The notes under the pieces are model-generated. The model was not told the origin of the DNA, did no database searches, and was given only the letters and a program-made list of their open reading frames with translations. Position numbers and translations under genes: made by a program. From contig LVBK01000017.1 of assembly GCA_001604385.1 (NCBI GenBank), positions 1-64,000 of the forward strand: 64,000 nt of DNA, given 5' to 3'. The DNA is from Spirochaetales bacterium Spiro_09. Its GTDB lineage: Bacteria > Spirochaetota > Spirochaetia > Treponematales > Treponemataceae. This document shows positions 1-64,000 of the stretch, in pieces; positions within the stretch are counted from its first letter, which is position 1, and every line of letters begins with the position of its first letter.

Positions 1-643
1 CGCCAAGGCCGTTGATGAGGCCCACAGAACCCGAGAGGGTTCCGCTCCAGGACGTAAAGGTATAGCCCTCGTCCGGGATCGCCTCGAGGCGGACATACTC
101 GCCCGAGAGCCAGTCATTTTTTTCCGGGGTCACGCTTACGCGGCCGCCAGTTCCCGCGTCCACGCGGACGGTGAAGGTTTCAGGCGGCGGCGGAGCAGGC
201 GGCTCGGGCTCGGGTGGCGGCGGCGGGGGAGGAGGCGGAATGGGCGAGAATACCGGAATGATCCATTCGTTTTTGGTGACAACATGGACGAGGGGATTCA
301 TTGCGGCAAGTCCATCTTCGAGGGCCGCATTGCCCGAGAGGGTTCCGCTCCAGGACGTAAAGGTATAGCCCTCGTCCGGGATCGCTTCGAGGCGGACATA
401 CTCGCCCGAGAGCCAGTCATTTTTTTCCGGGGTCACGCTTACGCGGCCGCCTGATCCCGCGTCCACGCGGACGGTGAAGGTTTCGGGTGGCGGCGGAGCA
501 GGCGGCTCGGGCTCGGGTGGTGGAAGGGGCTTCTGTATTTCAACGACCTTTTCCATGGCAGTACCAACTTCGCAGGTACAAAACCACCCCAGCGCAAATA
601 GAGTCAGACACAGCGCGGTTACGATTCGTATGGGAGTATTCAT
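1..643 (-). CDS. InlB-type B-repeat surface protein, partial (runs off left edge)
   Basis: The ATG is at 643 and the frame stays open to base 1 (214 codons; the C-terminus lies outside). A hydrophobic N-terminal stretch (about residues 5-24, ending FCTC) looks like an export signal; it could be a lipobox, but a poor one. A Pro/Glu-rich linker (PPPEPEPPAPPPPE) follows, then a module of about 70 residues with GGRVSVTP and DEGYTFTSWSGTLSG, the pattern of the divergent InlB B-repeat / Flg_new_2 family found in bacterial surface proteins. After a second proline linker comes a near-identical copy. It is the last gene visible in the secretion operon, 11 bp after the preceding lipoprotein, with AAGGGTGGG upstream of the ATG. 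Inference: a surface protein that may use the adjacent secretion system. Confidence 0.8.
   Translation of the reverse strand, partial: MNTPIRIVTALCLTLFALGWFCTCEVGTAMEKVVEIQKPLPPPEPEPPAPPPPETFTVRVDAGSGGRVSVTPEKNDWLSGEYVRLEAIPDEGYTFTSWSGTLSGNAALEDGLAAMNPLVHVVTKNEWIIPVFSPIPPPPPPPPPEPEPPAPPPPETFTVRVDAGTGGRVSVTPEKNDWLSGEYVRLEAIPDEGYTFTSWSGTLSGSVGLINGLG
30..520 (-). repeat. Tandem 303-bp (101-codon) coding repeat
   Basis: Bases 30-217 and 333-520 match over 188 bp with only about five substitutions, at a period of 303 bp (exactly 101 codons). Each unit encodes one proline-rich linker plus one InlB-type module. The part between the matched segments (218-332) is unit-specific. The low divergence suggests recent duplication or gene conversion, and copy number may vary. 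Confidence 0.9.
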
Positions 644-654
644 GGGTCCCACCC

Positions 655-1107
655 TTACCGCCCGGCTGTCAGCGACAGGGGATCAGTCCATACCGTGCCG
701 TCGGCGAAGACCACTTTTGTCACGGTAAAACCGTCTGCAACAAGACTGTCTTCCGGAACAATGGAAAACAGGGTGTCCAGCGGAATAACCATATCAACCG
801 ATTGCTGCGGTTCAATGATCACCGGACAGCGTGCGGTAATGCTGTTTGACCCTGGAAAGGGGTTTTCTCCGCGGGAGGTAAAGATCCGCGCATACACCTC
901 GCTATGGACAATCGTTTTATTTGAACTGTTATACACAGTGTAAAGGAGGCCGGCGAAGCGGAAGTATTCTTCTTTCTGACCGGTTTCAACGCGAATGTCG
1001 CTGACAATACAGGGCGCATTCGGTTCCTCCATAGCGCAGCCCGTAAAAATGAATGAAAAAAATACCGCTACCATGCACAGTACATACAACTTATTTTTTT
1101 GTGACAC
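655..1107 (-). CDS. Small lipoprotein of the secretion operon
   Basis: 150 residues from a GTG start at 1107, chosen because AGGAGG lies six bases upstream. An ATG further upstream at 1173 would place 22 extra residues in front of the signal. The N-terminus is a signal peptide ending FTGC, a good lipobox, so the mature protein should be lipid-anchored. The rest (about 120 residues) is probably beta-rich and matches no family I recognise. It overlaps the previous lipoprotein gene by 17 bp. By position it could serve the secretin, for example as a pilotin, but the sequence does not show this. Confidence 0.72.
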   Translation of the reverse strand: MSQKNKLYVLCMVAVFFSFIFTGCAMEEPNAPCIVSDIRVETGQKEEYFRFAGLLYTVYNSSNKTIVHSEVYARIFTSRGENPFPGSNSITARCPVIIEPQQSVDMVIPLDTLFSIVPEDSLVADGFTVTKVVFADGTVWTDPLSLTAGR

Positions 1108-1663
1108 CGAGAACCTCCTGGTTATAACGATCAATCTCTTCAAGAATTGATGGGCGCATATCTGCGCTAGCAAGCTGATACCGGGCTATGGCCTCATACA
1201 GTTTCCATACAGCGCCTTCACGCACATCAAGGGGAAAACGATCAAGATATTGTTTTGCTTCTGCCGGTTTTTCCCGTCCCAGCAACTCGTCCGCCTCTTT
1301 CCATGCCCACTGTACGGAAGGAATGCGCAAATAGAGAATTTGCATCCGGTCGTCGAAATTCCAGACAAGAGACTCCGTCAGGTGCGATGGCCCGCTACCA
1401 TTGATTTCCAGCTTTCCGAAGGAGACCGACGGAAAGCTGAACCGTCCGCTTATGTCGGTTGCCGTTTTCCTTCCGCCATGTATGCCGATCGCGTATCCGG
1501 AAACCGGACGGTTTTCGTAGTCGTAGATCATTCCCCGGAGGATAGCCTGTGATCCGTGTTCACGGCGCACAGAAGAACATCCGGGTAACACGAGTACGCC
1601 CAGGCACAGTGCGGTCAGAAGGGCTAAACCCCGTTCTTGAATGGCCGTCGCTCTGTTCATCAT
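1091..1663 (-). CDS. Lipoprotein with carboxypeptidase-regulatory-like domain
   Basis: 190 residues. The signal peptide ends VLPGC (lipobox, Cys about residue 29). Residues about 40-80 (GMIYDYENRPVSGYAIGI, then TDISGRFSF) look like a carboxypeptidase regulatory-like / prealbumin-type beta sandwich, often found in surface and TonB-linked proteins. The C-terminal 80 residues are helical and may resemble a TPR-like tail. ATG overlaps the stop of the upstream gene (ATGA) and sits behind GGAGAATCAAGA. Function unknown; the position argues for a periplasmic or outer-membrane accessory of the secretion system. Confidence 0.72.
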   Translation of the reverse strand: MMNRATAIQERGLALLTALCLGVLVLPGCSSVRREHGSQAILRGMIYDYENRPVSGYAIGIHGGRKTATDISGRFSFPSVSFGKLEINGSGPSHLTESLVWNFDDRMQILYLRIPSVQWAWKEADELLGREKPAEAKQYLDRFPLDVREGAVWKLYEAIARYQLASADMRPSILEEIDRYNQEVLGVTKK

Positions 1664-3066
1664 TCTTGATTCTCCTTTGTCATAATGTTTCCGTTTGCTG
1701 CCAACGAGAAAACGATGTGCCGCCCACTGTCTTCCAGAATCATGCCGACCTGTGTATCGTCAGAGGACTGCACGGATGGGGAGGGGTAGGTTGCTTTACT
1801 GGCGATCGTTGTGCGCTTGTCAAGGGCGAAGGCGGCAAGGATTGTACGGAGCGGGGGGAAAGAAAACCCCTCCGATACGGTTACGCGGGCGGTCGTGTTT
1901 GTTGTACCGCTTACTTCCGCGCGCAACCTGGAGCCGTCACGCATGAACGACAGCGACTGAACGTCGAAGGGAAGCCGGTGTGTCGATATTCCCGCCAGGC
2001 TCCGCAGAAATTGTTCTATGGTCGTCTCGTCAAGAAGAAAGCTGTAGCGTCCTCCTTCGGAGGGGTGAATTGATTCAAGTGGGAGACCGGACAGGCGTGA
2101 CCAGCGCGCGACAGCCTCTCCCGCGCGCAGAAGGGACGCGTACTCGTTCCTTCTGACAGATGTGTCCGCCGGCTCTGCGGTAACCGGTGTGCTGAAGTCC
2201 TTCGATTCGTCAAGGACAACCGTGAACAGGGCTTTTGTGCCGTCATATGACATGGTGGACACGCCGACCGTTTTGTCTTTTTCCGATTCCTCAAGCGCGC
2301 GCAAAAATTCGGATGGTCTGTCGCTCCGGACGGAAAATTCGCTGCGGCGCGAGATGGTATTGAACGACCAGCGCGTAATGTGTGTCCCGGTGGCTTCCGC
2401 ACAGGCAGTGTGCCGGCTGAATGCCAGTTTCCAGTCGGACTCATTGTCGTTTGGTATGACTGCCGGCGCTTGTGCTCCCCGTTTTTCCATGGGCAGGTGA
2501 TGGGGGGGAAGCGTTTTAACCGGTGTTCTTGTGGCTGGCAGCTGGCGGTAAGTGAATCCCGAAATAGCTGTCAATAGAATGACAAGAGCGATCATGATCG
2601 TTCCGCTGTGTCTGTGTTTGAAGAGCGAGATTGAACGGGTTTGCGCTTTGATGAGCGATCCGAGGTGTGCTGCTGTCACTGTTTCTGTACCAGGAGGAAG
2701 CGAATTTTCCCCTATCCTGTCAAGGGAAGGCTGCTTGCCGGTATGGATGAGGTCCTCTCCATAACGGTACACCCCCTCCTTGTCCGGTGTTTTTCCGTCA
2801 TGTTCAACGAGCAGCGAACAGGCACTGTAGATACGCTTGCCGAAACCTACTGAGGAAAGAAGTTTTTTCTTGATGACCGTCACTTCGACATAGGTTATTC
2901 CGGATGTTGTGCCGGTCCGGAAATTTGTGGTGTAGGTATGTCCGTAAAAGGGTATTGCGCCTTCCAGAAAACGTGTAATTTCCTTGCGGGACGGACGTTT
3001 GTCGGTATAGGGAAGATAAAAAACGTCCACGCTGCCGGGGTCGAGGAGTGCCGTGCGTTGCATCAT
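1660..3066 (-). CDS. Bitopic membrane protein of secretion operon, possible GspL/GspM-like fusion
   Basis: 468 residues. About 155 cytoplasmic residues come first, then one membrane segment (about 157-175, GTIMIALVILLTAISGF), then about 290 residues predicted to be periplasmic. That layout matches GspL/PilN-type assembly-platform proteins. The periplasmic part seems to hold two alpha/beta segments (about 235-305 and 330-410), each with the 'x-FLRxLxxxS..V.SLSFM.DG' rhythm of the ferredoxin-like folds of GspL, GspM, PilN and PilO. A GspL-GspM fusion is therefore plausible, but no signature motif proves it. Starts with an ATGA overlap on the upstream pseudopilin gene. Confidence 0.6.
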   Translation of the reverse strand: MMQRTALLDPGSVDVFYLPYTDKRPSRKEITRFLEGAIPFYGHTYTTNFRTGTTSGITYVEVTVIKKKLLSSVGFGKRIYSACSLLVEHDGKTPDKEGVYRYGEDLIHTGKQPSLDRIGENSLPPGTETVTAAHLGSLIKAQTRSISLFKHRHSGTIMIALVILLTAISGFTYRQLPATRTPVKTLPPHHLPMEKRGAQAPAVIPNDNESDWKLAFSRHTACAEATGTHITRWSFNTISRRSEFSVRSDRPSEFLRALEESEKDKTVGVSTMSYDGTKALFTVVLDESKDFSTPVTAEPADTSVRRNEYASLLRAGEAVARWSRLSGLPLESIHPSEGGRYSFLLDETTIEQFLRSLAGISTHRLPFDVQSLSFMRDGSRLRAEVSGTTNTTARVTVSEGFSFPPLRTILAAFALDKRTTIASKATYPSPSVQSSDDTQVGMILEDSGRHIVFSLAANGNIMTKENQE

Positions 3067-3338
3067 TCGTTTTCCCTCTCGGGTTCAGAACGGATCGAAA
3101 GGGTCCCGTCAGCCTGTTTTGTCAGTACAATAAGTCCCTTGCCGGGGTGCAGCGTCAGGCTGTCCGGTGCTGTTCCGTGTTCGCGGAACCACATAAACCG
3201 TTGGCGTTCGGCTGCCGTATTTTCAAGCCGGTTGATCGAACGTTCTGCCGATTTCGCCAGGGAGAGCGCTCCTTCTGCAAAGGGCGGAAGACACAGTGTC
3301 CACAGAGTCAGTGCGACAATTATTTCAATCAGTTTCAT
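3063..3338 (-). CDS. Pseudopilin-like protein lacking a leader peptide
   Basis: 91 residues starting MKLIEIIVALTLW. This equals the mature end of a type II secretion pseudopilin: hydrophobic helix with Glu at mature position 5. The usual positively charged leader and Gly before the cleavage site are absent. The frame upstream closes at a TGA eight codons before the ATG with no other start codon, and GGGGAGGG sits eight bases before the ATG, so the short start looks real. Probably a minor pseudopilin (GspH/I/J class). Overlaps the 62-residue gene upstream by 14 bp. Confidence 0.65.
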   Translation of the reverse strand: MKLIEIIVALTLWTLCLPPFAEGALSLAKSAERSINRLENTAAERQRFMWFREHGTAPDSLTLHPGKGLIVLTKQADGTLSIRSEPERENE

Positions 3339-3513
3339 GGTAGAGACCCTCCCCGGAAGTCAGGGCATGGTAGAGGCGTTCTGACTCACGGTCTGCCCTA
3401 CCGCTCAGGGACAGTGACCACAGGCTTGCCGCCGACAACAGAATCGACAGGGCGAACAAGAGCAGTACAGTAACCGGCAAAATATAACCGTCATCATTCG
3501 AAGTCCGCGGCAT
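3325..3513 (-). CDS. 62-residue GspK/PilX-like minor pseudopilin
   Basis: Start at 3513 is set by GGAGG eight bases upstream. The sequence DDG-YILPVTVLLLFALSILL is a prepilin-like cleavage context (Gly before a hydrophobic helix), and the helix has no Glu at position 5, as in GspK and PilX N-termini. Those proteins are normally 150-330 residues, so this one keeps only the helix and a short tail. It overlaps gspG by 20 bp. It may be a remnant or a genuinely miniature minor pilin. Confidence 0.55.
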   Translation of the reverse strand: MPRTSNDDGYILPVTVLLLFALSILLSAASLWSLSLSGRADRESERLYHALTSGEGLYHETD

Positions 3514-3913
3514 AGCCCGTACCTCCTTCCGCCCTGTCGGATCCCAGACAGCGCAGGGTAATTCCTTCCGTGGCGGTTCCGTTCGCACGGTAGTACCAAG
3601 TGCCGCCCCAGGGGTCATGAGCGGGATCCGACGACAGGTACGGACCCGCCCAGGCATCCGGTATTGGCCACAACTCGGGCTTTCCGGTAAGGGCTGACAA
3701 ACCCTGCTCATTCGTGGGCCAGGTATCGCAATCCAGGTAGTATTCCTGCAAGGCTAGGCGTATCGCGGCCATTTGGGTTCGTGCCGCAATCTGTTTCGCC
3801 CGGTCTATGTACCGTATCGAAGGGATTCCAATACCGGCTGTCAGTACGGCCATGATTGAAAGCACGATCAGGGTTTCCAGAAAGGTAAACCCCCGTTCAT
3901 CAGGCTTTTTCAC
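3494..3913 (-). CDS. gspG: Type II secretion major pseudopilin GspG
   Basis: 139 residues. GTG start at 3913 with AGGAGG six bases upstream; it overlaps the gspF stop as GTGA. The N-terminus KKPDERG-FTFLETLIVLS is a textbook prepilin peptidase site with Glu5. The C-terminal region carries the GspG hallmarks: WPTNEQGLSAL, YLSSDPAHDPWGGTWYYR, i.e. the D-P-W-G-x-x-Y motif. After cleavage it would polymerise into the periplasmic pseudopilus that drives substrate through the secretin. No prepilin peptidase gene is present in the window. Confidence 0.92.
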   Translation of the reverse strand: MKKPDERGFTFLETLIVLSIMAVLTAGIGIPSIRYIDRAKQIAARTQMAAIRLALQEYYLDCDTWPTNEQGLSALTGKPELWPIPDAWAGPYLSSDPAHDPWGGTWYYRANGTATEGITLRCLGSDRAEGGTGYAADFE

Positions 3914-4803
3914 AAAACACCTCCTGTATGCGAAAAAATGGGAATAATGACTTCCATCGCAAGGATGAGCAGGCTTCCTCCGGCAACAAGCATTGCCGCG
4001 GGTTCCGCATAATGAGCGATCAGGTCGCAGATGCGCGCGCACTCCTTTTTCCGGTACCGGGCTATGGCCTGCACGGCGCCCCGAAAGTCGCCGCCGTCCC
4101 GGGCGGTTCGAAGCATGACGCGGGTAAACGGATCGGTATGCAGGAATTTCAGGTATTTTTTCCGCGAGTGTTTTCTGTCCTGTACCAGAAGCAGGAGGCT
4201 TTGTTCCTGTGCCTGCGCCGGCTGTACCCCCGCTTCAAGAAGGGCACATACCGACCACCAGTACGAGCTCGCAGCGCGTGCTCGCAGGAGAATGCGGAGC
4301 ATCCCGAAGACGGCGGGCAGGCAAACGAGGAGACAGAACAGGAATGAATGGAGGCTTCCCCGATTGGCGGCTTCCGCCAGGGACTGAACGTTACCTCCTG
4401 AACCTTCCAGCAAGGGTATAACGAGACGGGACATGCCGAGGCACAGCGTGAGGGACAGGACAATAATGCCTGTCGGATAGGCCACGCTCTGTGCGAGCGT
4501 TCGCGTAAAGGCTGCCGACTGTTCCGAATAGTCGAGCATGGCACGCAGGGCTGCTGCCGTATCGCCGGTCATCCCCGCGATGCGTAAAAAACACCGGCAT
4601 GCGGTTCCGGGCGGCGGGATACAGGCAGCGTTAAAGGCAGCCGGGAAACCCGTTCCGTTTTGCATGCTGTGCAGAATTTTATGTGCCATGATACGGTTTT
4701 TGCCCGGCATGGATTGTCGGGCGGACAGCGCGTCGGACAGAGTCAGTCCATTATCCAGAAACCGCAGCAGTATGCGGCAAAATGATCGTTGAGTTTCATT
4801 CAT
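3910..4803 (-). CDS. gspF: Type II secretion inner-membrane platform protein GspF
   Basis: 297 residues, shorter than typical GspF (about 400); the usual N-terminal cytoplasmic extension is missing. Two T2SSF-type repeats are seen: residues about 1-135 ending in a membrane helix (PTGIIVLSLTLCLGM), and about 190-297 ending in another (AAMLVAGGSLLILAMEVIIPIF), with a third helix near 150-175. GspF contacts the ATPase GspE and the GspL/M proteins. Overlaps gspE by ATGA and gspG by GTGA. Confidence 0.85.
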   Translation of the reverse strand: MNETQRSFCRILLRFLDNGLTLSDALSARQSMPGKNRIMAHKILHSMQNGTGFPAAFNAACIPPPGTACRCFLRIAGMTGDTAAALRAMLDYSEQSAAFTRTLAQSVAYPTGIIVLSLTLCLGMSRLVIPLLEGSGGNVQSLAEAANRGSLHSFLFCLLVCLPAVFGMLRILLRARAASSYWWSVCALLEAGVQPAQAQEQSLLLLVQDRKHSRKKYLKFLHTDPFTRVMLRTARDGGDFRGAVQAIARYRKKECARICDLIAHYAEPAAMLVAGGSLLILAMEVIIPIFSHTGGVL

Positions 4804-6047
4804 GGGGCGTTTTTCCCCTTTTCCGGACAGGGGTCCTGATGGGCATAGTCAAGAATGCGAACCGACGGTTGTCGCCTCAGGCCCGATTGAGGCGATACGG
4901 TCAATTCCAGGCCGATAACCGAACGCAACACCGCCGAAATCAGATAATCCGCAATGCCCAGATCACGCAGCCGGTTTACCGCTGCTTCGGGGGTGGCGGT
5001 ATGCAGGGTGGACAAAACCAGATGGCCGGTCAAGGCTGCGCGAACCGCCAGGGCCGCCGTTTCCCCGTCTCGGATCTCGCCTACCATGATAATGTCCGGG
5101 TCCTGACGCAATATGCGCTTCAGGAGCTCCGCAAAACCAAGGCCGATCGCTTCATGAGTCTGTATTTGAATGACTCCGTCAATGCGGTACTCGATGGGGT
5201 CTTCGATGCTGATGATTTTTCTTGTCTCGGGGCCGCAGGAACGAAGCAGGGCCGCAAGGCTGGTCGTTTTACCGCTGCCTGTGGCACCGGTAAACAGAAC
5301 AAGGCCTTCCCGGCATTGCGCCATGCGTTCGAGAAAGCCGACGGTGTCCCGGTCAAACCCCAGCGAATGGACGGTCAGCGTTTCGGTGGACGCGGCAAAA
5401 AACCTCATGACAACCGATTCGCCCCGGTTCAGCGGTACCGCAGACACGCGAATATCGTACGTATGACCGCCCAGCATTATCGAAAACCTGCCGTCCTGGG
5501 GACGTCGCGTTTCCAGGGTATTGAGGTTCGCAAGCAGCTTTATCCGCTGTGCCAGCGCTTTCCCGACCGGGCGCGGGAGACGCGAGGATGTTGACAGGCG
5601 TCCGTCCATCCGCTTGCGAATCCTGGTATCGTTCTCCCCAATTTCGATATGAATGTCGGAGGCGCTGTGTTCGCGGCCATCCACAAGGATACTGTTCAGC
5701 AGGGTGATAACCGGCGCGTTTTGCTCAATGGAAAGAATATCCCCGTTGTCCGAAAACAGGTCGTCGTCTTCGCCATATTGCGCCTCAAGCTGTTTTCCGC
5801 CAGGGAAGACCGTACGGTCAGTACCATCCCCGGTCATGGTCCGGGAAGCAAGATTTCGCATCAAGTCGCTTTCGCTCAGCATGACCGTACTGACGCGTGC
5901 TCCTCCATGGTGTTGTTCCAGCTCCCGAATCAGGCGGTGGAGCGCGGACGTATTTGTGGACGGACAGCACTCGACCTGAATCCTGCCCTCATGGTCGTTC
6001 GTGACCATCACTCTGTTGACGGCGCAAAAATGAGGTGACGGTTTCAT
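4800..6047 (-). CDS. gspE: Type II secretion ATPase GspE
   Basis: 415 residues. Walker A GATGSGKTTS at about 254-263, Asp box IISIEDPIEY near 279, Walker B DPDIIMVGEIRD near 316, His box TGHLVLSTLHT near 340. These mark a PilB/GspE-type hexameric ATPase powering pseudopilus assembly at the cytoplasmic face. The N1E domain is short, and the four-cysteine zinc module (CxxC...CxxC) usually inserted after the His box is absent: the chain goes from LRSVIGLELTVSP to a short tail. Start overlaps the gspD stop (ATGA). Confidence 0.9.
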   Translation of the reverse strand: MKPSPHFCAVNRVMVTNDHEGRIQVECCPSTNTSALHRLIRELEQHHGGARVSTVMLSESDLMRNLASRTMTGDGTDRTVFPGGKQLEAQYGEDDDLFSDNGDILSIEQNAPVITLLNSILVDGREHSASDIHIEIGENDTRIRKRMDGRLSTSSRLPRPVGKALAQRIKLLANLNTLETRRPQDGRFSIMLGGHTYDIRVSAVPLNRGESVVMRFFAASTETLTVHSLGFDRDTVGFLERMAQCREGLVLFTGATGSGKTTSLAALLRSCGPETRKIISIEDPIEYRIDGVIQIQTHEAIGLGFAELLKRILRQDPDIIMVGEIRDGETAALAVRAALTGHLVLSTLHTATPEAAVNRLRDLGIADYLISAVLRSVIGLELTVSPQSGLRRQPSVRILDYAHQDPCPEKGKNAP

Positions 6048-8047
6048 GGGCGCTCCGGGGATATATAGTCATCGACCAGGCGTTTCCGGGCCGTTTTCGC
6101 GCGCTCGCCGACTTCATCCTGTTCGGAGGCGCTGTTGGTAATGTGGGGAACGATATAGATAACCATCTCGGTGGCGGTATTGGTAGTATGACGGTCTGCC
6201 CAGAGGTTCCCTATCAGGGGGATACGGGAAAGGAGCGGCACGCCGCGGCGGGCGACACTGTCGTCCTGTTGAACCAGTCCGCTCAAAATGACCGGAGTGC
6301 CGTTTGCCGTGCTCAGCATGGTGGAAATGCATTTTTCGGAAGTTGGCGGCGGGTTGGAAAAAAGATCGGACACATCGTCTCCGCGCTTGGAAACGGTAGC
6401 CTGTATATTCATGGTGACCAGACCCTCGCCTGAAACCCAGCCATCGATGTCCAGAATGACGCCCGACACAATTTCACGGGTAACGCCGGAGTACACCGGT
6501 TTTCCCGTTTCAGGATCGATATTTGAATCGCGGTAGCGATAGGTATTCGTGTTCTGGAATTTCAATTTTTCTCCCGAAATGCCGTGTAGCGTAGTGTCGG
6601 CATATATCCGTGCGCGATTTTCGGCCAGGGCCGCTTCCAGACGGGCTGAAAACTGGTAGCCGAAAAGGGTGATGACGTCGAAGTTGAGCGCCAAAAGATT
6701 GCCGAAACTGCCGCTCAATCCCGTTCTGTCCCCAAGCGCCAGCGGACGAATTTCCGCTCCTGACGCCCAGGTCAGGCTGGAAGAGCGGTCATACTGAATG
6801 ATGAGCATATCGTATCGGATACGCGGCTCGGGACGATCAATATCGGCAAGTTGCGCGTTCAGGCTTGCCAGTCCCGCCTCTGTACCCAGAAAATAGAAAG
6901 CGGAATCTCCCGCGGTAGGGCAAATATCCTCGCTTCGGACCGAGGGCGGGAGCGTTTTGAGGAATTGGTCAAGGCGGATATACTTGAGACGGACGAGCGG
7001 CCAACTGCGCGGGAGGTCAATGCTGCTGACGAACGAACGGACGGTGTGCGCGACTTCGGGAGCTGCGTCGAGCAGAATACCGGATTCTCCCGGCAGGGCA
7101 TGGAAGGCAAGGGACGGAAAACGCTGGGACAGGAGCGGTGACAGTTCCCTCGTTCCAAGATGTTCCGTCCTGATAATCGACCATCTGTCAGTTCCTTCCA
7201 ATAATCCGAAGTAAGGATCCTTCTGGGCTGCGGGCAATATGTGGCGGATGCCTTCCTTTTCAATGCAATAGCTTCCGGCCTGTTCCAGAACCGAGCGGAA
7301 TACGCGCTCAAGGGGTGCCGAGCGAAGCAATATGCCCGAAATGACCGGATCCTTACCCAGAAGATTCGAATACCCGGTGCCGTCCTCCCGGCACAGGCGT
7401 TCAAGGACCTCCTGCAGTCTGGTGTGCTGTATATCGGCGCTATACCCACTGTCGGTTTTCCTCAGCATAAATCGGGACCCGCTTGAGGAAAGGGTTTGCG
7501 TCTCCCGGCCGGAGCGAATGGTCAAGTAGCCTTTATCGTCCTCCACCATCGTCCCGGGAAAGGAAGACGCTATCAATTCCACCAATTCAGAAGCAGAGGC
7601 CGCGGGGGTGAACACTGAAACAGCCGTAGCAGGCAATTCAGCGCTTATGATGGGAATTCCCGACAGGCGAGAAAGCCTGGCCAGAATGTGGTGAGCAGAA
7701 ACTGAACGGGCATCGAGCGTGTAGGAGGTCGCCCTTCCCGACACATCGGTATGGGCAATCAGTGAAATGCGGGAAACGCGCCAAACCGCCTCGGACCTGT
7801 CCGCGAACAGGCCGTTGATATCAAGAAAGGTTGAAAAGGCATGGTCGAAATCGGTTCCCGTAAAGCGGAACGTCGCGTAGCCGGTTACCGTCTCGTCGGC
7901 GACTATGGCGCATCCCCGATACTCGCCAAGCGCAAATAAAATATCCTCTATCCGCTGGTTGACAAACTCGAAACGGGCTTTCACCTGGCCTGCAAGGCTT
8001 GCAAGGAACAGAAAGGCAAACAATACACGCGCTGGAATCCTTTTCAT
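6044..8047 (-). CDS. gspD: Type II secretion secretin GspD
   Basis: 667 residues. Signal peptide about 1-24 (LFLASLAGQVKA). Residues about 25-110 resemble the N0 domain; N1-type ring modules follow to about 330, then the secretin core. Near 600-636 it has VPLLSRIPLIGNLW followed by TEMVIYIVPHI, the classic secretin C-terminal signature. It should form the outer-membrane channel. First gene of the ten-gene operon; GGGGGAA lies just upstream of the ATG. No clear S-domain (pilotin-binding tail) beyond the last 30 charged residues. Confidence 0.92.
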   Translation of the reverse strand: MKRIPARVLFAFLFLASLAGQVKARFEFVNQRIEDILFALGEYRGCAIVADETVTGYATFRFTGTDFDHAFSTFLDINGLFADRSEAVWRVSRISLIAHTDVSGRATSYTLDARSVSAHHILARLSRLSGIPIISAELPATAVSVFTPAASASELVELIASSFPGTMVEDDKGYLTIRSGRETQTLSSSGSRFMLRKTDSGYSADIQHTRLQEVLERLCREDGTGYSNLLGKDPVISGILLRSAPLERVFRSVLEQAGSYCIEKEGIRHILPAAQKDPYFGLLEGTDRWSIIRTEHLGTRELSPLLSQRFPSLAFHALPGESGILLDAAPEVAHTVRSFVSSIDLPRSWPLVRLKYIRLDQFLKTLPPSVRSEDICPTAGDSAFYFLGTEAGLASLNAQLADIDRPEPRIRYDMLIIQYDRSSSLTWASGAEIRPLALGDRTGLSGSFGNLLALNFDVITLFGYQFSARLEAALAENRARIYADTTLHGISGEKLKFQNTNTYRYRDSNIDPETGKPVYSGVTREIVSGVILDIDGWVSGEGLVTMNIQATVSKRGDDVSDLFSNPPPTSEKCISTMLSTANGTPVILSGLVQQDDSVARRGVPLLSRIPLIGNLWADRHTTNTATEMVIYIVPHITNSASEQDEVGERAKTARKRLVDDYISPERP

Positions 8048-8122
8048 TTTATTCCCCCGCTATATTTCGTGCTGAAATATGCGAATTTGCCCGTGTTTTG
8101 GAGAATAAATGCGGGGAAAAAG

Positions 8123-8150
8123 AAAAAACCGCCATATCGGGCGGTTTTTT
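8123..8150 (-). terminator. Rho-independent terminator after hisS (bidirectional form)
   Basis: A-run, CCGCC (8129-8133), six-base loop, GGCGG (8140-8144), T-run (8145-8150). Sits between the hisS stop (8180) and gspD start (8047), so it ends hisS transcription and separates it from the secretion operon. Read on either strand it has a U-tract. Confidence 0.85.
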
Positions 8151-8179
8151 ATTGTTTATAAAAGGATGCTGTCAGCCGT

Positions 8180-9520
8180 TCAGGTAGCGGGCGTACTACG
8201 GCTATCCTGTATTTTCTTGATTGCGTCAACGATTGTCACATCAAAACTGTCCCGGTTGGAGAGGTTCTTGAGCTGGACAGTCTGACCATCGTCAGAGGCA
8301 AGAATACCCCAGCGGATGGTTTTCTTTTCCGCCCATGCATACTGTTGCGCCATCTTTTTCGCTTCAGGAAATACCTCGCAACTGATTCCCGCACGGTGAA
8401 ACGCAGCAGCAAGGCTGTGATACAACGGAAGGCTTTCAGCCGACTGGCAGAATACTGTCACTTCGGTAAAGGATGCTTTCCCCGGTTGAGGTGAATTTCC
8501 GCGCAGCTGTTCAAGCCCCGCAATAAGACGGTCAAGACCGATGGACGAGCCGACTCCGGAAACCTGCTCTTTCATGTACAGTCCCGCAAGATTATCATAG
8601 CGGCCGCCCGAACATACCGAGCCGATAGACGGTAACTCATCAAGAAAGGTTTCATAGACAACGCCGGTGTAATAATCCAGACCTCGGGTAATTGATGGAT
8701 CAAGCACATACGAAGCGGCTATGCCGCGTGCTTTCATGAAATTGTGTATGTCGCGAAGCCGCGCGGTATCCGCAGCCGGTCCGCCGGCAAGACGTTCAAT
8801 TTTTTCCAGTGTACGGGAAAATTGTTCAATGCGTTCAGTTCCGGTAACGGGTTCGCACTGAATATAATCCAGAATCACACGGGCATTTTCCGCGCCGGCA
8901 AGCTCTTCCAGGAGTCTCCCCGTTTCTTCGGTACCAATTTTGCCCCGCTTGTCGACGGTGCGCAAAATATCCTCGCTTTTGGCGGTCAATCCGCGGTTTG
9001 CGAGAAAGCGGTTGAAAATTCCCCGATGGGAGACTTTTATCGTGACCGCGGAAACGCCGATACTGTCCAGCGCGGTTTTCATCAGGGCAAGAATTTCGAA
9101 ATCTACCGAAGCGGAATCGGAACCGACAATATCAAAGTCGCACTGCACAAATTCCCGGTATCTGCCAGCCTGTGGTTTTTCGCCCCTCCACACCTTTGCG
9201 ATATGATATCGCTTGAAGGGGAAGTACAGCTCTGCCTTATGCTCGGCAACAAAACGAGCGAAGGGGACGGTCAGGTCAAAGCGAAGTGACACGTCCCGGC
9301 CCCCGTTATCCTCGAAGCGGAATACCTGTTTTTCGGTCTCCCCGTCGCTCTTCCGTAACAGAATTTCGGAATACTCCAGGGCAGGGGTGTCGATGGGAAC
9401 AAAACCGAATAGCCGGAATGTCGCGGTTAATTTTTCAATCAGGAGCGCACGCTCAATTTCCTGTTCCGGCAAAAAGTCTCTGAATCCCTTCAGGATTCTG
9501 GCTTGTATAAGGTCTGACAT
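8180..9520 (-). CDS. hisS: Histidyl-tRNA synthetase
   Basis: 446 residues. Charges tRNA-His. Class II motifs are visible: ILKGFRDFLPE at the N-terminus, RFDLTVPFARFVA with KVWRGEKPQAGRYREF (motif 2), GLDYYTGVVYE, the SGGRYDNLAGLY stretch and VGSSIGLDRL (motif 3). The C-terminal 90 residues form the anticodon-binding domain. The start lacks a Shine-Dalgarno; its -10 box ends six bases before the ATG, so the mRNA is probably leaderless. Divergent from coaX. Confidence 0.96.
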   Translation of the reverse strand: MSDLIQARILKGFRDFLPEQEIERALLIEKLTATFRLFGFVPIDTPALEYSEILLRKSDGETEKQVFRFEDNGGRDVSLRFDLTVPFARFVAEHKAELYFPFKRYHIAKVWRGEKPQAGRYREFVQCDFDIVGSDSASVDFEILALMKTALDSIGVSAVTIKVSHRGIFNRFLANRGLTAKSEDILRTVDKRGKIGTEETGRLLEELAGAENARVILDYIQCEPVTGTERIEQFSRTLEKIERLAGGPAADTARLRDIHNFMKARGIAASYVLDPSITRGLDYYTGVVYETFLDELPSIGSVCSGGRYDNLAGLYMKEQVSGVGSSIGLDRLIAGLEQLRGNSPQPGKASFTEVTVFCQSAESLPLYHSLAAAFHRAGISCEVFPEAKKMAQQYAWAEKKTIRWGILASDDGQTVQLKNLSNRDSFDVTIVDAIKKIQDSRSTPAT

Positions 9521-9531
9521 GGTGGTATCAT
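9503..9531 (+). promoter_or_regulatory. coaX promoter, overlapping hisS -10
   Basis: -35 TTGTAT (9503-9508), 17-bp spacer, -10 TATCAT (9526-9531). The -35 lies inside the first codons of hisS. The -10 shares five bases with the divergent hisS -10, so the two promoters should compete. Confidence 0.55.
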
Positions 9532-9555
9532 ACCGACCGGATTCAATTTATGCAA
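9527..9555 (-). promoter_or_regulatory. hisS promoter (leaderless geometry)
   Basis: -35 TTGCAT (9550-9555), 17-bp spacer, -10 TATGAT (9527-9532), then six bases and ATG at 9520. Predicted +1 is the A of the start codon. Its -10 overlaps the coaX -10 on the other strand. Confidence 0.65.
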
Positions 9556-9569
9556 GGAGAACGCGCCGC

Positions 9570-10343
9570 ATGCTGATGGTCATCGATATTGGAAATACAA
9601 ATATTGTTGCCGGTCTTTTTCATTCGGACGATCTTGTGCAGGACTGGAGATTGTACACCGATCCCCGCAGAACGGACGATGAATATGCTTCCATATTGCG
9701 TTCCCTCTTTCGGGATTCGGGCATAGCTCCCGGTACAATCGATAAAACCGTTATCTCGTCCGTCGTGCCGGTGTTGAACAACACCTTTGTGCACGTAGTG
9801 GAGAAATTGACCGGCAAGCGGCCATTCGTTCTTGGTCCCAATCTCTATGCCCTGCTTCCGGTTTCCATACCCGATAGCGCAACCCATGAAATCGGTACCG
9901 ATCTGGTTTGCGATGCGGTCGCTGCCTGGACCCGTTACCGGCGTTCGTGCGTGGTCATTGATTTCGGAACAGCCATGACCTTCACCGCCATAGACGATGA
10001 GGGGGCAATCAGGGGGGTCGCCATCGCTCCCGGCTTGGGAACCGCAGTAAAAGCCCTTTTCAGCGATACTGCCCAGCTGCCCTCGGTGCCCCTCGAAGTA
10101 CCGCCGTCAAGTCTGGGAACCAACACCATTCACGCAATTCAATCGGGGGTTGTACTGGGATATGCCGGATTGCTCGAATCCCTGCTTGAACGTATCCGCC
10201 TGGATCTCGGCGCGCCCGATGCCCCCGCAATCGCAACGGGCGGTATGTCATCGGTCCTGGAGCCGGTAACCTCGGCGTTCGAATCGGTCGACAAACTGCT
10301 TACGCTAAAAGGTTTATGCATTATTGCGCGTGTTATCGGCTGA
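9570..10343 (+). CDS. coaX: Type III pantothenate kinase
   Basis: 257 residues. Phosphorylates pantothenate, the first step of coenzyme A synthesis; coaD, a later step, is also in this window. Motifs of the ASKHA-fold CoaX family: MVIDIGNTNIVAGLF (phosphate 1), EIGTDLVCDAVAAW, VIDFGTAMTFTAID (phosphate 2) and GVAIAPGLGTA. Start at 9570 follows AAGGAGA; a second ATG two codons later is possible. The 3' end overlaps the end of the convergent neuB-like gene by 30 bp. Confidence 0.93.
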   Translation: MLMVIDIGNTNIVAGLFHSDDLVQDWRLYTDPRRTDDEYASILRSLFRDSGIAPGTIDKTVISSVVPVLNNTFVHVVEKLTGKRPFVLGPNLYALLPVSIPDSATHEIGTDLVCDAVAAWTRYRRSCVVIDFGTAMTFTAIDDEGAIRGVAIAPGLGTAVKALFSDTAQLPSVPLEVPPSSLGTNTIHAIQSGVVLGYAGLLESLLERIRLDLGAPDAPAIATGGMSSVLEPVTSAFESVDKLLTLKGLCIIARVIG

Positions 10344-11489
10344 CCTGACAATTATGTCTTCAAGCCTTATGCCATCCCCGTTATTGACATTCCTCGCCAG
10401 TACCGCACCCTCGATCAAGTCCGTGTAGTCGGGATGTATGCCCGGGGACAAGATTTTTTCCGTTCTGAGCGCGGCAAAATCTTTTCGCTCAAGGATAGTT
10501 CCCTGTGAAAGATCCCGCAGGTAGTGAAGCGAACGATTCGTTCTGCCGTAATTAGCCAGTTCAGAGCGCGCAAGTTTTTTTTCGCCGGTACCCAGTATGC
10601 GGTCTATCAGCTCTTTACCGCGTTCCTCCTCAAGGCTCCGGATCGTTCTCTCCCTGCCTTCTGCGCTTGCTCGACGAATCCGTTTGCACATGAGCGCAAA
10701 CTGATCGGGGGGGAGGGCGACCGGGTCGTCAAGCCCGGGATCCGTTCGCGAAAGGCAAATATGCTTTTCAACAATACAGGCACCGCAGGCAGTCGCAAGG
10801 GTTGGTACCAGTACGGGGTCAAGGCTGTGATCGCTTACGCCGACGGCAATGTTGAACAGCCCGGATAAATGGTCCAGAATGTGGAGATTGTAGTCCTGTT
10901 CCGGTGCGGGATAACTGGTTACGCAGTGGAGGAGGGCTCTGTCTCCCGTGGTTTTTTCAGTGCACTCAAGCGCCCGTTCGATATCGCTCATCCGGGAAAC
11001 ACCGGTAGAAAGAACGATCGGCCAGTCAAAGGATGCAACCTCGGACAACAGTTCGGTGTGATTCAGCTCGGGGGACGCAATTTTGACCCAGGCTTCTTCT
11101 GTGCTGTATCCTGAGCGGGCATATACCGTGCGCAGGTCCCGGGCGCTTCGAAGCCCGAAGGGCGTGCACAAAAAAAGCATATCCCGCTCCCGGGCGTATT
11201 GCGCCATCCGGATGTAAAAATCAAGGGGAAGTTCAAGGTCCCTGAATCGGTTGAAAAGCGGAATATTTCCGGTGGGAAGGGGTACGTCGCCGCACATTGG
11301 ATGAAGTATTTCTTCCGCATACACCATTTGAAACTTTACGCAATCGGCTCCCGCTTCCCGCGCGGCATCGATAAGCCTTTGTGCCTTGAGCGGGTCGCCG
11401 TTGTGGCCGGTACCGATTTCCGCGATGATGCAAACTCGTTCGCCAGCACCGAAGCGGTGCGCACCGGCTGAAAAGGTTCGTTTGTTCAT
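10314..11489 (-). CDS. NeuB/SpsE-family synthase with SAF domain
   Basis: 391 residues. N-terminal TIM-barrel of the sialic-acid synthase family (IIAEIGTGHNG, GADCVKFQMVYAEEI, VKIASPELNH, VLSTGVSRM, VGVSDHSLDP, VEKHICL) that condenses PEP with an N-acyl amino sugar. C-terminal SAF (antifreeze-like) domain at about 325-391 (NRSLHYLRDLSQGTIL). Product would be a nonulosonic acid such as Neu5Ac, legionaminate or pseudaminate; the exact one cannot be told. No CMP-transferase is nearby. No Shine-Dalgarno; leaderless promoter geometry. Confidence 0.88.
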   Translation of the reverse strand: MNKRTFSAGAHRFGAGERVCIIAEIGTGHNGDPLKAQRLIDAAREAGADCVKFQMVYAEEILHPMCGDVPLPTGNIPLFNRFRDLELPLDFYIRMAQYARERDMLFLCTPFGLRSARDLRTVYARSGYSTEEAWVKIASPELNHTELLSEVASFDWPIVLSTGVSRMSDIERALECTEKTTGDRALLHCVTSYPAPEQDYNLHILDHLSGLFNIAVGVSDHSLDPVLVPTLATACGACIVEKHICLSRTDPGLDDPVALPPDQFALMCKRIRRASAEGRERTIRSLEEERGKELIDRILGTGEKKLARSELANYGRTNRSLHYLRDLSQGTILERKDFAALRTEKILSPGIHPDYTDLIEGAVLARNVNNGDGIRLEDIIVRSADNTRNNA

Positions 11490-11496
11490 GACGCTG

Positions 11497-11524
11497 ATTG
11501 TAATCGGTCATCGTGTGTTGTCAA
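11497..11524 (-). promoter_or_regulatory. neuB-like gene promoter (leaderless geometry)
   Basis: -35 TTGACA (11519-11524), 16-bp spacer, -10 TACAAT (11497-11502), seven bases, ATG at 11489. The short gap contains no ribosome binding site. Confidence 0.65.
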
Positions 11525-11551
11525 GTGTAGTTCCCGAATAAAAAAACTTGC

Positions 11552-11580
11552 TCGACAAAAGAAAATCGATGCGCTATTAT
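11552..11580 (+). promoter_or_regulatory. Promoter of the zinc-ribbon gene
   Basis: TCGACA (11552-11557), 17-bp spacer, TATTAT (11575-11580); the start codon is 33 bases further on, behind a proper AGGAG. Confidence 0.5.
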
Positions 11581-11613
11581 ACTGACATAGAGGTTCGAGA
11601 TCAGGAGTTATTC

Positions 11614-11838
11614 ATGAAGAGTTTATACTGCGACATTTGTAAGAAAGAGATATCAACACCGGTAAACGGAAGAACCGTCTTTTTTATCAGGGAATTCGAT
11701 GTGTGCGAACCCTGCAAGGATGTCATCGATGCAAAGCTGCGCCCCATTCTCAGAAAGCACGCCCCCTATGCGGCCGATTGGTATGAGCATCAGGTTGTAT
11801 CCCTGATCGAACGGGGTGTATCAACCAGCCGGCCCTGA
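11614..11838 (+). CDS. Small double-CxxC zinc-ribbon-like protein
   Basis: 74 residues from the ATG at 11614, chosen for AGGAG six bases upstream. Two CxxC pairs (YCDICKKE near residue 6, CEPCKD near 32) about 26 residues apart should bind one zinc ion, as in small treble-clef or zinc-ribbon proteins. The rest is helical and charged. Function unknown; it stands alone between the neuB-like gene and yebC, with its own promoter. Confidence 0.75.
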   Translation: MKSLYCDICKKEISTPVNGRTVFFIREFDVCEPCKDVIDAKLRPILRKHAPYAADWYEHQVVSLIERGVSTSRP

Positions 11839-11925
11839 CAGGTTTTCGGCTTATTATACGCTGACTCGTACGGCATGTGGGCATGTAAGGTCTGTTTGTC
11901 ATTGACAGACAAGTATTTACGTGCC

Positions 11926-11955
11926 TTGACATGCTTTTTTTTATTGTGGTATCAT
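11926..11955 (+). promoter_or_regulatory. Promoter of yebC-ruvCAB-queA
   Basis: TTGACA (11926-11931), 18-bp spacer with a T-run, TATCAT (11950-11955). Leader of about 35 bases to the yebC ATG. Confidence 0.65.
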
Positions 11956-11996
11956 CCCAAAAATCCGATTTTTTTCGACCGTAGAAAGGAGCACAT

Positions 11997-12734
11997 ATGT
12001 CAGGACATAGTAAATGGGCGACAATCAAGCACGCCAAGGGTGCCGCCGATGCCAAAAGAGGCCAGCTGTTCACCAAATTTATCAAGGAAATATCAATTGC
12101 AGCCCGTATGGGTGGCGGTGATCCCAACGCAAACCCCCGTCTGAGAACGGCCATACTGAAAGCCCGCGCTGCAAACATGCCCAAGGACAACATCGAGCGC
12201 GCAATCAAGAAGGGAACCGGCGAGCTTGGCGCTGCCGTCTACGAAGAACTCCTGTATGAAGGATATGGACCCGGCGGAGTCGCCGTTCTTGTTGAAGTCC
12301 TGACCGACAATAAAAACCGCGCTGCCGCAAACGTTCGCAACCTGTTTTCAAAGAACGGCGGAAACCTCGGAGCTACCGGATCCGTTGCCTATATGTTCAA
12401 CCGCAAGGGTGTCATTGAATATGACGCTGAAGCCGTCGATGAGGACACTATAATGGAAGTCGGACTCGAAGCCGGTGCCGATGACGTTGCGAATGACGAC
12501 GGGGTAATTACCGTAACCACCGATCCGACCGCTTTTGAAGCGGTGCTTGAAGCTCTGCAGGCAAAGGGCTTTGAATCCCTTTCAGCCGCCATTTCGATGG
12601 TTCCCGACACCTATAGCGAACTTGACGTCGATACCACACGGAAGGTATTAAAGCTCATCGACAAGCTTGAAGAAGACGATGATGTCCAGAACGTGTACTC
12701 AAACCTCGATATCCCCGAAGGATTTGAAGAGTAA
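11997..12734 (+). CDS. yebC: YebC/PmpR family protein
   Basis: 245 residues. N-terminal signature [20 protein letters not shown] is diagnostic of the YebC/TACO1 family; [19 protein letters not shown] and [19 protein letters not shown] also match. Members are DNA/RNA-associated and reported as transcriptional regulators or as factors easing ribosome stalling at proline stretches, which would suit the polyproline tracts of the repeat protein at 1-643 (inference). AAAGGAG precedes the ATG. Often next to ruvC, as here. Confidence 0.95.
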
Positions 12735-12736
12735 AT

Positions 12737-13315
12737 ATGGGTATATCCGAACGGCCCTGCATGGTCGTTCACGGCGGTGGCTCCGCCCGTGACGCGGAGC
12801 CACGGCATCAAAGAATCGTTATCGGCATTGATCCCGGGCTCGCTTCGACCGGTTATGGCGTTGTCGGCATAGTTTCAGGCCGTCTTGTGTATCATGCGCA
12901 CGGCGTCATTTCGACCTCTCCAAAAGACAGTCATCAAGATCGCCTTCTCCATATTTGGAACGAGGTGTGCCGTATCATAGACCTGTATCGGCCCGATGAG
13001 GCTGGTATGGAAACCCTCTATTTCGCCAAAAACGCGTCCAGTGCCATGGCGGTTGCCGAATCTCGCGGGGTTATTACACTCGCCTGCGCATTGAAGGGCC
13101 TTCCCCTGGGCGAATTTACCCCTCATGCAATCAAGCAGGCTGTAGTGGGAGTGGCGCGCGCCGAAAAACGACAGGTGCAGGAATCGGTGCGCCTGCTTCT
13201 TGCCTTGCCGGAAATTCCCTCCCCGGATCATGCTGCCGATGCCCTTGCTGCTGCGATAGCCCAGCTTCATACCATCATTATACAACCTTGCCATCGTACG
13301 CCAAATCGGGGATAA
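12737..13315 (+). CDS. ruvC: Holliday junction endonuclease RuvC with N-terminal extension
   Basis: 192 residues. Resolves Holliday junctions with RuvAB. Catalytic acids in IGIDPGLASTGYG, GMETLYFAKN and PDHAADALAAA are present. The family normally begins at the IVIGIDPG strand, but here 26 residues precede it, and the only in-frame starts are ATG 12737 and ATG 12761. The extension is encoded by a strong inverted repeat (12777-12803). Begins two bases after the yebC stop. Confidence 0.93.
   Translation: MGISERPCMVVHGGGSARDAEPRHQRIVIGIDPGLASTGYGVVGIVSGRLVYHAHGVISTSPKDSHQDRLLHIWNEVCRIIDLYRPDEAGMETLYFAKNASSAMAVAESRGVITLACALKGLPLGEFTPHAIKQAVVGVARAEKRQVQESVRLLLALPEIPSPDHAADALAAAIAQLHTIIIQPCHRTPNRG
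12777..12803. repeat. Perfect 10-bp inverted repeat within the ruvC 5' end
   Basis: GTGGCTCCGC, seven-base loop, GCGGAGCCAC. It forms a strong hairpin about 40 bases into the ruvC message and encodes the non-conserved N-terminal extension. Its GCGGAGCC half also occurs in hairpins at 25798 and 41031. Confidence 0.8.
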
Positions 13316-13323
13316 TACGAGCC

Positions 13324-13929
13324 ATGTTCAACAGCATTACGGGCAGAATCAGTGCCAGGGCTCCGAATGAGCTTTTTCTCGAAAATTCCGGTATCGAGTG
13401 GGTTTTCAGCGTTTCATCATTATCCCTTGATTCGTTCGGCCTGGTCGGCGAAACGACCAGGGTGTATGCCTGGCTCTATCACCGGGAGGATCAAATGCGG
13501 CTGTTCGGCTTTTCTTCCGAACGGGAGCGCTCCCTCTTTCTGGATCTCCTGAAAGTCGAGGGTATCGGTCCGAAGCAGGCCGTGAAGATTCTTTCTTCTA
13601 TACAAGCCCGGGATCTTGAAACAGCCCTCGAACAAGCCGATGTGGGAAAGCTCGAAAGCGCTCCCGGTATTGGCAAAAAAACCGCACAGAAAATGATTTT
13701 AGCCCTGAAGGGCAAATTAACCTCAACCGAAAGCGGGTCATCCGGAAAGCAAAGCCAGAGTCAGCACCCGGATATAGTCGAAGCCCTGTGCGCGATGGGT
13801 TTTGATAAAAAAGCAGCCATCGAAGCGGTTGACCGCCTTGATGCGCAGATGGCAGACTCCCAGCTGTCAGGGGCTGAACGGGAGAAAGAGCTATTCAGAA
13901 AGGCGATTGTTGCCTTGAGCGCGGGGTAA
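13324..13929 (+). CDS. ruvA: Holliday junction DNA-binding subunit RuvA
   Basis: 201 residues. Start at 13324 ([20 protein letters not shown]) matches the family start; longer versions overlap ruvC. OB-fold domain at 1-63, two helix-hairpin-helix motifs ([15 protein letters not shown] and [16 protein letters not shown]), then a linker and the RuvB-binding three-helix domain ([16 protein letters not shown]). Binds four-way junctions and loads RuvB. Confidence 0.95.
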
Positions 13930-13933
13930 CGGA

Positions 13934-14977
13934 ATGTATAATAACGACAGCATTGTACGGCCGGAAATGCGTCTTGACGACGAGCGCGACCGTGCCCTTC
14001 GACCCCAATTATTGAGCGATTTTCAGGGCCAGGAACAGATAAGGACCAATTTGAGCGTTTTTATCCAGGCCGCACGCGAGCGCGGCGAGAGTCTGGATCA
14101 TCTGTTTCTGATCGGGCCGCCCGGTTTGGGGAAAACGACCCTTGCGCAAATTACGGCTCATGAGCTGGGAGTCGATTTCAAGGTGACAAGCGCGCCTGCC
14201 CTGGACAAACCCAAAGATCTTGCAGGTATTTTGACGACAGTAACCGAGCGAACCGTGTTTTTCATCGACGAAATTCACCGCCTGAAACCGGCGATTGAAG
14301 AAATGCTCTATATCGCCATGGAAGACTACGAGCTTGACTGGATAATCGGTCAGGGGCCGAGTGCCAGAACGGTGCGTATACCCATACCGCCTTTTACCCT
14401 GATAGGGGCGACTACGCGGGCCGGTATGGTCTCAAGCCCGTTGATAAGCCGGTTCGGTATTGTACAGCGTTTTGCGTTTTATACTGACGAGGAACTTGCT
14501 TCAATTATCAGGCGTTCTGCTTCCATTCTGGAAATTCCCGTCGATCAAGATGCAGCCCTGGCCCTTGCTCGCTGTTCCCGGGGGACGCCTCGTGTCGCAA
14601 ACCGGTTACTTCGTCGAATGCGCGATTTCGCTCAAATTGCGGGCAAGGGCGTCATCACCTCGGCTATCGTTGCCCACGGTCTTGAACGTCTGGAAATTGA
14701 CTCGCTGGGGCTGGAGCGCTACGACAGGGAAATTCTTCAGTCGATCATTTCAAATTATGGGGGTGGCCCGGTCGGGGCTGAAACTCTTGCGATTTCCGTC
14801 GGTGAAGCGCTTGATACCCTTGAAGATTATTATGAACCCTATCTGATACAGGCAGGGCTCATTCAGCGAACACCGCGCGGACGAATGGTGACAGAGCGTG
14901 CATATGCCCATTTGGGTTTGCCTCATATTGCACAACAACGGGAAAGTGATGATGAAAACCAGCGACTTCCATTTTGA
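13934..14977 (+). CDS. ruvB: Holliday junction helicase RuvB
   Basis: 347 residues. AAA+ motor that drives branch migration. Walker [14 protein letters not shown], Walker [10 protein letters not shown], sensor 1 [19 protein letters not shown] (with arginine finger), sensor 2 [18 protein letters not shown], and a winged-helix C-terminus ending [16 protein letters not shown]. Four bases after ruvA. Confidence 0.97.
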
Positions 14978-16034
14978 TCTGCCTGAAGATCTGATAGCCC
15001 AAAAGCCCTGTGCCGAACGGGGGCAGGACCGGCTGCTTTGCATGAACCGCAGTACAGGAGCGGTTTCTGACCATCGCTTTGCGGAGATTGTCGATTTGAT
15101 TCCCTCTGACTCGATTATGGTCTTCAATGATTCACGCGTTCGGCGCGCGCGTGTATACGCTACGGCCGATTCAAGCGGAAATCGCTGTGAATTTCTTCTT
15201 GTCTCGCCGGTTATCGACATGCATTCGCTGTCTGCTTCATCGCGGTCGACCGTTGCAAGCGTCTGGAAGGTTATGGTGAAAAACGCCAAGCGTCATCGAA
15301 GCGGCAGAACCTATACCTTTGAGGATGGCACCACCGCCCGTATAATTTCCGGTCCGACCGGGGAAAGTGCCACAACGGAGTTCCGGTACCTGGAGTTCAG
15401 CCGACCGATCGGGGACAGCTGGCTCGATAGTCACGGACACATGCCGCTTCCTCCCTATATCCGCCGGGAAGACGAGCTGGAGGACGCTGACCGGTATCAG
15501 ACGGTATATTCACAGAAAACCGGTTCTGTTGCCGCACCGACAGCGGGCCTTCATTATACCCCTGAAATACTTTCCGCACTTGATGCGCGGGGCATTAAAC
15601 GGGTTTCAGTCACGCTTCATGTCGGGCTTGGAACTTTTTTGCCGGTCAGAACCGAGCATATTGAAGAGCATCGAATGCATGAGGAAAGTTACGACATAAG
15701 CGAAGAGAGCGCTGCAATTATTGAACAGGCGAAACGTAATGGCCAACCGGTGCTTGCTGTCGGCACGACCAGTATCCGTACGCTTGAATCTGCCTGGAAC
15801 GAGGAAGAACGCAAGCTGATGACCGGCGACCGGTCAACCTCCATTTTTATGTATCCGGGATACCGTTTCAAGGTCGTTGATCATGTTTTTACCAATTTTC
15901 ACACACCCGAATCTACCTTGCTGATGCTCGTATCGGCCTTTGCGGGTAGGGAGAATATTCTGGCCGCGTATCGGCATGCAGTTGAAAAGCGCTATCGATT
16001 CTTCTCCTATGGCGACTCCATGCTCATTCTGTAA
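14952..16034 (+). CDS. queA: S-adenosylmethionine:tRNA ribosyltransferase-isomerase QueA
   Basis: 360 residues. Makes epoxyqueuosine in tRNA by transferring the ribosyl moiety of SAM to 7-aminomethyl-7-deazaguanine. Family motifs: [97 protein letters not shown]. Start overlaps the ruvB end by 26 bp; an ATG one codon earlier is equally possible. Last gene of the yebC-ruv unit. Confidence 0.95.
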
Positions 16035-16052
16035 AAATAGTTCTGCAACGTA

Positions 16053-16892
16053 TTACATGAGCATTCGCAGGGATTCCTCTATCAGATTGAGTATGCACTG
16101 CTGTTCGTACTGTGCGGAAAACAGATTTTTGTCGAAAAAAAGATCCGCTTTCTCCAGGAGAATTTGAATGTCCCGTTCAGTCAGCGGGAGGGTGCGTCCA
16201 ATCATGAGGTTTTCATATTCCTTTTGCCTGAAAAAGAATCGGCCAGCCCATGCGATACGTATGTCGGTAAGCATGTTCTTTTGAAGTTTAACCAGGAAAG
16301 AGTAGGACGCGCTGTTGTCGCCGATCACTCCGGGCTTTCCGATTCGCCGGAACCAGGATATATCCCAGGTGTCGGTAGGGATCCGTATTTTGCTGATGTA
16401 CTGCGGGCTTTGACCGCCTTCCTTGCCGGTATTGGAAAAATAGCGGCTTATGGGAATCCACATGCTGTCCTGTGCTGTCCTGATTTCCAGTTTGGCGTCC
16501 AGTGCCAAAAGCGGTGAAAAGCTGGTCAGCCGGTGGCCTTTTGCTGAAATATTTCCGCCCAATGTGCCCAACGAGCGTATACCCGGATGTCCGATGCCGG
16601 AAATTGCGGAATATAATATGTCCGGAAGGTTTTTACGGCCAAGGTTCAGGATGTTTTGCAACGTGACTGCTGAGCCGAAATCGAGATATCGTTCCGTTTT
16701 ATTTATTGTGCACAATTCGGGTATCCGCGCAATAGACACAACCTGATCGGGGAAGTACAGCCGTTTACCCGACTGTCTCCGGGCTATTTCAGTGCAGCCC
16801 GCGGCTATTGTTATTCCGGCAATATTCTTTAACCGCATGCCAACTTCGGCGATAGAGTTTGCATAATAGACAGTCGTGTTTTTATTGTGCAT
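16053..16892 (-). CDS. Molybdenum hydroxylase FAD subunit
   Basis: 279 residues, CoxM/XdhB-like. N-terminal FAD-binding segment (IAGITIAAGCTEIARR) and the conserved GIGHPGIRSLGTLGGNISA loop that holds FAD; C-terminal CO-dehydrogenase flavoprotein domain. In xanthine dehydrogenase-type enzymes this subunit passes electrons from the 2Fe-2S clusters to NAD or another acceptor. Last gene of the loaP operon, overlapping the 2Fe-2S gene by 11 bp. Confidence 0.88.
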   Translation of the reverse strand: MHNKNTTVYYANSIAEVGMRLKNIAGITIAAGCTEIARRQSGKRLYFPDQVVSIARIPELCTINKTERYLDFGSAVTLQNILNLGRKNLPDILYSAISGIGHPGIRSLGTLGGNISAKGHRLTSFSPLLALDAKLEIRTAQDSMWIPISRYFSNTGKEGGQSPQYISKIRIPTDTWDISWFRRIGKPGVIGDNSASYSFLVKLQKNMLTDIRIAWAGRFFFRQKEYENLMIGRTLPLTERDIQILLEKADLFFDKNLFSAQYEQQCILNLIEESLRMLM

Positions 16893-17361
16893 TGTGTGTT
16901 TTCCGTTTCAGCTCGCCGGTTTTTTTTATGGCGAGCACGATGTCTTCCAGACTGGTACATCGGCACACTGTGGCAGTCAGTGCTTGCTTTATTTCTTCCC
17001 TGCCTGGTCTTTGACTTTGCTGCAAAAGACTGTGGATAACAAGAATTTTTCCTGCGTCACAGAACCCGCACAATCTGACCCCGGCAGCGTTCAATCCCTC
17101 AATAATGAGCCGGTAGTCGGATGTTTCGCGAAAACCTTCCAGGGTAACAATTGATGCACCCTGTATACTGAACATGGGCATTATACATGATGGCACCGGG
17201 TTTCCGTTGCACAGAACCGTGCAGGAGCCGCATCTTCCTGCCAGGCATCCTTCCTTTTGATCAAGCAGCATAAAGCGGTCCCTGAGGATGTGGATCAAGC
17301 GTTCGCCCGGATTTGTGTCGGCATGGACAAGCTGTCCATTCAGCTCGAAACTGACTATCAT
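16882..17361 (-). CDS. Molybdenum hydroxylase 2Fe-2S subunit
   Basis: 159 residues, CoxS/XdhC-like. Plant-type ferredoxin motif GCLAGRCGSCTVLCNG plus PSC (four Cys), then the second cluster ligands LCGFCDAG and VCRCTSLEDI. All eight cysteines are present, so both clusters should form, in contrast with the degenerate large subunit. ATG overlaps the end of the large-subunit gene by four bases. Confidence 0.92.
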   Translation of the reverse strand: MIVSFELNGQLVHADTNPGERLIHILRDRFMLLDQKEGCLAGRCGSCTVLCNGNPVPSCIMPMFSIQGASIVTLEGFRETSDYRLIIEGLNAAGVRLCGFCDAGKILVIHSLLQQSQRPGREEIKQALTATVCRCTSLEDIVLAIKKTGELKRKTHNAQ

Positions 17362-19400
17362 TTGACTGCCTCCCCCGGTGTTTTCTCGAGCATTGCATAC
17401 AGATGTTCGGGATGTACCGGCACGGAAGAAAGTGGCGTTCCGGTAATTTGTGAAACGGCGGAAGCGAAGGCTGCCGGTATCATGTTTTGCGCAATTATTC
17501 CGATGCCCTTCGGGTTCTCTTTAGAATTGGCAATGTGTATATGTAACTCCGGACATAATGAGGGTGGATACACGTCATAGGGTATACCTCCCTTGATGGC
17601 GAATTTACCGTCGGAAATTATCAGGTATTCGGCCAGTATTCGTGACAGCGCGAGTGTCGCCGATTTTCTGATATTTGCGAGGACTGCATGTTGATGATGC
17701 AATTCACCGGCATCGCAGGCAATCCATATACCGGTAATCTTGCATTCATAGGTCAGGGGATCAATTTCTGTTTCAACAACGCACACGGCCGGCGTGAGCG
17801 AGACGAAGGGTCCGTTCTCGCTGATACAACGGAGTGAATCCGCTTGAAGAGCAGCCGGTTTCCATGTTTTTTTTACCTGGATAGGCAGGGGTTTCCTGAA
17901 TCGTTGGCGTTTTATTGACTCGCAGCATTTTTCAGCTAGCGGAGTAAGAATACTGATCTTGTTTGACAGGGTGTCGGGACCCCGGTTGACGGTAGTGGTG
18001 GCCTCGTCAAAATGGATATGTTCGCCGTCAATATCAAGGATACGCGTAGTTATCTCCCGGAAGATTTGCTGCATGTTAACCGACAAGGGTACCGTCTTAA
18101 AGTAAATATCACCATCGGTGTCCATCATCGCCTCAACGCTATACTGAAGTTTTTCCCCCGAAACTCCGGCAAACCCGTTTCCCTGAAATCCGAAGGCAAT
18201 TCCGATGCCGCGTAAAGGTCTGTCCTTGCTGTTTTTTCGCATCTGCGAGACATGGCGATATGCGGCATATTTCCGGTGAAAATCGCTGTGTGTGCAAACG
18301 GTTTCCGCGAGTTTCCGGTACTCCTCGTTCATGAAGCGCAGGTGCGATACGCGCCAGTCAACCGGACAGTGATTATGCAGCCCGATTATCCGGTTGATGT
18401 GGCTCTCCAGGGCAAACAGGACTTGTGGTTCCCCCCATCCGGACAGGGCGCCCATGGGAGGCATATTGGTGCGTAAAATCCAGGTTTCAATTTTCCAGGA
18501 AGGAATCGAGTACAGCCCGAGGGCTGAAACAGTGATACGATCGGCCATTTCCTTGATGAGCGGACTAAATGCGCCTGCATCGACCAGAATTCTGATCATC
18601 ATGCCAATAATTCGTCCCTCTGTATCAATTGCGGTTCTGTAGCGTATCTGAATGGGTGCCGACTTCACGGAAAACAGAAAGTCTTCCTGTCGGCTTAATA
18701 CCAACAGCACGGAATGTTTGGACAATACGGCTGCAATGGCTGCCTGGGCTGCCAACAGTGACGGATACCATATTTTTCCATCCATCGGATCGGAAAGGCT
18801 GGTTGGAATTACCTGTATGTCCTCGGTTTTCAGCTGCAAGGCGTCGGATACCGTCGAGGATACATGGGCAGGCCATTGGGTTGGCGTATATATATCGAGT
18901 CGCCCTTTTCCGATGTCGACGGCGACACCTACCGGTTCGGGATTGAAATGATCCTGGGGGCCGGTAAATGACTTGGTTTCCACGATATTCTTCGAATCGG
19001 CAAGAAGGGCGTCGATGTCACCCTCTTCCTGTATTCTCCGTTCAATAATTTGCTGGTCGGAAAATTTTTCACTGAATACAAAGGGACTGGCGGTTTCAGT
19101 TTCAATAAGAACTTCTGCGACCAGGTTTTTTACAGTATCATAATCGGGTCCGACAAGAATGCCGAGGGGTTCTCCGTAATAACTGATTTTTTTTGACGCG
19201 AATAGTTGAATGACATTGCCAAACGCTCGAAGTTCATTTATGCCCGGAATATCCGAGGCCGTAAATATCTGATATCCATTGGGCAATTCTGGAGGGGTTA
19301 TCGAGAGGAGGGTACCCCGCTGGATGGTAGAACGTATCAATACTGCATAATATTGATCGGGAAATCGTAAATCCGAAAAAAACACCTGTTTCATCATCAC
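17358..19400 (-). CDS. Molybdenum hydroxylase large subunit with degenerate active site
   Basis: 680 residues, related to XdhA/CoxL. The aldehyde oxidase a/b hammerhead domain is at about 1-105 (SYYGEPLGILVGPDYDTVKNLVAEVLIE), followed by the molybdopterin-binding halves. Three expected motifs have changed: GGGFGGK region reads SLSDPMDGK, AFRGFG reads ALSGWG (Arg to Ser), and the near-C-terminal GVGE reads GIGI (catalytic Glu to Ile). It is therefore probably not an ordinary xanthine dehydrogenase; it may have another substrate or be catalytically weak. Two bases after the aminotransferase gene. Confidence 0.82.
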   Translation of the reverse strand: MMMKQVFFSDLRFPDQYYAVLIRSTIQRGTLLSITPPELPNGYQIFTASDIPGINELRAFGNVIQLFASKKISYYGEPLGILVGPDYDTVKNLVAEVLIETETASPFVFSEKFSDQQIIERRIQEEGDIDALLADSKNIVETKSFTGPQDHFNPEPVGVAVDIGKGRLDIYTPTQWPAHVSSTVSDALQLKTEDIQVIPTSLSDPMDGKIWYPSLLAAQAAIAAVLSKHSVLLVLSRQEDFLFSVKSAPIQIRYRTAIDTEGRIIGMMIRILVDAGAFSPLIKEMADRITVSALGLYSIPSWKIETWILRTNMPPMGALSGWGEPQVLFALESHINRIIGLHNHCPVDWRVSHLRFMNEEYRKLAETVCTHSDFHRKYAAYRHVSQMRKNSKDRPLRGIGIAFGFQGNGFAGVSGEKLQYSVEAMMDTDGDIYFKTVPLSVNMQQIFREITTRILDIDGEHIHFDEATTTVNRGPDTLSNKISILTPLAEKCCESIKRQRFRKPLPIQVKKTWKPAALQADSLRCISENGPFVSLTPAVCVVETEIDPLTYECKITGIWIACDAGELHHQHAVLANIRKSATLALSRILAEYLIISDGKFAIKGGIPYDVYPPSLCPELHIHIANSKENPKGIGIIAQNMIPAAFASAVSQITGTPLSSVPVHPEHLYAMLEKTPGEAVK

Positions 19401-19401
19401 A

Positions 19402-20589
19402 TCACTTCCGGTGTCGTTCTATACAGTCCAATACCGTATCGATTACACGGGTAATCTGCCCATCACTCATGTCCGGCCACAGAGGGATTGATATGGTCCG
19501 TTCGTATTGCCTTTCGGCATGCGGAAAGCGATTTGAATTCGATCCATACCTTTGCTTGTACCAAGTCATTTCAAAATGCGGTATAAAATGCAGTGAAATG
19601 CCTATTCCGCGTTCCTGGAGTTCTCTGGCAATTCCATCGCGGTTCAAGTCGAGCGCTTCCGGTACAATCCTCAATAGATACAGGTGCCAGGCATTTCCCG
19701 GGGAATCGGGAGGAAGGAGTAGTGCGTCATTTCCCGAAAAGGCATCGTTGTATCGCTGTACAATACGGAGACGTTTATCGAAGAATGACCGGGCCTTCGA
19801 TAATTGAACCCTGCCAATTGCGGATAGTATGTCGGGCAGGTTAAATTTCCATCCTTCATCGACAACATCATATATCCAAGAAGCCTTCTCGGCGGTGTAT
19901 CTGTCCCACACCGGACGGTCAATGCCATGAGACCGCATGATGGACATCCGCTTTGCCTTCTCGGCGTCCCTGACGCAAATCATGCCGCCTTCGCCGCTTG
20001 TAATCGTCTTGGTCGCATAGAAAGAAAAGACCCCGGCATCCGCAAGGGTTCCCGCATAGCCCTTGTCAGTGTTGGCCGGAAAGGCATGAGCAGCATCCTC
20101 AATGACGGCAATGTAGTGGCCATGCTTTTTGCCATAAAAAGAGCATATGTCATGTATCTCGTCCATCCGGCATACATTTCCCGCGATGTGGACGGGAACG
20201 ACTGCACAGGCTTCCGGATGTTGGGCCAGTACGGTTTCGATTGCCGCAGGATCTATATTGTATGAAGTGTCCTCTATGTCCGCGTACCGTACCTCGGCGC
20301 CAAGGTGGCGCGCCGCCGTAGCTGTCGAGATGAAGGTGTAGGGTGTGGTGACGATGCTTTTGCCCGGTCCCACACCGAAGGCATCCATGGCCAGGATAAG
20401 GCCCGAGGATGCGCTATTGACCGCAAGCGCATGCGGACTGTCCACAAAACGGGCGAATTCTTTTTCAAAGAGCAGGGTTTCATTTCCTGTCGTCAACCAT
20501 CCTGAACGCAGAATCCGGATGGCTGCTTCCTCCTCCTCACGGGAGAATGACGGGTAAAAAAAGGGAATTTTCTGTACAGGCTCAGCCAT
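19402..20589 (-). CDS. DegT/DnrJ/EryC1-family sugar aminotransferase
   Basis: 395 residues from ATG 20589, which overlaps the capD-like stop (ATGGCTGA) and follows AAGGA; longer forms run back into the upstream gene. PLP enzyme of the sugar aminotransferase fold: SGWLTTGNETLLFEKEFA, TTPYTFISTATAARHLGAEV, IEDAAHAF, catalytic Lys in FSFYATKTITSGEGGMI, and GWKFNLPDILSAIG. With the preceding 4,6-dehydratase it would make a 4-amino-4,6-dideoxy-hexose nucleotide, a surface glycan precursor. Confidence 0.9.
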   Translation of the reverse strand: MAEPVQKIPFFYPSFSREEEEAAIRILRSGWLTTGNETLLFEKEFARFVDSPHALAVNSASSGLILAMDAFGVGPGKSIVTTPYTFISTATAARHLGAEVRYADIEDTSYNIDPAAIETVLAQHPEACAVVPVHIAGNVCRMDEIHDICSFYGKKHGHYIAVIEDAAHAFPANTDKGYAGTLADAGVFSFYATKTITSGEGGMICVRDAEKAKRMSIMRSHGIDRPVWDRYTAEKASWIYDVVDEGWKFNLPDILSAIGRVQLSKARSFFDKRLRIVQRYNDAFSGNDALLLPPDSPGNAWHLYLLRIVPEALDLNRDGIARELQERGIGISLHFIPHFEMTWYKQRYGSNSNRFPHAERQYERTISIPLWPDMSDGQITRVIDTVLDCIERHRK

Positions 20590-22078
20590 GGGTGCATTCC
20601 TTGAAACCGGGTATATAGTGTTCCAGGATGCGAACAAGATGGTCTTTGTCCCGGTACCTGGTTGATTGTGTTTCATCGTATTCGCATACCGGACGCAGTT
20701 CGGCAAGCAGTTTCTCCAGTTCAATCGGAGCGGTTTCATCCCGCTTCAGTGCAAGAATCTTGGAAAAATCGGTTTGTTCAGGATGCTCGCTTTTTGACCA
20801 CAGCGGTTCATCAAGGCGTTCGCCGGGCCGTTTTCCGATAAATTCTATACGTATGTCCGTTCCCGGCTCATGACCGGTAAACCTGATAAGCTGCTCGGCG
20901 ACATCCAGTATTCTAACCGGTTCTCCCATATCAAGCAAATACGATTTTCCGTTTTCTCCGACACCGCCGGTTTTCAGGACAAGCGAACAAGCCTCGGGAA
21001 TTGTCATAAAATAACGGACCATGTCCGGATCTGTGACGGTAACGGGGCCGCCCTTTCTGATCTGTTCCATGAACAGGGGAAGAATGGATCCGCGGGAACC
21101 AAGCACATTTCCGAATCGGACAAACATGAACGCTCTCTCCTCCCCCTTCATGCGTGATACCTGACGGGCAGATCGCAGCACCAAACGTTCGCACAGCATC
21201 TTGGAAATACCATAGACGGACACGGGATCAACCGCCTTGTCCGTAGAAATAAGCACAAACCGCTTGACGCCGGCTTCAAGGCAGGCCTCCAGAAGATGTA
21301 TGGTGCCGAATACATTGTTTTCGATTACCGCAACAGGATTAGCCTCCATCAGGGGGACATGCTTATATGCCGCGGCATGAAAAACCACGTCGCATCGCAG
21401 TTTTCCGATAATATACCGCATGTACCGCGCGTTTTTAAGATCCCCGATGACCGGAACTATTGTCGCCTTCTCGCCAACTCCCTCTTCCTGCAAAAGGCGC
21501 AATTCCCGGTCTATTTGATAGATCGAGTTCTCGCCGTGACCAAAGAGATAAATGCGCTCTGCTCCTCCCGAAAGAAGCTGCCGGGCAATTTCACTGCCGA
21601 TCGAACCTCCCGCTCCGGTAATCAATACGCGTTTCCCGCGGAGGTAGGCAAGGCTTTTTTTCAGGTTTATTGCGACGGGCGCACGGCCCAACAGGTCCTG
21701 GGGATCAATATCACGGGTCTGGATGAGGTGTGCCGTCCCTTCCACAATTTGGGCGATATTGGGCAGTAATCTGATTCGGGTAAAACCGCTTGTATGAAGA
21801 ACCGCGTAAATCGAGCGTAAGGTCTCGGGTGTCGCGCTCGGGATGGCAATCAATGCCTCATCCTTTGCACCCGGCCGTATCAATCGTGCCGCATGATCTA
21901 CCGGGCCAAGAACCGGGACCCCGTCAATCGTGTTCCCGATTTTATTCCGGTCATCGTCCAAAAATGCGACAACCTCGCCGAATACCCCTTTTTCGCGAAT
22001 TTCCCGGGCAAGCATGCTTCCCGCAAGGCCTGCGCCGATAATATATATGCTAGCTCCGCCCGAATCTCTTGCCATCAT
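20582..22078 (-). CDS. CapD/FlaA1-type nucleotide-sugar dehydratase, soluble form
   Basis: 498 residues. Residues about 10-125 form a Rossmann-like domain (IYIIGAGLAGSMLAREI); about 145-440 the extended SDR domain: VLITGAGGSIGSEIARQL, FHAAAYKHVPLME, LISTDKAVDPVSVYGISK. These match UDP-GlcNAc/QuiNAc 4,6-dehydratases (PglF, WbpM, CapD). The four N-terminal membrane helices of membrane-bound members are missing, so the enzyme is predicted cytosolic. Overlaps the loaP-like gene (ATGA type). Confidence 0.9.
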   Translation of the reverse strand: MMARDSGGASIYIIGAGLAGSMLAREIREKGVFGEVVAFLDDDRNKIGNTIDGVPVLGPVDHAARLIRPGAKDEALIAIPSATPETLRSIYAVLHTSGFTRIRLLPNIAQIVEGTAHLIQTRDIDPQDLLGRAPVAINLKKSLAYLRGKRVLITGAGGSIGSEIARQLLSGGAERIYLFGHGENSIYQIDRELRLLQEEGVGEKATIVPVIGDLKNARYMRYIIGKLRCDVVFHAAAYKHVPLMEANPVAVIENNVFGTIHLLEACLEAGVKRFVLISTDKAVDPVSVYGISKMLCERLVLRSARQVSRMKGEERAFMFVRFGNVLGSRGSILPLFMEQIRKGGPVTVTDPDMVRYFMTIPEACSLVLKTGGVGENGKSYLLDMGEPVRILDVAEQLIRFTGHEPGTDIRIEFIGKRPGERLDEPLWSKSEHPEQTDFSKILALKRDETAPIELEKLLAELRPVCEYDETQSTRYRDKDHLVRILEHYIPGFKECTHG

Positions 22079-22596
22079 TCATGTTCCATTATTTCAAAGG
22101 CAAAATCTATGAGGAATGATTCCTCATACATATCCAGTTTAACTTTGGCCCTGCCTTTTCGGCGGTCAACCTTGACGATGCGACCTTCCATACCCTTGAG
22201 GGGACCCTGAAGCACCTTGATGCGAGAATTTTCGTCAAACACCACCTTCGAGCTGTCGGCTATGCCTCCCAGCCTCACAAAATGCTTCAGTGTCGCAAGA
22301 TCGCGTCCCGCAAGGGGTAACGGATTTTTACTTTCCGGCAAAAACCGGTAAAAACCCGGAGTTGTTCGAAAACACCAGTACAATTGGTCATTAAGTTCTT
22401 CGGCTTCCAGAAATATATATCCGGGAAACACGGGCTCGATGCCCGTAATCACTTTACCGTCCTTTCTTCGCGGCAATTTCCTTTGCGGAAAGATGAATTG
22501 TATGTTTTCCCTCAAGGAGCATGGCGTACACACAAGAGCACGCTTGATGAAGGTATCTTCATCACCTGTTTTTACCTGCAGAACAAAATAGTTCAT
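22075..22596 (-). CDS. Specialised NusG paralogue (LoaP/RfaH-like antiterminator)
   Basis: 173 residues. NGN domain at about 1-105 (NYFVLQVKTGDEDTFIKRAL, then EPVFPGYIFLEAEEL) and a C-terminal KOW domain (IKVLQGPLKGMEGRIVKVDRRKGRAKVKLDM). Short NusG paralogues at the head of polysaccharide operons act as operon-specific antiterminators that let RNA polymerase read through long clusters. Here it is the first gene of a six-gene unit with capD-like, aminotransferase and hydroxylase genes. No Shine-Dalgarno before the ATG. Confidence 0.88.
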   Translation of the reverse strand: MNYFVLQVKTGDEDTFIKRALVCTPCSLRENIQFIFPQRKLPRRKDGKVITGIEPVFPGYIFLEAEELNDQLYWCFRTTPGFYRFLPESKNPLPLAGRDLATLKHFVRLGGIADSSKVVFDENSRIKVLQGPLKGMEGRIVKVDRRKGRAKVKLDMYEESFLIDFAFEIMEHE

Positions 22597-22602
22597 GAAA
22601 AA

Positions 22603-22611
22603 ACCATATCA
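22603..22611 (-). promoter_or_regulatory. loaP-like gene extended -10 promoter (leaderless geometry)
   Basis: TGA-TATGGT: extended -10 (TGn) with hexamer 22603-22608, then six bases and ATG at 22596. The -35 (TTCCAT at the expected spacing) is weak, as is common for extended -10 promoters. Confidence 0.45.
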
Positions 22612-22824
22612 CAGTTGCGTCAAAAATGGAACAAACAAGCGATTTTTCGCTCCTGAATATACGCATCGCAATTCCGCACAGCCGGGTGCGCTATCTGCCC
22701 CGGTCGGTGTAAAAAAGCTCAGTACTTGAAGCGTTTGTTCCGATATTTAACAGGACTGACTCGTGGCCTGCAACCGTTTTTCGGGCATACACTCCTGTCA
22801 GTTGGCCAATCCAGGGAGGATTTC

Positions 22825-23349
22825 ATGCACCGTCGAGTTCTTTTAGCAGCTGTCATGCTGACATTCTGTCTTGCTTTTTCGGCACAGGCCGCAACTGTTA
22901 CCATAACGATAACACAAAACGAAAAAGCGCCTGAAACAGCCCTGGAAACAAGCCGTACCGTTGAGGACGAACTTTTTTTGCAGTTTTTTTCAAGCGGTCA
23001 CATTGTTTCCAATTCAGATATCCGGTTTGACGGATCTCTGTTCCTTCAAAAAAATTATGGGCTCAAGGAAGCTGCCTGGGGCTTGAGCGATTATCTGGTT
23101 GTCGTGTTCCTGGAGTTCTTGAGCCAGGAAACACCGGAAGGAAGTCTTCCTGCCCCTGCGCAACTTGTGTCTGTGTCCTGGAAGGTAGTACAGGTTGCGG
23201 ACGGAATAGTCCTTGAGACAAAAAAGCTGACAGGAAAAGAAACTGTCATAGATGAAACTGATCCGGCCAAACGGTCCCGTATTCTTGCGCAGCGGCTGTT
23301 CCCGGACATTCTGAATACCATAGCAAAGGCGAGAAAGGGAGGGTCCTGA
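22825..23349 (+). CDS. Periplasmic protein of unknown function
   Basis: 174 residues from ATG 22825, selected for GGGAGGA six bases before it and the signal peptide it exposes (MHRRVLLAAVMLTFCLAFSA, cleavage after AQA). The mature part begins with a beta strand (TVTITITQ) and has an alpha/beta pattern with a conserved-looking LVSVSWKVVQVADGIV segment, reminiscent of lipoprotein-type domains that act on outer-membrane assembly. I do not recognise a family. First gene of a three-gene unit with the SPOR protein and the diacylglycerol kinase-like gene; three bases before the next gene. Confidence 0.75.
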   Translation: MHRRVLLAAVMLTFCLAFSAQAATVTITITQNEKAPETALETSRTVEDELFLQFFSSGHIVSNSDIRFDGSLFLQKNYGLKEAAWGLSDYLVVVFLEFLSQETPEGSLPAPAQLVSVSWKVVQVADGIVLETKKLTGKETVIDETDPAKRSRILAQRLFPDILNTIAKARKGGS

Positions 23350-23352
23350 TCC

Positions 23353-24672
23353 ATGAACAAGAAATATTTCTATGTGGCCATAGCGCTATTGTTTTTACCC
23401 CTGTCACAGGGATGGTCAATTTGGGAGGGAACTGCCGGAATCGGACAACGATCTGATTTTCCGGGCAGCGGTTTATATGCCCGCAGTGACATGTTTCCCC
23501 GGAATACCGTGGTTGAAATAATCAATCTGGAAACAGAAAGCCGGGTTCGGGCCGTAATTACCGGTCCTTCAGGCATACCGGGCCTTGTGGCAATCGTGTC
23601 ACCGGAAACAGCGCAGGCATTGCAATTCCGTTCAGGTTCGGTAAGTCGCGTACGGATAGCAATTGCAACCGGAACGGAAGAGAAAAAACCGCTCGTAATG
23701 GATAATCCTCCCGGTTCCAGTGTTCGTACAAATGACCCCGACACAAATCCTTCCTCATTCGTTTCCTCGGCCGAACCGGTAGCTGTAGAGCCGGAAGTTG
23801 CGGTAGAGCCGGAAGTCGCGGTAGAGAGCGAAGTTGAACCGGCTTTTCCTCCTTCGCTGGCGGTTGAGGAAAATTCCGTTCCGCTTCCCGTGGAATCCCC
23901 GGAAATAGTACTTGAGCCCCTGCCTGTTGAAGAGCCAGACACAACACCCGAATCGGTAACCGTGTATGAAGAGCCCGACTTGCTCCTGCCAACAGTAGCG
24001 GAAGAAGAATATGCGCTGGCGGATGAAGAGTTCGATGAAGCTGCACACACCGCGCTTGAGGAGCCCGTGGAAGCGGAACTCGCGGAAACCGTACCGATGG
24101 AACCGGAAACCGAGGTTACTCTCGTTCCCGCAGACTTACTGCCGCCTCCGGCTCTTGTCATGGAACCTGTTGTCGAAGAAGATATAACCAGTCCCGTTGC
24201 AGCTGCTCCGGAATCACCCGTGCGCGAGGTTACCACTCCCGTGCCACCGGTTGTAACGCCGAAAGAAATGGCTCCAATCCGTGAAGCTTCCGCGATAACC
24301 GCTATGCCACCCGCACCTCCCGCAGCGGCACAGCCGCAGGTTACAGCGCTGGCTGTTGAGGCGCCGATAGTGCCGTCTGCATCGCCGGCTATCGGCAAAC
24401 CGGAGGCACCATCCGCACTCCCGTTTATGACTTCCCTTGTTCCCGGCAGCCTGTATGTACAAATAGCAAGTTATGCAGAACTGACTCATGTGGTTACCCA
24501 GGTGGAGAAATATCGTGCGCGCTATCCGGTTGCAGTTGAAAAAACAGCCGGTACCCGGGGTGACCTCTATAAAGTGTATATAGGTCCATTGCGGCAAGAT
24601 GAAGGCGGTGCGGTACTTGAACGCTTCAAATCGTTTGGTTATTCCGATGCGTTCATTAAAAAGGGGAACTGA
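23353..24672 (+). CDS. Exported SPOR-domain protein with long Pro/Glu/Val-rich linker
   Basis: 439 residues. Signal peptide about 1-21. Residues about 23-103 (GTAGIGQRSDFPGSGLYARSDMF) resemble the RlpA-type double-psi barrel. About 120-350 is an acidic low-complexity linker with short repeats such as VAVEPE, encoding a flexible spacer. The final 75 residues are a SPOR domain (LYVQIASYAELTHVVTQVEKY, LYKVYIGPLRQDEGG), which binds denuded septal peptidoglycan. Likely a division-site or peptidoglycan protein. Its stop overlaps the next start (TGATG). Confidence 0.85.
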   Translation: MNKKYFYVAIALLFLPLSQGWSIWEGTAGIGQRSDFPGSGLYARSDMFPRNTVVEIINLETESRVRAVITGPSGIPGLVAIVSPETAQALQFRSGSVSRVRIAIATGTEEKKPLVMDNPPGSSVRTNDPDTNPSSFVSSAEPVAVEPEVAVEPEVAVESEVEPAFPPSLAVEENSVPLPVESPEIVLEPLPVEEPDTTPESVTVYEEPDLLLPTVAEEEYALADEEFDEAAHTALEEPVEAELAETVPMEPETEVTLVPADLLPPPALVMEPVVEEDITSPVAAAPESPVREVTTPVPPVVTPKEMAPIREASAITAMPPAPPAAAQPQVTALAVEAPIVPSASPAIGKPEAPSALPFMTSLVPGSLYVQIASYAELTHVVTQVEKYRARYPVAVEKTAGTRGDLYKVYIGPLRQDEGGAVLERFKSFGYSDAFIKKGN

Positions 24673-25739
24673 TGGAGTATATCCCCGGCGTTAAAACAAT
24701 TGCCGAGCGCACTTCTTTTTTCGCCGGCAAGCATGTTGTGGTGACCTTAATCATCAATCCGGTTGCCGGCGGCTTTACCATCGAAAAGCGCGCCCGGCAT
24801 AACCGGGAATGCTTTTTATCTACGGTAGCATACATACAACATCGTCCGGTCGTAACCGCATCCTGCTCGGTCACGGTTACCCACACCCGTCATCACGGCC
24901 ATGCCGGCGGACTTGCCCGTGCGGCCTTCGAGCAGGCGCGTCTGGACGAGCGCGAGCAGGCCCTGCATGTTGTCATTGTTGCAGGCGGTGACGGAACCAG
25001 TCATGACGTCCAGTCTGCGCTCGTTCGCATGATCTATCATGAGGGGCATCGGAGCCTGTCCGACAAAGTGCTTCTGCTGCGCCTCCCCTTCGGGACCGGA
25101 AACGACGGAACCGATGGCCGAACCATAGAGGATACGCTTTCCCTGTTTGCCGCTCCTGCCCATATCGAAAAACAGCGTTCTATCCGCATTACGACTGCGG
25201 ACAATCCGGCCCATTCCCACTATTCCTTCAACATCTCGAGTATCGGAATTGACGCCTTTATCGCGTTTATGACCAATGCGGTTAAGAACAAGCTGCCCGG
25301 TGATTCCTACAAAACCTGTGTGGATGCGGCCTGCCTCTTTTACAATCGCCTGTTTCGCGTATCCCCCTGCGTTGTTCGCGTATACCGGAATAATCAGCCG
25401 GTCCTGAGACACACGGGGCGTTTCCTGTATGTATTGATGGGTGCTTCGGGGTATCGAACGTATGGTTCAAACCAGAAAATTTTAAGCGATCACAATAATG
25501 TGTGCATCGCTTCCGATATGCCGCTTTTGAAAAAACTGATCATGAAAGGACTTTTCAAAACCGGCGGTCACCGGCTGGTTCCGGAAACCGTGTTGGCATC
25601 GGGTGACCGGCTGGTTATCGATTTCAACGAAAAAATACTCATGCAGCTTGACGGCGAGGTGCACCAGCTTCATCCTGCCGATTTTCCCCTTGTCATGGAA
25701 TTAACCGAACCGGTAATACAGATAATCAGAAAAGATTGA
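24672..25739 (+). CDS. Diacylglycerol kinase catalytic-domain lipid kinase
   Basis: 355 residues. DAGK_cat fold: LIINPVAGG near residue 25, VIVAGGDGTSHDVQSAL near 100 (phosphate loop, GGDGT), RLPFGTGNDGTDGRT near 138, and a C-terminal half (MQLDGEVHQL) matching the second DAGK/YegS domain. Phosphorylates diacylglycerol, ceramide or a related lipid, or serves phospholipid salvage. The start overlaps the SPOR gene stop. Convergent with secA; a hairpin lies between. Confidence 0.85.
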   Translation: MEYIPGVKTIAERTSFFAGKHVVVTLIINPVAGGFTIEKRARHNRECFLSTVAYIQHRPVVTASCSVTVTHTRHHGHAGGLARAAFEQARLDEREQALHVVIVAGGDGTSHDVQSALVRMIYHEGHRSLSDKVLLLRLPFGTGNDGTDGRTIEDTLSLFAAPAHIEKQRSIRITTADNPAHSHYSFNISSIGIDAFIAFMTNAVKNKLPGDSYKTCVDAACLFYNRLFRVSPCVVRVYRNNQPVLRHTGRFLYVLMGASGYRTYGSNQKILSDHNNVCIASDMPLLKKLIMKGLFKTGGHRLVPETVLASGDRLVIDFNEKILMQLDGEVHQLHPADFPLVMELTEPVIQIIRKD

Positions 25740-25764
25740 GGCAGAAGGTACTATGGGGCTTCTC

Positions 25765-25786
25765 GATGCGCCCTCACGGGCGCATC
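25765..25786. repeat. Perfect 9-bp hairpin between convergent genes
   Basis: GATGCGCCC, loop TCAC, GGGCGCATC. There is no U-tract on either strand, so it is not a standard intrinsic terminator, though it may slow polymerase or protect 3' ends between the lipid kinase and secA. A second stem (CGCGG at 25797, CCGCG at 25807) follows. Confidence 0.7.
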
Positions 25787-25848
25787 TTGCGAAAAGCGCG
25801 GAGCCGCCGCGTGTCGTGTCGTACGAAACGCGATCTCCCCATAACGTA

Positions 25849-28617
25849 CTATAATCCGTGACAGTGCTTGTATTTCTTTCCGCTTCCGCAGGGGCAGGGG
25901 TCATTGCGTCCTACCTTGGGCGTTGTTCGCACTACCTGTACGTTGGACGGATTGCTTGCCGCAAGCGGTCCTGCCTTTTTTTGCGGTGCGGTGGAGGAGG
26001 CCCCATGCCCGAAGGTATCCATGGCCTGATGTTGCGCGTTGCCCGCGGTTTGACGGTACTGCCTGACCGGTGACGAGTCGCGGTCAACACGAACCTGTAC
26101 CAGGAATACCCGCGAGGCAATCTCAAGCCGGATAGAGTCGAGCATTTCGTAGAAGATGTCAAAACCTTCAAGCTTGTACTCCGTCAGGGGGTTCTTTTGG
26201 CCGTAGGACCGCAAATATACGGCTTCGCGCAGTGACTCAAGGTTTTCAAGATGATCAAGCCATTTCCTGTCTATTGCCTGCAGATACTGGTAGCGGATGA
26301 AGGTGTTCAGGTTTTCCTTTCCAACCAGATTCTCCTTCTCGGCAATTTCTTTGCGGAAAATTGCCGAAAGCTCCGCCTTGGCCTCCTCGGGGTTTTTCAA
26401 TGCCCTGTTGGCAAGCTCCTGTTGGATGGTATACCCGAATTTTTCTTTCAGATTGGTCGCCAGCGTAATAAAGGCCTCGTCGCCGTTTTTTCGGGCGGCG
26501 GGAACAAAGCCGTCAATATATTCTTCTATATGCTCTTCAGCGGTTTCTATCGCGCGTTCCACCAGATTTGAGTCGTCAAGAATCGCGTTTCGCTGGTTGT
26601 AAATATACGAGCGCTGCTCGTTCAGTACATCGTCATATTCAAGCAGGTGCTTTCGTATCTCGAAGTTACGTTCCTCAACCTTTGACTGGGCGCGCTCAAT
26701 ACTCTTGTTGAGCCAGGGATGATAGATCGGCTCTCCCGGTTCCATCCCTATCTTCGTCATCAGGTTTTTCAGGTTTGTGCCGCCGAACAGGCGCATCAAA
26801 TCGTCATCCATCGAGATAAAGAACCGTGAACGGCCCGGGTCTCCCTGCCGTCCGGAACGCCCCCGCAGCTGGTTGTCGATACGGCGGCTTTCATGCCGTT
26901 CTGTACCGATTACATACAGCCCGCCAAGTTCCTTGACCTCGCGGTAATCCTGCTGCCATTTCCGGTATTCTTCCTCGAAGATCTCGGTGTATTTTTCAAT
27001 CGGTGCATCCGTTCCGGCTCGCCTGCGCGCGCGGAATTCCGGGTTGCCCCCAAGCTTTATGTCCGTTCCACGCCCAGCCATGTTGGTTGCTATGGTTATC
27101 GAACCCCGGGCGCCAGCTTCGGCAATAATCAAAGCCTCACGCGCATGGTTTTTGGCGTTCAGAACCTCATGGCGAATTCCCCGCTTCGTCAGCAGGGAAG
27201 AAATACGTTCGGACTTTTCGATTGAAACGGTTCCTACCAGGACAGGCTGGCCCCGTTTGTGTGCCTCGGCTATCTCGTCGCAGAGCGCTGTCCATTTATC
27301 GGTTTCGTTCAGATACACCACATCATCTTCGTCTTTTCGGGCAACCGGAAGGTTTGTGGGAATAACGACCACTTCCAGATTGTATATCTTGCTGAATTCA
27401 ACGGCTTCCGTATCAGCGGTGCCGGTCATGCCCGACAACTTGTCATACATGCGGAAATAGTTCTGGAATGTGATCGTTGCCATGGTCCGGTTACGCTGGG
27501 CTATTTTAATTTTTTCCTTCGCTTCAATCGCCTGATGCAAACCGTCACCATAGCGTCTGCCTTCCAGAATGCGTCCGGTGAACTCGTCGACTATTTGAAC
27601 CTGACCTTCCTTTACCACGTAATCAACGTCTATCTGATACAGATGGTGGGCCCGAACGGCCTGGGTGAAATAATGGATATACTCGAAGTTTGCCTCGTCG
27701 AAAAGACTTCCGGAAATCAAGCCGCGGTTTTGCAATATGGATTCTATATGGTTCATTCCCTCATCGGTAAAGGAAACCTTGCGATTTTTCTCCTCAAGCT
27801 TGAAGTCCCCGGACATACTTTCTCCCTGGGCTTCATCAGGATATTCCCCGGTGGCGGGGTTTTTTTCAACCTCTTTGAGCTGGCCGACCAGTTTGTCCAC
27901 TTCAAAGAAACGCGCCGTATCGTCTTCGGCTGAACCGGAAATGATGAGCGGGGTTCTTGCCTCATCAATCAATATCGAGTCAATTTCGTCCACAACCGCA
28001 AAGTTGAATTTTCGTTGGGTTCTTTCAGAAATTTCCCATTTCATGTTGTCGCGCAAATAATCAAAACCAAGTTCGTTGTTTGTCGCGTAGGTAATATCGC
28101 AACTGTACGCCTTTTTGCGCGATTCATTGTCCATGTTTGACAGGATTGAACCGACCGTCACCCCGAGATACGAGTAAACGGGGCGCATCCAGTCGGCATC
28201 GCGTTCCGCAAGGTAATCGTTGACGGTAACTATATGCACGCCTTTTCCGGAAAGGCTGTTCAAGTATGCGGCTGCGACGCTCATGAGGGTTTTTCCCTCG
28301 CCGGTTTTCATTTCCACTATTCTGCCTGAATGGAGTACCAGCGAACCCAGTATTTGCACGTCATAGGGACGTTCTCCCAGTACCCGGCGAGCCGCCTCAC
28401 GGGCAAGAGCGAAGGCCTCGGGCAAAAAATCGTCAAGGGATTCTCCCCCGGAAAATCTCTGGCGGAATTCCCTCGATTTTTGCGGAAATTCCTCCGGCTT
28501 CAGGGCAAGGGCCCAGGATTCTTTTTCATTAATTTTATGAAGAACAGGAAGCAAGGCTTTTATATCACGTTCGTGCTGTGATCCAAAGAAAAAACGTATT
28601 ATTGTATCTGTTATCAT
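25849..28617 (-). CDS. secA: Preprotein translocase ATPase SecA
   Basis: 922 residues. Drives Sec export through Sec[11 protein letters not shown] (Walker A), [21 protein letters not shown] (DEAD-type Walker B), [42 protein letters not shown] motif VI, and a C-terminal zinc finger [16 protein letters not shown] that binds SecB/lipid. Full length. Promoter -10 ends six bases before the ATG and there is no Shine-Dalgarno. Confidence 0.98.
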
Positions 28618-28623
28618 TGATAC

Positions 28624-28652
28624 ATACTACTAAAAGCGGCGCCGGTTGACAA
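28624..28652 (-). promoter_or_regulatory. secA promoter (leaderless geometry)
   Basis: -35 TTGTCA (28647-28652), 17-bp spacer, -10 TAGTAT (28624-28629), six bases, ATG 28617. Shares its -35 bases with the divergent promoter at 28646. Confidence 0.65.
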
Positions 28653-28674
28653 GCATGAAAATGAATTCTACCCT
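28646..28674 (+). promoter_or_regulatory. Promoter of the 28730 lipoprotein operon
   Basis: TTGACA (28646-28651), 17-bp spacer, TACCCT (28669-28674, weak -10). The leader to the ATG is about 50 bases and carries GGAGGT. Confidence 0.45.
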
Positions 28675-28729
28675 GAACCAGTCCGTATTCTGTGTCGGGT
28701 CTGTTAATCCGGGCGGAGGTGAGAATTTC

Positions 28730-29956
28730 ATGAATCGCATACATCGGCATCAAGCCGTTTTGCTCGCAGTCAGTACCCTCTCTTTATTGCTTGTTTCCTG
28801 TCGCGAGACCCCGGTCAGTAACGTCGACCGCGAACGGCTTTTTACCCTGTCCTACGGCCGATATGAGGATGAGATCGATCTTTTCCAGCTTGCGTCGTCT
28901 TCGACCGGTGCCGATACGCAGCTTTTCATGAAAGACGGGATGTTTTATATCGCGAATTCCGGTTCACAAAAAGTATTGCAGTTCACTTCATTTGGCGACC
29001 TTCTTTCGGTATATTACAACGCGGAGACGAATCCGCAACCTTCTTTCGGGGCCATCAGCCAGCAGGAACAGGGCGCCTCAACGCGGCGAGCCGTTGCCCA
29101 TCCCCTTAATCATCCGGTATATCTCGCCGTGGACAATTTGAAACGACTGTACGTGTCGGACCGGCTGCCGGTAGAGCGATATGAATTCGACTCGGAAAAT
29201 CAGCTGGTATTGAGGGAAGTCGTTCTTCGTTTCGGAACTGACGGGCAGTATCTTGATTATATAGGCCAGGAAGGCCCCGGCGGAACACCGTTTCCTCCCA
29301 TAGACGGCGTATTCGTTACTTCGCGGAACGAGCTTGCCGTTATTACAAAAAGCCAATCCGGTTTGCAGGTTTTCTGGTTCAGTCCTGACGGCTCCCTGCT
29401 TTACCGGATTCCGTTTCAATACCGTTCCTTGCCCGACCCCTATGGCGGAGAGAAGAAAGCGTATGCGTCCCTCGAAAAGATTATTCCCGATTCCGACACA
29501 CGCAGACTGTATGTGAAAATCGATTATTATACCGAGGACATTGATGAGGCTACCAGGGCGAATGCGGGTATCAGTTTTGACCGCAGCTGTCTGTATCCGT
29601 TTTCCATAGAAAACGCCGCGTATGACGAGCGGATCGATTTGCCGGTATTTGAGGGGGTCGACAAGGACCGTCTCGGGACCTTCTCGTTCAAGAAACCGTA
29701 CGAACTGCTCGGTATTACCTCGACAGGATGGATCTTCCTGAGTACTCCCTCGGAGAGCGGGTATACACTCGAAATACTCGATTCCCGGTCACGACGCATA
29801 CAACGGCGGTACTTGTCGATTGCCCCGGATGAACTGGTGTATAACGCCCTTCATGTGTCTTCAGGAGGAATTCTGTCCGCATTGCTTGCTAGCGACTATG
29901 ATGCGCGCATTGTATGGTGGAGAACCGACATGATTATCGGAGAGGCCTTGCGGTGA
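28730..29956 (+). CDS. Lipoprotein, probable beta-propeller (NHL/6-bladed type)
   Basis: 408 residues from ATG 28730 with GGAGGT nine bases upstream. Signal peptide ends LLLVSC (lipobox). The mature protein has repeated strands of the kind MFYIANSGSQKVLQF, VYLAVDNLKRLYVSD, ELAVITKSQSGLQVFW and SSGGILSAL, spaced about 60 residues as in NHL-type propellers. No enzymatic motif. It leads an operon of five genes ending at 31732. Function unknown. Confidence 0.78.
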   Translation: MNRIHRHQAVLLAVSTLSLLLVSCRETPVSNVDRERLFTLSYGRYEDEIDLFQLASSSTGADTQLFMKDGMFYIANSGSQKVLQFTSFGDLLSVYYNAETNPQPSFGAISQQEQGASTRRAVAHPLNHPVYLAVDNLKRLYVSDRLPVERYEFDSENQLVLREVVLRFGTDGQYLDYIGQEGPGGTPFPPIDGVFVTSRNELAVITKSQSGLQVFWFSPDGSLLYRIPFQYRSLPDPYGGEKKAYASLEKIIPDSDTRRLYVKIDYYTEDIDEATRANAGISFDRSCLYPFSIENAAYDERIDLPVFEGVDKDRLGTFSFKKPYELLGITSTGWIFLSTPSESGYTLEILDSRSRRIQRRYLSIAPDELVYNALHVSSGGILSALLASDYDARIVWWRTDMIIGEALR

Positions 29957-30498
29957 AAGACGAACAGGAGGAGGGTTTCGACCGATCCCGTTTCAACTAT
30001 CACTATGACCGGGAACGTCGCCTCGAGCGGGCAACCGAGCCGGTTCGACGAACCTATACGGAAGGGTATACGCCGAACAAGGGTTTTATCAAAGGTTTAA
30101 CCGCAAATACCGGATTGAAAAGCATCCTGATGGTCATTGTCATGTTGTCCCTTACCCTGGTAGCGCTAAACGTGCTTGGCGACCCGCCGGGCACCGTGCG
30201 CATCCAGGATTCAAAGGCGGCCCTTAAAGCGTTTCTTTTCGATGACAAGATCTATGTAAATTTGGTGTTTGCCGCCAAAGAAAGCTCTTCCCGATCAATC
30301 TCCGTCGTTTCTGCGATTATTACCGGACTGGATGGCTCGGGGAACGTTGTTGCCGAACGAGAAATTGCCGGTGCCTGGTCGAATGAACCTCTCGCTTTAC
30401 GTACCATTTTTGAGGATTTTGATATTGTAAAGGTGAATGCGTCAATAATGCTTGACGGGAAGGTGTTTCAACTGACTGTCAGTGTTGACCGTAACTGA
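29953..30498 (+). CDS. Single-pass membrane protein of unknown function
   Basis: 181 residues. GTG start at 29953 overlaps the lipoprotein stop (GTGA) after GGAGAGG. The N-terminal 50 residues are very charged (RSRFNYHYDRERRLERAT), followed by a membrane helix (about 55-75, SILMVIVMLSLTLVALNVLG) and a beta-rich C-terminal domain outside. No family recognised; layout fits an envelope anchor protein. Confidence 0.72.
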   Translation: MKDEQEEGFDRSRFNYHYDRERRLERATEPVRRTYTEGYTPNKGFIKGLTANTGLKSILMVIVMLSLTLVALNVLGDPPGTVRIQDSKAALKAFLFDDKIYVNLVFAAKESSSRSISVVSAIITGLDGSGNVVAEREIAGAWSNEPLALRTIFEDFDIVKVNASIMLDGKVFQLTVSVDRN

Positions 30499-30534
30499 TC
30501 TTTTTACTATTCTTGTATTATCAGGAGTCCAGAA

Positions 30535-30948
30535 ATGTTGCAGTTTTATTTTCTTTCGGTATTGCTCAATGCGCTTACCGGCATACTGTTGGTATTCGCC
30601 GGAAAGAATGTTATTTCCGGACAGGATACTGCATCCATGCCGTCAATTGCCTATGATGAAACTGTCAGGTTGGTTCTGGGAATTTTGACAGCTGTCACAG
30701 GTTTTTTCAAGCTCCTGACGGTAATCAGGGGCGACATACCCGTTATCGGTGACCTGATTCCCGCACTTGCAGGTCTTGCGGCCGGAACTGTGCTGTTGTA
30801 TGAATTTTATCGAAGCCGTACGCACATAGAGGAGGATTCACTTCCCTCAATTCTCGTTTTCATAGTTCATAGTGACAAATATATCGGTATTGCTGCCATC
30901 ATTTCTTCGGTATTGCATTTTTTCTTTCCCTACGTACTTTTTCTGTAA
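30535..30948 (+). CDS. Small multi-pass membrane protein
   Basis: 137 residues, AGGAG in the leader. About four hydrophobic segments: 3-22, 45-62, 72-90 and 110-135. The last half (DKYIGIAAIISSVLHFFFPYVLFL) is strongly apolar. No motif recognised. Its place between the membrane protein gene and the Nudix gene suggests shared transcription only. Confidence 0.7.
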   Translation: MLQFYFLSVLLNALTGILLVFAGKNVISGQDTASMPSIAYDETVRLVLGILTAVTGFFKLLTVIRGDIPVIGDLIPALAGLAAGTVLLYEFYRSRTHIEEDSLPSILVFIVHSDKYIGIAAIISSVLHFFFPYVLFL

Positions 30949-30954
30949 TAGTGC

Positions 30955-31362
30955 ATGAAAAAGTCAATTGCCGGTATTATCTATAGAAATGGTCGGTTTC
31001 TTATCGGTCATCGTCTGGAAACCGGAGAGATGTCCGGACGCTGGGAATTTCCCGGAGGCAAGGTTGATGCGGGCGAGTCTCCCGAGGAAACCATCCGAAG
31101 GGAATTTCGTGAAGAAATGTCGATAGATGCCGAACCACTCTATTTGCTTACCACCACACGTTTCTCGAACAGACATGGTGATGTTGAATTGCAGGCATGG
31201 TGTATTGATGTTCCGGAAACATTTTCGCCTGTCCTGACAGAGCACAGTGAAATCTCGTGGGCTACACTTGACGAGATTGAACAGCTTGAATTTGTTGATT
31301 CCGATTTGCTGTTGCTTCCCTTTCTCCGCAATTGGGTTGTCAAAGGTGCCCCTCATGTCTAG
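30955..31362 (+). CDS. Nudix hydrolase, MutT-like
   Basis: 135 residues. Nudix box GGKVDAGESPEETIRREFREEMS, matching Gx5Ex7REUxEE, with Met where Gly is more common after the final Glu pair. The N-terminal RFLIGHRLETGEMSGRWEFPGG also fits MutT-type 8-oxo-dGTP diphosphatases, so it probably cleans the nucleotide pool. No Shine-Dalgarno; starts six bases after the previous stop, so likely coupled. Confidence 0.85.
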   Translation: MKKSIAGIIYRNGRFLIGHRLETGEMSGRWEFPGGKVDAGESPEETIRREFREEMSIDAEPLYLLTTTRFSNRHGDVELQAWCIDVPETFSPVLTEHSEISWATLDEIEQLEFVDSDLLLLPFLRNWVVKGAPHV

Positions 31363-31732
31363 GTACGTCTGGCGATACTGTATAGCATTGTTGATGTTCT
31401 TTTCTCTTCTGAGTTCAACGTCCTGTCAAAACAGAAAATCTCTGTCAACGCTTGCGTTTGAAGACACCCCGATCCTGTCTGTGGATGAACGTATCGCTCT
31501 GGTTGTCGATCCCTATGTCTCTTTACGTGATATTCCGGGTCCGGCAGGAATAACCATAGCCCATGCCAGGCGCGGCGATATTTTTGCTATAACCGGTAAA
31601 CGCTTGCTCATTGACGGGCAGAATCGGGTGCTGTGGTTTAATCTTGGCGAGGGTTGGGTGTTATCAACCGCTGTGCAGTTGTATTCCTCCCGTGCACGCG
31701 CCGAGAGCGCTTCGCGGTTACTGAAGGAGTAA
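31355..31732 (+). CDS. Lipoprotein with SH3-like segment
   Basis: 125 residues from ATG 31355, which overlaps the Nudix stop (ATGTCTAG). Signal peptide ends LSSTSC (lipobox). The mature part DPYVSLRDIPGPAGITIAHA then GDIFAITGK and VLWFNLGEGWVLSTAVQLY has the strand rhythm of bacterial SH3b domains, which bind cell wall peptides. Function inferred only at that level. Last gene of its operon, 17 bp from convergent rlmN. Confidence 0.72.
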   Translation: MSRYVWRYCIALLMFFSLLSSTSCQNRKSLSTLAFEDTPILSVDERIALVVDPYVSLRDIPGPAGITIAHARRGDIFAITGKRLLIDGQNRVLWFNLGEGWVLSTAVQLYSSRARAESASRLLKE

Positions 31733-31749
31733 GCTGCACGGTTCTTGTG

Positions 31750-32778
31750 TCAGCTTTTTCTTCCCAGTTGACCGCATGCTCCTCCAATTTTATCGCCCCT
31801 TCGCATTCTCAGGGTTACGGTCAGTCCCTCCCTTTCAAGCATATGGGCGAAACGGTGTACCTCGGCAGTGGACGGAGTGGAGAAGGGCAAACCGGGAACA
31901 GGATTCCAGGGAATCAGATTGATATGCACATGTAAATCACGGGCAAAATCTGCCAGCTGTCGGGCATGTTCGACCTTGGTATTGACATCCTGCATAATTG
32001 CGGCTTCCAGGGTTACCCGGTTGCCCGTTTTCTCTATATAATACGCAATGGCTTTCCGCAATTCAGAAAGGGAATTAGATCTGGTCACCGGCATCAGACG
32101 TTCCCTGAGTACGGGATCTGCTGTGGTGAGGGAAACGGCAAGACGAACATTAGGGCCCTGGTCCGCCAGTCGATAAATTCCTTCACAAAGTCCCGAAGTT
32201 GAAACCGTGATTCTTCGCCGTGAAAGAGCCCTCCCGTCAGGGTGAGTCAATATTTCAACGGTTCGCTGAATAGCTTCAAGATTAAGAAGCGGTTCTCCCA
32301 TTCCCATAAACACAATATTATCCAGCTTTCCTACTGCATCTTCTAAATGATAAAACTGCTCGACTATCTCAGAGACATCCAGATTCCGTGAGTATCCAAT
32401 ATGTCCTGTTTGGCAAAAGGCACATCCCATCGGGCAGCCAACCTGGCAGGAAACACAGGCTGTTTTTCGTCCCTTCATATCGGTAAGGAGCACTGTTTCA
32501 ACGGCACTGTTATCGTCAAGCTGTATTTGCAGCTTTACCGTGCCATCAGGATCCCTCAGCGTCTGAGCAACCGTGGTCGAGAATACCCGGTAGTTCGCTG
32601 ACAGAGCGTTTCTCAGGGGGAGCGGCAGGTTTGTCATTGACGGGAAATCCCTGCTGCCGTCCGCTATCCACTTAAAGATCTGCTTTGCCCGAAACGGTTT
32701 ATCAAGTGTATTCAACGAAAAAAGCTCCTCCGGCAGAAAACCGGAAAGAGCTTTGGGAGGCGAACCGGTTGTATTCAT
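31750..32778 (-). CDS. rlmN: Dual-specificity RNA methyltransferase RlmN
   Basis: 342 residues from ATG 32778 (AAAGG six bases upstream; the ATG at 32856 would extend into the TPR gene). Radical SAM enzyme methylating A2503 of 23S rRNA and A37 of tRNA. CPMGCAFC (CX3CX2C cluster), VFMGMGEPLLN, RRITVSTSGL and the C-terminal RMRRGDKIGGACGQL, with the catalytic cysteine in GACG. Overlaps no gene; two bases after the TPR stop. Confidence 0.95.
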   Translation of the reverse strand: MNTTGSPPKALSGFLPEELFSLNTLDKPFRAKQIFKWIADGSRDFPSMTNLPLPLRNALSANYRVFSTTVAQTLRDPDGTVKLQIQLDDNSAVETVLLTDMKGRKTACVSCQVGCPMGCAFCQTGHIGYSRNLDVSEIVEQFYHLEDAVGKLDNIVFMGMGEPLLNLEAIQRTVEILTHPDGRALSRRRITVSTSGLCEGIYRLADQGPNVRLAVSLTTADPVLRERLMPVTRSNSLSELRKAIAYYIEKTGNRVTLEAAIMQDVNTKVEHARQLADFARDLHVHINLIPWNPVPGLPFSTPSTAEVHRFAHMLEREGLTVTLRMRRGDKIGGACGQLGRKS

Positions 32779-32780
32779 GT

Positions 32781-33923
32781 TCAACCTTTCAGTTTGTCCA
32801 GCATCTCGTTTATCAGCTGATTCCGGATCCCCAGCCGCTGGAAATCCTGAAGACACTGAATTGCTTTTTGGCGATCACCGGTATTGACGTAACATTCAGA
32901 TAACTCCAGATACAGGCGGTAATTTTTCGGATCTGACTGGATCAGACGGGTTAGGCTTGTTGCCGCTTCATCGTATCTTCCCTGAATCTTGCTTATCATT
33001 GCAAGGCCGAGTACTGCATATACATCAAATTCAATATCAAGTGCCCGCTGATAATAGTCCTGGGCCATTTCATAATCGCCCATGTTTCTGTACGCATCTC
33101 CCGCGCGGGTAAGTATGACCTTGTTGTTCGGGTCTTTTTGCAGAATCTTGTTCCAGTATTCGACGGATCTGAATTGCTGATTCATACCCCGGTAACAGTC
33201 CGCCAGACCAAATAACGCGTAGAAATTATCGTCATCCATTTCAAGCGCGCGCTGAAAATAGTAGATTCCCTGTTCAAAAGTTTTCAGTTTACGATGACAA
33301 TTCCCGATTGAGGTAAGAACCCGGATATCAATAGAATCCTCATTCATTTCCAGCATCTTTTGCCAGTAATACAATGCGTCGCGGTATTCCTTGAAATCAT
33401 AATGAAGGTGTCCTAGCCCGATCAGCGCATAGGGATTGTTTTCTTCCATATCGAGTACCCGCAGATACAATACCTTTGATTGCCTGAAATCGCGTATTTT
33501 CCGGTACGCATCGGCTACCCGGGTCAATACGGTAATATTTCTGTCGTCATGCTGCAGGTACTGTTCCCAAATTTCGATCGCTTTGTTGTATTGATTCAGT
33601 GCCTTGTAACAGTCGGCCAGGCCAAAGAGGGCATAGTTGTTTCCCGGATGAAACTCAAGACATTCTGTATAATACTCCACCGCGTCACGAAAGCGGTTTC
33701 TTTTTCTGGCAGCATCACCGAGTCCGACCAATGCGTAATTATTTTGCTGTTCAATATCCAGAATCTTTCTGAAGGCGTTTTCCGCCTCGTCTATATGGTT
33801 ATCTTTCAAAAGCAGATATCCGTTCTTGGATAATTCCGCTATTTCATTAAACTTTTTTTCTTCTTCTGTAATTCCAGCCGTCGGTTCAGGAATCGGCGGC
33901 ATTTCATTCAATAAATCGGACAT
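32781..33923 (-). CDS. TPR-repeat protein
   Basis: 380 residues from ATG 33923 with AAGAGG six bases upstream. About nine tetratricopeptide repeats (for example NYALVGLGDAARKRNRFRDA, NPYALIGLGHLHYDFKEYRD, DVYAVLGLAMISKIQGRYDE) at 34-residue spacing from about 35 to the end. No signal or membrane segment, so cytosolic. Works by protein-protein contact; partner unknown. Forms an operon with the TTG-started gene before it and rlmN after it. Confidence 0.88.
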   Translation of the reverse strand: MSDLLNEMPPIPEPTAGITEEEKKFNEIAELSKNGYLLLKDNHIDEAENAFRKILDIEQQNNYALVGLGDAARKRNRFRDAVEYYTECLEFHPGNNYALFGLADCYKALNQYNKAIEIWEQYLQHDDRNITVLTRVADAYRKIRDFRQSKVLYLRVLDMEENNPYALIGLGHLHYDFKEYRDALYYWQKMLEMNEDSIDIRVLTSIGNCHRKLKTFEQGIYYFQRALEMDDDNFYALFGLADCYRGMNQQFRSVEYWNKILQKDPNNKVILTRAGDAYRNMGDYEMAQDYYQRALDIEFDVYAVLGLAMISKIQGRYDEAATSLTRLIQSDPKNYRLYLELSECYVNTGDRQKAIQCLQDFQRLGIRNQLINEMLDKLKG

Positions 33924-33924
33924 T

Positions 33925-34272
33925 TTAAACCTCTTGGTTATCTTTGATAATAATCTGAATCGTCGTTGCAATTTTTTCTATTATCGGATCTGCTTTACGT
34001 TTATTGTGCGCAAGCCAATACATCTTTAATGCTTCAAGATGCTTGTTCTTGTCGAGCAGAACATCACCAACGCGCGAAAGCCCGTCCGAATAACCGGTTG
34101 TGATGAAGATTCTTTTTGCTGAATCTATATCACCCTTGTTGAAAAATTCATTTCCCTTTCGGTTCAAAGCCGCTTTTTGTTCAGAACTGAGATTCTGTAC
34201 CGGAGTGTCGGTTGTTTTAATCAAACCTTCTGTCGGAATACCATTCTTTTGGTTATCAGTAATGAACTTCAA
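33925..34272 (-). CDS. Small helical protein, TTG start
   Basis: 115 residues from TTG at 34272, supported by AAGGG six bases upstream and a good promoter. Helical, with FNKGDIDSAKRIFITTGYSDGLSRVGDVLLDKNKHLEALKMYWLAHN containing TPR-like helical hairpins (read as SxxK...ALxxY). Hypothetical. Directly precedes the TPR gene, and both probably belong to one complex or pathway. Confidence 0.7.
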   Translation of the reverse strand: MKFITDNQKNGIPTEGLIKTTDTPVQNLSSEQKAALNRKGNEFFNKGDIDSAKRIFITTGYSDGLSRVGDVLLDKNKHLEALKMYWLAHNKRKADPIIEKIATTIQIIIKDNQEV

Positions 34273-34288
34273 GGCAAGCCCTTTATCA

Positions 34289-34317
34289 ATAATAAGAAAT
34301 TTGTGTAACTAGTGCAA
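34289..34317 (-). promoter_or_regulatory. Promoter of the TPR-rlmN unit
   Basis: -35 TTGCAC (34312-34317), 17-bp spacer, -10 TATTAT (34289-34294); about ten bases of leader with AAGGG before the TTG start. Confidence 0.65.
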
Positions 34318-34401
34318 GATAAAAATGTAAAAATCTCAAATCTTCTTGAAAAACGGACACTCATGCGCTATGCGTTCCTCATGCAATTCCGCTTTTCAGT
34401 T

Positions 34402-34938
34402 TTAATTATCTGTCTTCGTGTAAAAATCTACTATCGATCTTCCGTATACCCGTTGGTCTGTGCGAATCATGTTTCCAATTCTTGCCGGCAAATCCTTTTC
34501 CTTTGGCCGGTGCATCAAGGTTTGTCCACCCGTGGCCAGGACCGGCAGTTTCCCTGTCATTTCGATCAAACTCGCATGATATCGATAGGGAAAGGGGGGA
34601 TCGAAATAAATAATATCAAATACTTCCTTTGATCGTTTCAAATATAGTTCAACCGACATGAATTTGCACTCTATTCGATGAGGCGCGATAGCGATATTCT
34701 TGAATATCGTTTCCACTTTCAGGGAATCTTTTTCGACAAGGAAGACGGGATGCGCACCCCGAGATGAGGCTTCCAGGGCGCATATGCCCGAACCGCTGAA
34801 CATATCAAGAAAGGATTTTCCTGTCAGATCTCCCAGAATGGAAAAAAGCGATTCTCTCATCCTGTCCATGGCTGGCCGAATAACCCCGGGTGGGCATTCT
34901 ACCGTTCTGCCGCATAATATTCCTCCGGTTATTCTCAT
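34402..34938 (-). CDS. rsmD: 16S rRNA (guanine-966-N2) methyltransferase RsmD
   Basis: 178 residues. MRITGGILCGRTVECP, RPAMDRMRESLFSIL, FLDMFSGSGICALEASSRGA (SAM site) and YFDPPFPY (DPPF catalytic motif) are family hallmarks. Modifies 16S rRNA at G966. Start overlaps the FAD gene by ATGA. Confidence 0.94.
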   Translation of the reverse strand: MRITGGILCGRTVECPPGVIRPAMDRMRESLFSILGDLTGKSFLDMFSGSGICALEASSRGAHPVFLVEKDSLKVETIFKNIAIAPHRIECKFMSVELYLKRSKEVFDIIYFDPPFPYRYHASLIEMTGKLPVLATGGQTLMHRPKEKDLPARIGNMIRTDQRVYGRSIVDFYTKTDN

Positions 34939-36224
34939 TTCCAGCCCTGCCTCCGGATTATTCCGTCAGCAGCTCTGAGTCCTGAAGCCCATGCACCTGT
35001 GATGCCGCGGGAGGTTCCGGCTCCATCACCGATAAGGTAGATGTCCGTATCAGCCATGAAATTGTTATCTATGAATTGGGGTTTATTTGCGTACAGTTTA
35101 ATCTCCGGATAATATAATATGGTGCCAGGATGTAATACCCCCGGCACAATGGTGTCCAGTTGTTTAAGCGCCTTCCATATTGACCGGAGAAATTTTGCAG
35201 GCATCGCAAGGGATATATCCCCGGGAGTACACGAGGGCAGTGACGGGGCAAAATCATATAGATCATCATTCAATCCGTCCCGGGTTGTCCGTTTTCCCAG
35301 ACGAAAATCTCCGATTCGTTGCATGATCGGATGTCCCCCTCCGGTCAGCATTGCCAGAGACGCCAAATACTCGGCATAATCCTGTCCTGAGGCGATCGGT
35401 TGGGTAAAGTCAACACTTTTGAGCACTGCAAAGTTCACCAGCCCGTTTGTTTTGTTGCCAGCCGAGAACGCATGCCCGTTGACGCTATACCAGATTTGTC
35501 CGTTGGCCGCTGTGTATCGTTCCTGCACGACGTGCGCTGCGCCAGAGTTTGTACAGAATGTGCGCGTCCGCTCGGGAAAAAGGAATTTCGGATCATAGTA
35601 ATCCCGAACTATGGGGTAATTGTCTATGCGTGTTTCGACGCGGATACCGACATCAATACTGTTGTCGGTGAACGGAATCGAATTGGCACTCATGAATTTT
35701 CGCAGAAAGTCAAAGCCATGCCTGCCGGGAGCAAGAATGAGCTGGTTCCATTGAATATCCCGGCGGGATGTATGGGCGATTTTCTCCTGTTTGTCGATCG
35801 ACAGTAATTCTTCTTCAAGCGCAATCGTCACTCCTGCCTTTTCAAGGCGGGCTACGAGTTCCTTGATCAAGGCAAGTCCCCCGTCAGTTCCCAGGTGGGA
35901 TTGACGAATTGAAAGAAGTTCTACTCCTATCCGGCTGGCCCTCTTCTGATAGGTTGCTATATGTTTTTGGGGCATAATATCCGGTTTCAGGAAGTTTTCA
36001 GTTCTTTCCAGGTATTGTGCCGCGCTTTGCCTGTCCCAAAACTCTACCGGGAATCCGATAGGGTAGGTAAAGTTCATCTTGCAGTCATTGCGCAAACCAC
36101 CCGATGAGGTTTTATTCTGCTCGAGTATCAATATACGTGCCTGGGGTCGTGTTTCCAGAATTCCGAAGGCCGCACCCAGGCCTGCAGGACCTGATCCTGC
36201 GATCAGGCAATCAAAGTGTTCCAT
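34935..36224 (-). CDS. FAD-dependent dehydrogenase (COG2509-like)
   Basis: 429 residues. N-terminal dinucleotide-binding motif CLIAGSGPAGLGAAFGI, then LILEQNKTSSGGLRNDCK. The C-terminus closes with IYLIGDGAGTSRGITGAWASG, the second FAD contact typical of this NAD(FAD)-utilising dehydrogenase family. Substrate unknown. No Shine-Dalgarno; an extended -10 (TGATATACT, 36233-36241) lies eight bases upstream, overlapping the previous gene's stop. Confidence 0.85.
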   Translation of the reverse strand: MEHFDCLIAGSGPAGLGAAFGILETRPQARILILEQNKTSSGGLRNDCKMNFTYPIGFPVEFWDRQSAAQYLERTENFLKPDIMPQKHIATYQKRASRIGVELLSIRQSHLGTDGGLALIKELVARLEKAGVTIALEEELLSIDKQEKIAHTSRRDIQWNQLILAPGRHGFDFLRKFMSANSIPFTDNSIDVGIRVETRIDNYPIVRDYYDPKFLFPERTRTFCTNSGAAHVVQERYTAANGQIWYSVNGHAFSAGNKTNGLVNFAVLKSVDFTQPIASGQDYAEYLASLAMLTGGGHPIMQRIGDFRLGKRTTRDGLNDDLYDFAPSLPSCTPGDISLAMPAKFLRSIWKALKQLDTIVPGVLHPGTILYYPEIKLYANKPQFIDNNFMADTDIYLIGDGAGTSRGITGAWASGLRAADGIIRRQGWK

Positions 36225-36238
36225 ATACCTAGAGTATA

Positions 36239-36679
36239 TCAGAAGTTGAGGAGCTCGCTCAACTCGCTTTGTGAAACGACATCACGCGAATCCGAATTCG
36301 GATCATTATGTGCTATATCGTCCACAATGCGGGAGGACAACTCCTTGTGTTTCACATGAATATCCCTGATTTTCGGGATCAATTTCACAAAATCGTCTTT
36401 CAGTGATGTTTTAAGCGAGGGAATGGATTCCAAGAGCTGAATATAGCGTCTTTGACACGAATGAACACTGTGTAGCAGCTGTACATATCCGGATATTCGG
36501 GAATTTTCGGACAGCTGTCGGTATATTTTTGTGATTGTTATATCAAAAAAGAGGATGTCATCCAGCAGCTTGTCGAAAAAATATTCGGACGACAAATCAA
36601 GAAGAATACCTTCTTTAGTCAGATCGATTGAACGGGACAGATGATACAAATTATCCTGAAACACTATGTTTTGAAGCAT
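36239..36679 (-). CDS. Helical protein of unknown function
   Basis: 146 residues from ATG 36679 (GGAGG nine bases upstream; the longer ATG at 36832 has no ribosome site). Entirely helical and charged, with long heptad-like stretches such as FDKLLDDILFFDITITKIYRQ and CQRRYIQLLESIPSLK. No signal, membrane segment or recognisable family. Divergent from the rpsF operon. Confidence 0.65.
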   Translation of the reverse strand: MLQNIVFQDNLYHLSRSIDLTKEGILLDLSSEYFFDKLLDDILFFDITITKIYRQLSENSRISGYVQLLHSVHSCQRRYIQLLESIPSLKTSLKDDFVKLIPKIRDIHVKHKELSSRIVDDIAHNDPNSDSRDVVSQSELSELLNF

Positions 36680-36781
36680 TGAAGTTATCCTCCAGATTGA
36701 GCCGGGGAAGTCTGGTGATCCTCTCCGGATTTTCAAATGACCTGATTCCCTTCTTATAATATCGGCAGGTGTGTTCGATCC

Positions 36782-36810
36782 TTGACCAAACACGGTCAAA
36801 CTGATATTCT
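36782..36810 (+). promoter_or_regulatory. Promoter of the rpsF-dnaB operon
   Basis: TTGACC (36782-36787), 17-bp spacer, TATTCT (36805-36810). It gives a leader of about 85 bases before rpsF, holding a possible S6:S18-binding hairpin. Confidence 0.6.
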
Positions 36811-36839
36811 TCCATACCGGTTTTTGTCGCATGACAAGA

Positions 36840-36890
36840 CCACACTCCCGCCCGCAACTATACGAGTCGCGGGCCCAGAAATGTGTCCGT
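36840..36890 (+). promoter_or_regulatory. Candidate S6:S18-type leader hairpin before rpsF
   Basis: Stem ACAC/GTGT (36842-36845 with 36883-36886) encloses a second stem CCCGC/GCGGG (36851-36855 with 36869-36873), followed by CCG (36887-36889). The known S6:S18 leader motif also uses a hairpin and a conserved CCG upstream of rpsF. The fit here is partial, so this is only a candidate. Confidence 0.3.
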
Positions 36891-36900
36891 AGGAGGAAAC

Positions 36901-37182
36901 ATGAGAAAGTATGAACTTATGGTCATTTTCCCGTTGGAAGAAGACCTGTTCAAGGAAGGCGCTGAGGGCGTTCGCAAAATTATCGGTGATTTCGGCGCGC
37001 AGATCATCAATGAAGAGCCGTATGGCGATCGTGATCTGACCTATGAAATCAAAAAACGCAAACGGGGCCGCTATGTTCTGTTCAATATCAATGCATCACC
37101 GGAAAAAATTGTTGAAATGGATCGCCAGCTTAAATTGAATGTCAATGTGCTGACCTTCCTTTTTGTTCGCGTAGAAGAATAA
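36901..37182 (+). CDS. rpsF: 30S ribosomal protein S6
   Basis: 93 residues from ATG 36901 with AGGAGG five bases upstream. MRKYELMVIFPLEEDL start, YGDRDLTYEIKKRKRGRYVLFNI and the INASPEKIVEMDRQLKLN region are typical of S6. Binds S18 in the platform of the 30S subunit; rpsR follows two genes later. Confidence 0.97.
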   Translation: MRKYELMVIFPLEEDLFKEGAEGVRKIIGDFGAQIINEEPYGDRDLTYEIKKRKRGRYVLFNINASPEKIVEMDRQLKLNVNVLTFLFVRVEE

Positions 37183-37203
37183 CCCATTCCCAAGGAGTTG
37201 TCC

Positions 37204-37671
37204 GTGGCAGATGTAAACAGAGTAGTTCTTATTGGACGATTAACCCGTGACGCCGAGTTGAAATATACCTCCGGCGGAATGGCTGTCTGCAAGTTTTCTC
37301 TCGCGGTCAACAAACGCCGTAAAAACGGCGATCAATGGGTAGAAGAGGCGAATTTCTTCGATATCGTTCTTTGGGGACGTGCCGGGGAATCGCTCAATCA
37401 ATATTTGGTGAAGGGAAAGCAGATAGCTGTTGAAGGCGAACTGCACCAGAACAGGTGGGAACAGGACGGACAATCTAGAAGCAAGGTCGAAATCATGGCT
37501 TCAAATGTCCAGCTCCTTGGTCAGGGAGGATCCGGCTCTGCCGGTGGTTCTACGTCTTCCAGTCAGGGTAATTTTTCTCAAGGAAATGCTCCCTACCAGA
37601 AAAGAAGCGCTCCCCAGACGGAAATGGATGACTCCATTCCACCCGACTTTCCCGATGATATTCCATTTTAA
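37204..37671 (+). CDS. ssb: Single-stranded DNA-binding protein
   Basis: 155 residues from GTG 37204, with AAGGAG six bases upstream (a TTG two codons earlier is inside that site). OB fold: [50 protein letters not shown] glycine/serine-rich tail leads to the acidic tip [14 protein letters not shown] that docks partner proteins. Sits between rpsF and rpsR, the usual bacterial order. Confidence 0.97.
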
Positions 37672-37682
37672 GGAGAAACACT

Positions 37683-37991
37683 ATGTCTGACGAGAAGATG
37701 AGAGATATGGACGCTGATATTCAAATGCAGGATGTAATGCGCGACGACGATGGTCGTGGTTCCGGTGGCAGAAAGGGCAAGCCCTTTTTCCGGAAAAAAG
37801 TGTGCCGTTTTTGCACGCAAAAGACCCGGATTGATTACAAGGATTCTGACGGTCTGCGCCGGTATACTACAGAACGCGGAAAGATTCTTCCGCGCCGCAT
37901 TACCGGCACTTGTGCAAAGCATCAGCGCCGTTTGGCTCTCGAGATCAAACGAGCCCGCGCCCTTGCGCTGTTGCCCTACGTTGTAAGCTGA
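37683..37991 (+). CDS. rpsR: 30S ribosomal protein S18
   Basis: 102 residues. An acidic N-terminal extension of about 30 residues precedes the core [47 protein letters not shown]. CxxC plus a later Cys suggest the zinc-binding form. AAGGAGA is seven bases before the ATG. Confidence 0.97.
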
Positions 37992-37993
37992 GC

Positions 37994-39001
37994 GTGAGCG
38001 ATAATTCTCGAAACAAAATCCCGGAAGCTTCCACACGGTCTCTTCCGGTGGTTTTGGTTGCGGCAGTTCTCGTCTTTATTTCTACGGAACTGCTGCCGGT
38101 TTTATTGCTTCTGTTCCCGCTACCTCTTTTTTATGTTCTTTTTGCCCATGGCCGACGGTCTTTTGTAGTGGCCCTGGCTTTGTCCTATGTGTCGGGGGTT
38201 GTGTACTCTCTATTGGTTATGTCCCGATCTTTTAATGATGCAATTTTTTCGCCCGTGTTTTTGTTTGCACCCCTTGCTTTTTTTGCTGTTGCCGACAAAA
38301 ATACAGGTTTTCGCTCTTTATACAGGTTGTTATGCTCTGCGCTTTTATTTGCCTTTATCTGGTTCATTTTTGTCACTTCCAGCGGTTTTTTGAAAGAACT
38401 TGATGACCTTATTTTATCTACCAGTGAGACCGTGTATCGTCTGACGAACGAAATGACAGCTGAAGGGAGCAGGGCTTTCAAAGGCGAGATGTTATCGGCT
38501 GCACAGCTCTATGACTTACTATGGAATACTTTACTGTATTCCCTTATGCCCATGGCTCTTGTCATGTATGCGTTTTCCTGGCGTACAGGTCGTTCGCTGG
38601 CCTGCCGGATACAGAAGTTGAAACATCTGCGCTATTCGCTCGCTGATTTTTATTGCGGGCGACATATGGTGTTTCTGGCAGCTTTCGGAATGGTTTGCAT
38701 TATAACCGGCCGGCTAACCACGTTACGGCTTTTCTTGATTTTAGGCTGGAATTTGTTGGTGTCAGCCTCCTTTATCTTTGTTTTGCAGGGTGCGGGAATT
38801 TTGCAATGTATCCTCCGGTTTTTGCGTTCTACCGGCAGGCGAATACCGCGAATTCCCCTGTTTCTTTTTGTTGTGTTCACCGTTTTCTACGGTTGGCCAG
38901 TTTTTTTGATCGCATTGTTGATCGTTGGTGTATTGGAGTGCTTTATTCCACTGCGCAAACGGTTTATCAATACAGAACATCCTTCATTGCCTGGTCAATA
39001 A
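37994..39001 (+). CDS. YybS/DUF2232-type membrane protein
   Basis: 335 residues from GTG 37994, two bases after rpsR; no ribosome site, so likely coupled. About eight membrane segments (for example VVLVAAVLVFISTELLPVLL, FVVALALSYVSGVVYSLLV, LMPMALVMYAF). DUF2232 proteins sit between rpsR and rplI in many bacteria, including Bacillus yybS, and this gene holds the same place. Function unknown. Confidence 0.75.
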   Translation: MSDNSRNKIPEASTRSLPVVLVAAVLVFISTELLPVLLLLFPLPLFYVLFAHGRRSFVVALALSYVSGVVYSLLVMSRSFNDAIFSPVFLFAPLAFFAVADKNTGFRSLYRLLCSALLFAFIWFIFVTSSGFLKELDDLILSTSETVYRLTNEMTAEGSRAFKGEMLSAAQLYDLLWNTLLYSLMPMALVMYAFSWRTGRSLACRIQKLKHLRYSLADFYCGRHMVFLAAFGMVCIITGRLTTLRLFLILGWNLLVSASFIFVLQGAGILQCILRFLRSTGRRIPRIPLFLFVVFTVFYGWPVFLIALLIVGVLECFIPLRKRFINTEHPSLPGQ

Positions 39002-39074
39002 GGGGTTCGCCTGACACTGTTGATCCAACTCCTGGACGCGGCAGTGATCAATTTTTTTTAGTAAGGAGCTCGAA

Positions 39075-39644
39075 ATGAAAGTAATTCTTAACGAAGATGT
39101 AAAGCATCTTGGTGAAGAGGGCGATGTAAAGGTTGTCGCCAATGGTTATGCGAGGAATTATCTTTTCCCCCGCAATCTCGCCCTTCCTTGTAATGATGTA
39201 ACACTTGCACATTTTGAAAGCAGAAAGGCTGAAATCGAGGCAAAGAAAGCTTCCAAGCGCAAGGATGCCGCAAGCCTCAAGGAAAAGCTCGAAGCACTGA
39301 CCATCAAATTGGTAATGCCCGCCGGTGCAAATGGAAAGCTCTATGGAGCAGTCACCAATCAGACAATTGCCGATGAACTGATCAAGCTTGGTTACGAAAT
39401 TGAGCGAAAGCGCATTGAGCTCCCCGGTTTGACTTTCAAGAGCGTGGGTAATTACTCGGTAACCGTCCGTCTGTATGAGGGTGCAACCGGTACTATTCCT
39501 GTCAGTGTTGAAGCCCAGCCCGAAAACAACGAAAAAAGCGTACCTACCCATAAGCATGAACGGGCTTCCCGCCGCCATGCAGCGGAGGAACAGCAGATCG
39601 GTGACAATGCTTCCGAATCTGCATCAACCTCCGATCAGGAGTAA
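39075..39644 (+). CDS. rplI: 50S ribosomal protein L9
   Basis: 189 residues. MKVILNEDVKHLGEEGDVKVVANGYARNYL is diagnostic; the linking helix (HFESRKAEIEAKKASKRKD) and the C-terminal RNA-binding domain end near 150. A further 40-residue disordered acidic tail (EKSVPTHKHERASRRHAAEE) is an addition. AAGGAGC precedes the ATG. Confidence 0.96.
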   Translation: MKVILNEDVKHLGEEGDVKVVANGYARNYLFPRNLALPCNDVTLAHFESRKAEIEAKKASKRKDAASLKEKLEALTIKLVMPAGANGKLYGAVTNQTIADELIKLGYEIERKRIELPGLTFKSVGNYSVTVRLYEGATGTIPVSVEAQPENNEKSVPTHKHERASRRHAAEEQQIGDNASESASTSDQE

Positions 39645-39652
39645 TACGCTCC

Positions 39653-40984
39653 ATGATTCCGTCCTCGCTCAAGGATAAGGTTCCTCCCCATAATCTGGAA
39701 GCAGAACAGGCTACACTGGGGGCGCTTCTCCTTGACGCGGACGCCGTGGGTACCGTTATTCGGTACCTGCGGCCTGACACCTTTTATTCCCTTCAAAATC
39801 AGAAAATATTCCAGGCAATTCTTCAGTTGTTCAACAAGGGTCAACGGTGTGATCTCATAACCCTGACAGAGGAATTAAGACAGAATAATTTGCTTGATGC
39901 GGCTGGCGGTCCTGCCTACATAGCTTCGCTGACCGATACCGTTCCCACAAGCGCAAATATTGAATATTACGCAAAGGTTGTCCTTGAAGGCTCTGTCAGA
40001 CGCGCCTTGCTTGGTATATCAAACAAGATTATATCGAGCGCTCATAATGAGGCAATCGACAGTCGAGCCGTTCTGGAAGACGCGCAAAAGCGAATATTCG
40101 AGCTGACCGATGCCAATCAGTCGGCAACTATCAAGACGCCGAAAGACATCATCCCCCTTGCTATCGAGGCCATTGAGCGTTTGTATCATACCCGTGACTC
40201 CTTCACCGGCGTTCCCTCGGGCTTGATAGAGCTTGACCAAATGACGAGCGGATTCCAGAAATCGGAGTTGATCATTATCGGAGCTCGACCGTCAGTAGGT
40301 AAAACAGCCCTCGCGTTGACAATGGCATCCCATACCGCAGTTAAAGAGAAAATACCGACGGCCTTCTTTTCCCTGGAAATGTCGGATATGCAGTTAATGC
40401 AGCGTCTCATTTCGTCAGAGGCCAAGATTCCCTCGGAAAAAATCCGGACTGGCTTGCTCAAGATGAGCGACTTCCAGTGTATACAGGATGCTGCCGGTCT
40501 TATTTATGATGCGCCCTTGTATATCATTGATATGCCGAACATGAAACTGCTCGATCTTCGTGCTATGGCCCGCCGTTTGAAAGCGCAATTTGACGTTCAG
40601 ATTATTTTTATCGACTACCTTACGCTCATTACCAGTGAAAATTCGCAAATCCCGCGTCACGAGCAAATCGCAGAAATTTCACGTTCATTGAAAAGTCTTG
40701 CGCGCGAATTGAACATTCCCGTCGTTGCCCTTTCCCAGGTACGACGCGATGCGGAGGGTAAAAAACCGGTTCTCGCCGATCTCCGTGAGTCCGGTTCCAT
40801 TGAACAGGATGCGGATGTTGTTATGTTTTTGCATCGCGAACGTGTGCAATCGCAACGCGATGGCGGGGATCAGTCCATCCCGACGGAACTAATTGTCGCA
40901 AAACAGCGAAACGGTCCGATTGGTGACGTCGATATTTTATTTTTGCCGCGTTATACCCTTTTTGTCAACAAAACAAACGGATAG
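39653..40984 (+). CDS. dnaB: Replicative DNA helicase DnaB
   Basis: 443 residues. N-terminal primase-interacting domain (PPHNLEAEQATLGALLLD), then the RecA-type motor: IIIGARPSVGKTALALTMA (Walker A, about 207-225), FFSLEMSDMQLMQRLIS, IIFIDYLTLI (Walker B), LSQVRRDAEGKKPVLADLRESGSIEQDADVV. Final segment IVAKQRNGPIGDV is the DnaB H4-type end. Primase dnaG is at the right end of the window. Confidence 0.97.
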   Translation: MIPSSLKDKVPPHNLEAEQATLGALLLDADAVGTVIRYLRPDTFYSLQNQKIFQAILQLFNKGQRCDLITLTEELRQNNLLDAAGGPAYIASLTDTVPTSANIEYYAKVVLEGSVRRALLGISNKIISSAHNEAIDSRAVLEDAQKRIFELTDANQSATIKTPKDIIPLAIEAIERLYHTRDSFTGVPSGLIELDQMTSGFQKSELIIIGARPSVGKTALALTMASHTAVKEKIPTAFFSLEMSDMQLMQRLISSEAKIPSEKIRTGLLKMSDFQCIQDAAGLIYDAPLYIIDMPNMKLLDLRAMARRLKAQFDVQIIFIDYLTLITSENSQIPRHEQIAEISRSLKSLARELNIPVVALSQVRRDAEGKKPVLADLRESGSIEQDADVVMFLHRERVQSQRDGGDQSIPTELIVAKQRNGPIGDVDILFLPRYTLFVNKTNG

Positions 40985-41028
40985 ATCAAATATCGAGGCA
41001 GAACGCTTTTTGACCAGTCACGTTTTGA

Positions 41029-41042
41029 CGGCGGAGCCGCCG
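41029..41042. repeat. GC-rich palindrome between dnaB and the WD40-like gene
   Basis: CGGCG, loop GAGC, CGCCG; no U-tract. Contains GCGGAGCC, also found at 12794 and 25798. Confidence 0.6.
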
Positions 41043-41068
41043 CCAAGAACGCTCTTGCAGACATGCTA

Positions 41069-43105
41069 TCAATATTCCATCCACATGTGCTTGTCGGTAA
41101 AAACTGCAGAAATTTCCGGTACGGAGGAATTCATCCGATACCAGGTTATTGAGCCATCATGATTCAAGGTAACCATATAGGAATCCATGGCAATAACCCG
41201 TTCCGGGAGGGAACTAGCACGATTGAATCGTTTTTGCGTGCCATTTTCTGTATAGAGTGCGGTGACCGATGTTTTTCCCAGTGTAGTAAAGAGCCCCTTT
41301 CCGTCATACGCCGAATAGGCCGTCAGGTCTTCATCCCCATACGCAGCTTCGGGTTTGATTATCGCCTGAGCAGCAGTTTCATGATCGACGCTAATTTTGA
41401 TCAATTCAGTTTGGGCTCCGGAGTCGTTTTTACGCACCAGAAACGCATGCAAAACAGATTCGTTCAATTCAGTTTGGGATAATTTCAAACCATAACAGAG
41501 ATCCCCATCCGCTTTCAGGGGTACGGTTTCACCGGTTTCCGTATGGATATACTGTAATACGAAGGGAGATATTGTCGTGTAGGATTTTGAAACAATCAGT
41601 TTATTGGTGTGTATAAGAACCGCGTCCTGAATACCCGCACCCTGATAGGTGAATGCAACCCGGGAAGTATCGATGTCGACAACAGTAATCAGACGCGAGC
41701 CCTCCACAAGAGATGCATATCGCCCGGTAAGCTGAACGGAACGAATAGAATCCACCGGTTCATGAAGAATTGTCCGTGTGTCCCCGTCAAGTGAGGTTTT
41801 CACGAAGGGAGCCGTGCGGGTAGTTGACCAGAAAAACAGTTCGCCCTCATGCATTCTTACTCTGTTTCCCTCAATCCGGTCAAATGCGAATACAGGCGGT
41901 CTTCCGGGACCCGATGAAATAAACAACGCTCCATCGGAAAGGACAAATAATCGGGCTCCATCTGAATGGATGTCATCTATTCTTGTAATCCGGTGTGCGG
42001 TAACCGCTGTAAATGTCGAATCCTGATTAGCCGGGTTGTTTCGTTTACAGGAATATACGGCACCTTGACTGGTACCGATAAAAACATTGCTTGTGTTTAC
42101 TGTCACAGCGGTGATCTCATTGTCGGCAAAGGTGTCAGGCAGTATCCTGTTGTCCGATCCGTCATGAAGGATAATTCTGCCTTCCTCATCTTTTGAAAAC
42201 CACAGTATGTCGGCATCCGTTTCCGCAGCGGAAAAAACCGGAATAGGCGTAGATACTGTACGGAGTGTGCGGCCGGTAGTTGTTTCTACTATGTATATTT
42301 GTCCATCCTTGTACCCTGCAAGAGACAGACCATTAGCGAAAAGAACCGTGTTTACAAGAGATGTTGGTCCCGGATATTCTGCCCGCTCCGTTCCTTTTTG
42401 TATGTCAGTGTATACAATTCTGCCAGAGGGACCGTACGTTATGATATTTGTTTCGGACGCGCCGGTTGCTGCAAAGGACACAATTCCGGGAGATTTCGCG
42501 AATACGGTTTTCAGTGATCCTGTGTTGCCGTCAAGTGTGGTAATTCCTTCAACCGAGGTATTGCCAACGAACAGGTACGTGCCCCTGGCTGACCAACTTA
42601 TACTGGTTACTGAATCCCGAAACCGCTTGGCATACAGTCTTTTCTTCTGCATAACATCCCAGACGGACACACGGTGTACGCTGAATCCATCCGACTCGTA
42701 TGCCGCAATCACTGTGCCGTCCGGATGCGGAGCAATTTGTTTTACCGGAATATTCGAAATCTGCCAGGTATCAACGAACCCTTCTGCTGTATACCAGGAA
42801 ATGAATCCGTCGACAGATGCACTGAAGTAAGTCCTGGCATCGCGGGCTATCTTCAGGTCGGTTACCTCTTTTTCATGCATTCTGGCAAAAGAATTCGCCT
42901 TCCAGAATGTTGCGGTAAGTTCCGTCCCGGAACTATCCTCGCTGCTGTGTTCGTCTATTTCCTCGACTATCGCCGATGGAGAGTCTTGAAGCCGGGGACT
43001 ATACCCTTCAATCTCGTGAAGAACTGGTCTGGTTTTTGCTTCTACTGACGTGCAGGAGACGATCAGCGTCGTAAGACATAATAATATGGTCAACCGGTTA
43101 ATCAT
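41069..43105 (-). CDS. Large lipoprotein, WD40-like beta-propeller
   Basis: 678 residues from ATG 43105; GAGGA lies nine bases upstream. Signal peptide ends LIVSC (lipobox). From about 50 on come repeating four-strand units such as RDARTYFSASVDGFISWYT, HPDGTVIAAYESDGFSVHRVSVWD, SWSARGTYLFVGNTSVEGITTLD and LASYKDG-type strands, in the pattern of WD40/YncE propellers, possibly two propellers in series. Overlaps the CpXC gene by eight bases. Function unknown. Confidence 0.82.
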   Translation of the reverse strand: MINRLTILLCLTTLIVSCTSVEAKTRPVLHEIEGYSPRLQDSPSAIVEEIDEHSSEDSSGTELTATFWKANSFARMHEKEVTDLKIARDARTYFSASVDGFISWYTAEGFVDTWQISNIPVKQIAPHPDGTVIAAYESDGFSVHRVSVWDVMQKKRLYAKRFRDSVTSISWSARGTYLFVGNTSVEGITTLDGNTGSLKTVFAKSPGIVSFAATGASETNIITYGPSGRIVYTDIQKGTERAEYPGPTSLVNTVLFANGLSLAGYKDGQIYIVETTTGRTLRTVSTPIPVFSAAETDADILWFSKDEEGRIILHDGSDNRILPDTFADNEITAVTVNTSNVFIGTSQGAVYSCKRNNPANQDSTFTAVTAHRITRIDDIHSDGARLFVLSDGALFISSGPGRPPVFAFDRIEGNRVRMHEGELFFWSTTRTAPFVKTSLDGDTRTILHEPVDSIRSVQLTGRYASLVEGSRLITVVDIDTSRVAFTYQGAGIQDAVLIHTNKLIVSKSYTTISPFVLQYIHTETGETVPLKADGDLCYGLKLSQTELNESVLHAFLVRKNDSGAQTELIKISVDHETAAQAIIKPEAAYGDEDLTAYSAYDGKGLFTTLGKTSVTALYTENGTQKRFNRASSLPERVIAMDSYMVTLNHDGSITWYRMNSSVPEISAVFTDKHMWMEY

Positions 43106-43718
43106 GGGCGGTATCCTCGATAAGTATATTTTTGCAGGAAATATACATTTTGTTTTGCAATCCCGCATACAGTGAATTTCCGGGATTGGATCGTACGTCT
43201 TCCCGTATTGTATTATACAGTGTTAGTGGTACCCGGGTTACAGCCATCTCGTTTTCTTTCAGACCGTAGATATGAAAAACCAGTTCCTGTCGGTCATTGA
43301 TCCCATTATACAGAATCTCAAGATTGGGAGTTGATCCACCTTCGCTTGCCTTGGTAGCAAGATGATATTTGATTGCCTCTATACTCAGGCAGTCAAGTTC
43401 ATCCTTGATTACTGCAAGGCGGTCACAGAGTTCAGCGTAGCCGAACACGACGGAAATACCATCGGGTACCGTTTTGATATCTCCAAGATAGGCCAGCCGT
43501 TCTATTTCAGGAAGCATGATCACTGTCGCATTCTTTGAAACCCATTCTATACGGGTCTCGAGGTCAAGACGTAGTTCCGCATTACATGCGGGACATATAC
43601 AGGTCAAAAAGGTATTGTCCTGGATGCTGGCATAATATTCAGGATTTGAATCAAGGTTGATTACATCGGGAATATCCGCCATGAAGTGCTGATCACAATG
43701 ACAGGTAATGCTTCGCAT
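43098..43718 (-). CDS. CpXC-domain protein
   Basis: 206 residues. N-terminal zinc-binding CpXC domain: ITCHCDQHFMADIPDVINLDSNPE followed by FLTCICPACNAELRLDL (CxC ... CPxC). The C-terminal 100 residues are alpha/beta and unassigned. AAGGAG precedes the ATG. Transcribed just after rseP and before the WD40-like lipoprotein. Confidence 0.85.
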   Translation of the reverse strand: MRSITCHCDQHFMADIPDVINLDSNPEYYASIQDNTFLTCICPACNAELRLDLETRIEWVSKNATVIMLPEIERLAYLGDIKTVPDGISVVFGYAELCDRLAVIKDELDCLSIEAIKYHLATKASEGGSTPNLEILYNGINDRQELVFHIYGLKENEMAVTRVPLTLYNTIREDVRSNPGNSLYAGLQNKMYISCKNILIEDTAHD

Positions 43719-43733
43719 ATGTATCTCCTTATA

Positions 43734-45059
43734 TTAACGGGACAAGAAACGTATATCGCTGAAAAGAGCCAACAAAAATACAGTCATTATCAGGGCCATA
43801 CCGACTAATTGTGCATTATACAATATCTTTGGCTTGATTTGTTTTCTGATAACAAGCTCTATTGCAGCCAGCATGATTTGACCGCCATCAAGTACCGGAA
43901 CGGGCAGAAGGTTCATCAAGAAAAGCGAAACACAAATGATGGCAATGAGTTCCCCAAGTCCGCTCATACTTGTTGAGGCAACTTCACCAATCATGAGCGT
44001 GATACGGACAGGCCCCGATACTGCCTCTCCCAGGTCAACACCCTTAAATAAAAGGCCAAGACTTTTAAATGTGAGGGACATCAGCTTGACCGTTTCCTGG
44101 GTGCCGACAACAAGACTTCCGGGGAATCCTGCCCCGGGCACGGTTATGGGGATGGTATCCCATATAATTCCCGTTTCAATATCTCTTCCGTCATCGGGAT
44201 ATAACAGTACCAAAAGGTAATCAATTACCAGATCATTGCGTTGAATTCGTATGGTTACCTGTTCTGGTTTGTCGGAAAGCGCAGTTATAAAATCCATATA
44301 ATTACTGACAGAGGTACCATTAACCGCGATGATTTCATCCTTATCGCGTAATCCGGCAGTTTCTGCCGCTGAACCCGGTTTTATTGATGCAATAGTGAGG
44401 GGTACCCATGGATAAATACCAATTCTTCCACCGCCTGTTTTTTTATCGAGCGATGGAACGATACGGGTTGTCTGTGTTGTCCCATTGCGTTCAAACTTTA
44501 TGGTAAGTTCTTTCCCTGCACTAACAGCAATTGTTTGTTGTATATCCGCCCAGGTCTCCGTTTGTTTGGCATCGATAAATAGAATTCGGTCACCTGCCAT
44601 AAGACCGGCATCATCGGCGGGTGTTCGTTCCTGCGTATACACCGAAGAGGGAATAATCCTATTTCCGTGGGTGTTATAGCTGTACCCTGTTGCGCTCACA
44701 ATGGTCAACGCTAGTACAGCAAATAAAAGATTAGCCAGGGGGCCTGCAAAAGATATCCATATGCGTTTCACAGCCGAGGCACCATAAAATGATCCTGGTT
44801 CCGAGGGTATTGCACTGAGGCCTCTGTCCAGGGCTTCTCTGAATGCGTGCTCTCCCTTCATACCGCAATAGCCGCCGATGGGGAAGGCCGATAGTCGATA
44901 TTCAGTATTTCCATATTTCTTTTTCAGCAAAACCGGTCCCCATCCGATGGAAAAGCTCTCGACCGTAACACCGCACATACGGGCAGCAAGGAAATGACCG
45001 AGTTCGTGAATGAAAATGACAACCCCAAGAGCAAGTATTCCGAAGATAATTTGTATCAT
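43734..45059 (-). CDS. rseP: Site-2 protease RseP
   Basis: 441 residues. Intramembrane zinc protease: FIHELGHFLAARMCGV (HExxH) near residue 18 and MNLLPVPVLDGGQI near 390 (the LDG motif), with two PDZ-type domains between (AGLMAGDRILFIDAKQTE and AGLRDKDEIIAVNGTSV). Cleaves anti-sigma factors or signal peptides in the membrane. ATGA overlap with dxr. Confidence 0.95.
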   Translation of the reverse strand: MIQIIFGILALGVVIFIHELGHFLAARMCGVTVESFSIGWGPVLLKKKYGNTEYRLSAFPIGGYCGMKGEHAFREALDRGLSAIPSEPGSFYGASAVKRIWISFAGPLANLLFAVLALTIVSATGYSYNTHGNRIIPSSVYTQERTPADDAGLMAGDRILFIDAKQTETWADIQQTIAVSAGKELTIKFERNGTTQTTRIVPSLDKKTGGGRIGIYPWVPLTIASIKPGSAAETAGLRDKDEIIAVNGTSVSNYMDFITALSDKPEQVTIRIQRNDLVIDYLLVLLYPDDGRDIETGIIWDTIPITVPGAGFPGSLVVGTQETVKLMSLTFKSLGLLFKGVDLGEAVSGPVRITLMIGEVASTSMSGLGELIAIICVSLFLMNLLPVPVLDGGQIMLAAIELVIRKQIKPKILYNAQLVGMALIMTVFLLALFSDIRFLSR

Positions 45060-46177
45060 GAGGTCAAACTCCTTATTTCTTCTGACGCGTAATCCCGTGC
45101 ACAGCCATCAATTTCCATGACCTCTTCAAAGCTGTCAGGTTCCTTCGTCCAGTCTCTCTCCAACACACCAGCTGTTACCTGTGCAATCATGGTAAAAGAT
45201 ATTTTCTTTTCAATGAAGGCTTCTACTGCTTTCTCGTTTGCTGCATTGAAGGCAATTGTGTATCCTCCGCTTAATGCTGCGGCCCGGTAGGCCATACCCA
45301 GGAGTGGAAAGGCATCATGACGTGGGGGTTGAAAATCCATGGAAATAGCCTGTGAGAAATCCAGTTCTTTCAGGGTACCTGGTAGATATTCGGGCCAGGA
45401 AAGAGCAAGTGCTATCGGATGACGCATGTCGGGCGGTGACATTTGGGCGTACAGCACTCCATCTGTTGTTCTGACGAGTGAATGGATTAAGCTTTGCGGA
45501 TGAATGACAACTTTGACCCGTTCGGCGGGTAGGTCGAACAGCCTGCAAGCCTCAATGACTTCAAGCCCCTTATTCGCCAGCGAGGCTGAATCAATGGTTA
45601 TTTTGGGACCCATTGACCAAGTTGGATGATTCAAGGCATCTGAAAGTTGGACCTTGTCTAGTTCTTCTCGGGAATAATTCCGGAAGGGTCCTCCCGAAGC
45701 GGTGAGGATAATTTCTTTTATTCGATTGGTGCCATGAGCCTGTATCAGACTGAATACCGCGGAATGCTCGGAATCTACCGGGAGTATTTGTACGCCTTTG
45801 TCATTAGCCAGTTTACGAATTAACGGGCCCGCCATGACGATAGTCTCCTTGTTCGCCAAGGCAAGATGCTTTCCGGATGCAAGCGCTGCACGTGAAGGAA
45901 GCAAGCCGCTTGCACCTGCGATACCGTTAATCACTATATCTGCATCATTGTTTTCTATAAAGTCAAGCAAGCTTTTCGTTCCGGAAATGGATGAGAGGCA
46001 GGTTGGAATATGTGGAAAATCTTTTTGAACTTTCTGTAAGGCTTCTGCATCAGTATGTGCCGTAACCCCGGTCAATTCATATTGGTCAGGATATGCCTTA
46101 AGTATATCAATGGCACTGGAACCAATTGAACCAGTCGCTCCGAGAACCAATACTTTTTTTTTGTGCTTCATTGTCAT
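45056..46177 (-). CDS. dxr: 1-deoxy-D-xylulose 5-phosphate reductoisomerase
   Basis: 373 residues. Second step of the MEP isoprenoid pathway. VLVLGATGSIGSSAIDIL (NADPH site), ALANKETIVMAG, ILPVDSEHSAVFSLIQ (metal-binding), ASGGPFRNYS, NHPTWSMGPKITIDSASL, NKGLEVIEA. Its product feeds the undecaprenyl pyrophosphate synthase two genes upstream. Confidence 0.97.
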   Translation of the reverse strand: MTMKHKKKVLVLGATGSIGSSAIDILKAYPDQYELTGVTAHTDAEALQKVQKDFPHIPTCLSSISGTKSLLDFIENNDADIVINGIAGASGLLPSRAALASGKHLALANKETIVMAGPLIRKLANDKGVQILPVDSEHSAVFSLIQAHGTNRIKEIILTASGGPFRNYSREELDKVQLSDALNHPTWSMGPKITIDSASLANKGLEVIEACRLFDLPAERVKVVIHPQSLIHSLVRTTDGVLYAQMSPPDMRHPIALALSWPEYLPGTLKELDFSQAISMDFQPPRHDAFPLLGMAYRAAALSGGYTIAFNAANEKAVEAFIEKKISFTMIAQVTAGVLERDWTKEPDSFEEVMEIDGCARDYASEEIRSLTS

Positions 46178-47022
46178 GTCCTGAATAGGAAATCGAACAG
46201 GATGTAATAAATGGGAGCGGACAGAAGAATTGAGTCTATACTGTCCAGTACGCCACCTCTTCCAGGAATCAGGGTTCCTGAATCCTTAATACCTGCTGAG
46301 CGTTTGATCGATGATTCAATAATGTCGCCGACAATGGCGGCGAATGCGGTCAAAAGACCCAGAATGATCATGCGAATGCTGTGTCCCGGAAAGACTTCGG
46401 GAAAGAGGTGTCGGGCAAGGAGTCCGGCAAGTATTGAACCGAGAAATCCGCCGGCAAAACCTGCTATGCTTTTATTGGGGCTAGCGGGAACTATCCCCCG
46501 ATTGTTTTTTCCAAACAGCATACCAAAGAACCAGGCAAGCGAATCGCAGCCAAAAACCATCAATAAAAAAAGCATGAGTATGGTTCCTGCATGTTGCCAG
46601 GCAGTCATTATTGAGAGATACATGGCCAAATATCCGGGATAAATTATTATTATGAATGCCGATGCGATTCGCCCGATTGCTTCCTCAAATTTTCCGGAAA
46701 ATCCAAGTAAAAACTCAAATGACAGGGTTAACACGCTTGCAATCGCAATGGAGAATGTAATCAGTCTGAAAGGCAAATCAAGTACAGCGTATAAAATAGC
46801 CGAGACGGGTATCAACAGACCCAAAAAAAGGATGACGGGTAGGGGATAGACCGGTAGCTTGAAAGACAGGATGCTTCTCATCTCAATAATCGCTACCGCG
46901 CAAAAAAACAGCAGTTCGATATGAAGAACCAGGTAGGTATTATGCGGCAAAAAAAAGACAGATGCTAAAATGAGCGGTAGGCCGACAAAAAATAACAAAA
47001 GGCGTTCAATGAGTTTTTTCAT
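46174..47022 (-). CDS. cdsA: Phosphatidate cytidylyltransferase CdsA
   Basis: 282 residues from ATG 47022, overlapping the uppS stop (ATGA). Eight or so membrane segments. The signature SPNKSIAGFAGGFLGS and LTAFAAIVGDIIESSIKRSAGIKDSGTLIPGRGGVLDSIDSIL matches the CTP-transferase family. Makes CDP-diacylglycerol for phospholipid synthesis. Confidence 0.95.
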   Translation of the reverse strand: MKKLIERLLLFFVGLPLILASVFFLPHNTYLVLHIELLFFCAVAIIEMRSILSFKLPVYPLPVILFLGLLIPVSAILYAVLDLPFRLITFSIAIASVLTLSFEFLLGFSGKFEEAIGRIASAFIIIIYPGYLAMYLSIMTAWQHAGTILMLFLLMVFGCDSLAWFFGMLFGKNNRGIVPASPNKSIAGFAGGFLGSILAGLLARHLFPEVFPGHSIRMIILGLLTAFAAIVGDIIESSIKRSAGIKDSGTLIPGRGGVLDSIDSILLSAPIYYILFDFLFRT

Positions 47023-47705
47023 TTTGCGTTCCCGAATCTTCTTTCCCTGGATTGGTACTCCCTGATGGCCTCGGATAAGTGTTCTCCCGTCCAATCAGGC
47101 CATAGTATATCACTGAAAAATAATTCAGCATAGGCTGACTGCCAGAGAAGAAAGTTACTTATGCGCTTTTCCCCCCCTGTACGGATCAAGAAGTCTACAG
47201 GTGGTAAATCGGGATAATCCAGATATGTACTGAAACTTTGTTCAGTAAGGTCAATAATTTTCTCTTGCGGAATTTTTTTTATTGCCCTGATAATTTCATT
47301 TTGTCCGCCATAGTTTATGGCTAATACTGTAGTAGTACGGGAGAAATGCGAAGTTTCACGAGTTGTTTCATCAATTTCATGGATAATTTCAGCCGGCAAC
47401 CCGCTTTTATCGCCAATATGCATTACCCGAATGCCGTTTTCCCTGTAGAAAGCAAGCTCGGATCGAAGATGCGTCTTGAGTAATGACATCAGAAACCCGA
47501 CTTCTTCTTCAGCTCGTTTCCAGTTTTCAGTGGAAAAAGTATACAGGGTTACAAAGGGTATACCTGTATCTGCTGCAAAACGGATAACACGTTTTGCAGC
47601 CTCAAGCCCCTCTTTGTGGCCATTGGACCGCGGCATTCCGCGTTCTTTTGCCCAACGTCCGTTTCCATCCATGATTATGCCAATGTGTCCAGGAAGTGAA
47701 GTCAT
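47019..47705 (-). CDS. uppS: Undecaprenyl pyrophosphate synthase
   Basis: 228 residues. HIGIIMDGNGRWAKERG (substrate site), YTFSTENWKRAEEEV, INYGGQNEIIRAIKK, DFLIRTGGEKRISNFLLWQSAYAELFFSDILWPDW are UppS hallmarks. Makes the lipid carrier of cell wall and glycan precursors. ATG overlaps the frr stop (TGATG). Confidence 0.97.
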   Translation of the reverse strand: MTSLPGHIGIIMDGNGRWAKERGMPRSNGHKEGLEAAKRVIRFAADTGIPFVTLYTFSTENWKRAEEEVGFLMSLLKTHLRSELAFYRENGIRVMHIGDKSGLPAEIIHEIDETTRETSHFSRTTTVLAINYGGQNEIIRAIKKIPQEKIIDLTEQSFSTYLDYPDLPPVDFLIRTGGEKRISNFLLWQSAYAELFFSDILWPDWTGEHLSEAIREYQSRERRFGNAK

Positions 47706-48262
47706 CAGCCTTCCATTATTTCTTTTTCTTTATCATCAAGAATTTTATTGATATCTTGAATAAATTTATCGGTTTTCTTCTGAAGTTCATCTTCGGTAGT
47801 TTTCAGTTCATCTTCAGTTATCAAGCCGTCTTTTTGAAGCTTTTTTAGCTCGTCGTTACCGTCCCGACGAATATTTCTGATTGCAACCCGGCTAGTTTCA
47901 GCCTGAGCCTTGGCCTGTTTGACCAATTCTTTTCGCCGTTCTTCGGTAAGTGGAGGAATCGCGATGCGTATCACTTTTCCATCATTTGACGGATTAAGCG
48001 ATAGTTCCGATTTCTGGATTGCTTTCTCTATTTCACCAATAAGAGCCTTATCCCAAGGTTGTATAACAACCAGTCTGGCTTCAGGTATTGATATGGTCGC
48101 GATCTGGCTGAGAGGAGATTTGTCTCCATAGTAATCGACACGAATTTTATCGAACAAAGACGCTGACGCCCTTCCGGTGCGAATGGTATTCAATTCATCT
48201 TTCAGAGCTGTGATAGATTTGTTCATCCGTTCAATGTGGCCGTTTATTCTTTCTGACATCAT
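47705..48262 (-). CDS. frr: Ribosome recycling factor
   Basis: 185 residues. [61 protein letters not shown] and the [13 protein letters not shown] helix. Splits post-termination ribosomes with EF-G. GGAGG before the ATG; 78 bp after tsf. Confidence 0.97.
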
Positions 48263-48283
48263 ATCCTCCAGGTTTGTCCCGTA

Positions 48284-48320
48284 AAAACAATGAAACCGGC
48301 CCTGTTTCCATGACCGGCTT
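48284..48320 (-). terminator. Weak terminator-like hairpin between tsf and frr
   Basis: On the minus strand AAGCCGG ... CCGGTTT (seven pairs with one wobble) followed by TTTCATTGTTTTT. May attenuate read-through from rpsB-tsf into frr. Confidence 0.35.
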
Positions 48321-48340
48321 CCAGTTCCATTCTGATATGT

Positions 48341-49180
48341 TTATTTTGCTCCGAGCTGGAACAATACAAGATTAGAGAGGCTTAGCGTTCCTCCTGCAGC
48401 CTTTCCGATTTCTTCCATTTTCTTGGAAACGGTAAGCTTGTCATCTTTTACAAAGGGCTGTTCAAGAAAGCAAATTTCGGCGAGATGTTTTTTCAATTTG
48501 CCCTGAACGATGCCAGCCTGTACATTTTCCGGCTTTCCGGATTCTTTTGCCTGAATCTTGAATATGCCGGTCTGTTCTTCAATGTAAGCCTGATCCACAT
48601 CGGAGGTTCGTACATATCGCGGTATAAAAGCAGCAACATGAAGGCAGCAATCATACGCAAAATCCTGTACTTCTTTATTGCTAAATACAGAAGCTTTGTC
48701 TGCTTTCAACACGATCAAAACACCGGTTTTCTTGTCAGAGTGGATATATTTTGCTATATATTCATCCGCAGCGGCATTAACTGTAACAAGACGGGACAGA
48801 GCCATGTTTTCGCGTACTTTTGTGGCAAGATCAAGAACCATCTGTGACAGTTCAGGTGCAACGTCAGAATACCCCTTGTTCCAGGCAGTATTCAGAACAT
48901 TGTCAGCCAACGCAATAAAGTCTACGTTCTTGGCAACAAAATCCGTTTCACAGGTGAGTTCAGCCATAACAGCTTTCTTTTCGTCATTTTTTATTACAAT
49001 CAAGCCTTCAGTTGTTGCTCTGCCGGAGCGTTTTTCGACAGCTGCAAGACCTTTTTCCTTGAGAAGTTTTTCAGCTGCAGCCGCATCACCCTTGCATTCA
49101 ACCAGAGCATTTTTGCATTCCATCATTCCTGCGCCGGTAATTTCACGGAGCGCTTTGACATCAGATGCCTTTATTTCCAT
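48341..49180 (-). CDS. tsf: Elongation factor Ts
   Basis: 279 residues. Nucleotide exchange factor for EF-Tu. VKALREITGAGMMECKNALVE, KAVMAELTCETDFVAKN (EF-Tu-contacting), HVAAFIPRYV and QPFVKDDKLTVSKKMEEI are characteristic. AAGGAGA upstream; 14 bp after rpsB. Confidence 0.97.
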   Translation of the reverse strand: MEIKASDVKALREITGAGMMECKNALVECKGDAAAAEKLLKEKGLAAVEKRSGRATTEGLIVIKNDEKKAVMAELTCETDFVAKNVDFIALADNVLNTAWNKGYSDVAPELSQMVLDLATKVRENMALSRLVTVNAAADEYIAKYIHSDKKTGVLIVLKADKASVFSNKEVQDFAYDCCLHVAAFIPRYVRTSDVDQAYIEEQTGIFKIQAKESGKPENVQAGIVQGKLKKHLAEICFLEQPFVKDDKLTVSKKMEEIGKAAGGTLSLSNLVLFQLGAK

Positions 49181-49194
49181 AAAACCGTTTCTCC

Positions 49195-50067
49195 TTATTT
49201 CTCGTCATAGAGCTTGTCTTCGTCAACAAGCGGTTCCTGGTCATCGGATTCAATATCTGTCTTGGATTCCACCGGAGTATAGTTGCTGTAATCCACGATT
49301 TCTTCTTCATCAACCCGGCCAGCAAGAACACTGTCTGATGAGTCTTCATCATCATCCTGGAGATTCTCGATAATTTTCAGTCCATTTTCATTGTCCGCTT
49401 CTACTACAGCATTCGCAATGATTTGGGTGAACAGAGAAATGGCGCGAATTGCATCATCATTTCCGGGAATGGGGTAGTCGATGCCTTCGGGGTTGCAGTT
49501 AGTATCTACAACCGCAACAATGGGAATACCCATGCGGCGTGCTTCCGCAACGGCAATTGTCTCTTTTCTGGTATCGATGACAAAAATTATTCCGGGCAGA
49601 TCTTTCATTTCTTTAATACCGCCCAGGTTTTTTTCCAGCTTTGTCTTTTCTTTTTGCAGTGCCGCAATTTCTTTTTTTGTCAGGCTCTCATAGGTGCCGT
49701 CAATTTCCATCTTCTCGATCTTTTTAAGGCGAAGAAGACTTTTCTTTATGGTAGTGAAATTGGTAAGCATACCGCCAAGCCAGCGGTTGTTAATGTAGAA
49801 CATGCCACAGCGTTCTGCTTCCTTTGCGATAGTCTGCTGAGCCTGCTTTTTGGTTCCGACAAACAGAACGCTCTTACCTGCCGCGGTGGTCTTGCGTACC
49901 GCCTCGTAAGCCTCCTTGATCGAAAGAATTGTCTTCTGAAGATCAATGATATGAATGCCATTGCGTTCCGCGAAGATATACTTCTTCATGCGGGGATCCC
50001 AACGCTTGACCTGGTGTCCAAAATGTACACCTGATTCAAGCAAACTCTTCATGGTTACTACTGCCAT
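49195..50067 (-). CDS. rpsB: 30S ribosomal protein S2
   Basis: 290 residues. [61 protein letters not shown], and PDTNCNPE-type loop ([25 protein letters not shown]). Acidic C-terminal extension of about 60 residues. AAAGGAG before the ATG. The leader contains a small hairpin (GATAC/GTATC, 50090-50102). Confidence 0.97.
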
Positions 50068-50166
50068 GAGATTACTCCTTTGTCCTGCCGATACTGTGTA
50101 TCAGCAAAGCCCTTCTCTGTGTCTCGGCCACATATCGTGTCCGGAAGATGTGCCGGTTGCCCGTTG

Positions 50167-50754
50167 CTAAACAACGAAATCATAACCGTGCTCGCGCAGG
50201 GTAACATATAATTCGTGTATAGGCAAGCCTACAATTCCACTGAAAGAACCGGATATCGAGCTGATAAAACAGGATGCAAGACCCTGTATTTTATATGAAC
50301 CAGCAGCTCCCTGCCATTCACCTGAATCAAGATACTTCTCGACTTGAGCTTCATCCAGATCAATCATGGTTACCCGGGAAATGCTTGTTTTTGTCGAGAT
50401 ATATTGTGTTCCCGCATCAAACAGGCACAGTGCGGTGATTACTTCATGCGTGTTACCCGACAAATACATCAACATTTCTTTAGCTTCATCACGGCTGGAA
50501 GGTTTTCCGAATATGGAGCTGTTAATATGAATCAGTGTATCTGCTCCGAGCACCCATGATGCGGTTATGTTCATATTCGTTCTAATAACCGATTCAACTT
50601 TTTTCATGGCATGATATTCAGCAAGTTGTGCTGCATTCATCCCATCAACAGGCAATTCTTCATATTGTGGAGTAACTACCGTAAAGGGAATGCCAAGTTC
50701 CTTCAGGATTTCCTGGCGACGTGGCGAGGTGGATGCAAGAATGATGGGTTGCAA
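50167..50754 (-). CDS. maf: Maf-like nucleotide pyrophosphatase
   Basis: 195 residues from TTG 50754, chosen because GGAGGAG lies five to six bases upstream and the sequence QPIILASTSPRRQEILKELG begins the family core. A GTG at 50778 without ribosome site is the alternative. VLGADTLIHINSSIFGKP, GNTHEVITALCLF and GSYKIQGLASCFISSISGSFSGIVGLP (DTV/SVxGxSxxV-type loops). Hydrolyses dTTP, UTP or modified bases. Confidence 0.9.
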   Translation of the reverse strand: MQPIILASTSPRRQEILKELGIPFTVVTPQYEELPVDGMNAAQLAEYHAMKKVESVIRTNMNITASWVLGADTLIHINSSIFGKPSSRDEAKEMLMYLSGNTHEVITALCLFDAGTQYISTKTSISRVTMIDLDEAQVEKYLDSGEWQGAAGSYKIQGLASCFISSISGSFSGIVGLPIHELYVTLREHGYDFVV

Positions 50755-50771
50755 AAAAACTCCTCCAATGA

Positions 50772-50801
50772 TTGACACGAATAGCGTTTTAACTTTATTA
50801 T
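50772..50801 (+). promoter_or_regulatory. Promoter of tRNA-Arg
   Basis: TTGACA (50772-50777), 18-bp spacer, TATTAT (50796-50801), about ten bases before the tRNA 5' end. Confidence 0.75.
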
Positions 50802-50811
50802 CTGCACATTC

Positions 50812-50885
50812 GGAAGATTAGCTCATTTGGATAGAGCGTTGCCCTCCGGAGGCAAAGGCGGTGGGTTCGAATCCCGCATCTTCCA
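50812..50885 (+). tRNA. tRNA-Arg (CCG)
   Basis: 74-nt cloverleaf: acceptor GGAAGAT/ATCTTCC, D-stem GCTC/GAGC, anticodon stem TTGCC/GGCAA with loop CTCCGGA (anticodon CCG), T-arm TTCGAAT. Discriminator A; CCA not encoded. Confidence 0.95.
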
Positions 50886-50910
50886 GACATTGTAATATCA
50901 TCAGGCGATA

Positions 50911-50940
50911 AAAAAACCCGGTTTTCACCGGGTTTTTTTT
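50911..50940 (+). terminator. Bidirectional terminator between tRNA-Arg and the HEAT gene
   Basis: AAAAAACCCGG, loop TTTTCA, CCGGGTTTTTTTT. T-tract on both strands, so it ends the tRNA transcript and the opposing gene. Confidence 0.9.
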
Positions 50941-51671
50941 TATTGTCTTGTCGTCTGACTGGTATTGTTATTCGCGTTGTTTCCGTTATTTCCGCTAACC
51001 GTGCGTAAGACTTCATAGGCCCTGTTACGTACTGGCGTGACATAATTATAGTTACTCGCTATGCGGATAATCGAGGAGATCATTCCCGATTTGTTTTCAA
51101 CGCTTGGAGCCAATTTTTCGTAGGTGTTAAGCACTTCCAGTGCAAGAGAACTGGTCGGCAGAATTATATCAAATTTGCGGGTAATCCAGTTGATCATCTC
51201 GACAACTTCATCATTATCATTAAATCCCAGTTCGCCCAGTGAGCGTACTGCGGAAGTGATAACCATAGGCTCATTGTCCGAATACATCACTGCCACAAGT
51301 GTATCTTTAGCCTGTTCGCTGCCCATTTTACCCAGAAGCTCGCAGGCCTTTGCCCGAACATCCGGGAAATTGTTCATCGTCCGACCACTTTCACGGGCTA
51401 CCGACCCGACTCCCACCGTTGCCAGTGAATCAAGTGCAACCTGAATATCTTCTGTGGTCCTGCCAGACTCGATCGCATTTTCTATGTATTGGAGGGCGAC
51501 CATCTTGTTATCCCGACCGTCTGCCGTTGCGAGTTCCCTGATGATGACGCCCTCAACCGAACTGAGATACGCTTCTTCAACGGTCATAATATTCTCTGTA
51601 TTCTGGGCACCTGCGATACCGGAAATGACCAATGCAAATGAAGCGGCAATTGTTAGAACCTTAAAACGCAT
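50940..51671 (-). CDS. Exported HEAT-repeat protein
   Basis: 243 residues from ATG 51671, with AGGAGG nine bases upstream. Signal peptide (about 1-22, cleavage after GAGA). Five or so HEAT-like helical repeats (DNKMVALQYIENAIESG, DVRAKACELLGKMGSEQAKDT, MVITSAVRSLGELGFNDND, VRNRAYEVLRTV) and an Asn-rich end. A periplasmic scaffold, partner unknown. Confidence 0.82.
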   Translation of the reverse strand: MRFKVLTIAASFALVISGIAGAQNTENIMTVEEAYLSSVEGVIIRELATADGRDNKMVALQYIENAIESGRTTEDIQVALDSLATVGVGSVARESGRTMNNFPDVRAKACELLGKMGSEQAKDTLVAVMYSDNEPMVITSAVRSLGELGFNDNDEVVEMINWITRKFDIILPTSSLALEVLNTYEKLAPSVENKSGMISSIIRIASNYNYVTPVRNRAYEVLRTVSGNNGNNANNNTSQTTRQ

Positions 51672-51737
51672 ACAGAAGACCCTCCTGGTCATTAAAAACG
51701 TCCAATCCTTACAGGATTTTTATATACAAGCATATCA

Positions 51738-51760
51738 CCGCTTCAAGCGGTTTCTTTTTT
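51738..51760 (+). terminator. Terminator-like hairpin, plus orientation, no obvious gene upstream
   Basis: CCGCT, loop TCA, AGCGG, then TTTCTTTTTT. It faces right between two leftward genes. Could end an antisense transcript or act in the leader of the HEAT gene. Confidence 0.35.
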
Positions 51761-51851
51761 GAGGCATTAGCCGATTATTTCGCCAATTCTCAATCGCATA
51801 TCTATACCATTATAACCGTCAACAAAGCCATTAAGTCAAGTGTAATCGGGT

Positions 51852-52436
51852 TTACTGATTTTTCAAGACAAGTTGCCACTTTTCTCCATATTTTTCCAGT
51901 ATGTATATGGCAGCGGTGGAACCGGGTGCCAGTTCCATAATAACATATACCCTGGTCGGGCTGACATATTGAATATCATCCACCCGCATATTTTGTCGAG
52001 AGGGTACGAACACATACATAAAATAATCGCGGAGATTTCTCAGGCGAATTCCCTTGATTGGCAGGCTTGATGATACAGACTCGAGCACTGCCGGATCAGA
52101 ATAGGTATCAACATACTCTGTAGACAGATATTCAAGCCATGCATCATAATTCCTTGCAAATGTAATTCTGTTCAGATCGCCCACAACCAGTTCAATTTCA
52201 CTTTTGGTTTCCAGAAATGCTTTTTTGGTTATTGAAACCGTATCGAATGTAGCTACAACTTCTGTATCCTCGGCAACTGGAGCGTCAACGGGTTCTGTAC
52301 GGGAAATATCGCTGTCTGTTTCTACAACTGACTGATTTGAATCCGGTAACTCCGAAATTCCTTCCTGTGGTATGCTGGAACAGGAGTAAAGAAACAATAG
52401 AAGTGGTAACACGACCAGGCAGAGCTTCGGTTTCAT
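51852..52436 (-). CDS. Lipoprotein of unknown function
   Basis: 194 residues. Signal peptide ends FLYSC (lipobox). Residues about 20-60 are an acidic linker; the remainder (LVVGDLNRITFARNYDAWLEYLS, YVIMELAPGSTAAIYILEKYGEKWQL) looks like a cystatin/NTF2-like alpha+beta fold. No Shine-Dalgarno; -10 box ends six bases before the ATG, so probably leaderless. Divergent from coaD. Confidence 0.8.
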   Translation of the reverse strand: MKPKLCLVVLPLLLFLYSCSSIPQEGISELPDSNQSVVETDSDISRTEPVDAPVAEDTEVVATFDTVSITKKAFLETKSEIELVVGDLNRITFARNYDAWLEYLSTEYVDTYSDPAVLESVSSSLPIKGIRLRNLRDYFMYVFVPSRQNMRVDDIQYVSPTRVYVIMELAPGSTAAIYILEKYGEKWQLVLKNQ

Positions 52437-52442
52437 ACTGAT

Positions 52443-52471
52443 ATACTAGCTGTTCCGGAGAAATTCGTCAA
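52443..52471 (-). promoter_or_regulatory. Lipoprotein promoter (leaderless geometry)
   Basis: -35 TTGACG (52466-52471), 17-bp spacer, -10 TAGTAT (52443-52448), six bases, ATG 52436. Confidence 0.65.
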
Positions 52472-52502
52472 ACATCTTTTTCAACTTGAACGGGATTTAC
52501 CC

Positions 52503-52531
52503 TTGACGAGTAATCATCTAGCGCATAGATT
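52503..52531 (+). promoter_or_regulatory. coaD promoter (leaderless geometry)
   Basis: -35 TTGACG (52503-52508), 17-bp spacer, -10 TAGATT (52526-52531), six bases, ATG 52538. The gap ACTGTA holds no ribosome binding site. Confidence 0.65.
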
Positions 52532-52537
52532 ACTGTA

Positions 52538-53044
52538 ATGGTAAAGGCTATCTTCCCCGGTTCTTTTGATCCTCCTACTTTTGGTCATCTCAATATTATT
52601 GAACGAGCAAGGACTATGTTCAGTGAAATTCACCTTGTCGTAGCAGTAAACAGCGAGAAGAAATATTTATTCAGCGAACGGGAACGGGTTGATCTTCTGA
52701 GTGAGCTGGTTCGCCAGTGGGATAACGTATTTGTGCATACCTGTAATAGACTTATTGTCGAATACGCACGGAGCCTGGGAATACAGGTTCTGATCCGTGG
52801 CGTGAGGAATTTGGCAGATTTTTCATACGAGTTTGATTTGGCCATGATGAACAGGGGTTTGAATCCTGAAATAGAGACGGTTTTTTTGTCTACAGACCCC
52901 GAATTCTTTGTTCTTCGGTCAAGCGCAATCAAGGAACTCGCTTCTTACGGCGGCGATGTGTCCTCAATGGTTCCGGTTCCGGTTGCCGAAGCCCTGAAGC
53001 GAAAGTTCGCTCCGGCACTAATGAAGCATGACAAAAAGTCATAA
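52538..53044 (+). CDS. coaD: Phosphopantetheine adenylyltransferase
   Basis: 168 residues. Penultimate step of coenzyme A synthesis. [21 protein letters not shown] (TxGH nucleotidyltransferase motif), [52 protein letters not shown]. Followed by rpmF after 104 bp. Confidence 0.96.
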
Positions 53045-53059
53045 AATGTAAAGGGCCGC

Positions 53060-53089
53060 TTGACATAAAAATTGAATACAGATTATATT
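53060..53089 (+). promoter_or_regulatory. Promoter of rpmF-acpP-rnc
   Basis: TTGACA (53060-53065), 18-bp spacer, TATATT (53084-53089). Confidence 0.6.
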
Positions 53090-53148
53090 CTTTTTAACTT
53101 TGTTTCTGACATAAGTACGGAAAAAATTTTTATTGCGAGGTTGAATAT

Positions 53149-53337
53149 ATGGCAGTGCCCAGAGCGAAAACGTCAAAGGCCCGCACCCGCAGAAGACAGG
53201 GGATTAACATGCGCCTGAGCGCTCCGTCCCTTACAGAATGCGGTAATTGCGGAAATTTGGTTTTGTCCCATCGTGTATGTCCCAAGTGCGGATTTTACCG
53301 CGGTCGTCAGGTGATTGCACCTGAATCAAACGCTTAA
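53149..53337 (+). CDS. rpmF: 50S ribosomal protein L32
   Basis: 62 residues. MAVPRAKTSKARTRRRQG is the L32 start; CGNCGNLVLSHRVCPKCGFYRGR gives the zinc-binding Cys4. GCGAGG upstream of the ATG. Confidence 0.96.
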   Translation: MAVPRAKTSKARTRRRQGINMRLSAPSLTECGNCGNLVLSHRVCPKCGFYRGRQVIAPESNA

Positions 53338-53363
53338 TTTCTACGTAAAAGAGGAGCTTTAAA

Positions 53364-53600
53364 ATGGACGAATTATTTCAGAAGATCCAGAAGCTGATCG
53401 CGGACAAGCTCGAGATTGATGAAGCAAAGATCACTCTCGATGCATCTTTTCGGCAGGACCTTGGTGCAGACAGCCTTGATACATATGAGCTTGTTTATGC
53501 CATCGAAGAAGAAATGGGTATTCAGATTCCCGATGAAAAAGCGAATGAATTTGAAACCGTACGTGATGCGTACGACTTTATCAAATCCCAGTCCAAGTAA
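53364..53600 (+). CDS. acpP: Acyl carrier protein
   Basis: 78 residues. FRQDLGADSLDTYELVYAIE contains the DSL serine that receives the phosphopantetheine arm. Carries acyl chains in fatty acid synthesis. GAGGAG before the ATG. Confidence 0.96.
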   Translation: MDELFQKIQKLIADKLEIDEAKITLDASFRQDLGADSLDTYELVYAIEEEMGIQIPDEKANEFETVRDAYDFIKSQSK

Positions 53601-53617
53601 TTGTTTTATCAGGAGTT

Positions 53618-54364
53618 ATGCCCTTGTTTCCTTTTCGGCATACAGTAAAAGGTGACAGGAGGCAGGAGCTGCTTGCCTTCCAGAGAAAGGCCGGTATCCG
53701 ATTCAAGGATTCCGGCCTTCTTGATTTAGCCTTCCATCACCGTTCCTCAACAAATGAAACCGGCAAGTCCCGTGATAATAACGAACGTCTTGAATTTCTG
53801 GGAGATGCAGTGTTGGGTATGGTCGTTGCTGCCCGATTATATGATTGCATGACAGAGCGACCCGAAGGTGATCTTGCCAAGACAAAATCGGTAGTTGTTT
53901 CAGAGGATACTCTCTCCGGTCTAGCACTTGAACTTGAAGTTAACCGATATCTGATCCTTGGCAGGGGTGAGGAAATGTCCGGTGGCCGTCAAAAGAAGGC
54001 GATATTGGCGGATGCACTTGAAGCGGTTATCGGGGCCCTCTACCTTGATTCCGGCTATCGAACAGCGGAGCAATTTGTTTTATCAATCATTGAACCACAG
54101 ATTCTGCTTGTAAAAGAAAACAGACATCAGAAGGATTATAAAACACTACTTCAGGAATATATTCAAAAATTGTACAAAACAGTTCCGCGCTATCAACTTG
54201 TCAAAAAAACTGGACCGGATCACGACCGTACTTTTTGGGTATCAGTCGAGATTCAGGGAAAAATCTATGGCCCTGTTTCCGGAAAGAATAAAAAAGAAGC
54301 CGAACAATCAGCTGCGTCCCTTGCTGCCCAATCCCTGGATATAAATCAGAATATGATCAAGTAA
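53618..54364 (+). CDS. rnc: Ribonuclease III
   Basis: 248 residues. Catalytic signature NERLEFLGDAVLGMVVA, DALEAVIGALYLDSGY, then a dsRNA-binding domain (KTLLQEYIQKLYKTVPRYQLV ... KKEAEQSAASLAAQSL). Processes rRNA and mRNA. AGGAG before the ATG; convergent with the CCA-adding enzyme gene. Confidence 0.96.
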   Translation: MPLFPFRHTVKGDRRQELLAFQRKAGIRFKDSGLLDLAFHHRSSTNETGKSRDNNERLEFLGDAVLGMVVAARLYDCMTERPEGDLAKTKSVVVSEDTLSGLALELEVNRYLILGRGEEMSGGRQKKAILADALEAVIGALYLDSGYRTAEQFVLSIIEPQILLVKENRHQKDYKTLLQEYIQKLYKTVPRYQLVKKTGPDHDRTFWVSVEIQGKIYGPVSGKNKKEAEQSAASLAAQSLDINQNMIK

Positions 54365-54382
54365 TATGTATCATTTTCAGCC

Positions 54383-55744
54383 TTAATCAGGGGTTTGTAT
54401 TTTCTGGCTATGAATTTCACGGGCAATATCAAGTAATGCACTCTTTGTATTCAGGTCGGGATCCTCAATTACCGCTTCCAGTAACTCGTTTAAGACCACA
54501 CCGGTAATGGGACCCGACGGTATTCCTATATCAGCAAGATCCCTTCCATTTATGGCAAGATCTTTCAGAGTAAATGCATGTTCTGCCTCAATCATTGCGT
54601 CAATACGATCCCGAAATTCCTCAAGATACCGGGCATGTCCGGCAGTACCGGTAATGGCATACGAGTCTGCCTTCCTGAGTTCAAAAAGGCTGTCAATCAT
54701 GGTCTTGTCGGCCTTGACAATAAATCTTCTGACTGCTGCATCGGACCATACGGGTTCATAGTGAAACATATGAAGCGATACAAGATGAGTTACATCCTTG
54801 ATTACCCGAAGCGGATATCTCAGGCGAGTTAAAATTTCATGAGTCTTTTTTGCAGATACTTTTTCATGATTAAAAAAAGTCCATGAACCGTTTCCGTCCT
54901 CTACCCGTACATCAGGTTTACCGACATCATGAAAAAGAGCAGCTAATCTGACAATCAGATTTGTTCGGGGACTTGCATCACAGGCTTGAAAAAGATGGTC
55001 CAGTACGTCATATATATGCATTCCTTTTTGTTCAATTCCTCTGCAGTTTTGTAGCTCCGGGAAAATCAATGCGAGCAATCCGGTTTGCTCCATAAACCGA
55101 AGAGCCGTAGAGGGTTTTTGTGACAGTAAAATTCGGTTAAATTCCTCTCGTATGCGTTCTTTTGCAACCGAGGCCGTTATTCCCAAGGCTGGTCTTATTG
55201 CGTCAAGCGTTTGCCCGTCAATGGTAAAATCCAGCTGGGAAGAAAAACGTACGGCTCTTATCGGCCGCAATCCATCTTCCGTGAACCGCTCGGTTGGGTC
55301 CCCCACTGTTTTTATTATTTTACTCTTGATGTCGGCTCTTCCATGAAACGGGTCGACTATGATACCGTCGGGAAGCGATACGGCAATGGCATTCATGGTA
55401 AAATCACGCCGGGATAAGTCTTCTTCAATGGTTGCTGTATACTGCACTCCATCGGGCCGTCTGCCATCAGAGTAGCCGGTCTCTGTCCGAAAGGTGGTGC
55501 ATTCAATCATCATTCCCTTGAATGGAATAGTAACCGTTCCATGATCTATTCCGGTTGGTATGATATGATGAAACAGGGTTTTAACTTCATCAGGAGTAGC
55601 ATTCGTAGCAATATCCCAGTCTCCAGCCTGTCGGTCAAGGAAGATATCCCGAACGGCCCCTCCAACAAGGTAAACCTTAAAACCCGCGGAGGTGAAACGG
55701 GATGAGATATGCTTTAATAGTGACGGAACACTGATTTTTTCCAT
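54383..55744 (-). CDS. CCA-adding tRNA nucleotidyltransferase / poly(A) polymerase family
   Basis: 453 residues. N-terminal nucleotidyltransferase (VYLVGGAVRDIFLDRQAGDWDIATNA, TFRTETGYSDGRRPD, DLSRRDFTMNAIAVS), RNA-binding domain (EDGLRPIRAVRFSSQLDF), then an HD hydrolase domain (LAALFHDVGKPD). Adds CCA to tRNA 3' ends; the three tRNA genes here lack CCA. No Shine-Dalgarno; a -10 box lies ten bases upstream. Confidence 0.93.
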   Translation of the reverse strand: MEKISVPSLLKHISSRFTSAGFKVYLVGGAVRDIFLDRQAGDWDIATNATPDEVKTLFHHIIPTGIDHGTVTIPFKGMMIECTTFRTETGYSDGRRPDGVQYTATIEEDLSRRDFTMNAIAVSLPDGIIVDPFHGRADIKSKIIKTVGDPTERFTEDGLRPIRAVRFSSQLDFTIDGQTLDAIRPALGITASVAKERIREEFNRILLSQKPSTALRFMEQTGLLALIFPELQNCRGIEQKGMHIYDVLDHLFQACDASPRTNLIVRLAALFHDVGKPDVRVEDGNGSWTFFNHEKVSAKKTHEILTRLRYPLRVIKDVTHLVSLHMFHYEPVWSDAAVRRFIVKADKTMIDSLFELRKADSYAITGTAGHARYLEEFRDRIDAMIEAEHAFTLKDLAINGRDLADIGIPSGPITGVVLNELLEAVIEDPDLNTKSALLDIAREIHSQKIQTPD

Positions 55745-55754
55745 AAGTGAGCGA

Positions 55755-55784
55755 AGTATAATAAAAAATGGCGGGAGGATGCAA
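55755..55784 (-). promoter_or_regulatory. CCA-adding enzyme promoter, near-leaderless
   Basis: -35 TTGCAT (55779-55784), 18-bp spacer, -10 TATACT (55755-55760), ten bases to ATG 55744. The -35 overlaps the thiN ribosome binding region. Confidence 0.5.
55757..55762 (+). promoter_or_regulatory. Possible thiN -10 box
   Basis: TATAAT on the plus strand, overlapping the divergent -10; no convincing -35. Confidence 0.35.
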
Positions 55785-55789
55785 TCATT

Positions 55790-56461
55790 ATGAAAGGTTT
55801 GGTTTTTACCGGCGGGGATATGACAGACTTGTCGATGGTCAGCTCTCTTATTGCTGGCTATGATATAGTTGTTGCCGCTGATTCTGGCCTGGATGCAGCC
55901 GTTCGCCTTGGATTTTCAGTTGATTACGTTGTTGGTGACATGGATAGTGTAACAAATCGTTCGGCTCTGGAACGCATACCTTCTTCAAAAAGGATAGTGT
56001 GGCCCCGGGACAAGGATTACACAGATACTGAATTAGCCATGTCATTGATGCGGGATAAAGGGGTGGACCAAATCATTTTACTGGGTGGCAGTGGCGGTCG
56101 AATGGATCATGTGTATGCTTTGCAATCCTTGTTTACTGGTACTAATTCGCCTGACATGTGGATTGGTACAGACAGTATTGTCATGGGAATAGGTGAGGGA
56201 TGCCTCTCCCGGCAGGTGATTATCTCGGGTTTGTGTGATGAATCCCCGGTTTCTGTTTTTTCTGCTTCCCGTGAAGGGCATTGTATCTCGGAAGGGTTGG
56301 TATGGCCTCTTGATCATGTTGATTGGCAACATGGATCATACAGTCTCAGTAATCGCTCGAAATCAGGTTCCTGCACTATTGAAGCGGTTTTTGGCCGTTT
56401 TGTGGTCATATTTCCTGTCTCTGACAAGATTGCAGTACAGCGTATTATCGCAAACTTCTGA
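55790..56461 (+). CDS. thiN: Thiamine pyrophosphokinase
   Basis: 223 residues. VFTGGDMTDLSMV, AADSGLDAAVRLGFSVDYVVGDMDS, DKDYTDTELAMSLM and LLGGSGGRMDHVYALQSL are TPK motifs; C-terminal beta sandwich follows. Converts thiamine to TPP. GGGAGGA upstream of the ATG. Last 17 bases overlap the convergent SPFH gene. Confidence 0.92.
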   Translation: MKGLVFTGGDMTDLSMVSSLIAGYDIVVAADSGLDAAVRLGFSVDYVVGDMDSVTNRSALERIPSSKRIVWPRDKDYTDTELAMSLMRDKGVDQIILLGGSGGRMDHVYALQSLFTGTNSPDMWIGTDSIVMGIGEGCLSRQVIISGLCDESPVSVFSASREGHCISEGLVWPLDHVDWQHGSYSLSNRSKSGSCTIEAVFGRFVVIFPVSDKIAVQRIIANF

Positions 56462-57293
56462 CTGCCTTGAATGCTTCACCAGCATCATCCCGGGCTACAG
56501 CCAAAAAATCGATAAGTACGGGATATTTTTGTAGAATCTCTCCCCATTTAGAAAAACGTTCAATTTGCAGGTATTCCTGGGCGGCCAGGCTCCCTTCTTC
56601 AGTCGCAAGAGCAATGTAGCGCACGCTCCGTTCCTGTTGATACGCGGCATACGTTTTCTTTGCAAGCTGATATAAATCGAAATCGGGTATTGTTGCGGTG
56701 ATAACATTGATCTGAAGGATATCAATATCGGAGTGTGAAACCTCACCAAGAATTTTCTTGATTTCAGCCTCCATGACTTGCGTATTCATCATCAGGTCAC
56801 TGTTTGTACTCTCCGGTCGTGTTAGAACATTACCGATGAAGGTGCTCACAGTATCACTTACAATCGAAACCATACGGGTGTCGACCCATTGGTCAAGCTC
56901 ATCCTGTGTATGTATTTTAAGATCTCGAACCAGGGAGATCAATCGTTCCGGTACAATAATTCCTGTCACTTCAATTTCAAACTTCCAGGAAAATGAGGGA
57001 TTGCCCTCCAGCAATGAGCGGTAGATTATCGATGAAGGAAGTTCATCCTCCAATTTGATGGTTTTTCTGACAGGGTGGGGAGTAAAGGTCAGAATTTGGG
57101 TGTTTGTAGGCAGTAACCGTTCCCAATGCCACCGGAACTGACCAGGCAGAACCGGATTTGGGTTGACTCCTCCTGTTTTGGAAACAAGGACACCATAGTT
57201 TCCGACAGGTATGAAAAACTGTATCCAGCCGGCGAAAAAAATAATCATTCCAAAAACAAGTAATATTGCCATAACGGGCAGGATTTTTTTCAT
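56445..57293 (-). CDS. SPFH/Band 7-type membrane protein
   Basis: 282 residues from ATG 57293 (GGGGA upstream). One N-terminal membrane helix (about 5-25) followed by an SPFH-like domain (GNYGVLVSKTGGVNPNPVLPG, TFTPHPVRKTIKLEDE, SWKFEIEVTG) and a helical tail (YQLAKKTYAAYQQERSVRYIALATEEG), as in HflC/prohibitin-like proteins. Likely a membrane scaffold. Confidence 0.75.
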   Translation of the reverse strand: MKKILPVMAILLVFGMIIFFAGWIQFFIPVGNYGVLVSKTGGVNPNPVLPGQFRWHWERLLPTNTQILTFTPHPVRKTIKLEDELPSSIIYRSLLEGNPSFSWKFEIEVTGIIVPERLISLVRDLKIHTQDELDQWVDTRMVSIVSDTVSTFIGNVLTRPESTNSDLMMNTQVMEAEIKKILGEVSHSDIDILQINVITATIPDFDLYQLAKKTYAAYQQERSVRYIALATEEGSLAAQEYLQIERFSKWGEILQKYPVLIDFLAVARDDAGEAFKAVRSLR

Positions 57294-57328
57294 GATACAT
57301 CCCCTGTTGAACCCTGCAGTCATGCAGG

Positions 57329-57361
57329 TTGTTGAAAGTTGTTATTTGTCTTTTTCAACAA
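57329..57361. repeat. 9-bp inverted repeat between divergent genes
   Basis: TTGTTGAAA (57329-57337) and TTTCAACAA (57353-57361), separated by 15 bp. Could be an operator shared by the SPFH gene and the 57447 gene, or a hairpin in the leader. A CCTGCA/TGCAGG stem lies just to its left. Confidence 0.6.
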
Positions 57362-57446
57362 ATTAATGTAGGTTATATGAGGTGGACAGCACCCGGCAAG
57401 GATGATACTGTTCCCTGTCTGTAAGTAAGGAGTATACCCCACTTTT

Positions 57447-57803
57447 ATGCTGAGGAAAAGCCGTAAACAATTGACCGTAAGGTTTTTATACCGGTTGGTC
57501 ATGTTTTTGACTGTATTCAGTTTTTGTCTTTTTCTCATGTTTATGTACGGAAATTTTCAGGAATTTCAGGATGAAACACAGTATATGCTGCTTAATATTC
57601 TGTCCGGTACATCCGTTTGTGCATTACTCTTATCAATAAGCTCGCTGGTAACAGAGTTTGTTCTGGTCATGGGCAGAGCAAAAAAAGTATATCTACGAAT
57701 GATTTTGGTTACCTCTGTGTGTTTTCTTATGGTATTTTTTCTAGTTGTTTTGTCACGGTTCATTCTTGTCGCGGGAAGCGGTTATCCATTCCCCGGTCGT
57801 TGA
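57447..57803 (+). CDS. Small membrane protein of unknown function
   Basis: 118 residues with three hydrophobic segments (about 14-34, 47-68, 83-108). N-terminus basic (MLRKSRKQLTVR). AAGGAG is further than usual (about 14 bases) from the ATG, so the start is uncertain. Lies before aroH-glgA. Confidence 0.6.
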   Translation: MLRKSRKQLTVRFLYRLVMFLTVFSFCLFLMFMYGNFQEFQDETQYMLLNILSGTSVCALLLSISSLVTEFVLVMGRAKKVYLRMILVTSVCFLMVFFLVVLSRFILVAGSGYPFPGR

Positions 57804-57838
57804 CAAATCCTGAATCCGCAGCCTATTATCCATAAATT

Positions 57839-58207
57839 ATGGAATCTACCAAACGTCTGTTTGCGGTGCGCGGAGCGGTTTGCTGCGAAAATACCAGGGA
57901 ATCAATAGCTGAAAGAGTGCCGGAATTATACCTGAAACTATGCTCGATAAATAATATCCCGGAACAGGATATGGTGTCTGTCGTGTTCTCTGTTACCTCC
58001 GATTTGAATGTATTGAATCCAGCGACAGCACTTAGAATTGCGGGGTACGCCGTTGAAGTCCCCTTATTTGCCTGCGCAGAACCTTTCATTCATGAAGGCT
58101 TGTCCAAGGTGATTCGCGTGTTGATTACCTTCTATGGAGATAAACCTCCCCAGCCTGTGTATATTCATGGAGCTGAAGTTTTACGACCGGATATTGCGTG
58201 TCAATGA
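57839..58207 (+). CDS. aroH: Monofunctional chorismate mutase, AroH type
   Basis: 122 residues. RLFAVRGAVCCENTRESI (catalytic Arg), DMVSVVFSVTSDLN, PLFACAEPF (catalytic Glu), KVIRVLITF (Arg) and VYIHGAEVLRPDI follow the Bacillus AroH pattern. Converts chorismate to prephenate for Phe/Tyr. No other aromatic pathway gene is in the window. Overlaps glgA by four bases (ATGA). Confidence 0.85.
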   Translation: MESTKRLFAVRGAVCCENTRESIAERVPELYLKLCSINNIPEQDMVSVVFSVTSDLNVLNPATALRIAGYAVEVPLFACAEPFIHEGLSKVIRVLITFYGDKPPQPVYIHGAEVLRPDIACQ

Positions 58208-59775
58208 AAAATAACGTTACTTCAGTGTGGATTGTAAGCCGGGAGTACGCCGGGATTGCCGAAGCAGGCGGCGTAAAAAATGTCACAACATCCCTGTCCG
58301 AATCGCTTGTTCGAACCGGGATTGAGGTGACTGCCTTTATTCCTGCGTATGGTTTTGTCAATTGTTCAGGTCAGAGTCGTCCCGGCCCTTCTATAAGCAT
58401 TGGGGGAACCGTGTATGAGGTGACCTATACCGTGTGTTATCAACATGGCGTTCGTATCGTTCTGGTGAATTCTCCGATCTTTTCAGAAAAAAGCGCTGTA
58501 TATGTGTATACCGCGCGTGAAAGTTTTAGCATTCCTGGTGCTGTGAGAGGGAAAGGTCATCATGACGTAGATGCCATGAATATGCTTTTTCAGCGGTCTG
58601 TTATCGAGTGGGGGCCCTTATTCAATGAAATTCCTTCGGTAATTCACTGTCAGGATGCTCATACAGCTACATTGCCCGCATTGGTGCGTAATCTTTCACC
58701 CTTCAATAATTTTTACTCCGAAACCGGCCTCGTTGTCACAATTCATAATGCAGGACCGGGGTACAGACAGGGTATTCCGGGACTATCCCGGGCGGCGCGG
58801 GTTACCGGCTTGCCTGAACAGGTAGTCGCTGGGGCCTTGCTTTCCGGTGTCTTTGAACCATTCTTGCTTGCATCGCAGTATGCCTGCCTGACAACAGTTT
58901 CACCCTGGTATGCACAGGAATTGATTCAGCCGGAATATGATGAATTTACCGGCGGGCTATCCTCTGAATTCAAACGCCGTAATGTTCAAATAATTGGTAT
59001 TACGAACGGTATCGATTATCATAGATATACGCCATCTGATCCACCGGTATCCCTGTTACCCTTTGCGTTTAATCCTGCCTCCGGAGATCTTTCCGGAAAG
59101 TATTCGTGTCGCCGTGATTTTTTTAAATCGTTTGATAAATATATGAGTATGTCAGGTCTTCAGTGTTTCGGCACAATGAAAGACGATTCCTCTGCGGTGT
59201 ATTTCTCATATCATGGCAGAATTGCCTGGCAAAAGGGTATTGAAGTACTGGTCAGGGCAGCAGATGTTGTACTTGCACATGTTGAACGTGCGCGTTTTGT
59301 GGTATTGGGGCAGGGTGATCCGGTTCTGGAATCTATGCTCGTTGAATTATCTGTTAAATGGCATGGACGTTTTTTATATATTCAGGGTTATGAGCGGACC
59401 CTTGCACGAATGGCAGTCGCAATTTCAGACTTTTTGGTGTTGCCAAGTATGTTTGAGCCGTGTGGTCTGGAAGATCTCATCGGTAATATTTTCGGCACGT
59501 TACCGGTTGCACATGCAACAGGGGGACTTAACAAAATTCGTCATGGTGAAACAGGCTTTGTCTACTCTGCACGGGAACCAAAAAACGATACCTCCGTTTT
59601 AGCAGGTTTGCTTATTGAATTAGCTCAGCCTGTGATCGATTCACCTCAAGAGGGGTGTGCTTCTGTTTCTGCGTTTAACACCATGATCCAGATAGCTGCC
59701 CAAAAAGTGATAGATGAATACTCATGGGACGTAATCACTGAACATAAGTACTTACCCTTGTATCAAAGTTTGTGA
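58204..59775 (+). CDS. glgA: GT5-family glycogen/starch synthase-like glycosyltransferase
   Basis: 523 residues from ATG 58204, overlapping the aroH stop; a GTG two codons earlier is possible. GT-B fold: HCQDAHTATLPALVRN, VVTIHNAGPGYRQG, ITNGIDYHRYTPSD, HGRIAWQKGIEVLVRAADV, VLPSMFEPCGLEDLIGNIFGTLPVAHATGGL. The KTGGL loop at the N-terminus, whose Lys contacts ADP-glucose, reads EAGGV. Extends alpha-1,4-glucan or a related polymer. Confidence 0.85.
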   Translation: MKNNVTSVWIVSREYAGIAEAGGVKNVTTSLSESLVRTGIEVTAFIPAYGFVNCSGQSRPGPSISIGGTVYEVTYTVCYQHGVRIVLVNSPIFSEKSAVYVYTARESFSIPGAVRGKGHHDVDAMNMLFQRSVIEWGPLFNEIPSVIHCQDAHTATLPALVRNLSPFNNFYSETGLVVTIHNAGPGYRQGIPGLSRAARVTGLPEQVVAGALLSGVFEPFLLASQYACLTTVSPWYAQELIQPEYDEFTGGLSSEFKRRNVQIIGITNGIDYHRYTPSDPPVSLLPFAFNPASGDLSGKYSCRRDFFKSFDKYMSMSGLQCFGTMKDDSSAVYFSYHGRIAWQKGIEVLVRAADVVLAHVERARFVVLGQGDPVLESMLVELSVKWHGRFLYIQGYERTLARMAVAISDFLVLPSMFEPCGLEDLIGNIFGTLPVAHATGGLNKIRHGETGFVYSAREPKNDTSVLAGLLIELAQPVIDSPQEGCASVSAFNTMIQIAAQKVIDEYSWDVITEHKYLPLYQSL

Positions 59776-59806
59776 CCGCTCTGGTATGAAATACTTAGTC
59801 AGGTGC

Positions 59807-59833
59807 TTGACATTTTTCTTGCTATCATATACT
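59807..59833 (+). promoter_or_regulatory. Promoter of the tRNA-Thr/tRNA-Tyr pair
   Basis: TTGACA (59807-59812), 15-bp spacer, TATACT (59828-59833); spacing is short. Confidence 0.5.
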
Positions 59834-59851
59834 TTTGTCTTCGTTCGCCAC

Positions 59852-59925
59852 GCCAACTTAGCTCAGCTGGCCAGAGCACGTGATTTGTAATCTCGGGGTC
59901 CAGGGTTCGAATCCCTGAGTTGGCT
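59852..59925 (+). tRNA. tRNA-Thr (TGT)
   Basis: 74 nt. Acceptor GCCAACT/AGTTGGC, loop TTTGTAA with anticodon TGT, T-arm TTCGAAT; discriminator T. The anticodon stem CGTGA/TCTCG has one T-T mismatch. CCA not encoded. Confidence 0.93.
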
Positions 59926-59959
59926 TAGCTGATTATAAAGATAAAGGGCGAACAAACAT

Positions 59960-60041
59960 GGGGAGATTCCCGAGCGGTCAAAGGGGGCAGACTGTAAATC
60001 TGTTGGCTACGCCTTCCAAGGTTCGAATCCTTGTCTCCCCA
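59960..60041 (+). tRNA. tRNA-Tyr (GTA)
   Basis: 82 nt with a long class II variable arm. Acceptor GGGGAGA/TCTCCCC, anticodon loop CTGTAAA (GTA), T-arm TTCGAAT, discriminator A. CCA not encoded. Confidence 0.95.
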
Positions 60042-60077
60042 AAAGCCTTCCTTGTTCACAAGGAAGGCTTTTTTTTT
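60041..60077 (+). terminator. Terminator of the tRNA pair
   Basis: AAAAGCCTTCCTTG, loop TTCA, CAAGGAAGGCTTTTTTTT; a 14-bp stem with T-run. Confidence 0.95.
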
Positions 60078-60162
60078 ATCCCGGGGCAACAGATACTATT
60101 CCTTCCGGTAACCGGTTTTTGTATGTAACTCTCCATACTGTCGTGATTTCAAATGTGTATAC

Positions 60163-60191
60163 TGGATATGTGTGATCGCACAGGATATAAT
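60163..60191 (+). promoter_or_regulatory. Possible promoter of the YkgJ-like gene
   Basis: TGGATA (60163-60168), 17-bp spacer, TATAAT (60186-60191); leader about 63 bases. Confidence 0.45.
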
Positions 60192-60260
60192 TCCCTCTTA
60201 TGCTGGAAAGACGGAATATATGGTGTAAAATCCTTTAAATTTTTCTAATCAGGGGTCATA

Positions 60261-60704
60261 ATGAACGAACCATTTTATAAAAACGGTCTACGTTTTACTT
60301 GCAAGCGTTGTTCTTCCTGTTGCCGGTATGATCCGGGCTTTGTAAATTTGTCAGAAAATGATGTATCACGGTTATTGGCCTGGTCCGGTCTTGATAGGGA
60401 AAGTTTTATCGATAAATGGTGCCGATGGGTTGATCGCAGTGATGGTTTTGAGTATTTGTGTTTACAGGAAAAGGCAAACTATGACTGTGTGTTGTGGGAT
60501 GGCGGTTGTATTGCCTATACGGCAAGACCATATCAGTGTTCATCCTATCCATTCTGGGCCTCACTGGTTACCGACCAGGATTGGTGGGATGCGAATGCCA
60601 TGGATTGTCCTGGGGTAAATACCGGGGAATTGCATGGATGTGAAGAGATAGATACAGCTCTTGCAAGGCGAAGGCAAGAACCGTATATTCGCAGAAGTAA
60701 ATAG
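60261..60704 (+). CDS. YkgJ-family cysteine-cluster protein
   Basis: 147 residues. FTCKRCSSCCRYDPGFVNLSENDV, YDCVLWDGGCIAYTARPYQCSSYPFW and CPGV match the zinc/iron-chelating YkgJ family (CxxC...CC...C). Biochemical role uncertain. First gene of a five-gene run to dnaG. Confidence 0.85.
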   Translation: MNEPFYKNGLRFTCKRCSSCCRYDPGFVNLSENDVSRLLAWSGLDRESFIDKWCRWVDRSDGFEYLCLQEKANYDCVLWDGGCIAYTARPYQCSSYPFWASLVTDQDWWDANAMDCPGVNTGELHGCEEIDTALARRRQEPYIRRSK

Positions 60705-60716
60705 CGAGGTGCGTCT

Positions 60717-61682
60717 GTGAAAATTCATTTTTGGGGCGTCAGAGGGTCTATTCCGACGCCGCTTTCTCCCCTGCAAATACAGAATAGAATTGCCGCGGTA
60801 GTACAAAGAATAAGTCCTCGTGATTTGGAGTCTGCTGACACACGGGAGCGGTTTTTATCCTCGCTCCCTGAATGGATTTTTGGGACGATTGGAGGAAATA
60901 CTTCCTGTCTGGAGGTTGAAAACCATAGTCTGGACACGATTATTTTTGACGCAGGAAGCGGTTTGCGCGAACTTTCCCTGAATCTACGCGAGCGTCCGGG
61001 CTTTTCTTCCGGAGGGGTAACCTATCACATATTCTTTTCCCATTTTCATTGGGATCACTTGCAAGGTCTGCCTTTTTTTTCTCAAGCATTTGATCCCCGC
61101 AATCGTATAGTTTTTTACAGCACGGATCCCGATCTTCAGCGCATTTTGAACGATCAAATGAAAAGCCCCTACTTTCCTGTTCCCATGTTGGGGCCGGGTG
61201 GTTTTAATGCCAAGATGGAGTTTATACATTTGAATAATCCGTCGAAATCGGTAAAAATCGGGAGCAGCATTGTTCATTGGCATACCGTCAACCATCCCGG
61301 GGGATGTACCGCTTTCATGATCGAAGATCAGGGGAAAAAGTGTATCTATTCTACCGATACGGAACTTTCAAGAGAGGATTTTCTGGAAACAGAAGAGAAT
61401 AGCCGCTTTTTCTCGGATGCAGATGTGCTTGTCATGGACTCACAATATACAATGGATGAAGCACTGGAAAAAACAGGATGGGGCCATTCATCCTTTTCGC
61501 TGACGGTTGATTTTGCCCTTAATTGGGGTGTAAAAAAACTGATGTTGTTTCATCATGAACCAACATATACAGACAGGAAAATTTATTCATTGTGTCAATC
61601 AGCACAGTGGTATCGGGAGTATGCCGGATCGAGACACTTCGAGATACAAATTGCCCGCGAAGGTCTGGAGATTCAGCTTTGA
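60717..61682 (+). CDS. Metallo-beta-lactamase-fold hydrolase
   Basis: 321 residues. GTG start with GAGGTG six bases before. FWGVRGSIPTPLSP, FDAGSGLRELSLNL, FSHFHWDHLQGLPFF (HxHxDH), GGCTAFMIEDQGKKCIYSTDTE, WGHSSFSLTVDFAL, MLFHHEPTYTD. Binuclear zinc active site; resembles the PhnP/RNase Z-like group; substrate unknown. Confidence 0.9.
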   Translation: MKIHFWGVRGSIPTPLSPLQIQNRIAAVVQRISPRDLESADTRERFLSSLPEWIFGTIGGNTSCLEVENHSLDTIIFDAGSGLRELSLNLRERPGFSSGGVTYHIFFSHFHWDHLQGLPFFSQAFDPRNRIVFYSTDPDLQRILNDQMKSPYFPVPMLGPGGFNAKMEFIHLNNPSKSVKIGSSIVHWHTVNHPGGCTAFMIEDQGKKCIYSTDTELSREDFLETEENSRFFSDADVLVMDSQYTMDEALEKTGWGHSSFSLTVDFALNWGVKKLMLFHHEPTYTDRKIYSLCQSAQWYREYAGSRHFEIQIAREGLEIQL

Positions 61683-61849
61683 ACGAGTATTCCTTTTCCG
61701 ATATTCAGGTACGAGCCTTGGCAAAATATGTTCGTAAACATGAGGATATGCTTGATCCCTGTCTTGATGATTTTCGTTCATTTCTGGAGAATATATTGTA
61801 TAACCGTATGACCATTGAAGAGGCAGAGAGATTTTTTAATGACAATTAA
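61679..61849 (+). CDS. 56-residue acidic protein, TTG start
   Basis: TTG at 61679 overlaps the hydrolase stop (TTGA); GGAG lies eight bases upstream. Helical and acidic (QVRALAKYVRKHEDMLDPCL, EEAERFFNDN). Its stop overlaps the mltG start. No family recognised, but coupling at both ends supports a real gene. Confidence 0.65.
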   Translation: MNEYSFSDIQVRALAKYVRKHEDMLDPCLDDFRSFLENILYNRMTIEEAERFFNDN

Positions 61850-62864
61850 ATTTCCGGTATTGATTCTTTTTATTGTTGTATTATTGGTGTCCTGTGCCGC
61901 TGTATTTGCGGTATATGTAGCAGGTTCTGATTACCCTGCTGACCTTTCCGGAACTGAGACCCTTTTTGTTATAGAACGAGGTGAGTCTGTAACAAAAATC
62001 GCGCAACGACTTGAAAGCGAGGGTTTCGTCAGAAATAAGTGGTATGTTGTGATGCGGGTTCGACTTGAGAACCGATCGCTTAAGGCAGGGGCTTTTTATA
62101 TATCATCCGCACAGCCTGCTTCACGCATTATTGAAATCCTTCATGAAGGCAGAAGTGCTGACAGGCGCATTACCATTCCCGAGGGCATGTCCATCAGGAA
62201 GACGGCACGTCTTCTTGAGCGGGAATCGATTATTGACGGGGCATCATTCATTGCTGCTGCGCATGATTCTGTTTTTGTCAGATCCCTGGGTGTCCCGGCT
62301 GATAGCGTGGAAGGTTATCTATTTCCCGACACCTATAAATTTGGCATTGGATCCGATGCCAAAACAATAATCACTACAATGGTAAAGAATTTTTTCGTCA
62401 AGACCCGGAACCTGGAATCACTTCCTTCTGATCCCGAGGAGTTGCATCGCAAAGTAATTCTTGCAAGTATCATTGAACGGGAATACCGGGTGGAATCAGA
62501 GGCTCCACTGATCTCGAGTGTGTTCACCAATCGCCTGAAAATTGGTATGGGGCTATATTCATGTGCCACCGTAGAATATATCATTACCGAGATTCAGGGG
62601 CGTGATCATCCCTCACGGCTGACAAACGACGATCTTGCAATTCAAAGTGACTTTAATACCTATTTGTGGGCAGGTCTACCTCCTGGACCGATTTCGAATC
62701 CAGGTCTGATTGCTCTTTCAGCATCTTTCTCTCCGGAAAAAACCCCGTTTCTCTATTTCAGGCTGAATGATCCAGTCCGTGGTACTCATACGTTTACTCG
62801 ATCCTTCGATGAACATCGCGATACCGGACGTGATATGTACCTTAAAAAAGCGGCAGGAAATTAA
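61839..62864 (+). CDS. mltG: Endolytic murein transglycosylase MltG
   Basis: 341 residues from ATG 61839. N-terminal membrane anchor (VLILFIVVLLVSCAAVFAVY), LysM-like GESVTKIAQRLESEGFVRN, then the YceG core: EGYLFPDTYKF, LASIIEREYRVESEAPLISSVFTNRL, MGLYSCATVEYI, FNTYLWAGLPPGPISNPG. Catalytic Glu in ASIIERE. Terminates glycan strands. TAATG overlap with dnaG. Confidence 0.94.
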   Translation: MTIKFPVLILFIVVLLVSCAAVFAVYVAGSDYPADLSGTETLFVIERGESVTKIAQRLESEGFVRNKWYVVMRVRLENRSLKAGAFYISSAQPASRIIEILHEGRSADRRITIPEGMSIRKTARLLERESIIDGASFIAAAHDSVFVRSLGVPADSVEGYLFPDTYKFGIGSDAKTIITTMVKNFFVKTRNLESLPSDPEELHRKVILASIIEREYRVESEAPLISSVFTNRLKIGMGLYSCATVEYIITEIQGRDHPSRLTNDDLAIQSDFNTYLWAGLPPGPISNPGLIALSASFSPEKTPFLYFRLNDPVRGTHTFTRSFDEHRDTGRDMYLKKAAGN

Positions 62865-64000
62865 TGGCCCGCATTTCTGGTGAGACAATAGATGCGGTAA
62901 ACCAGCGCTCGGACATTATTGCCATCATCGGGGAATATACACGACTTGAAAAGAAGGGTGGCGATTGGTGGGGTTGTTGTCCGTTTCATAATGAAAAGAC
63001 TCCATCCTTTCATGTTATGTCAGACCGCAAAATGTATCATTGCTTCGGCTGCGGCAAGGGTGGCGGACTGATCAATTTCGTCATGGAAATGGAAAAGGTC
63101 AGCTTTGTCGAGGCTGTTGAAAGTCTTGCGAAAAAAAGCGGTGTTGAAGTCATTTACGAAGGAGTTGTCGATAATGCACAGATTCCGCGTGATGATACCA
63201 GGGATAAACTTGTTGAACTCTATAACCGTGTCGCGGGGAGTTTTCATTTTTGTTTGACCGAAGCTGCCATAGGTACGATAGCTCTGGAATATTTGAATAA
63301 GAGAAAGGTTGATCCCGCCATTATTTCCGAATTCAAACTGGGGTATGCGCCCGCAGATCGCCGGTGGTTATATGGTTTTTTGCGAAAAAAAGGATATTCT
63401 CCGGAATTTCTTGCTAAATCCGGGTTGTTCTCGAAGAAATATCCCGAAGTTGCCTTTTTTTCGCACCGGCTCATGTTCCCGATCTGTGACCGGAGAGGAC
63501 AGGTAATTGCATTTGGCGGCCGACTTCTCGAGGGAGAAGGGCCTAAATATCTCAATTCGGGAGATATGCCACAATATAAAAAAGGCGAAACCTTATTTGC
63601 GTTTGACCGGGCTTTAGCTGAAATACGACAGACAAAATCAGTAATATTTTGTGAAGGTTATATGGATGTCCTTGCATGGCATCAATCCGGCATCAAGCGG
63701 GCTGTGGCACCTCTCGGGACAGCCTTTACTGCCGAGCAAGCCCGTCTTGTTCGCTCTTTTGCTGAAACTGTGTATCTTTCATTTGATTCAGATTCTGCCG
63801 GTCAGAAAGCAACCTACAAGGCGATTTTACTCTGTCGTCAGGCCGGATTCGAAGTTAAGGTGGTCGTAATTCAGAACGGTAAAGATCCTGCTGATATTCT
63901 GGTAAATGAGGGGCCGGAGGGATTGAACAAACTGCTTGATTTCTCTATAATTGATCTGGACTATCTTGTATCATGCGCCGGGAAGGTGTTTGATGTGGCG
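62864..64000 (+). CDS. dnaG: DNA primase DnaG, 3' end outside window
   Basis: 379 codons seen, frame open at 64000. Begins MARISGETIDAVNQRSDIIA. CHC2-type zinc finger (CCPFHNEKTPSFHV, YHCFGCGKGGG) at about 41-67, then Toprim: SVIFCEGYMDVLA, APLGTAFTAEQ, YLSFDSDSAGQKAT, GKDPADIL. Synthesises RNA primers with DnaB helicase. Confidence 0.97.
   Translation, partial: MARISGETIDAVNQRSDIIAIIGEYTRLEKKGGDWWGCCPFHNEKTPSFHVMSDRKMYHCFGCGKGGGLINFVMEMEKVSFVEAVESLAKKSGVEVIYEGVVDNAQIPRDDTRDKLVELYNRVAGSFHFCLTEAAIGTIALEYLNKRKVDPAIISEFKLGYAPADRRWLYGFLRKKGYSPEFLAKSGLFSKKYPEVAFFSHRLMFPICDRRGQVIAFGGRLLEGEGPKYLNSGDMPQYKKGETLFAFDRALAEIRQTKSVIFCEGYMDVLAWHQSGIKRAVAPLGTAFTAEQARLVRSFAETVYLSFDSDSAGQKATYKAILLCRQAGFEVKVVVIQNGKDPADILVNEGPEGLNKLLDFSIIDLDYLVSCAGKVFDVA

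Follow-up and report, generated by a model that had tools for sequence, protein, structure and literature searches.

The question raised by this locus of Spiro_09 is whether the messages of six genes begin at, or within a few nucleotides of, their start codons. These genes lie in a 64,000-nt stretch of DNA, the whole of which is referred to here as the window, and a preliminary description had reported for each of them a -10 box that ends 6–7 nt before an ATG and no Shine-Dalgarno (SD) site. The number of nucleotides between the end of the -10 box and the start codon is called the gap below, and features are on the minus strand unless otherwise stated.

The leaderless candidate hisS (8180–9520; Pfam tRNA-synt_His) is preceded by a -35 box TTGCAT (9550–9555), a 17-nt spacer and a -10 box TATGAT (9527–9532) with a gap of 6 nt. 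The candidate neuB-like gene (10314–11489; Pfam NeuB and SAF) has TTGACA (11519–11524) and TACAAT (11497–11502) separated by 16 nt, and a gap of 7 nt. The NusG/LoaP-like candidate, referred to as loaP-like (22075–22596; Pfam NusG and KOW), has an extended -10 element TGATATGGT (22603–22611) 6 nt from the ATG, while its -35 box is not clear. Upstream of the candidate secA (25849–28617; Pfam SecA domains) are TTGTCA (28647–28652) and TAGTAT (28624–28629), with a 17-nt spacer and a gap of 6 nt, and the -35 box lies within a palindrome, TTGTCAA/TTGACAA, that is common to a divergent promoter. The candidate lipoprotein gene (51852–52436), which gave no match in a Pfam search and has an N-terminal LFLYSC that resembles a lipoprotein signal when read by eye, follows TTGACG (52466–52471) and TAGTAT (52443–52448), and the candidate coaD (plus strand, 52538–53044; Pfam CTP_transf_like, a cytidylyltransferase domain) follows TTGACG (52503–52508) and TAGATT (52526–52531); in both, the spacer is 17 nt and the gap 6 nt. 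Inspection of the sequence located every promoter element quoted in the preliminary description at its reported position and strand, an ATG start in 6/6 genes, and an SD core in 0/6 of the stretches scanned before these ATGs.

Two more genes had been described as near-leaderless, and their boxes were found at gap 8 and gap 10. The -10 box TATACT (36233–36238) precedes the start at 36224 of an FAD-dependent oxidoreductase-like gene by 8 nt, with a second box, TACTCT, at gap 6, and another TATACT (55755–55760) lies 10 nt before the start at 55744 of the CCA-adding enzyme gene (Pfam PolyA_pol head). Among the 62 gene models of the window, which are our own calls with the starts of the preliminary description inserted by hand, eight combine TANNNT at gap 6–8 with no SD. 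An Rfam scan of the window gave three tRNAs only and no leader element; thus, a known structured leader was ruled out.

The distance between -10 box and start codon was determined over 662 kb of the Spiro_09 genome (2.72 Mb), comprising 261 SD-less genes and 247 genes with an SD. TANNNT occurred at gaps 3 to 9 in 2, 6, 2, 36, 21, 11 and 7 of the SD-less genes, respectively, and at gap 10 in 6, as compared with a background of 3.46 per position averaged over gaps 14–39. The peak at 6–7 nt anticipated for SD-less genes is therefore present, with its maximum at gap 6 (36 against 3.46 expected; Poisson tail 2e-24). In the SD genes the corresponding counts at gaps 3 to 9 were 2, 2, 0, 2, 2, 2 and 0. 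A box at gap 6–8 and an SD site avoid each other, the box being found in 64/261 SD-less but 6/247 SD genes (Fisher p 2e-14). Starts of the 64 SD-less genes with gap 6–8 are ATG in 62 and GTG in 2, though the gene caller penalises GTG.

The same spacing was recovered when both promoter boxes were required. At three levels of strictness, two-box promoters at gap 6 preceded 27, 24 and 16 of 787 in-frame ATGs and 0, 0 and 0 of 423 out-of-frame ATGs, and at gap 5 the numbers were 0, 1 and 0 in frame and 1, 1 and 0 out of frame. Transcription usually starts about 7 nt after the -10 box, and the sharp edge between gaps 5 and 6 is as expected if a complete 5′ AUG is needed. In-frame start codons at gap 6–7 in the two-box scan were 37 ATG, 2 GTG and no TTG, and 5/54 two-box candidates also had an SD-like core. 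Over the whole genome, the pattern TTGAC-16..18-TANNNT-6-ATG gave 26 matches, not all of which are confirmed gene starts, versus 1 for the reversed pattern. With the gap widened to 0–30 there were 166 matches versus 95 reversed, the places being listed in part; this count and a phylum tally of 392 genomes serve only as leads, since gene starts are not separable in them from other ATGs.

A pyrimidine at -1 was found in 51/64 SD-less genes with gap 6–8 versus 151/247 SD genes (p 0.005) and in 26/36 of those with gap 6 alone, which is not significant (p 0.27). It is only suggestive, rather than proof, of transcription starting at the A; in other groups, according to PMC3160421, a dipyrimidine before the start is a signal in its own right. 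The leaderless share of the Spiro_09 genome is estimated at about 11–14% of genes, a rough figure because the home-made caller penalises GTG and TTG and at first misplaced the coaD start. SD-led initiation applies to about half of the genes, and no 16S match was obtained in the genome.

The distribution has a tail of 21, 11, 7 and 6 genes at gaps 7–10, as would be expected if RNA synthesis began a few nucleotides upstream of the ATG, to give messages that are nearly rather than strictly leaderless. Homologues of loaP, in which the gap ranges from 6 to 10, fit such short leaders, as do the 5′ ends reported for Leptospira, which likewise spread over 0–10 nt (PMC5243855). Against this, gap 6 is the one that occurs most often, both genome-wide in Spiro_09 and among the families of secA, coaD, hisS and the lipoprotein. 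Short leaders are rather unlikely to be the better description, and they are in any case compatible with leaderless transcription as the best explanation.

The spacing was further followed in relatives, which are non-independent samples. Upstream of secA, TANNNT is at gap 6–7 in 62/79 relatives from the family and at gap 5–8 in 73/79, with L082 (no usable start) excluded; the layout was also seen at secA in a Gracilinema caldarium MAG locus (L072). The gap is 6–7 in 43/54 coaD upstreams (5–8 in 46/54), 40/46 hisS upstreams and 16/19 lipoprotein upstreams of the family; one lipoprotein locus, like two of neuB, was excluded as its start was not found, and three lipoprotein misses (L276–L278) that look like misassigned internal GTG starts were retained in the 19. 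For the loaP-like gene a box is present at gap 6–10 in 30/30 upstreams and at gap 6–7 in 15/30, and for the neuB-like gene a box at gap 6–7 is present in only 9/28. When sequences were aligned at the start codon, a T of the -35 box, TA at -12/-11 and T at -1 were prominent in secA, coaD and hisS, and T at -7 in secA and hisS. These columns contain no purine-rich run; in hisS there is a single G column, at -14. SD-like cores occur in 9/79 secA, 5/54 coaD and 2/46 hisS upstreams, and, given their scarcity here and their absence from the six genes themselves, an SD-led reading was rejected.

Outside the family, both secA boxes at gap 5–9 are found in 15/22 genomes from other families of the class and in 0/7 from outside it. 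This survey left out the secA of G163, which matched only in part, and the coaD of G138, for which a start was not located. Since relatives keep the promoter-start spacing, this uncommon but known mode of translation start looks, as judged from the sequences, old and maintained in this lineage. The signal varies between genomes. In G056, a 1.14-Mb genome of the same family, 80 kb showed no peak, and its coaD starts with GTG and has no box; G101 and G006 showed no peak either. A small signal was seen in G200 (1, 2 and 1 of 66 genes). Two genomes sampled mostly as short contigs gave gap 6 in 3/11 genes (G138, 21 kb) and gaps 6–8 in 0/25 (G147, 34 kb). The six genes are also unequally secure, the neuB-like and loaP-like genes being weaker, because the former keeps the box in so few relatives and the latter is without a clear -35 and has a box that shifts from gap 6 to gap 10.

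TANNNT is a weak motif, and at 3.46/261 per position any single gene could carry one by chance, as is perhaps the case for the gap-7 box of the window gene model 1091–1531. If all boxes were such AT-rich matches, the true promoters would lie further upstream and the messages would be ordinary, leadered and SD-less; the poorly kept neuB-like layout is in line with this. Such a reading is very improbable in view of the single peak at a fixed distance, the 27 versus 0 in-frame and out-of-frame ATGs, and the spacing kept in secA, coaD and hisS across diverged sequences. Furthermore, 121 genes of E. coli K-12 processed by the same pipeline gave 0, 3 and 0 boxes at gaps 6, 7 and 8 over a background of 1.04, hence no comparable peak. 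On the strength of the peak, the frame control and the E. coli comparison, chance boxes were rejected.

Leaderless transcription of these genes further demands that the ATGs be the true starts. In 6/6 genes an in-frame stop is located 12–30 nt upstream of the ATG (hisS -30, loaP-like -15, secA -12), with no start codon between. The N-termini of the coaD, hisS, secA and loaP-like families agree with the assigned starts; the neuB-like N-terminus fits less well, its relatives often aligning only from residue 4–22, and the first 50 codons of this gene contain no other in-frame start. Wrongly assigned starts were rejected on the upstream stops and family N-termini, and none of the alternative starts in frame that have an SD fits the family alignments. 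It is scarcely credible that transcripts begin as predicted and translation begins at a downstream SD-preceded codon: an in-frame ATG with AAGGA is present at codon 27 of coaD, and TTG and GTG with AAGGA at codons 41 and 49 of the loaP-like gene, but these starts would remove residues conserved in relatives that align from residue 1 (30/30 for each gene), the nucleotide-binding motif of coaD, of the conserved [I/V]F[P/A]GSFDP type, already begins at residue 5, and hisS, secA, the neuB-like gene and the lipoprotein gene have no such start in their first 50 codons. Among further candidates, the starts are right in 8 of 30, as a Pfam domain begins within the first 6 residues.

Leaderless sigma-70 transcription is thus very probably the best explanation for these genes, as judged from their sequences, and the leaderless interpretation of the preliminary description is supported by the gap-6 peak, the forced starts, the absence of SD sites and the conserved spacing. 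The main, sigma-70 type RNA polymerase would use promoters with a -10 box at gap 6 (to about 8). From the position of this box, transcription should begin at the A of the AUG or 1–2 nt before it, giving a message that would be leaderless or nearly so and could not use an SD site for translation. In other bacteria, the 5′-terminal AUG of leaderless mRNA is bound directly. By analogy, it would be bound here probably by the 70S ribosome or by the 30S subunit with IF2 and initiator tRNA. Additional upstream promoters may produce leadered copies.

The palindrome at secA is shared with a promoter that faces away from it, TTGACA-17-TACCCT (plus strand, 28646–28674), which overlaps the secA -35 box. 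This promoter precedes a leadered, lipoprotein-like gene (plus strand, 28730–29956) with ATG at 28730, SD GGAGG at 28715 and a lipobox-like LLVSC (read by eye), for which a Pfam search gave no match. A -10 box on the divergent side is present in 12/24 relatives with the palindrome. A pair of leaderless or near-leaderless promoters, placed back to back or with one palindromic -35 in common, may exist in several lineages, and the 64–75 bp between secA and the divergent lipoprotein gene may house both. The lipoprotein side may change between leaderless and SD-led, as it is in Spiro_09, while the secA side stays leaderless. If so, the two genes would differ in their response to the state of ribosomes and initiation factors, because one side switches and secA does not. 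That the leaderless layout of secA, coaD and hisS is an old, selected trait of Spirochaetia, with secA on a minimal bidirectional promoter, is a tentative proposal.

The predicted deep conservation of a leaderless layout on named essential genes is new, as is the putative minimal bidirectional secA/lipoprotein promoter. They carry a way of initiating translation that is already known in part over to the Treponema side of the spirochaetes, where conserved essential genes, secA, hisS and coaD among them, can serve to test it. In such genomes, start codons can be misassigned by gene-finding programs that are geared to SD sites. secA across families, together with the switching lipoprotein side, would provide a natural series for studying why genes stay leaderless.

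Leptospira lies outside the class Spirochaetia. L. interrogans is also a spirochaete with many leaderless or near-leaderless mRNAs: 430–450 genes are reported to have mapped mRNA starts 0–10 nt from the start codon, and 184 (30 °C) and 170 (37 °C) starts are exactly at it (PMC5243855). The Leptospira starts were mapped experimentally, whereas those of Spiro_09 are predicted from sequence, and the only promoter motif reported there was sigma-54, in contrast to the clear -35 and -10 boxes of Spiro_09. The main text of PMC5243855 does not name secA, hisS or coaD. Zheng et al. (2011) predicted leaderless, TA-led genes in 6/18 Spirochaetes genomes, with a mean share of 3.9% of genes (1.8–6.9); neither Treponema nor Borrelia nor Leptospira is mentioned in their main text (PMC3160421). 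The Spiro_09 genes resemble these in that, instead of an SD, they have TANNNT some 12 nt upstream of the start, and the rough 11–14% for Spiro_09, obtained by another method, exceeds that mean. The preliminary remark that leaderless messages are little described in spirochaetes thus applies to the Treponema side, for which no leaderless-mRNA study was found in a search that took in few subscription journals, but not to Leptospira (PMC5243855, PMC3160421). Mycobacterium tuberculosis and Deinococcus deserti, for which 505 and 1174 leaderless mRNAs, respectively, are quoted in PMC5243855, likewise have many leaderless beside leadered messages in one genome; Spiro_09 differs from them in starting its predicted leaderless genes mostly with ATG (62/64, from a caller that penalises GTG) and in a leaderless share smaller than theirs.

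The preliminary description listed six genes of the window, hisS, neuB-like, loaP-like, secA, a lipoprotein gene and coaD, in which the -10 box ends 6–7 nt before the ATG and no ribosome site is present. Inspection of the sequence bore this out throughout: a Shine-Dalgarno (SD) core was found in 0/6 genes. The names of five (hisS, neuB-like, loaP-like, secA and coaD) agree with Pfam, which gave no match for the lipoprotein gene. The ATGs are forced in all six genes, because an in-frame stop lies 12–30 nt upstream of each with no start codon between. Within the first 50 codons, SD-preceded in-frame downstream starts were found only in coaD (codon 27) and loaP-like (codons 41 and 49), well within sequence common to relatives. 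Rfam and ARAGORN searches of the window revealed three tRNAs and nothing else. The 49 bp (9521–9569) between hisS and the divergent, SD-led type III pantothenate kinase gene contain the whole hisS promoter.

The genome, probably a MAG, is a draft of 2.72 Mb in 83 contigs (88% complete), contig C3 being the window. Roughly one quarter of this genome was sampled (662 kb, including the window), and 508 genes were called with a home-made caller, a periodic Markov model that takes no account of SD sites or promoters. In the 261 SD-less genes, the -10 pattern TANNNT was found at gaps of 3–12 nt between box and start codon in 2, 6, 2, 36, 21, 11, 7, 6, 11, and 5 genes, respectively, against a background mean of 3.46 per position (gaps 14–39); the peak at gaps 6–7 that the preliminary description proposed to look for among such genes is thus present. 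The 247 SD genes gave 2 each at gaps 6, 7, and 8. The informative part of the distribution is its sharp edge between gap 5 (2 genes) and gap 6 (36 genes): +1 normally falls ~7 nt after the -10 box, and a gap below 6 would therefore cut the AUG. Promoters with both -35 and -10 boxes at gap 6 preceded 27 in-frame versus 0 out-of-frame ATGs (787 and 423 scanned). Boxes at gaps 6–8 and SD avoid each other, the former occurring in 6/247 SD genes versus 64/261 SD-less genes (p 2e-14). The excess at gaps 6–8 amounts to ~58 genes (11% of 508), and that at gaps 6–11 to ~14%. A gene whose neighbour is divergent must have a promoter of its own. Among 144 such genes, 33 were leaderless-type and 55 had an SD, the corresponding figures in E. 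coli K-12 being 2 and 16 (n=44).

With the same pipeline, E. coli K-12 (121 genes) showed no peak at gap 6, the counts at gaps 6–8 being 0, 3, and 0 (background 1.04). In two genomes of the same genus, with 118 genes in all, the counts were 5, 6, and 2. Counts in the other genomes were 3, 2, 3 in G019 (61 genes); 1, 2, 1 in G200 (66); 0, 1, 0 in G056 (51); 3, 1, 0 in G163 (59); 3, 0, 0 in G138 (11); 0, 0, 0 in G147 (25); 1, 3, 2 in G101 (73; background 2.7); and 0, 1, 0 in G006 (57). Therefore, the leaderless trait varies even inside the family Treponemataceae, which includes clear exceptions to this layout. Counts of the promoter pattern 6 or 7 nt before ATG were very high compared with the reversed pattern, at 166 to 13 in G138, 159 to 5 in G147, and 171 to 9 in G163. 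On these counts, leaderless genes may be more frequent in these three lineages; few stretches of them were sampled, and the 25 genes of G147 included none. In the 1.14-Mb genome G056, where the general peak is absent in 80 kb, hisS (L424) is preceded by TTGAAA-17-TACACT-7-GTG, a possible leaderless GTG start.

Conservation was assessed in upstream regions anchored on homologous starts, the own genome being counted for all genes except secA; the counts rest on related sequences. For secA, TANNNT lies at gap 6–7 in 62/79 and at gap 5–8 in 73/79 (80 loci, one without a usable start), the layout being seen in Treponema vincentii and a Gracilinema caldarium MAG. The values for coaD are 43/54 and 46/54, respectively (every matching genome of 60 searched). 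A gap of 6–7 was found in 40 of the 46 hisS upstreams examined (58 genomes with a match), in 16/19 for the lipoprotein gene (20 loci of 54 matching genomes, one without a start), in 15/30 for loaP-like (30 loci of 46 matching genomes; gap 6–10 in 30/30), and in 9/28 for neuB-like (30 loci of 54 matching genomes, two without a start). By eye, and in agreement with column scores, spacers vary freely and the boxes and their distance are kept. The loaP-like promoters (L204–L233) mostly have no clear -35; many have an extended -10 (TG just before TANNNT), and the position of the box varies between gap 6 and gap 10. In five family members (G364, G410, G411, G414 and G415), hisS identity is only 34–37%, compared with 57–78% in the remaining listed relatives, a difference suggestive of replacement by another hisS type.

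A wider set of 30 genomes covered 20 further families of the class Spirochaetia, with one or two genomes per family, and included eight genomes from outside the class. A two-box secA promoter at gap 5–9 was found in 15/22 genomes within the class (including two near-identical members of one family) and 0/7 outside (29 usable), and a TANNNT box alone at gap 5–8 in 16/22 class genomes. For coaD, a box at gap 5–8 was present in 13/21 and 2/8, respectively (29 usable), one of those two having an SD. An SD-like core precedes secA, instead or as well, in six class members (L327, L329, L332, L341, L343 and L344).

The secA -35 in the window is a palindrome (TTGTCAA/TTGACAA), common to secA on its leaderless side and a divergent lipoprotein-like gene (28617–28730). 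Its opposite reading starts TTGACA-17-TACCCT, a promoter directed toward that gene, which starts at 28730 and has a leader and an SD. The -35 is this palindrome in 24/78 secA loci, 12 of which have a -10 on the opposite side. This side reaches a start codon at gap 6–9 in eight loci (L066, L067, L070–L074 and L077; L071 and L072 are nearly identical) and is leaderless-type at gap 6–7 in L066, L067, L070, L073, L074, and L077. In other class families, two -35 boxes sometimes stand back to back (GTCAA-2-TTGAC): the 72-bp gap of L331 consists of two 35-bp leaderless-type promoters plus 2 bp, and L336 and L337 have 75-bp gaps with the far-side box at gap 8–9. From their N-termini, the neighbours across these three gaps look like lipoproteins. 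A second case in the own genome, a 63-bp gap at C11:26568–26630 (L034:6568–6630), holds two complete promoters of divergent genes overlapping in one palindromic -35, both sides being leaderless-type. Only one other of the 72 divergent pairs in 662 kb, across a 540-bp gap, is leaderless-type on both sides.

The 662 kb hold 54 two-box candidates at gap 6–8, five with an SD-like core and six inside the window. Pfam was run on 30 of the 48 outside it and named DNA polymerase I, PurD, a DnaJ-domain protein, RnfC, Tex, PhoH, an OmpR-type regulator, a pyridine-nucleotide oxidoreductase, a sigma factor and transporters, among others; eight of the 30 had no match at E 1e-8. A further eight have a domain beginning at residue 6 or earlier, and their start is thereby confirmed.

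The position of the promoter, the start codon and the absence of an SD are demonstrated. By the -10 rule, the RNA would begin at the AUG. On leaderless mRNAs elsewhere, ribosomes load at the 5'-terminal AUG, and would be expected to do so here. Strict or near-leaderless transcription is very probable for the six-gene group, and is predicted with less confidence for the neuB-like gene.

Leaderless genes as such are already known. Leptospira interrogans is reported to have ~440 mRNAs with leaders <10 nt (PMC5243855), and a 2011 survey lists leaderless genes in 6/18 Spirochaetes genomes at 1.8–6.9% of genes (PMC3160421). A literature search poor in subscription journals found no leaderless-mRNA study in Treponema. 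What is new is the deep conservation of this layout on named essential genes, together with the bidirectional secA promoter.
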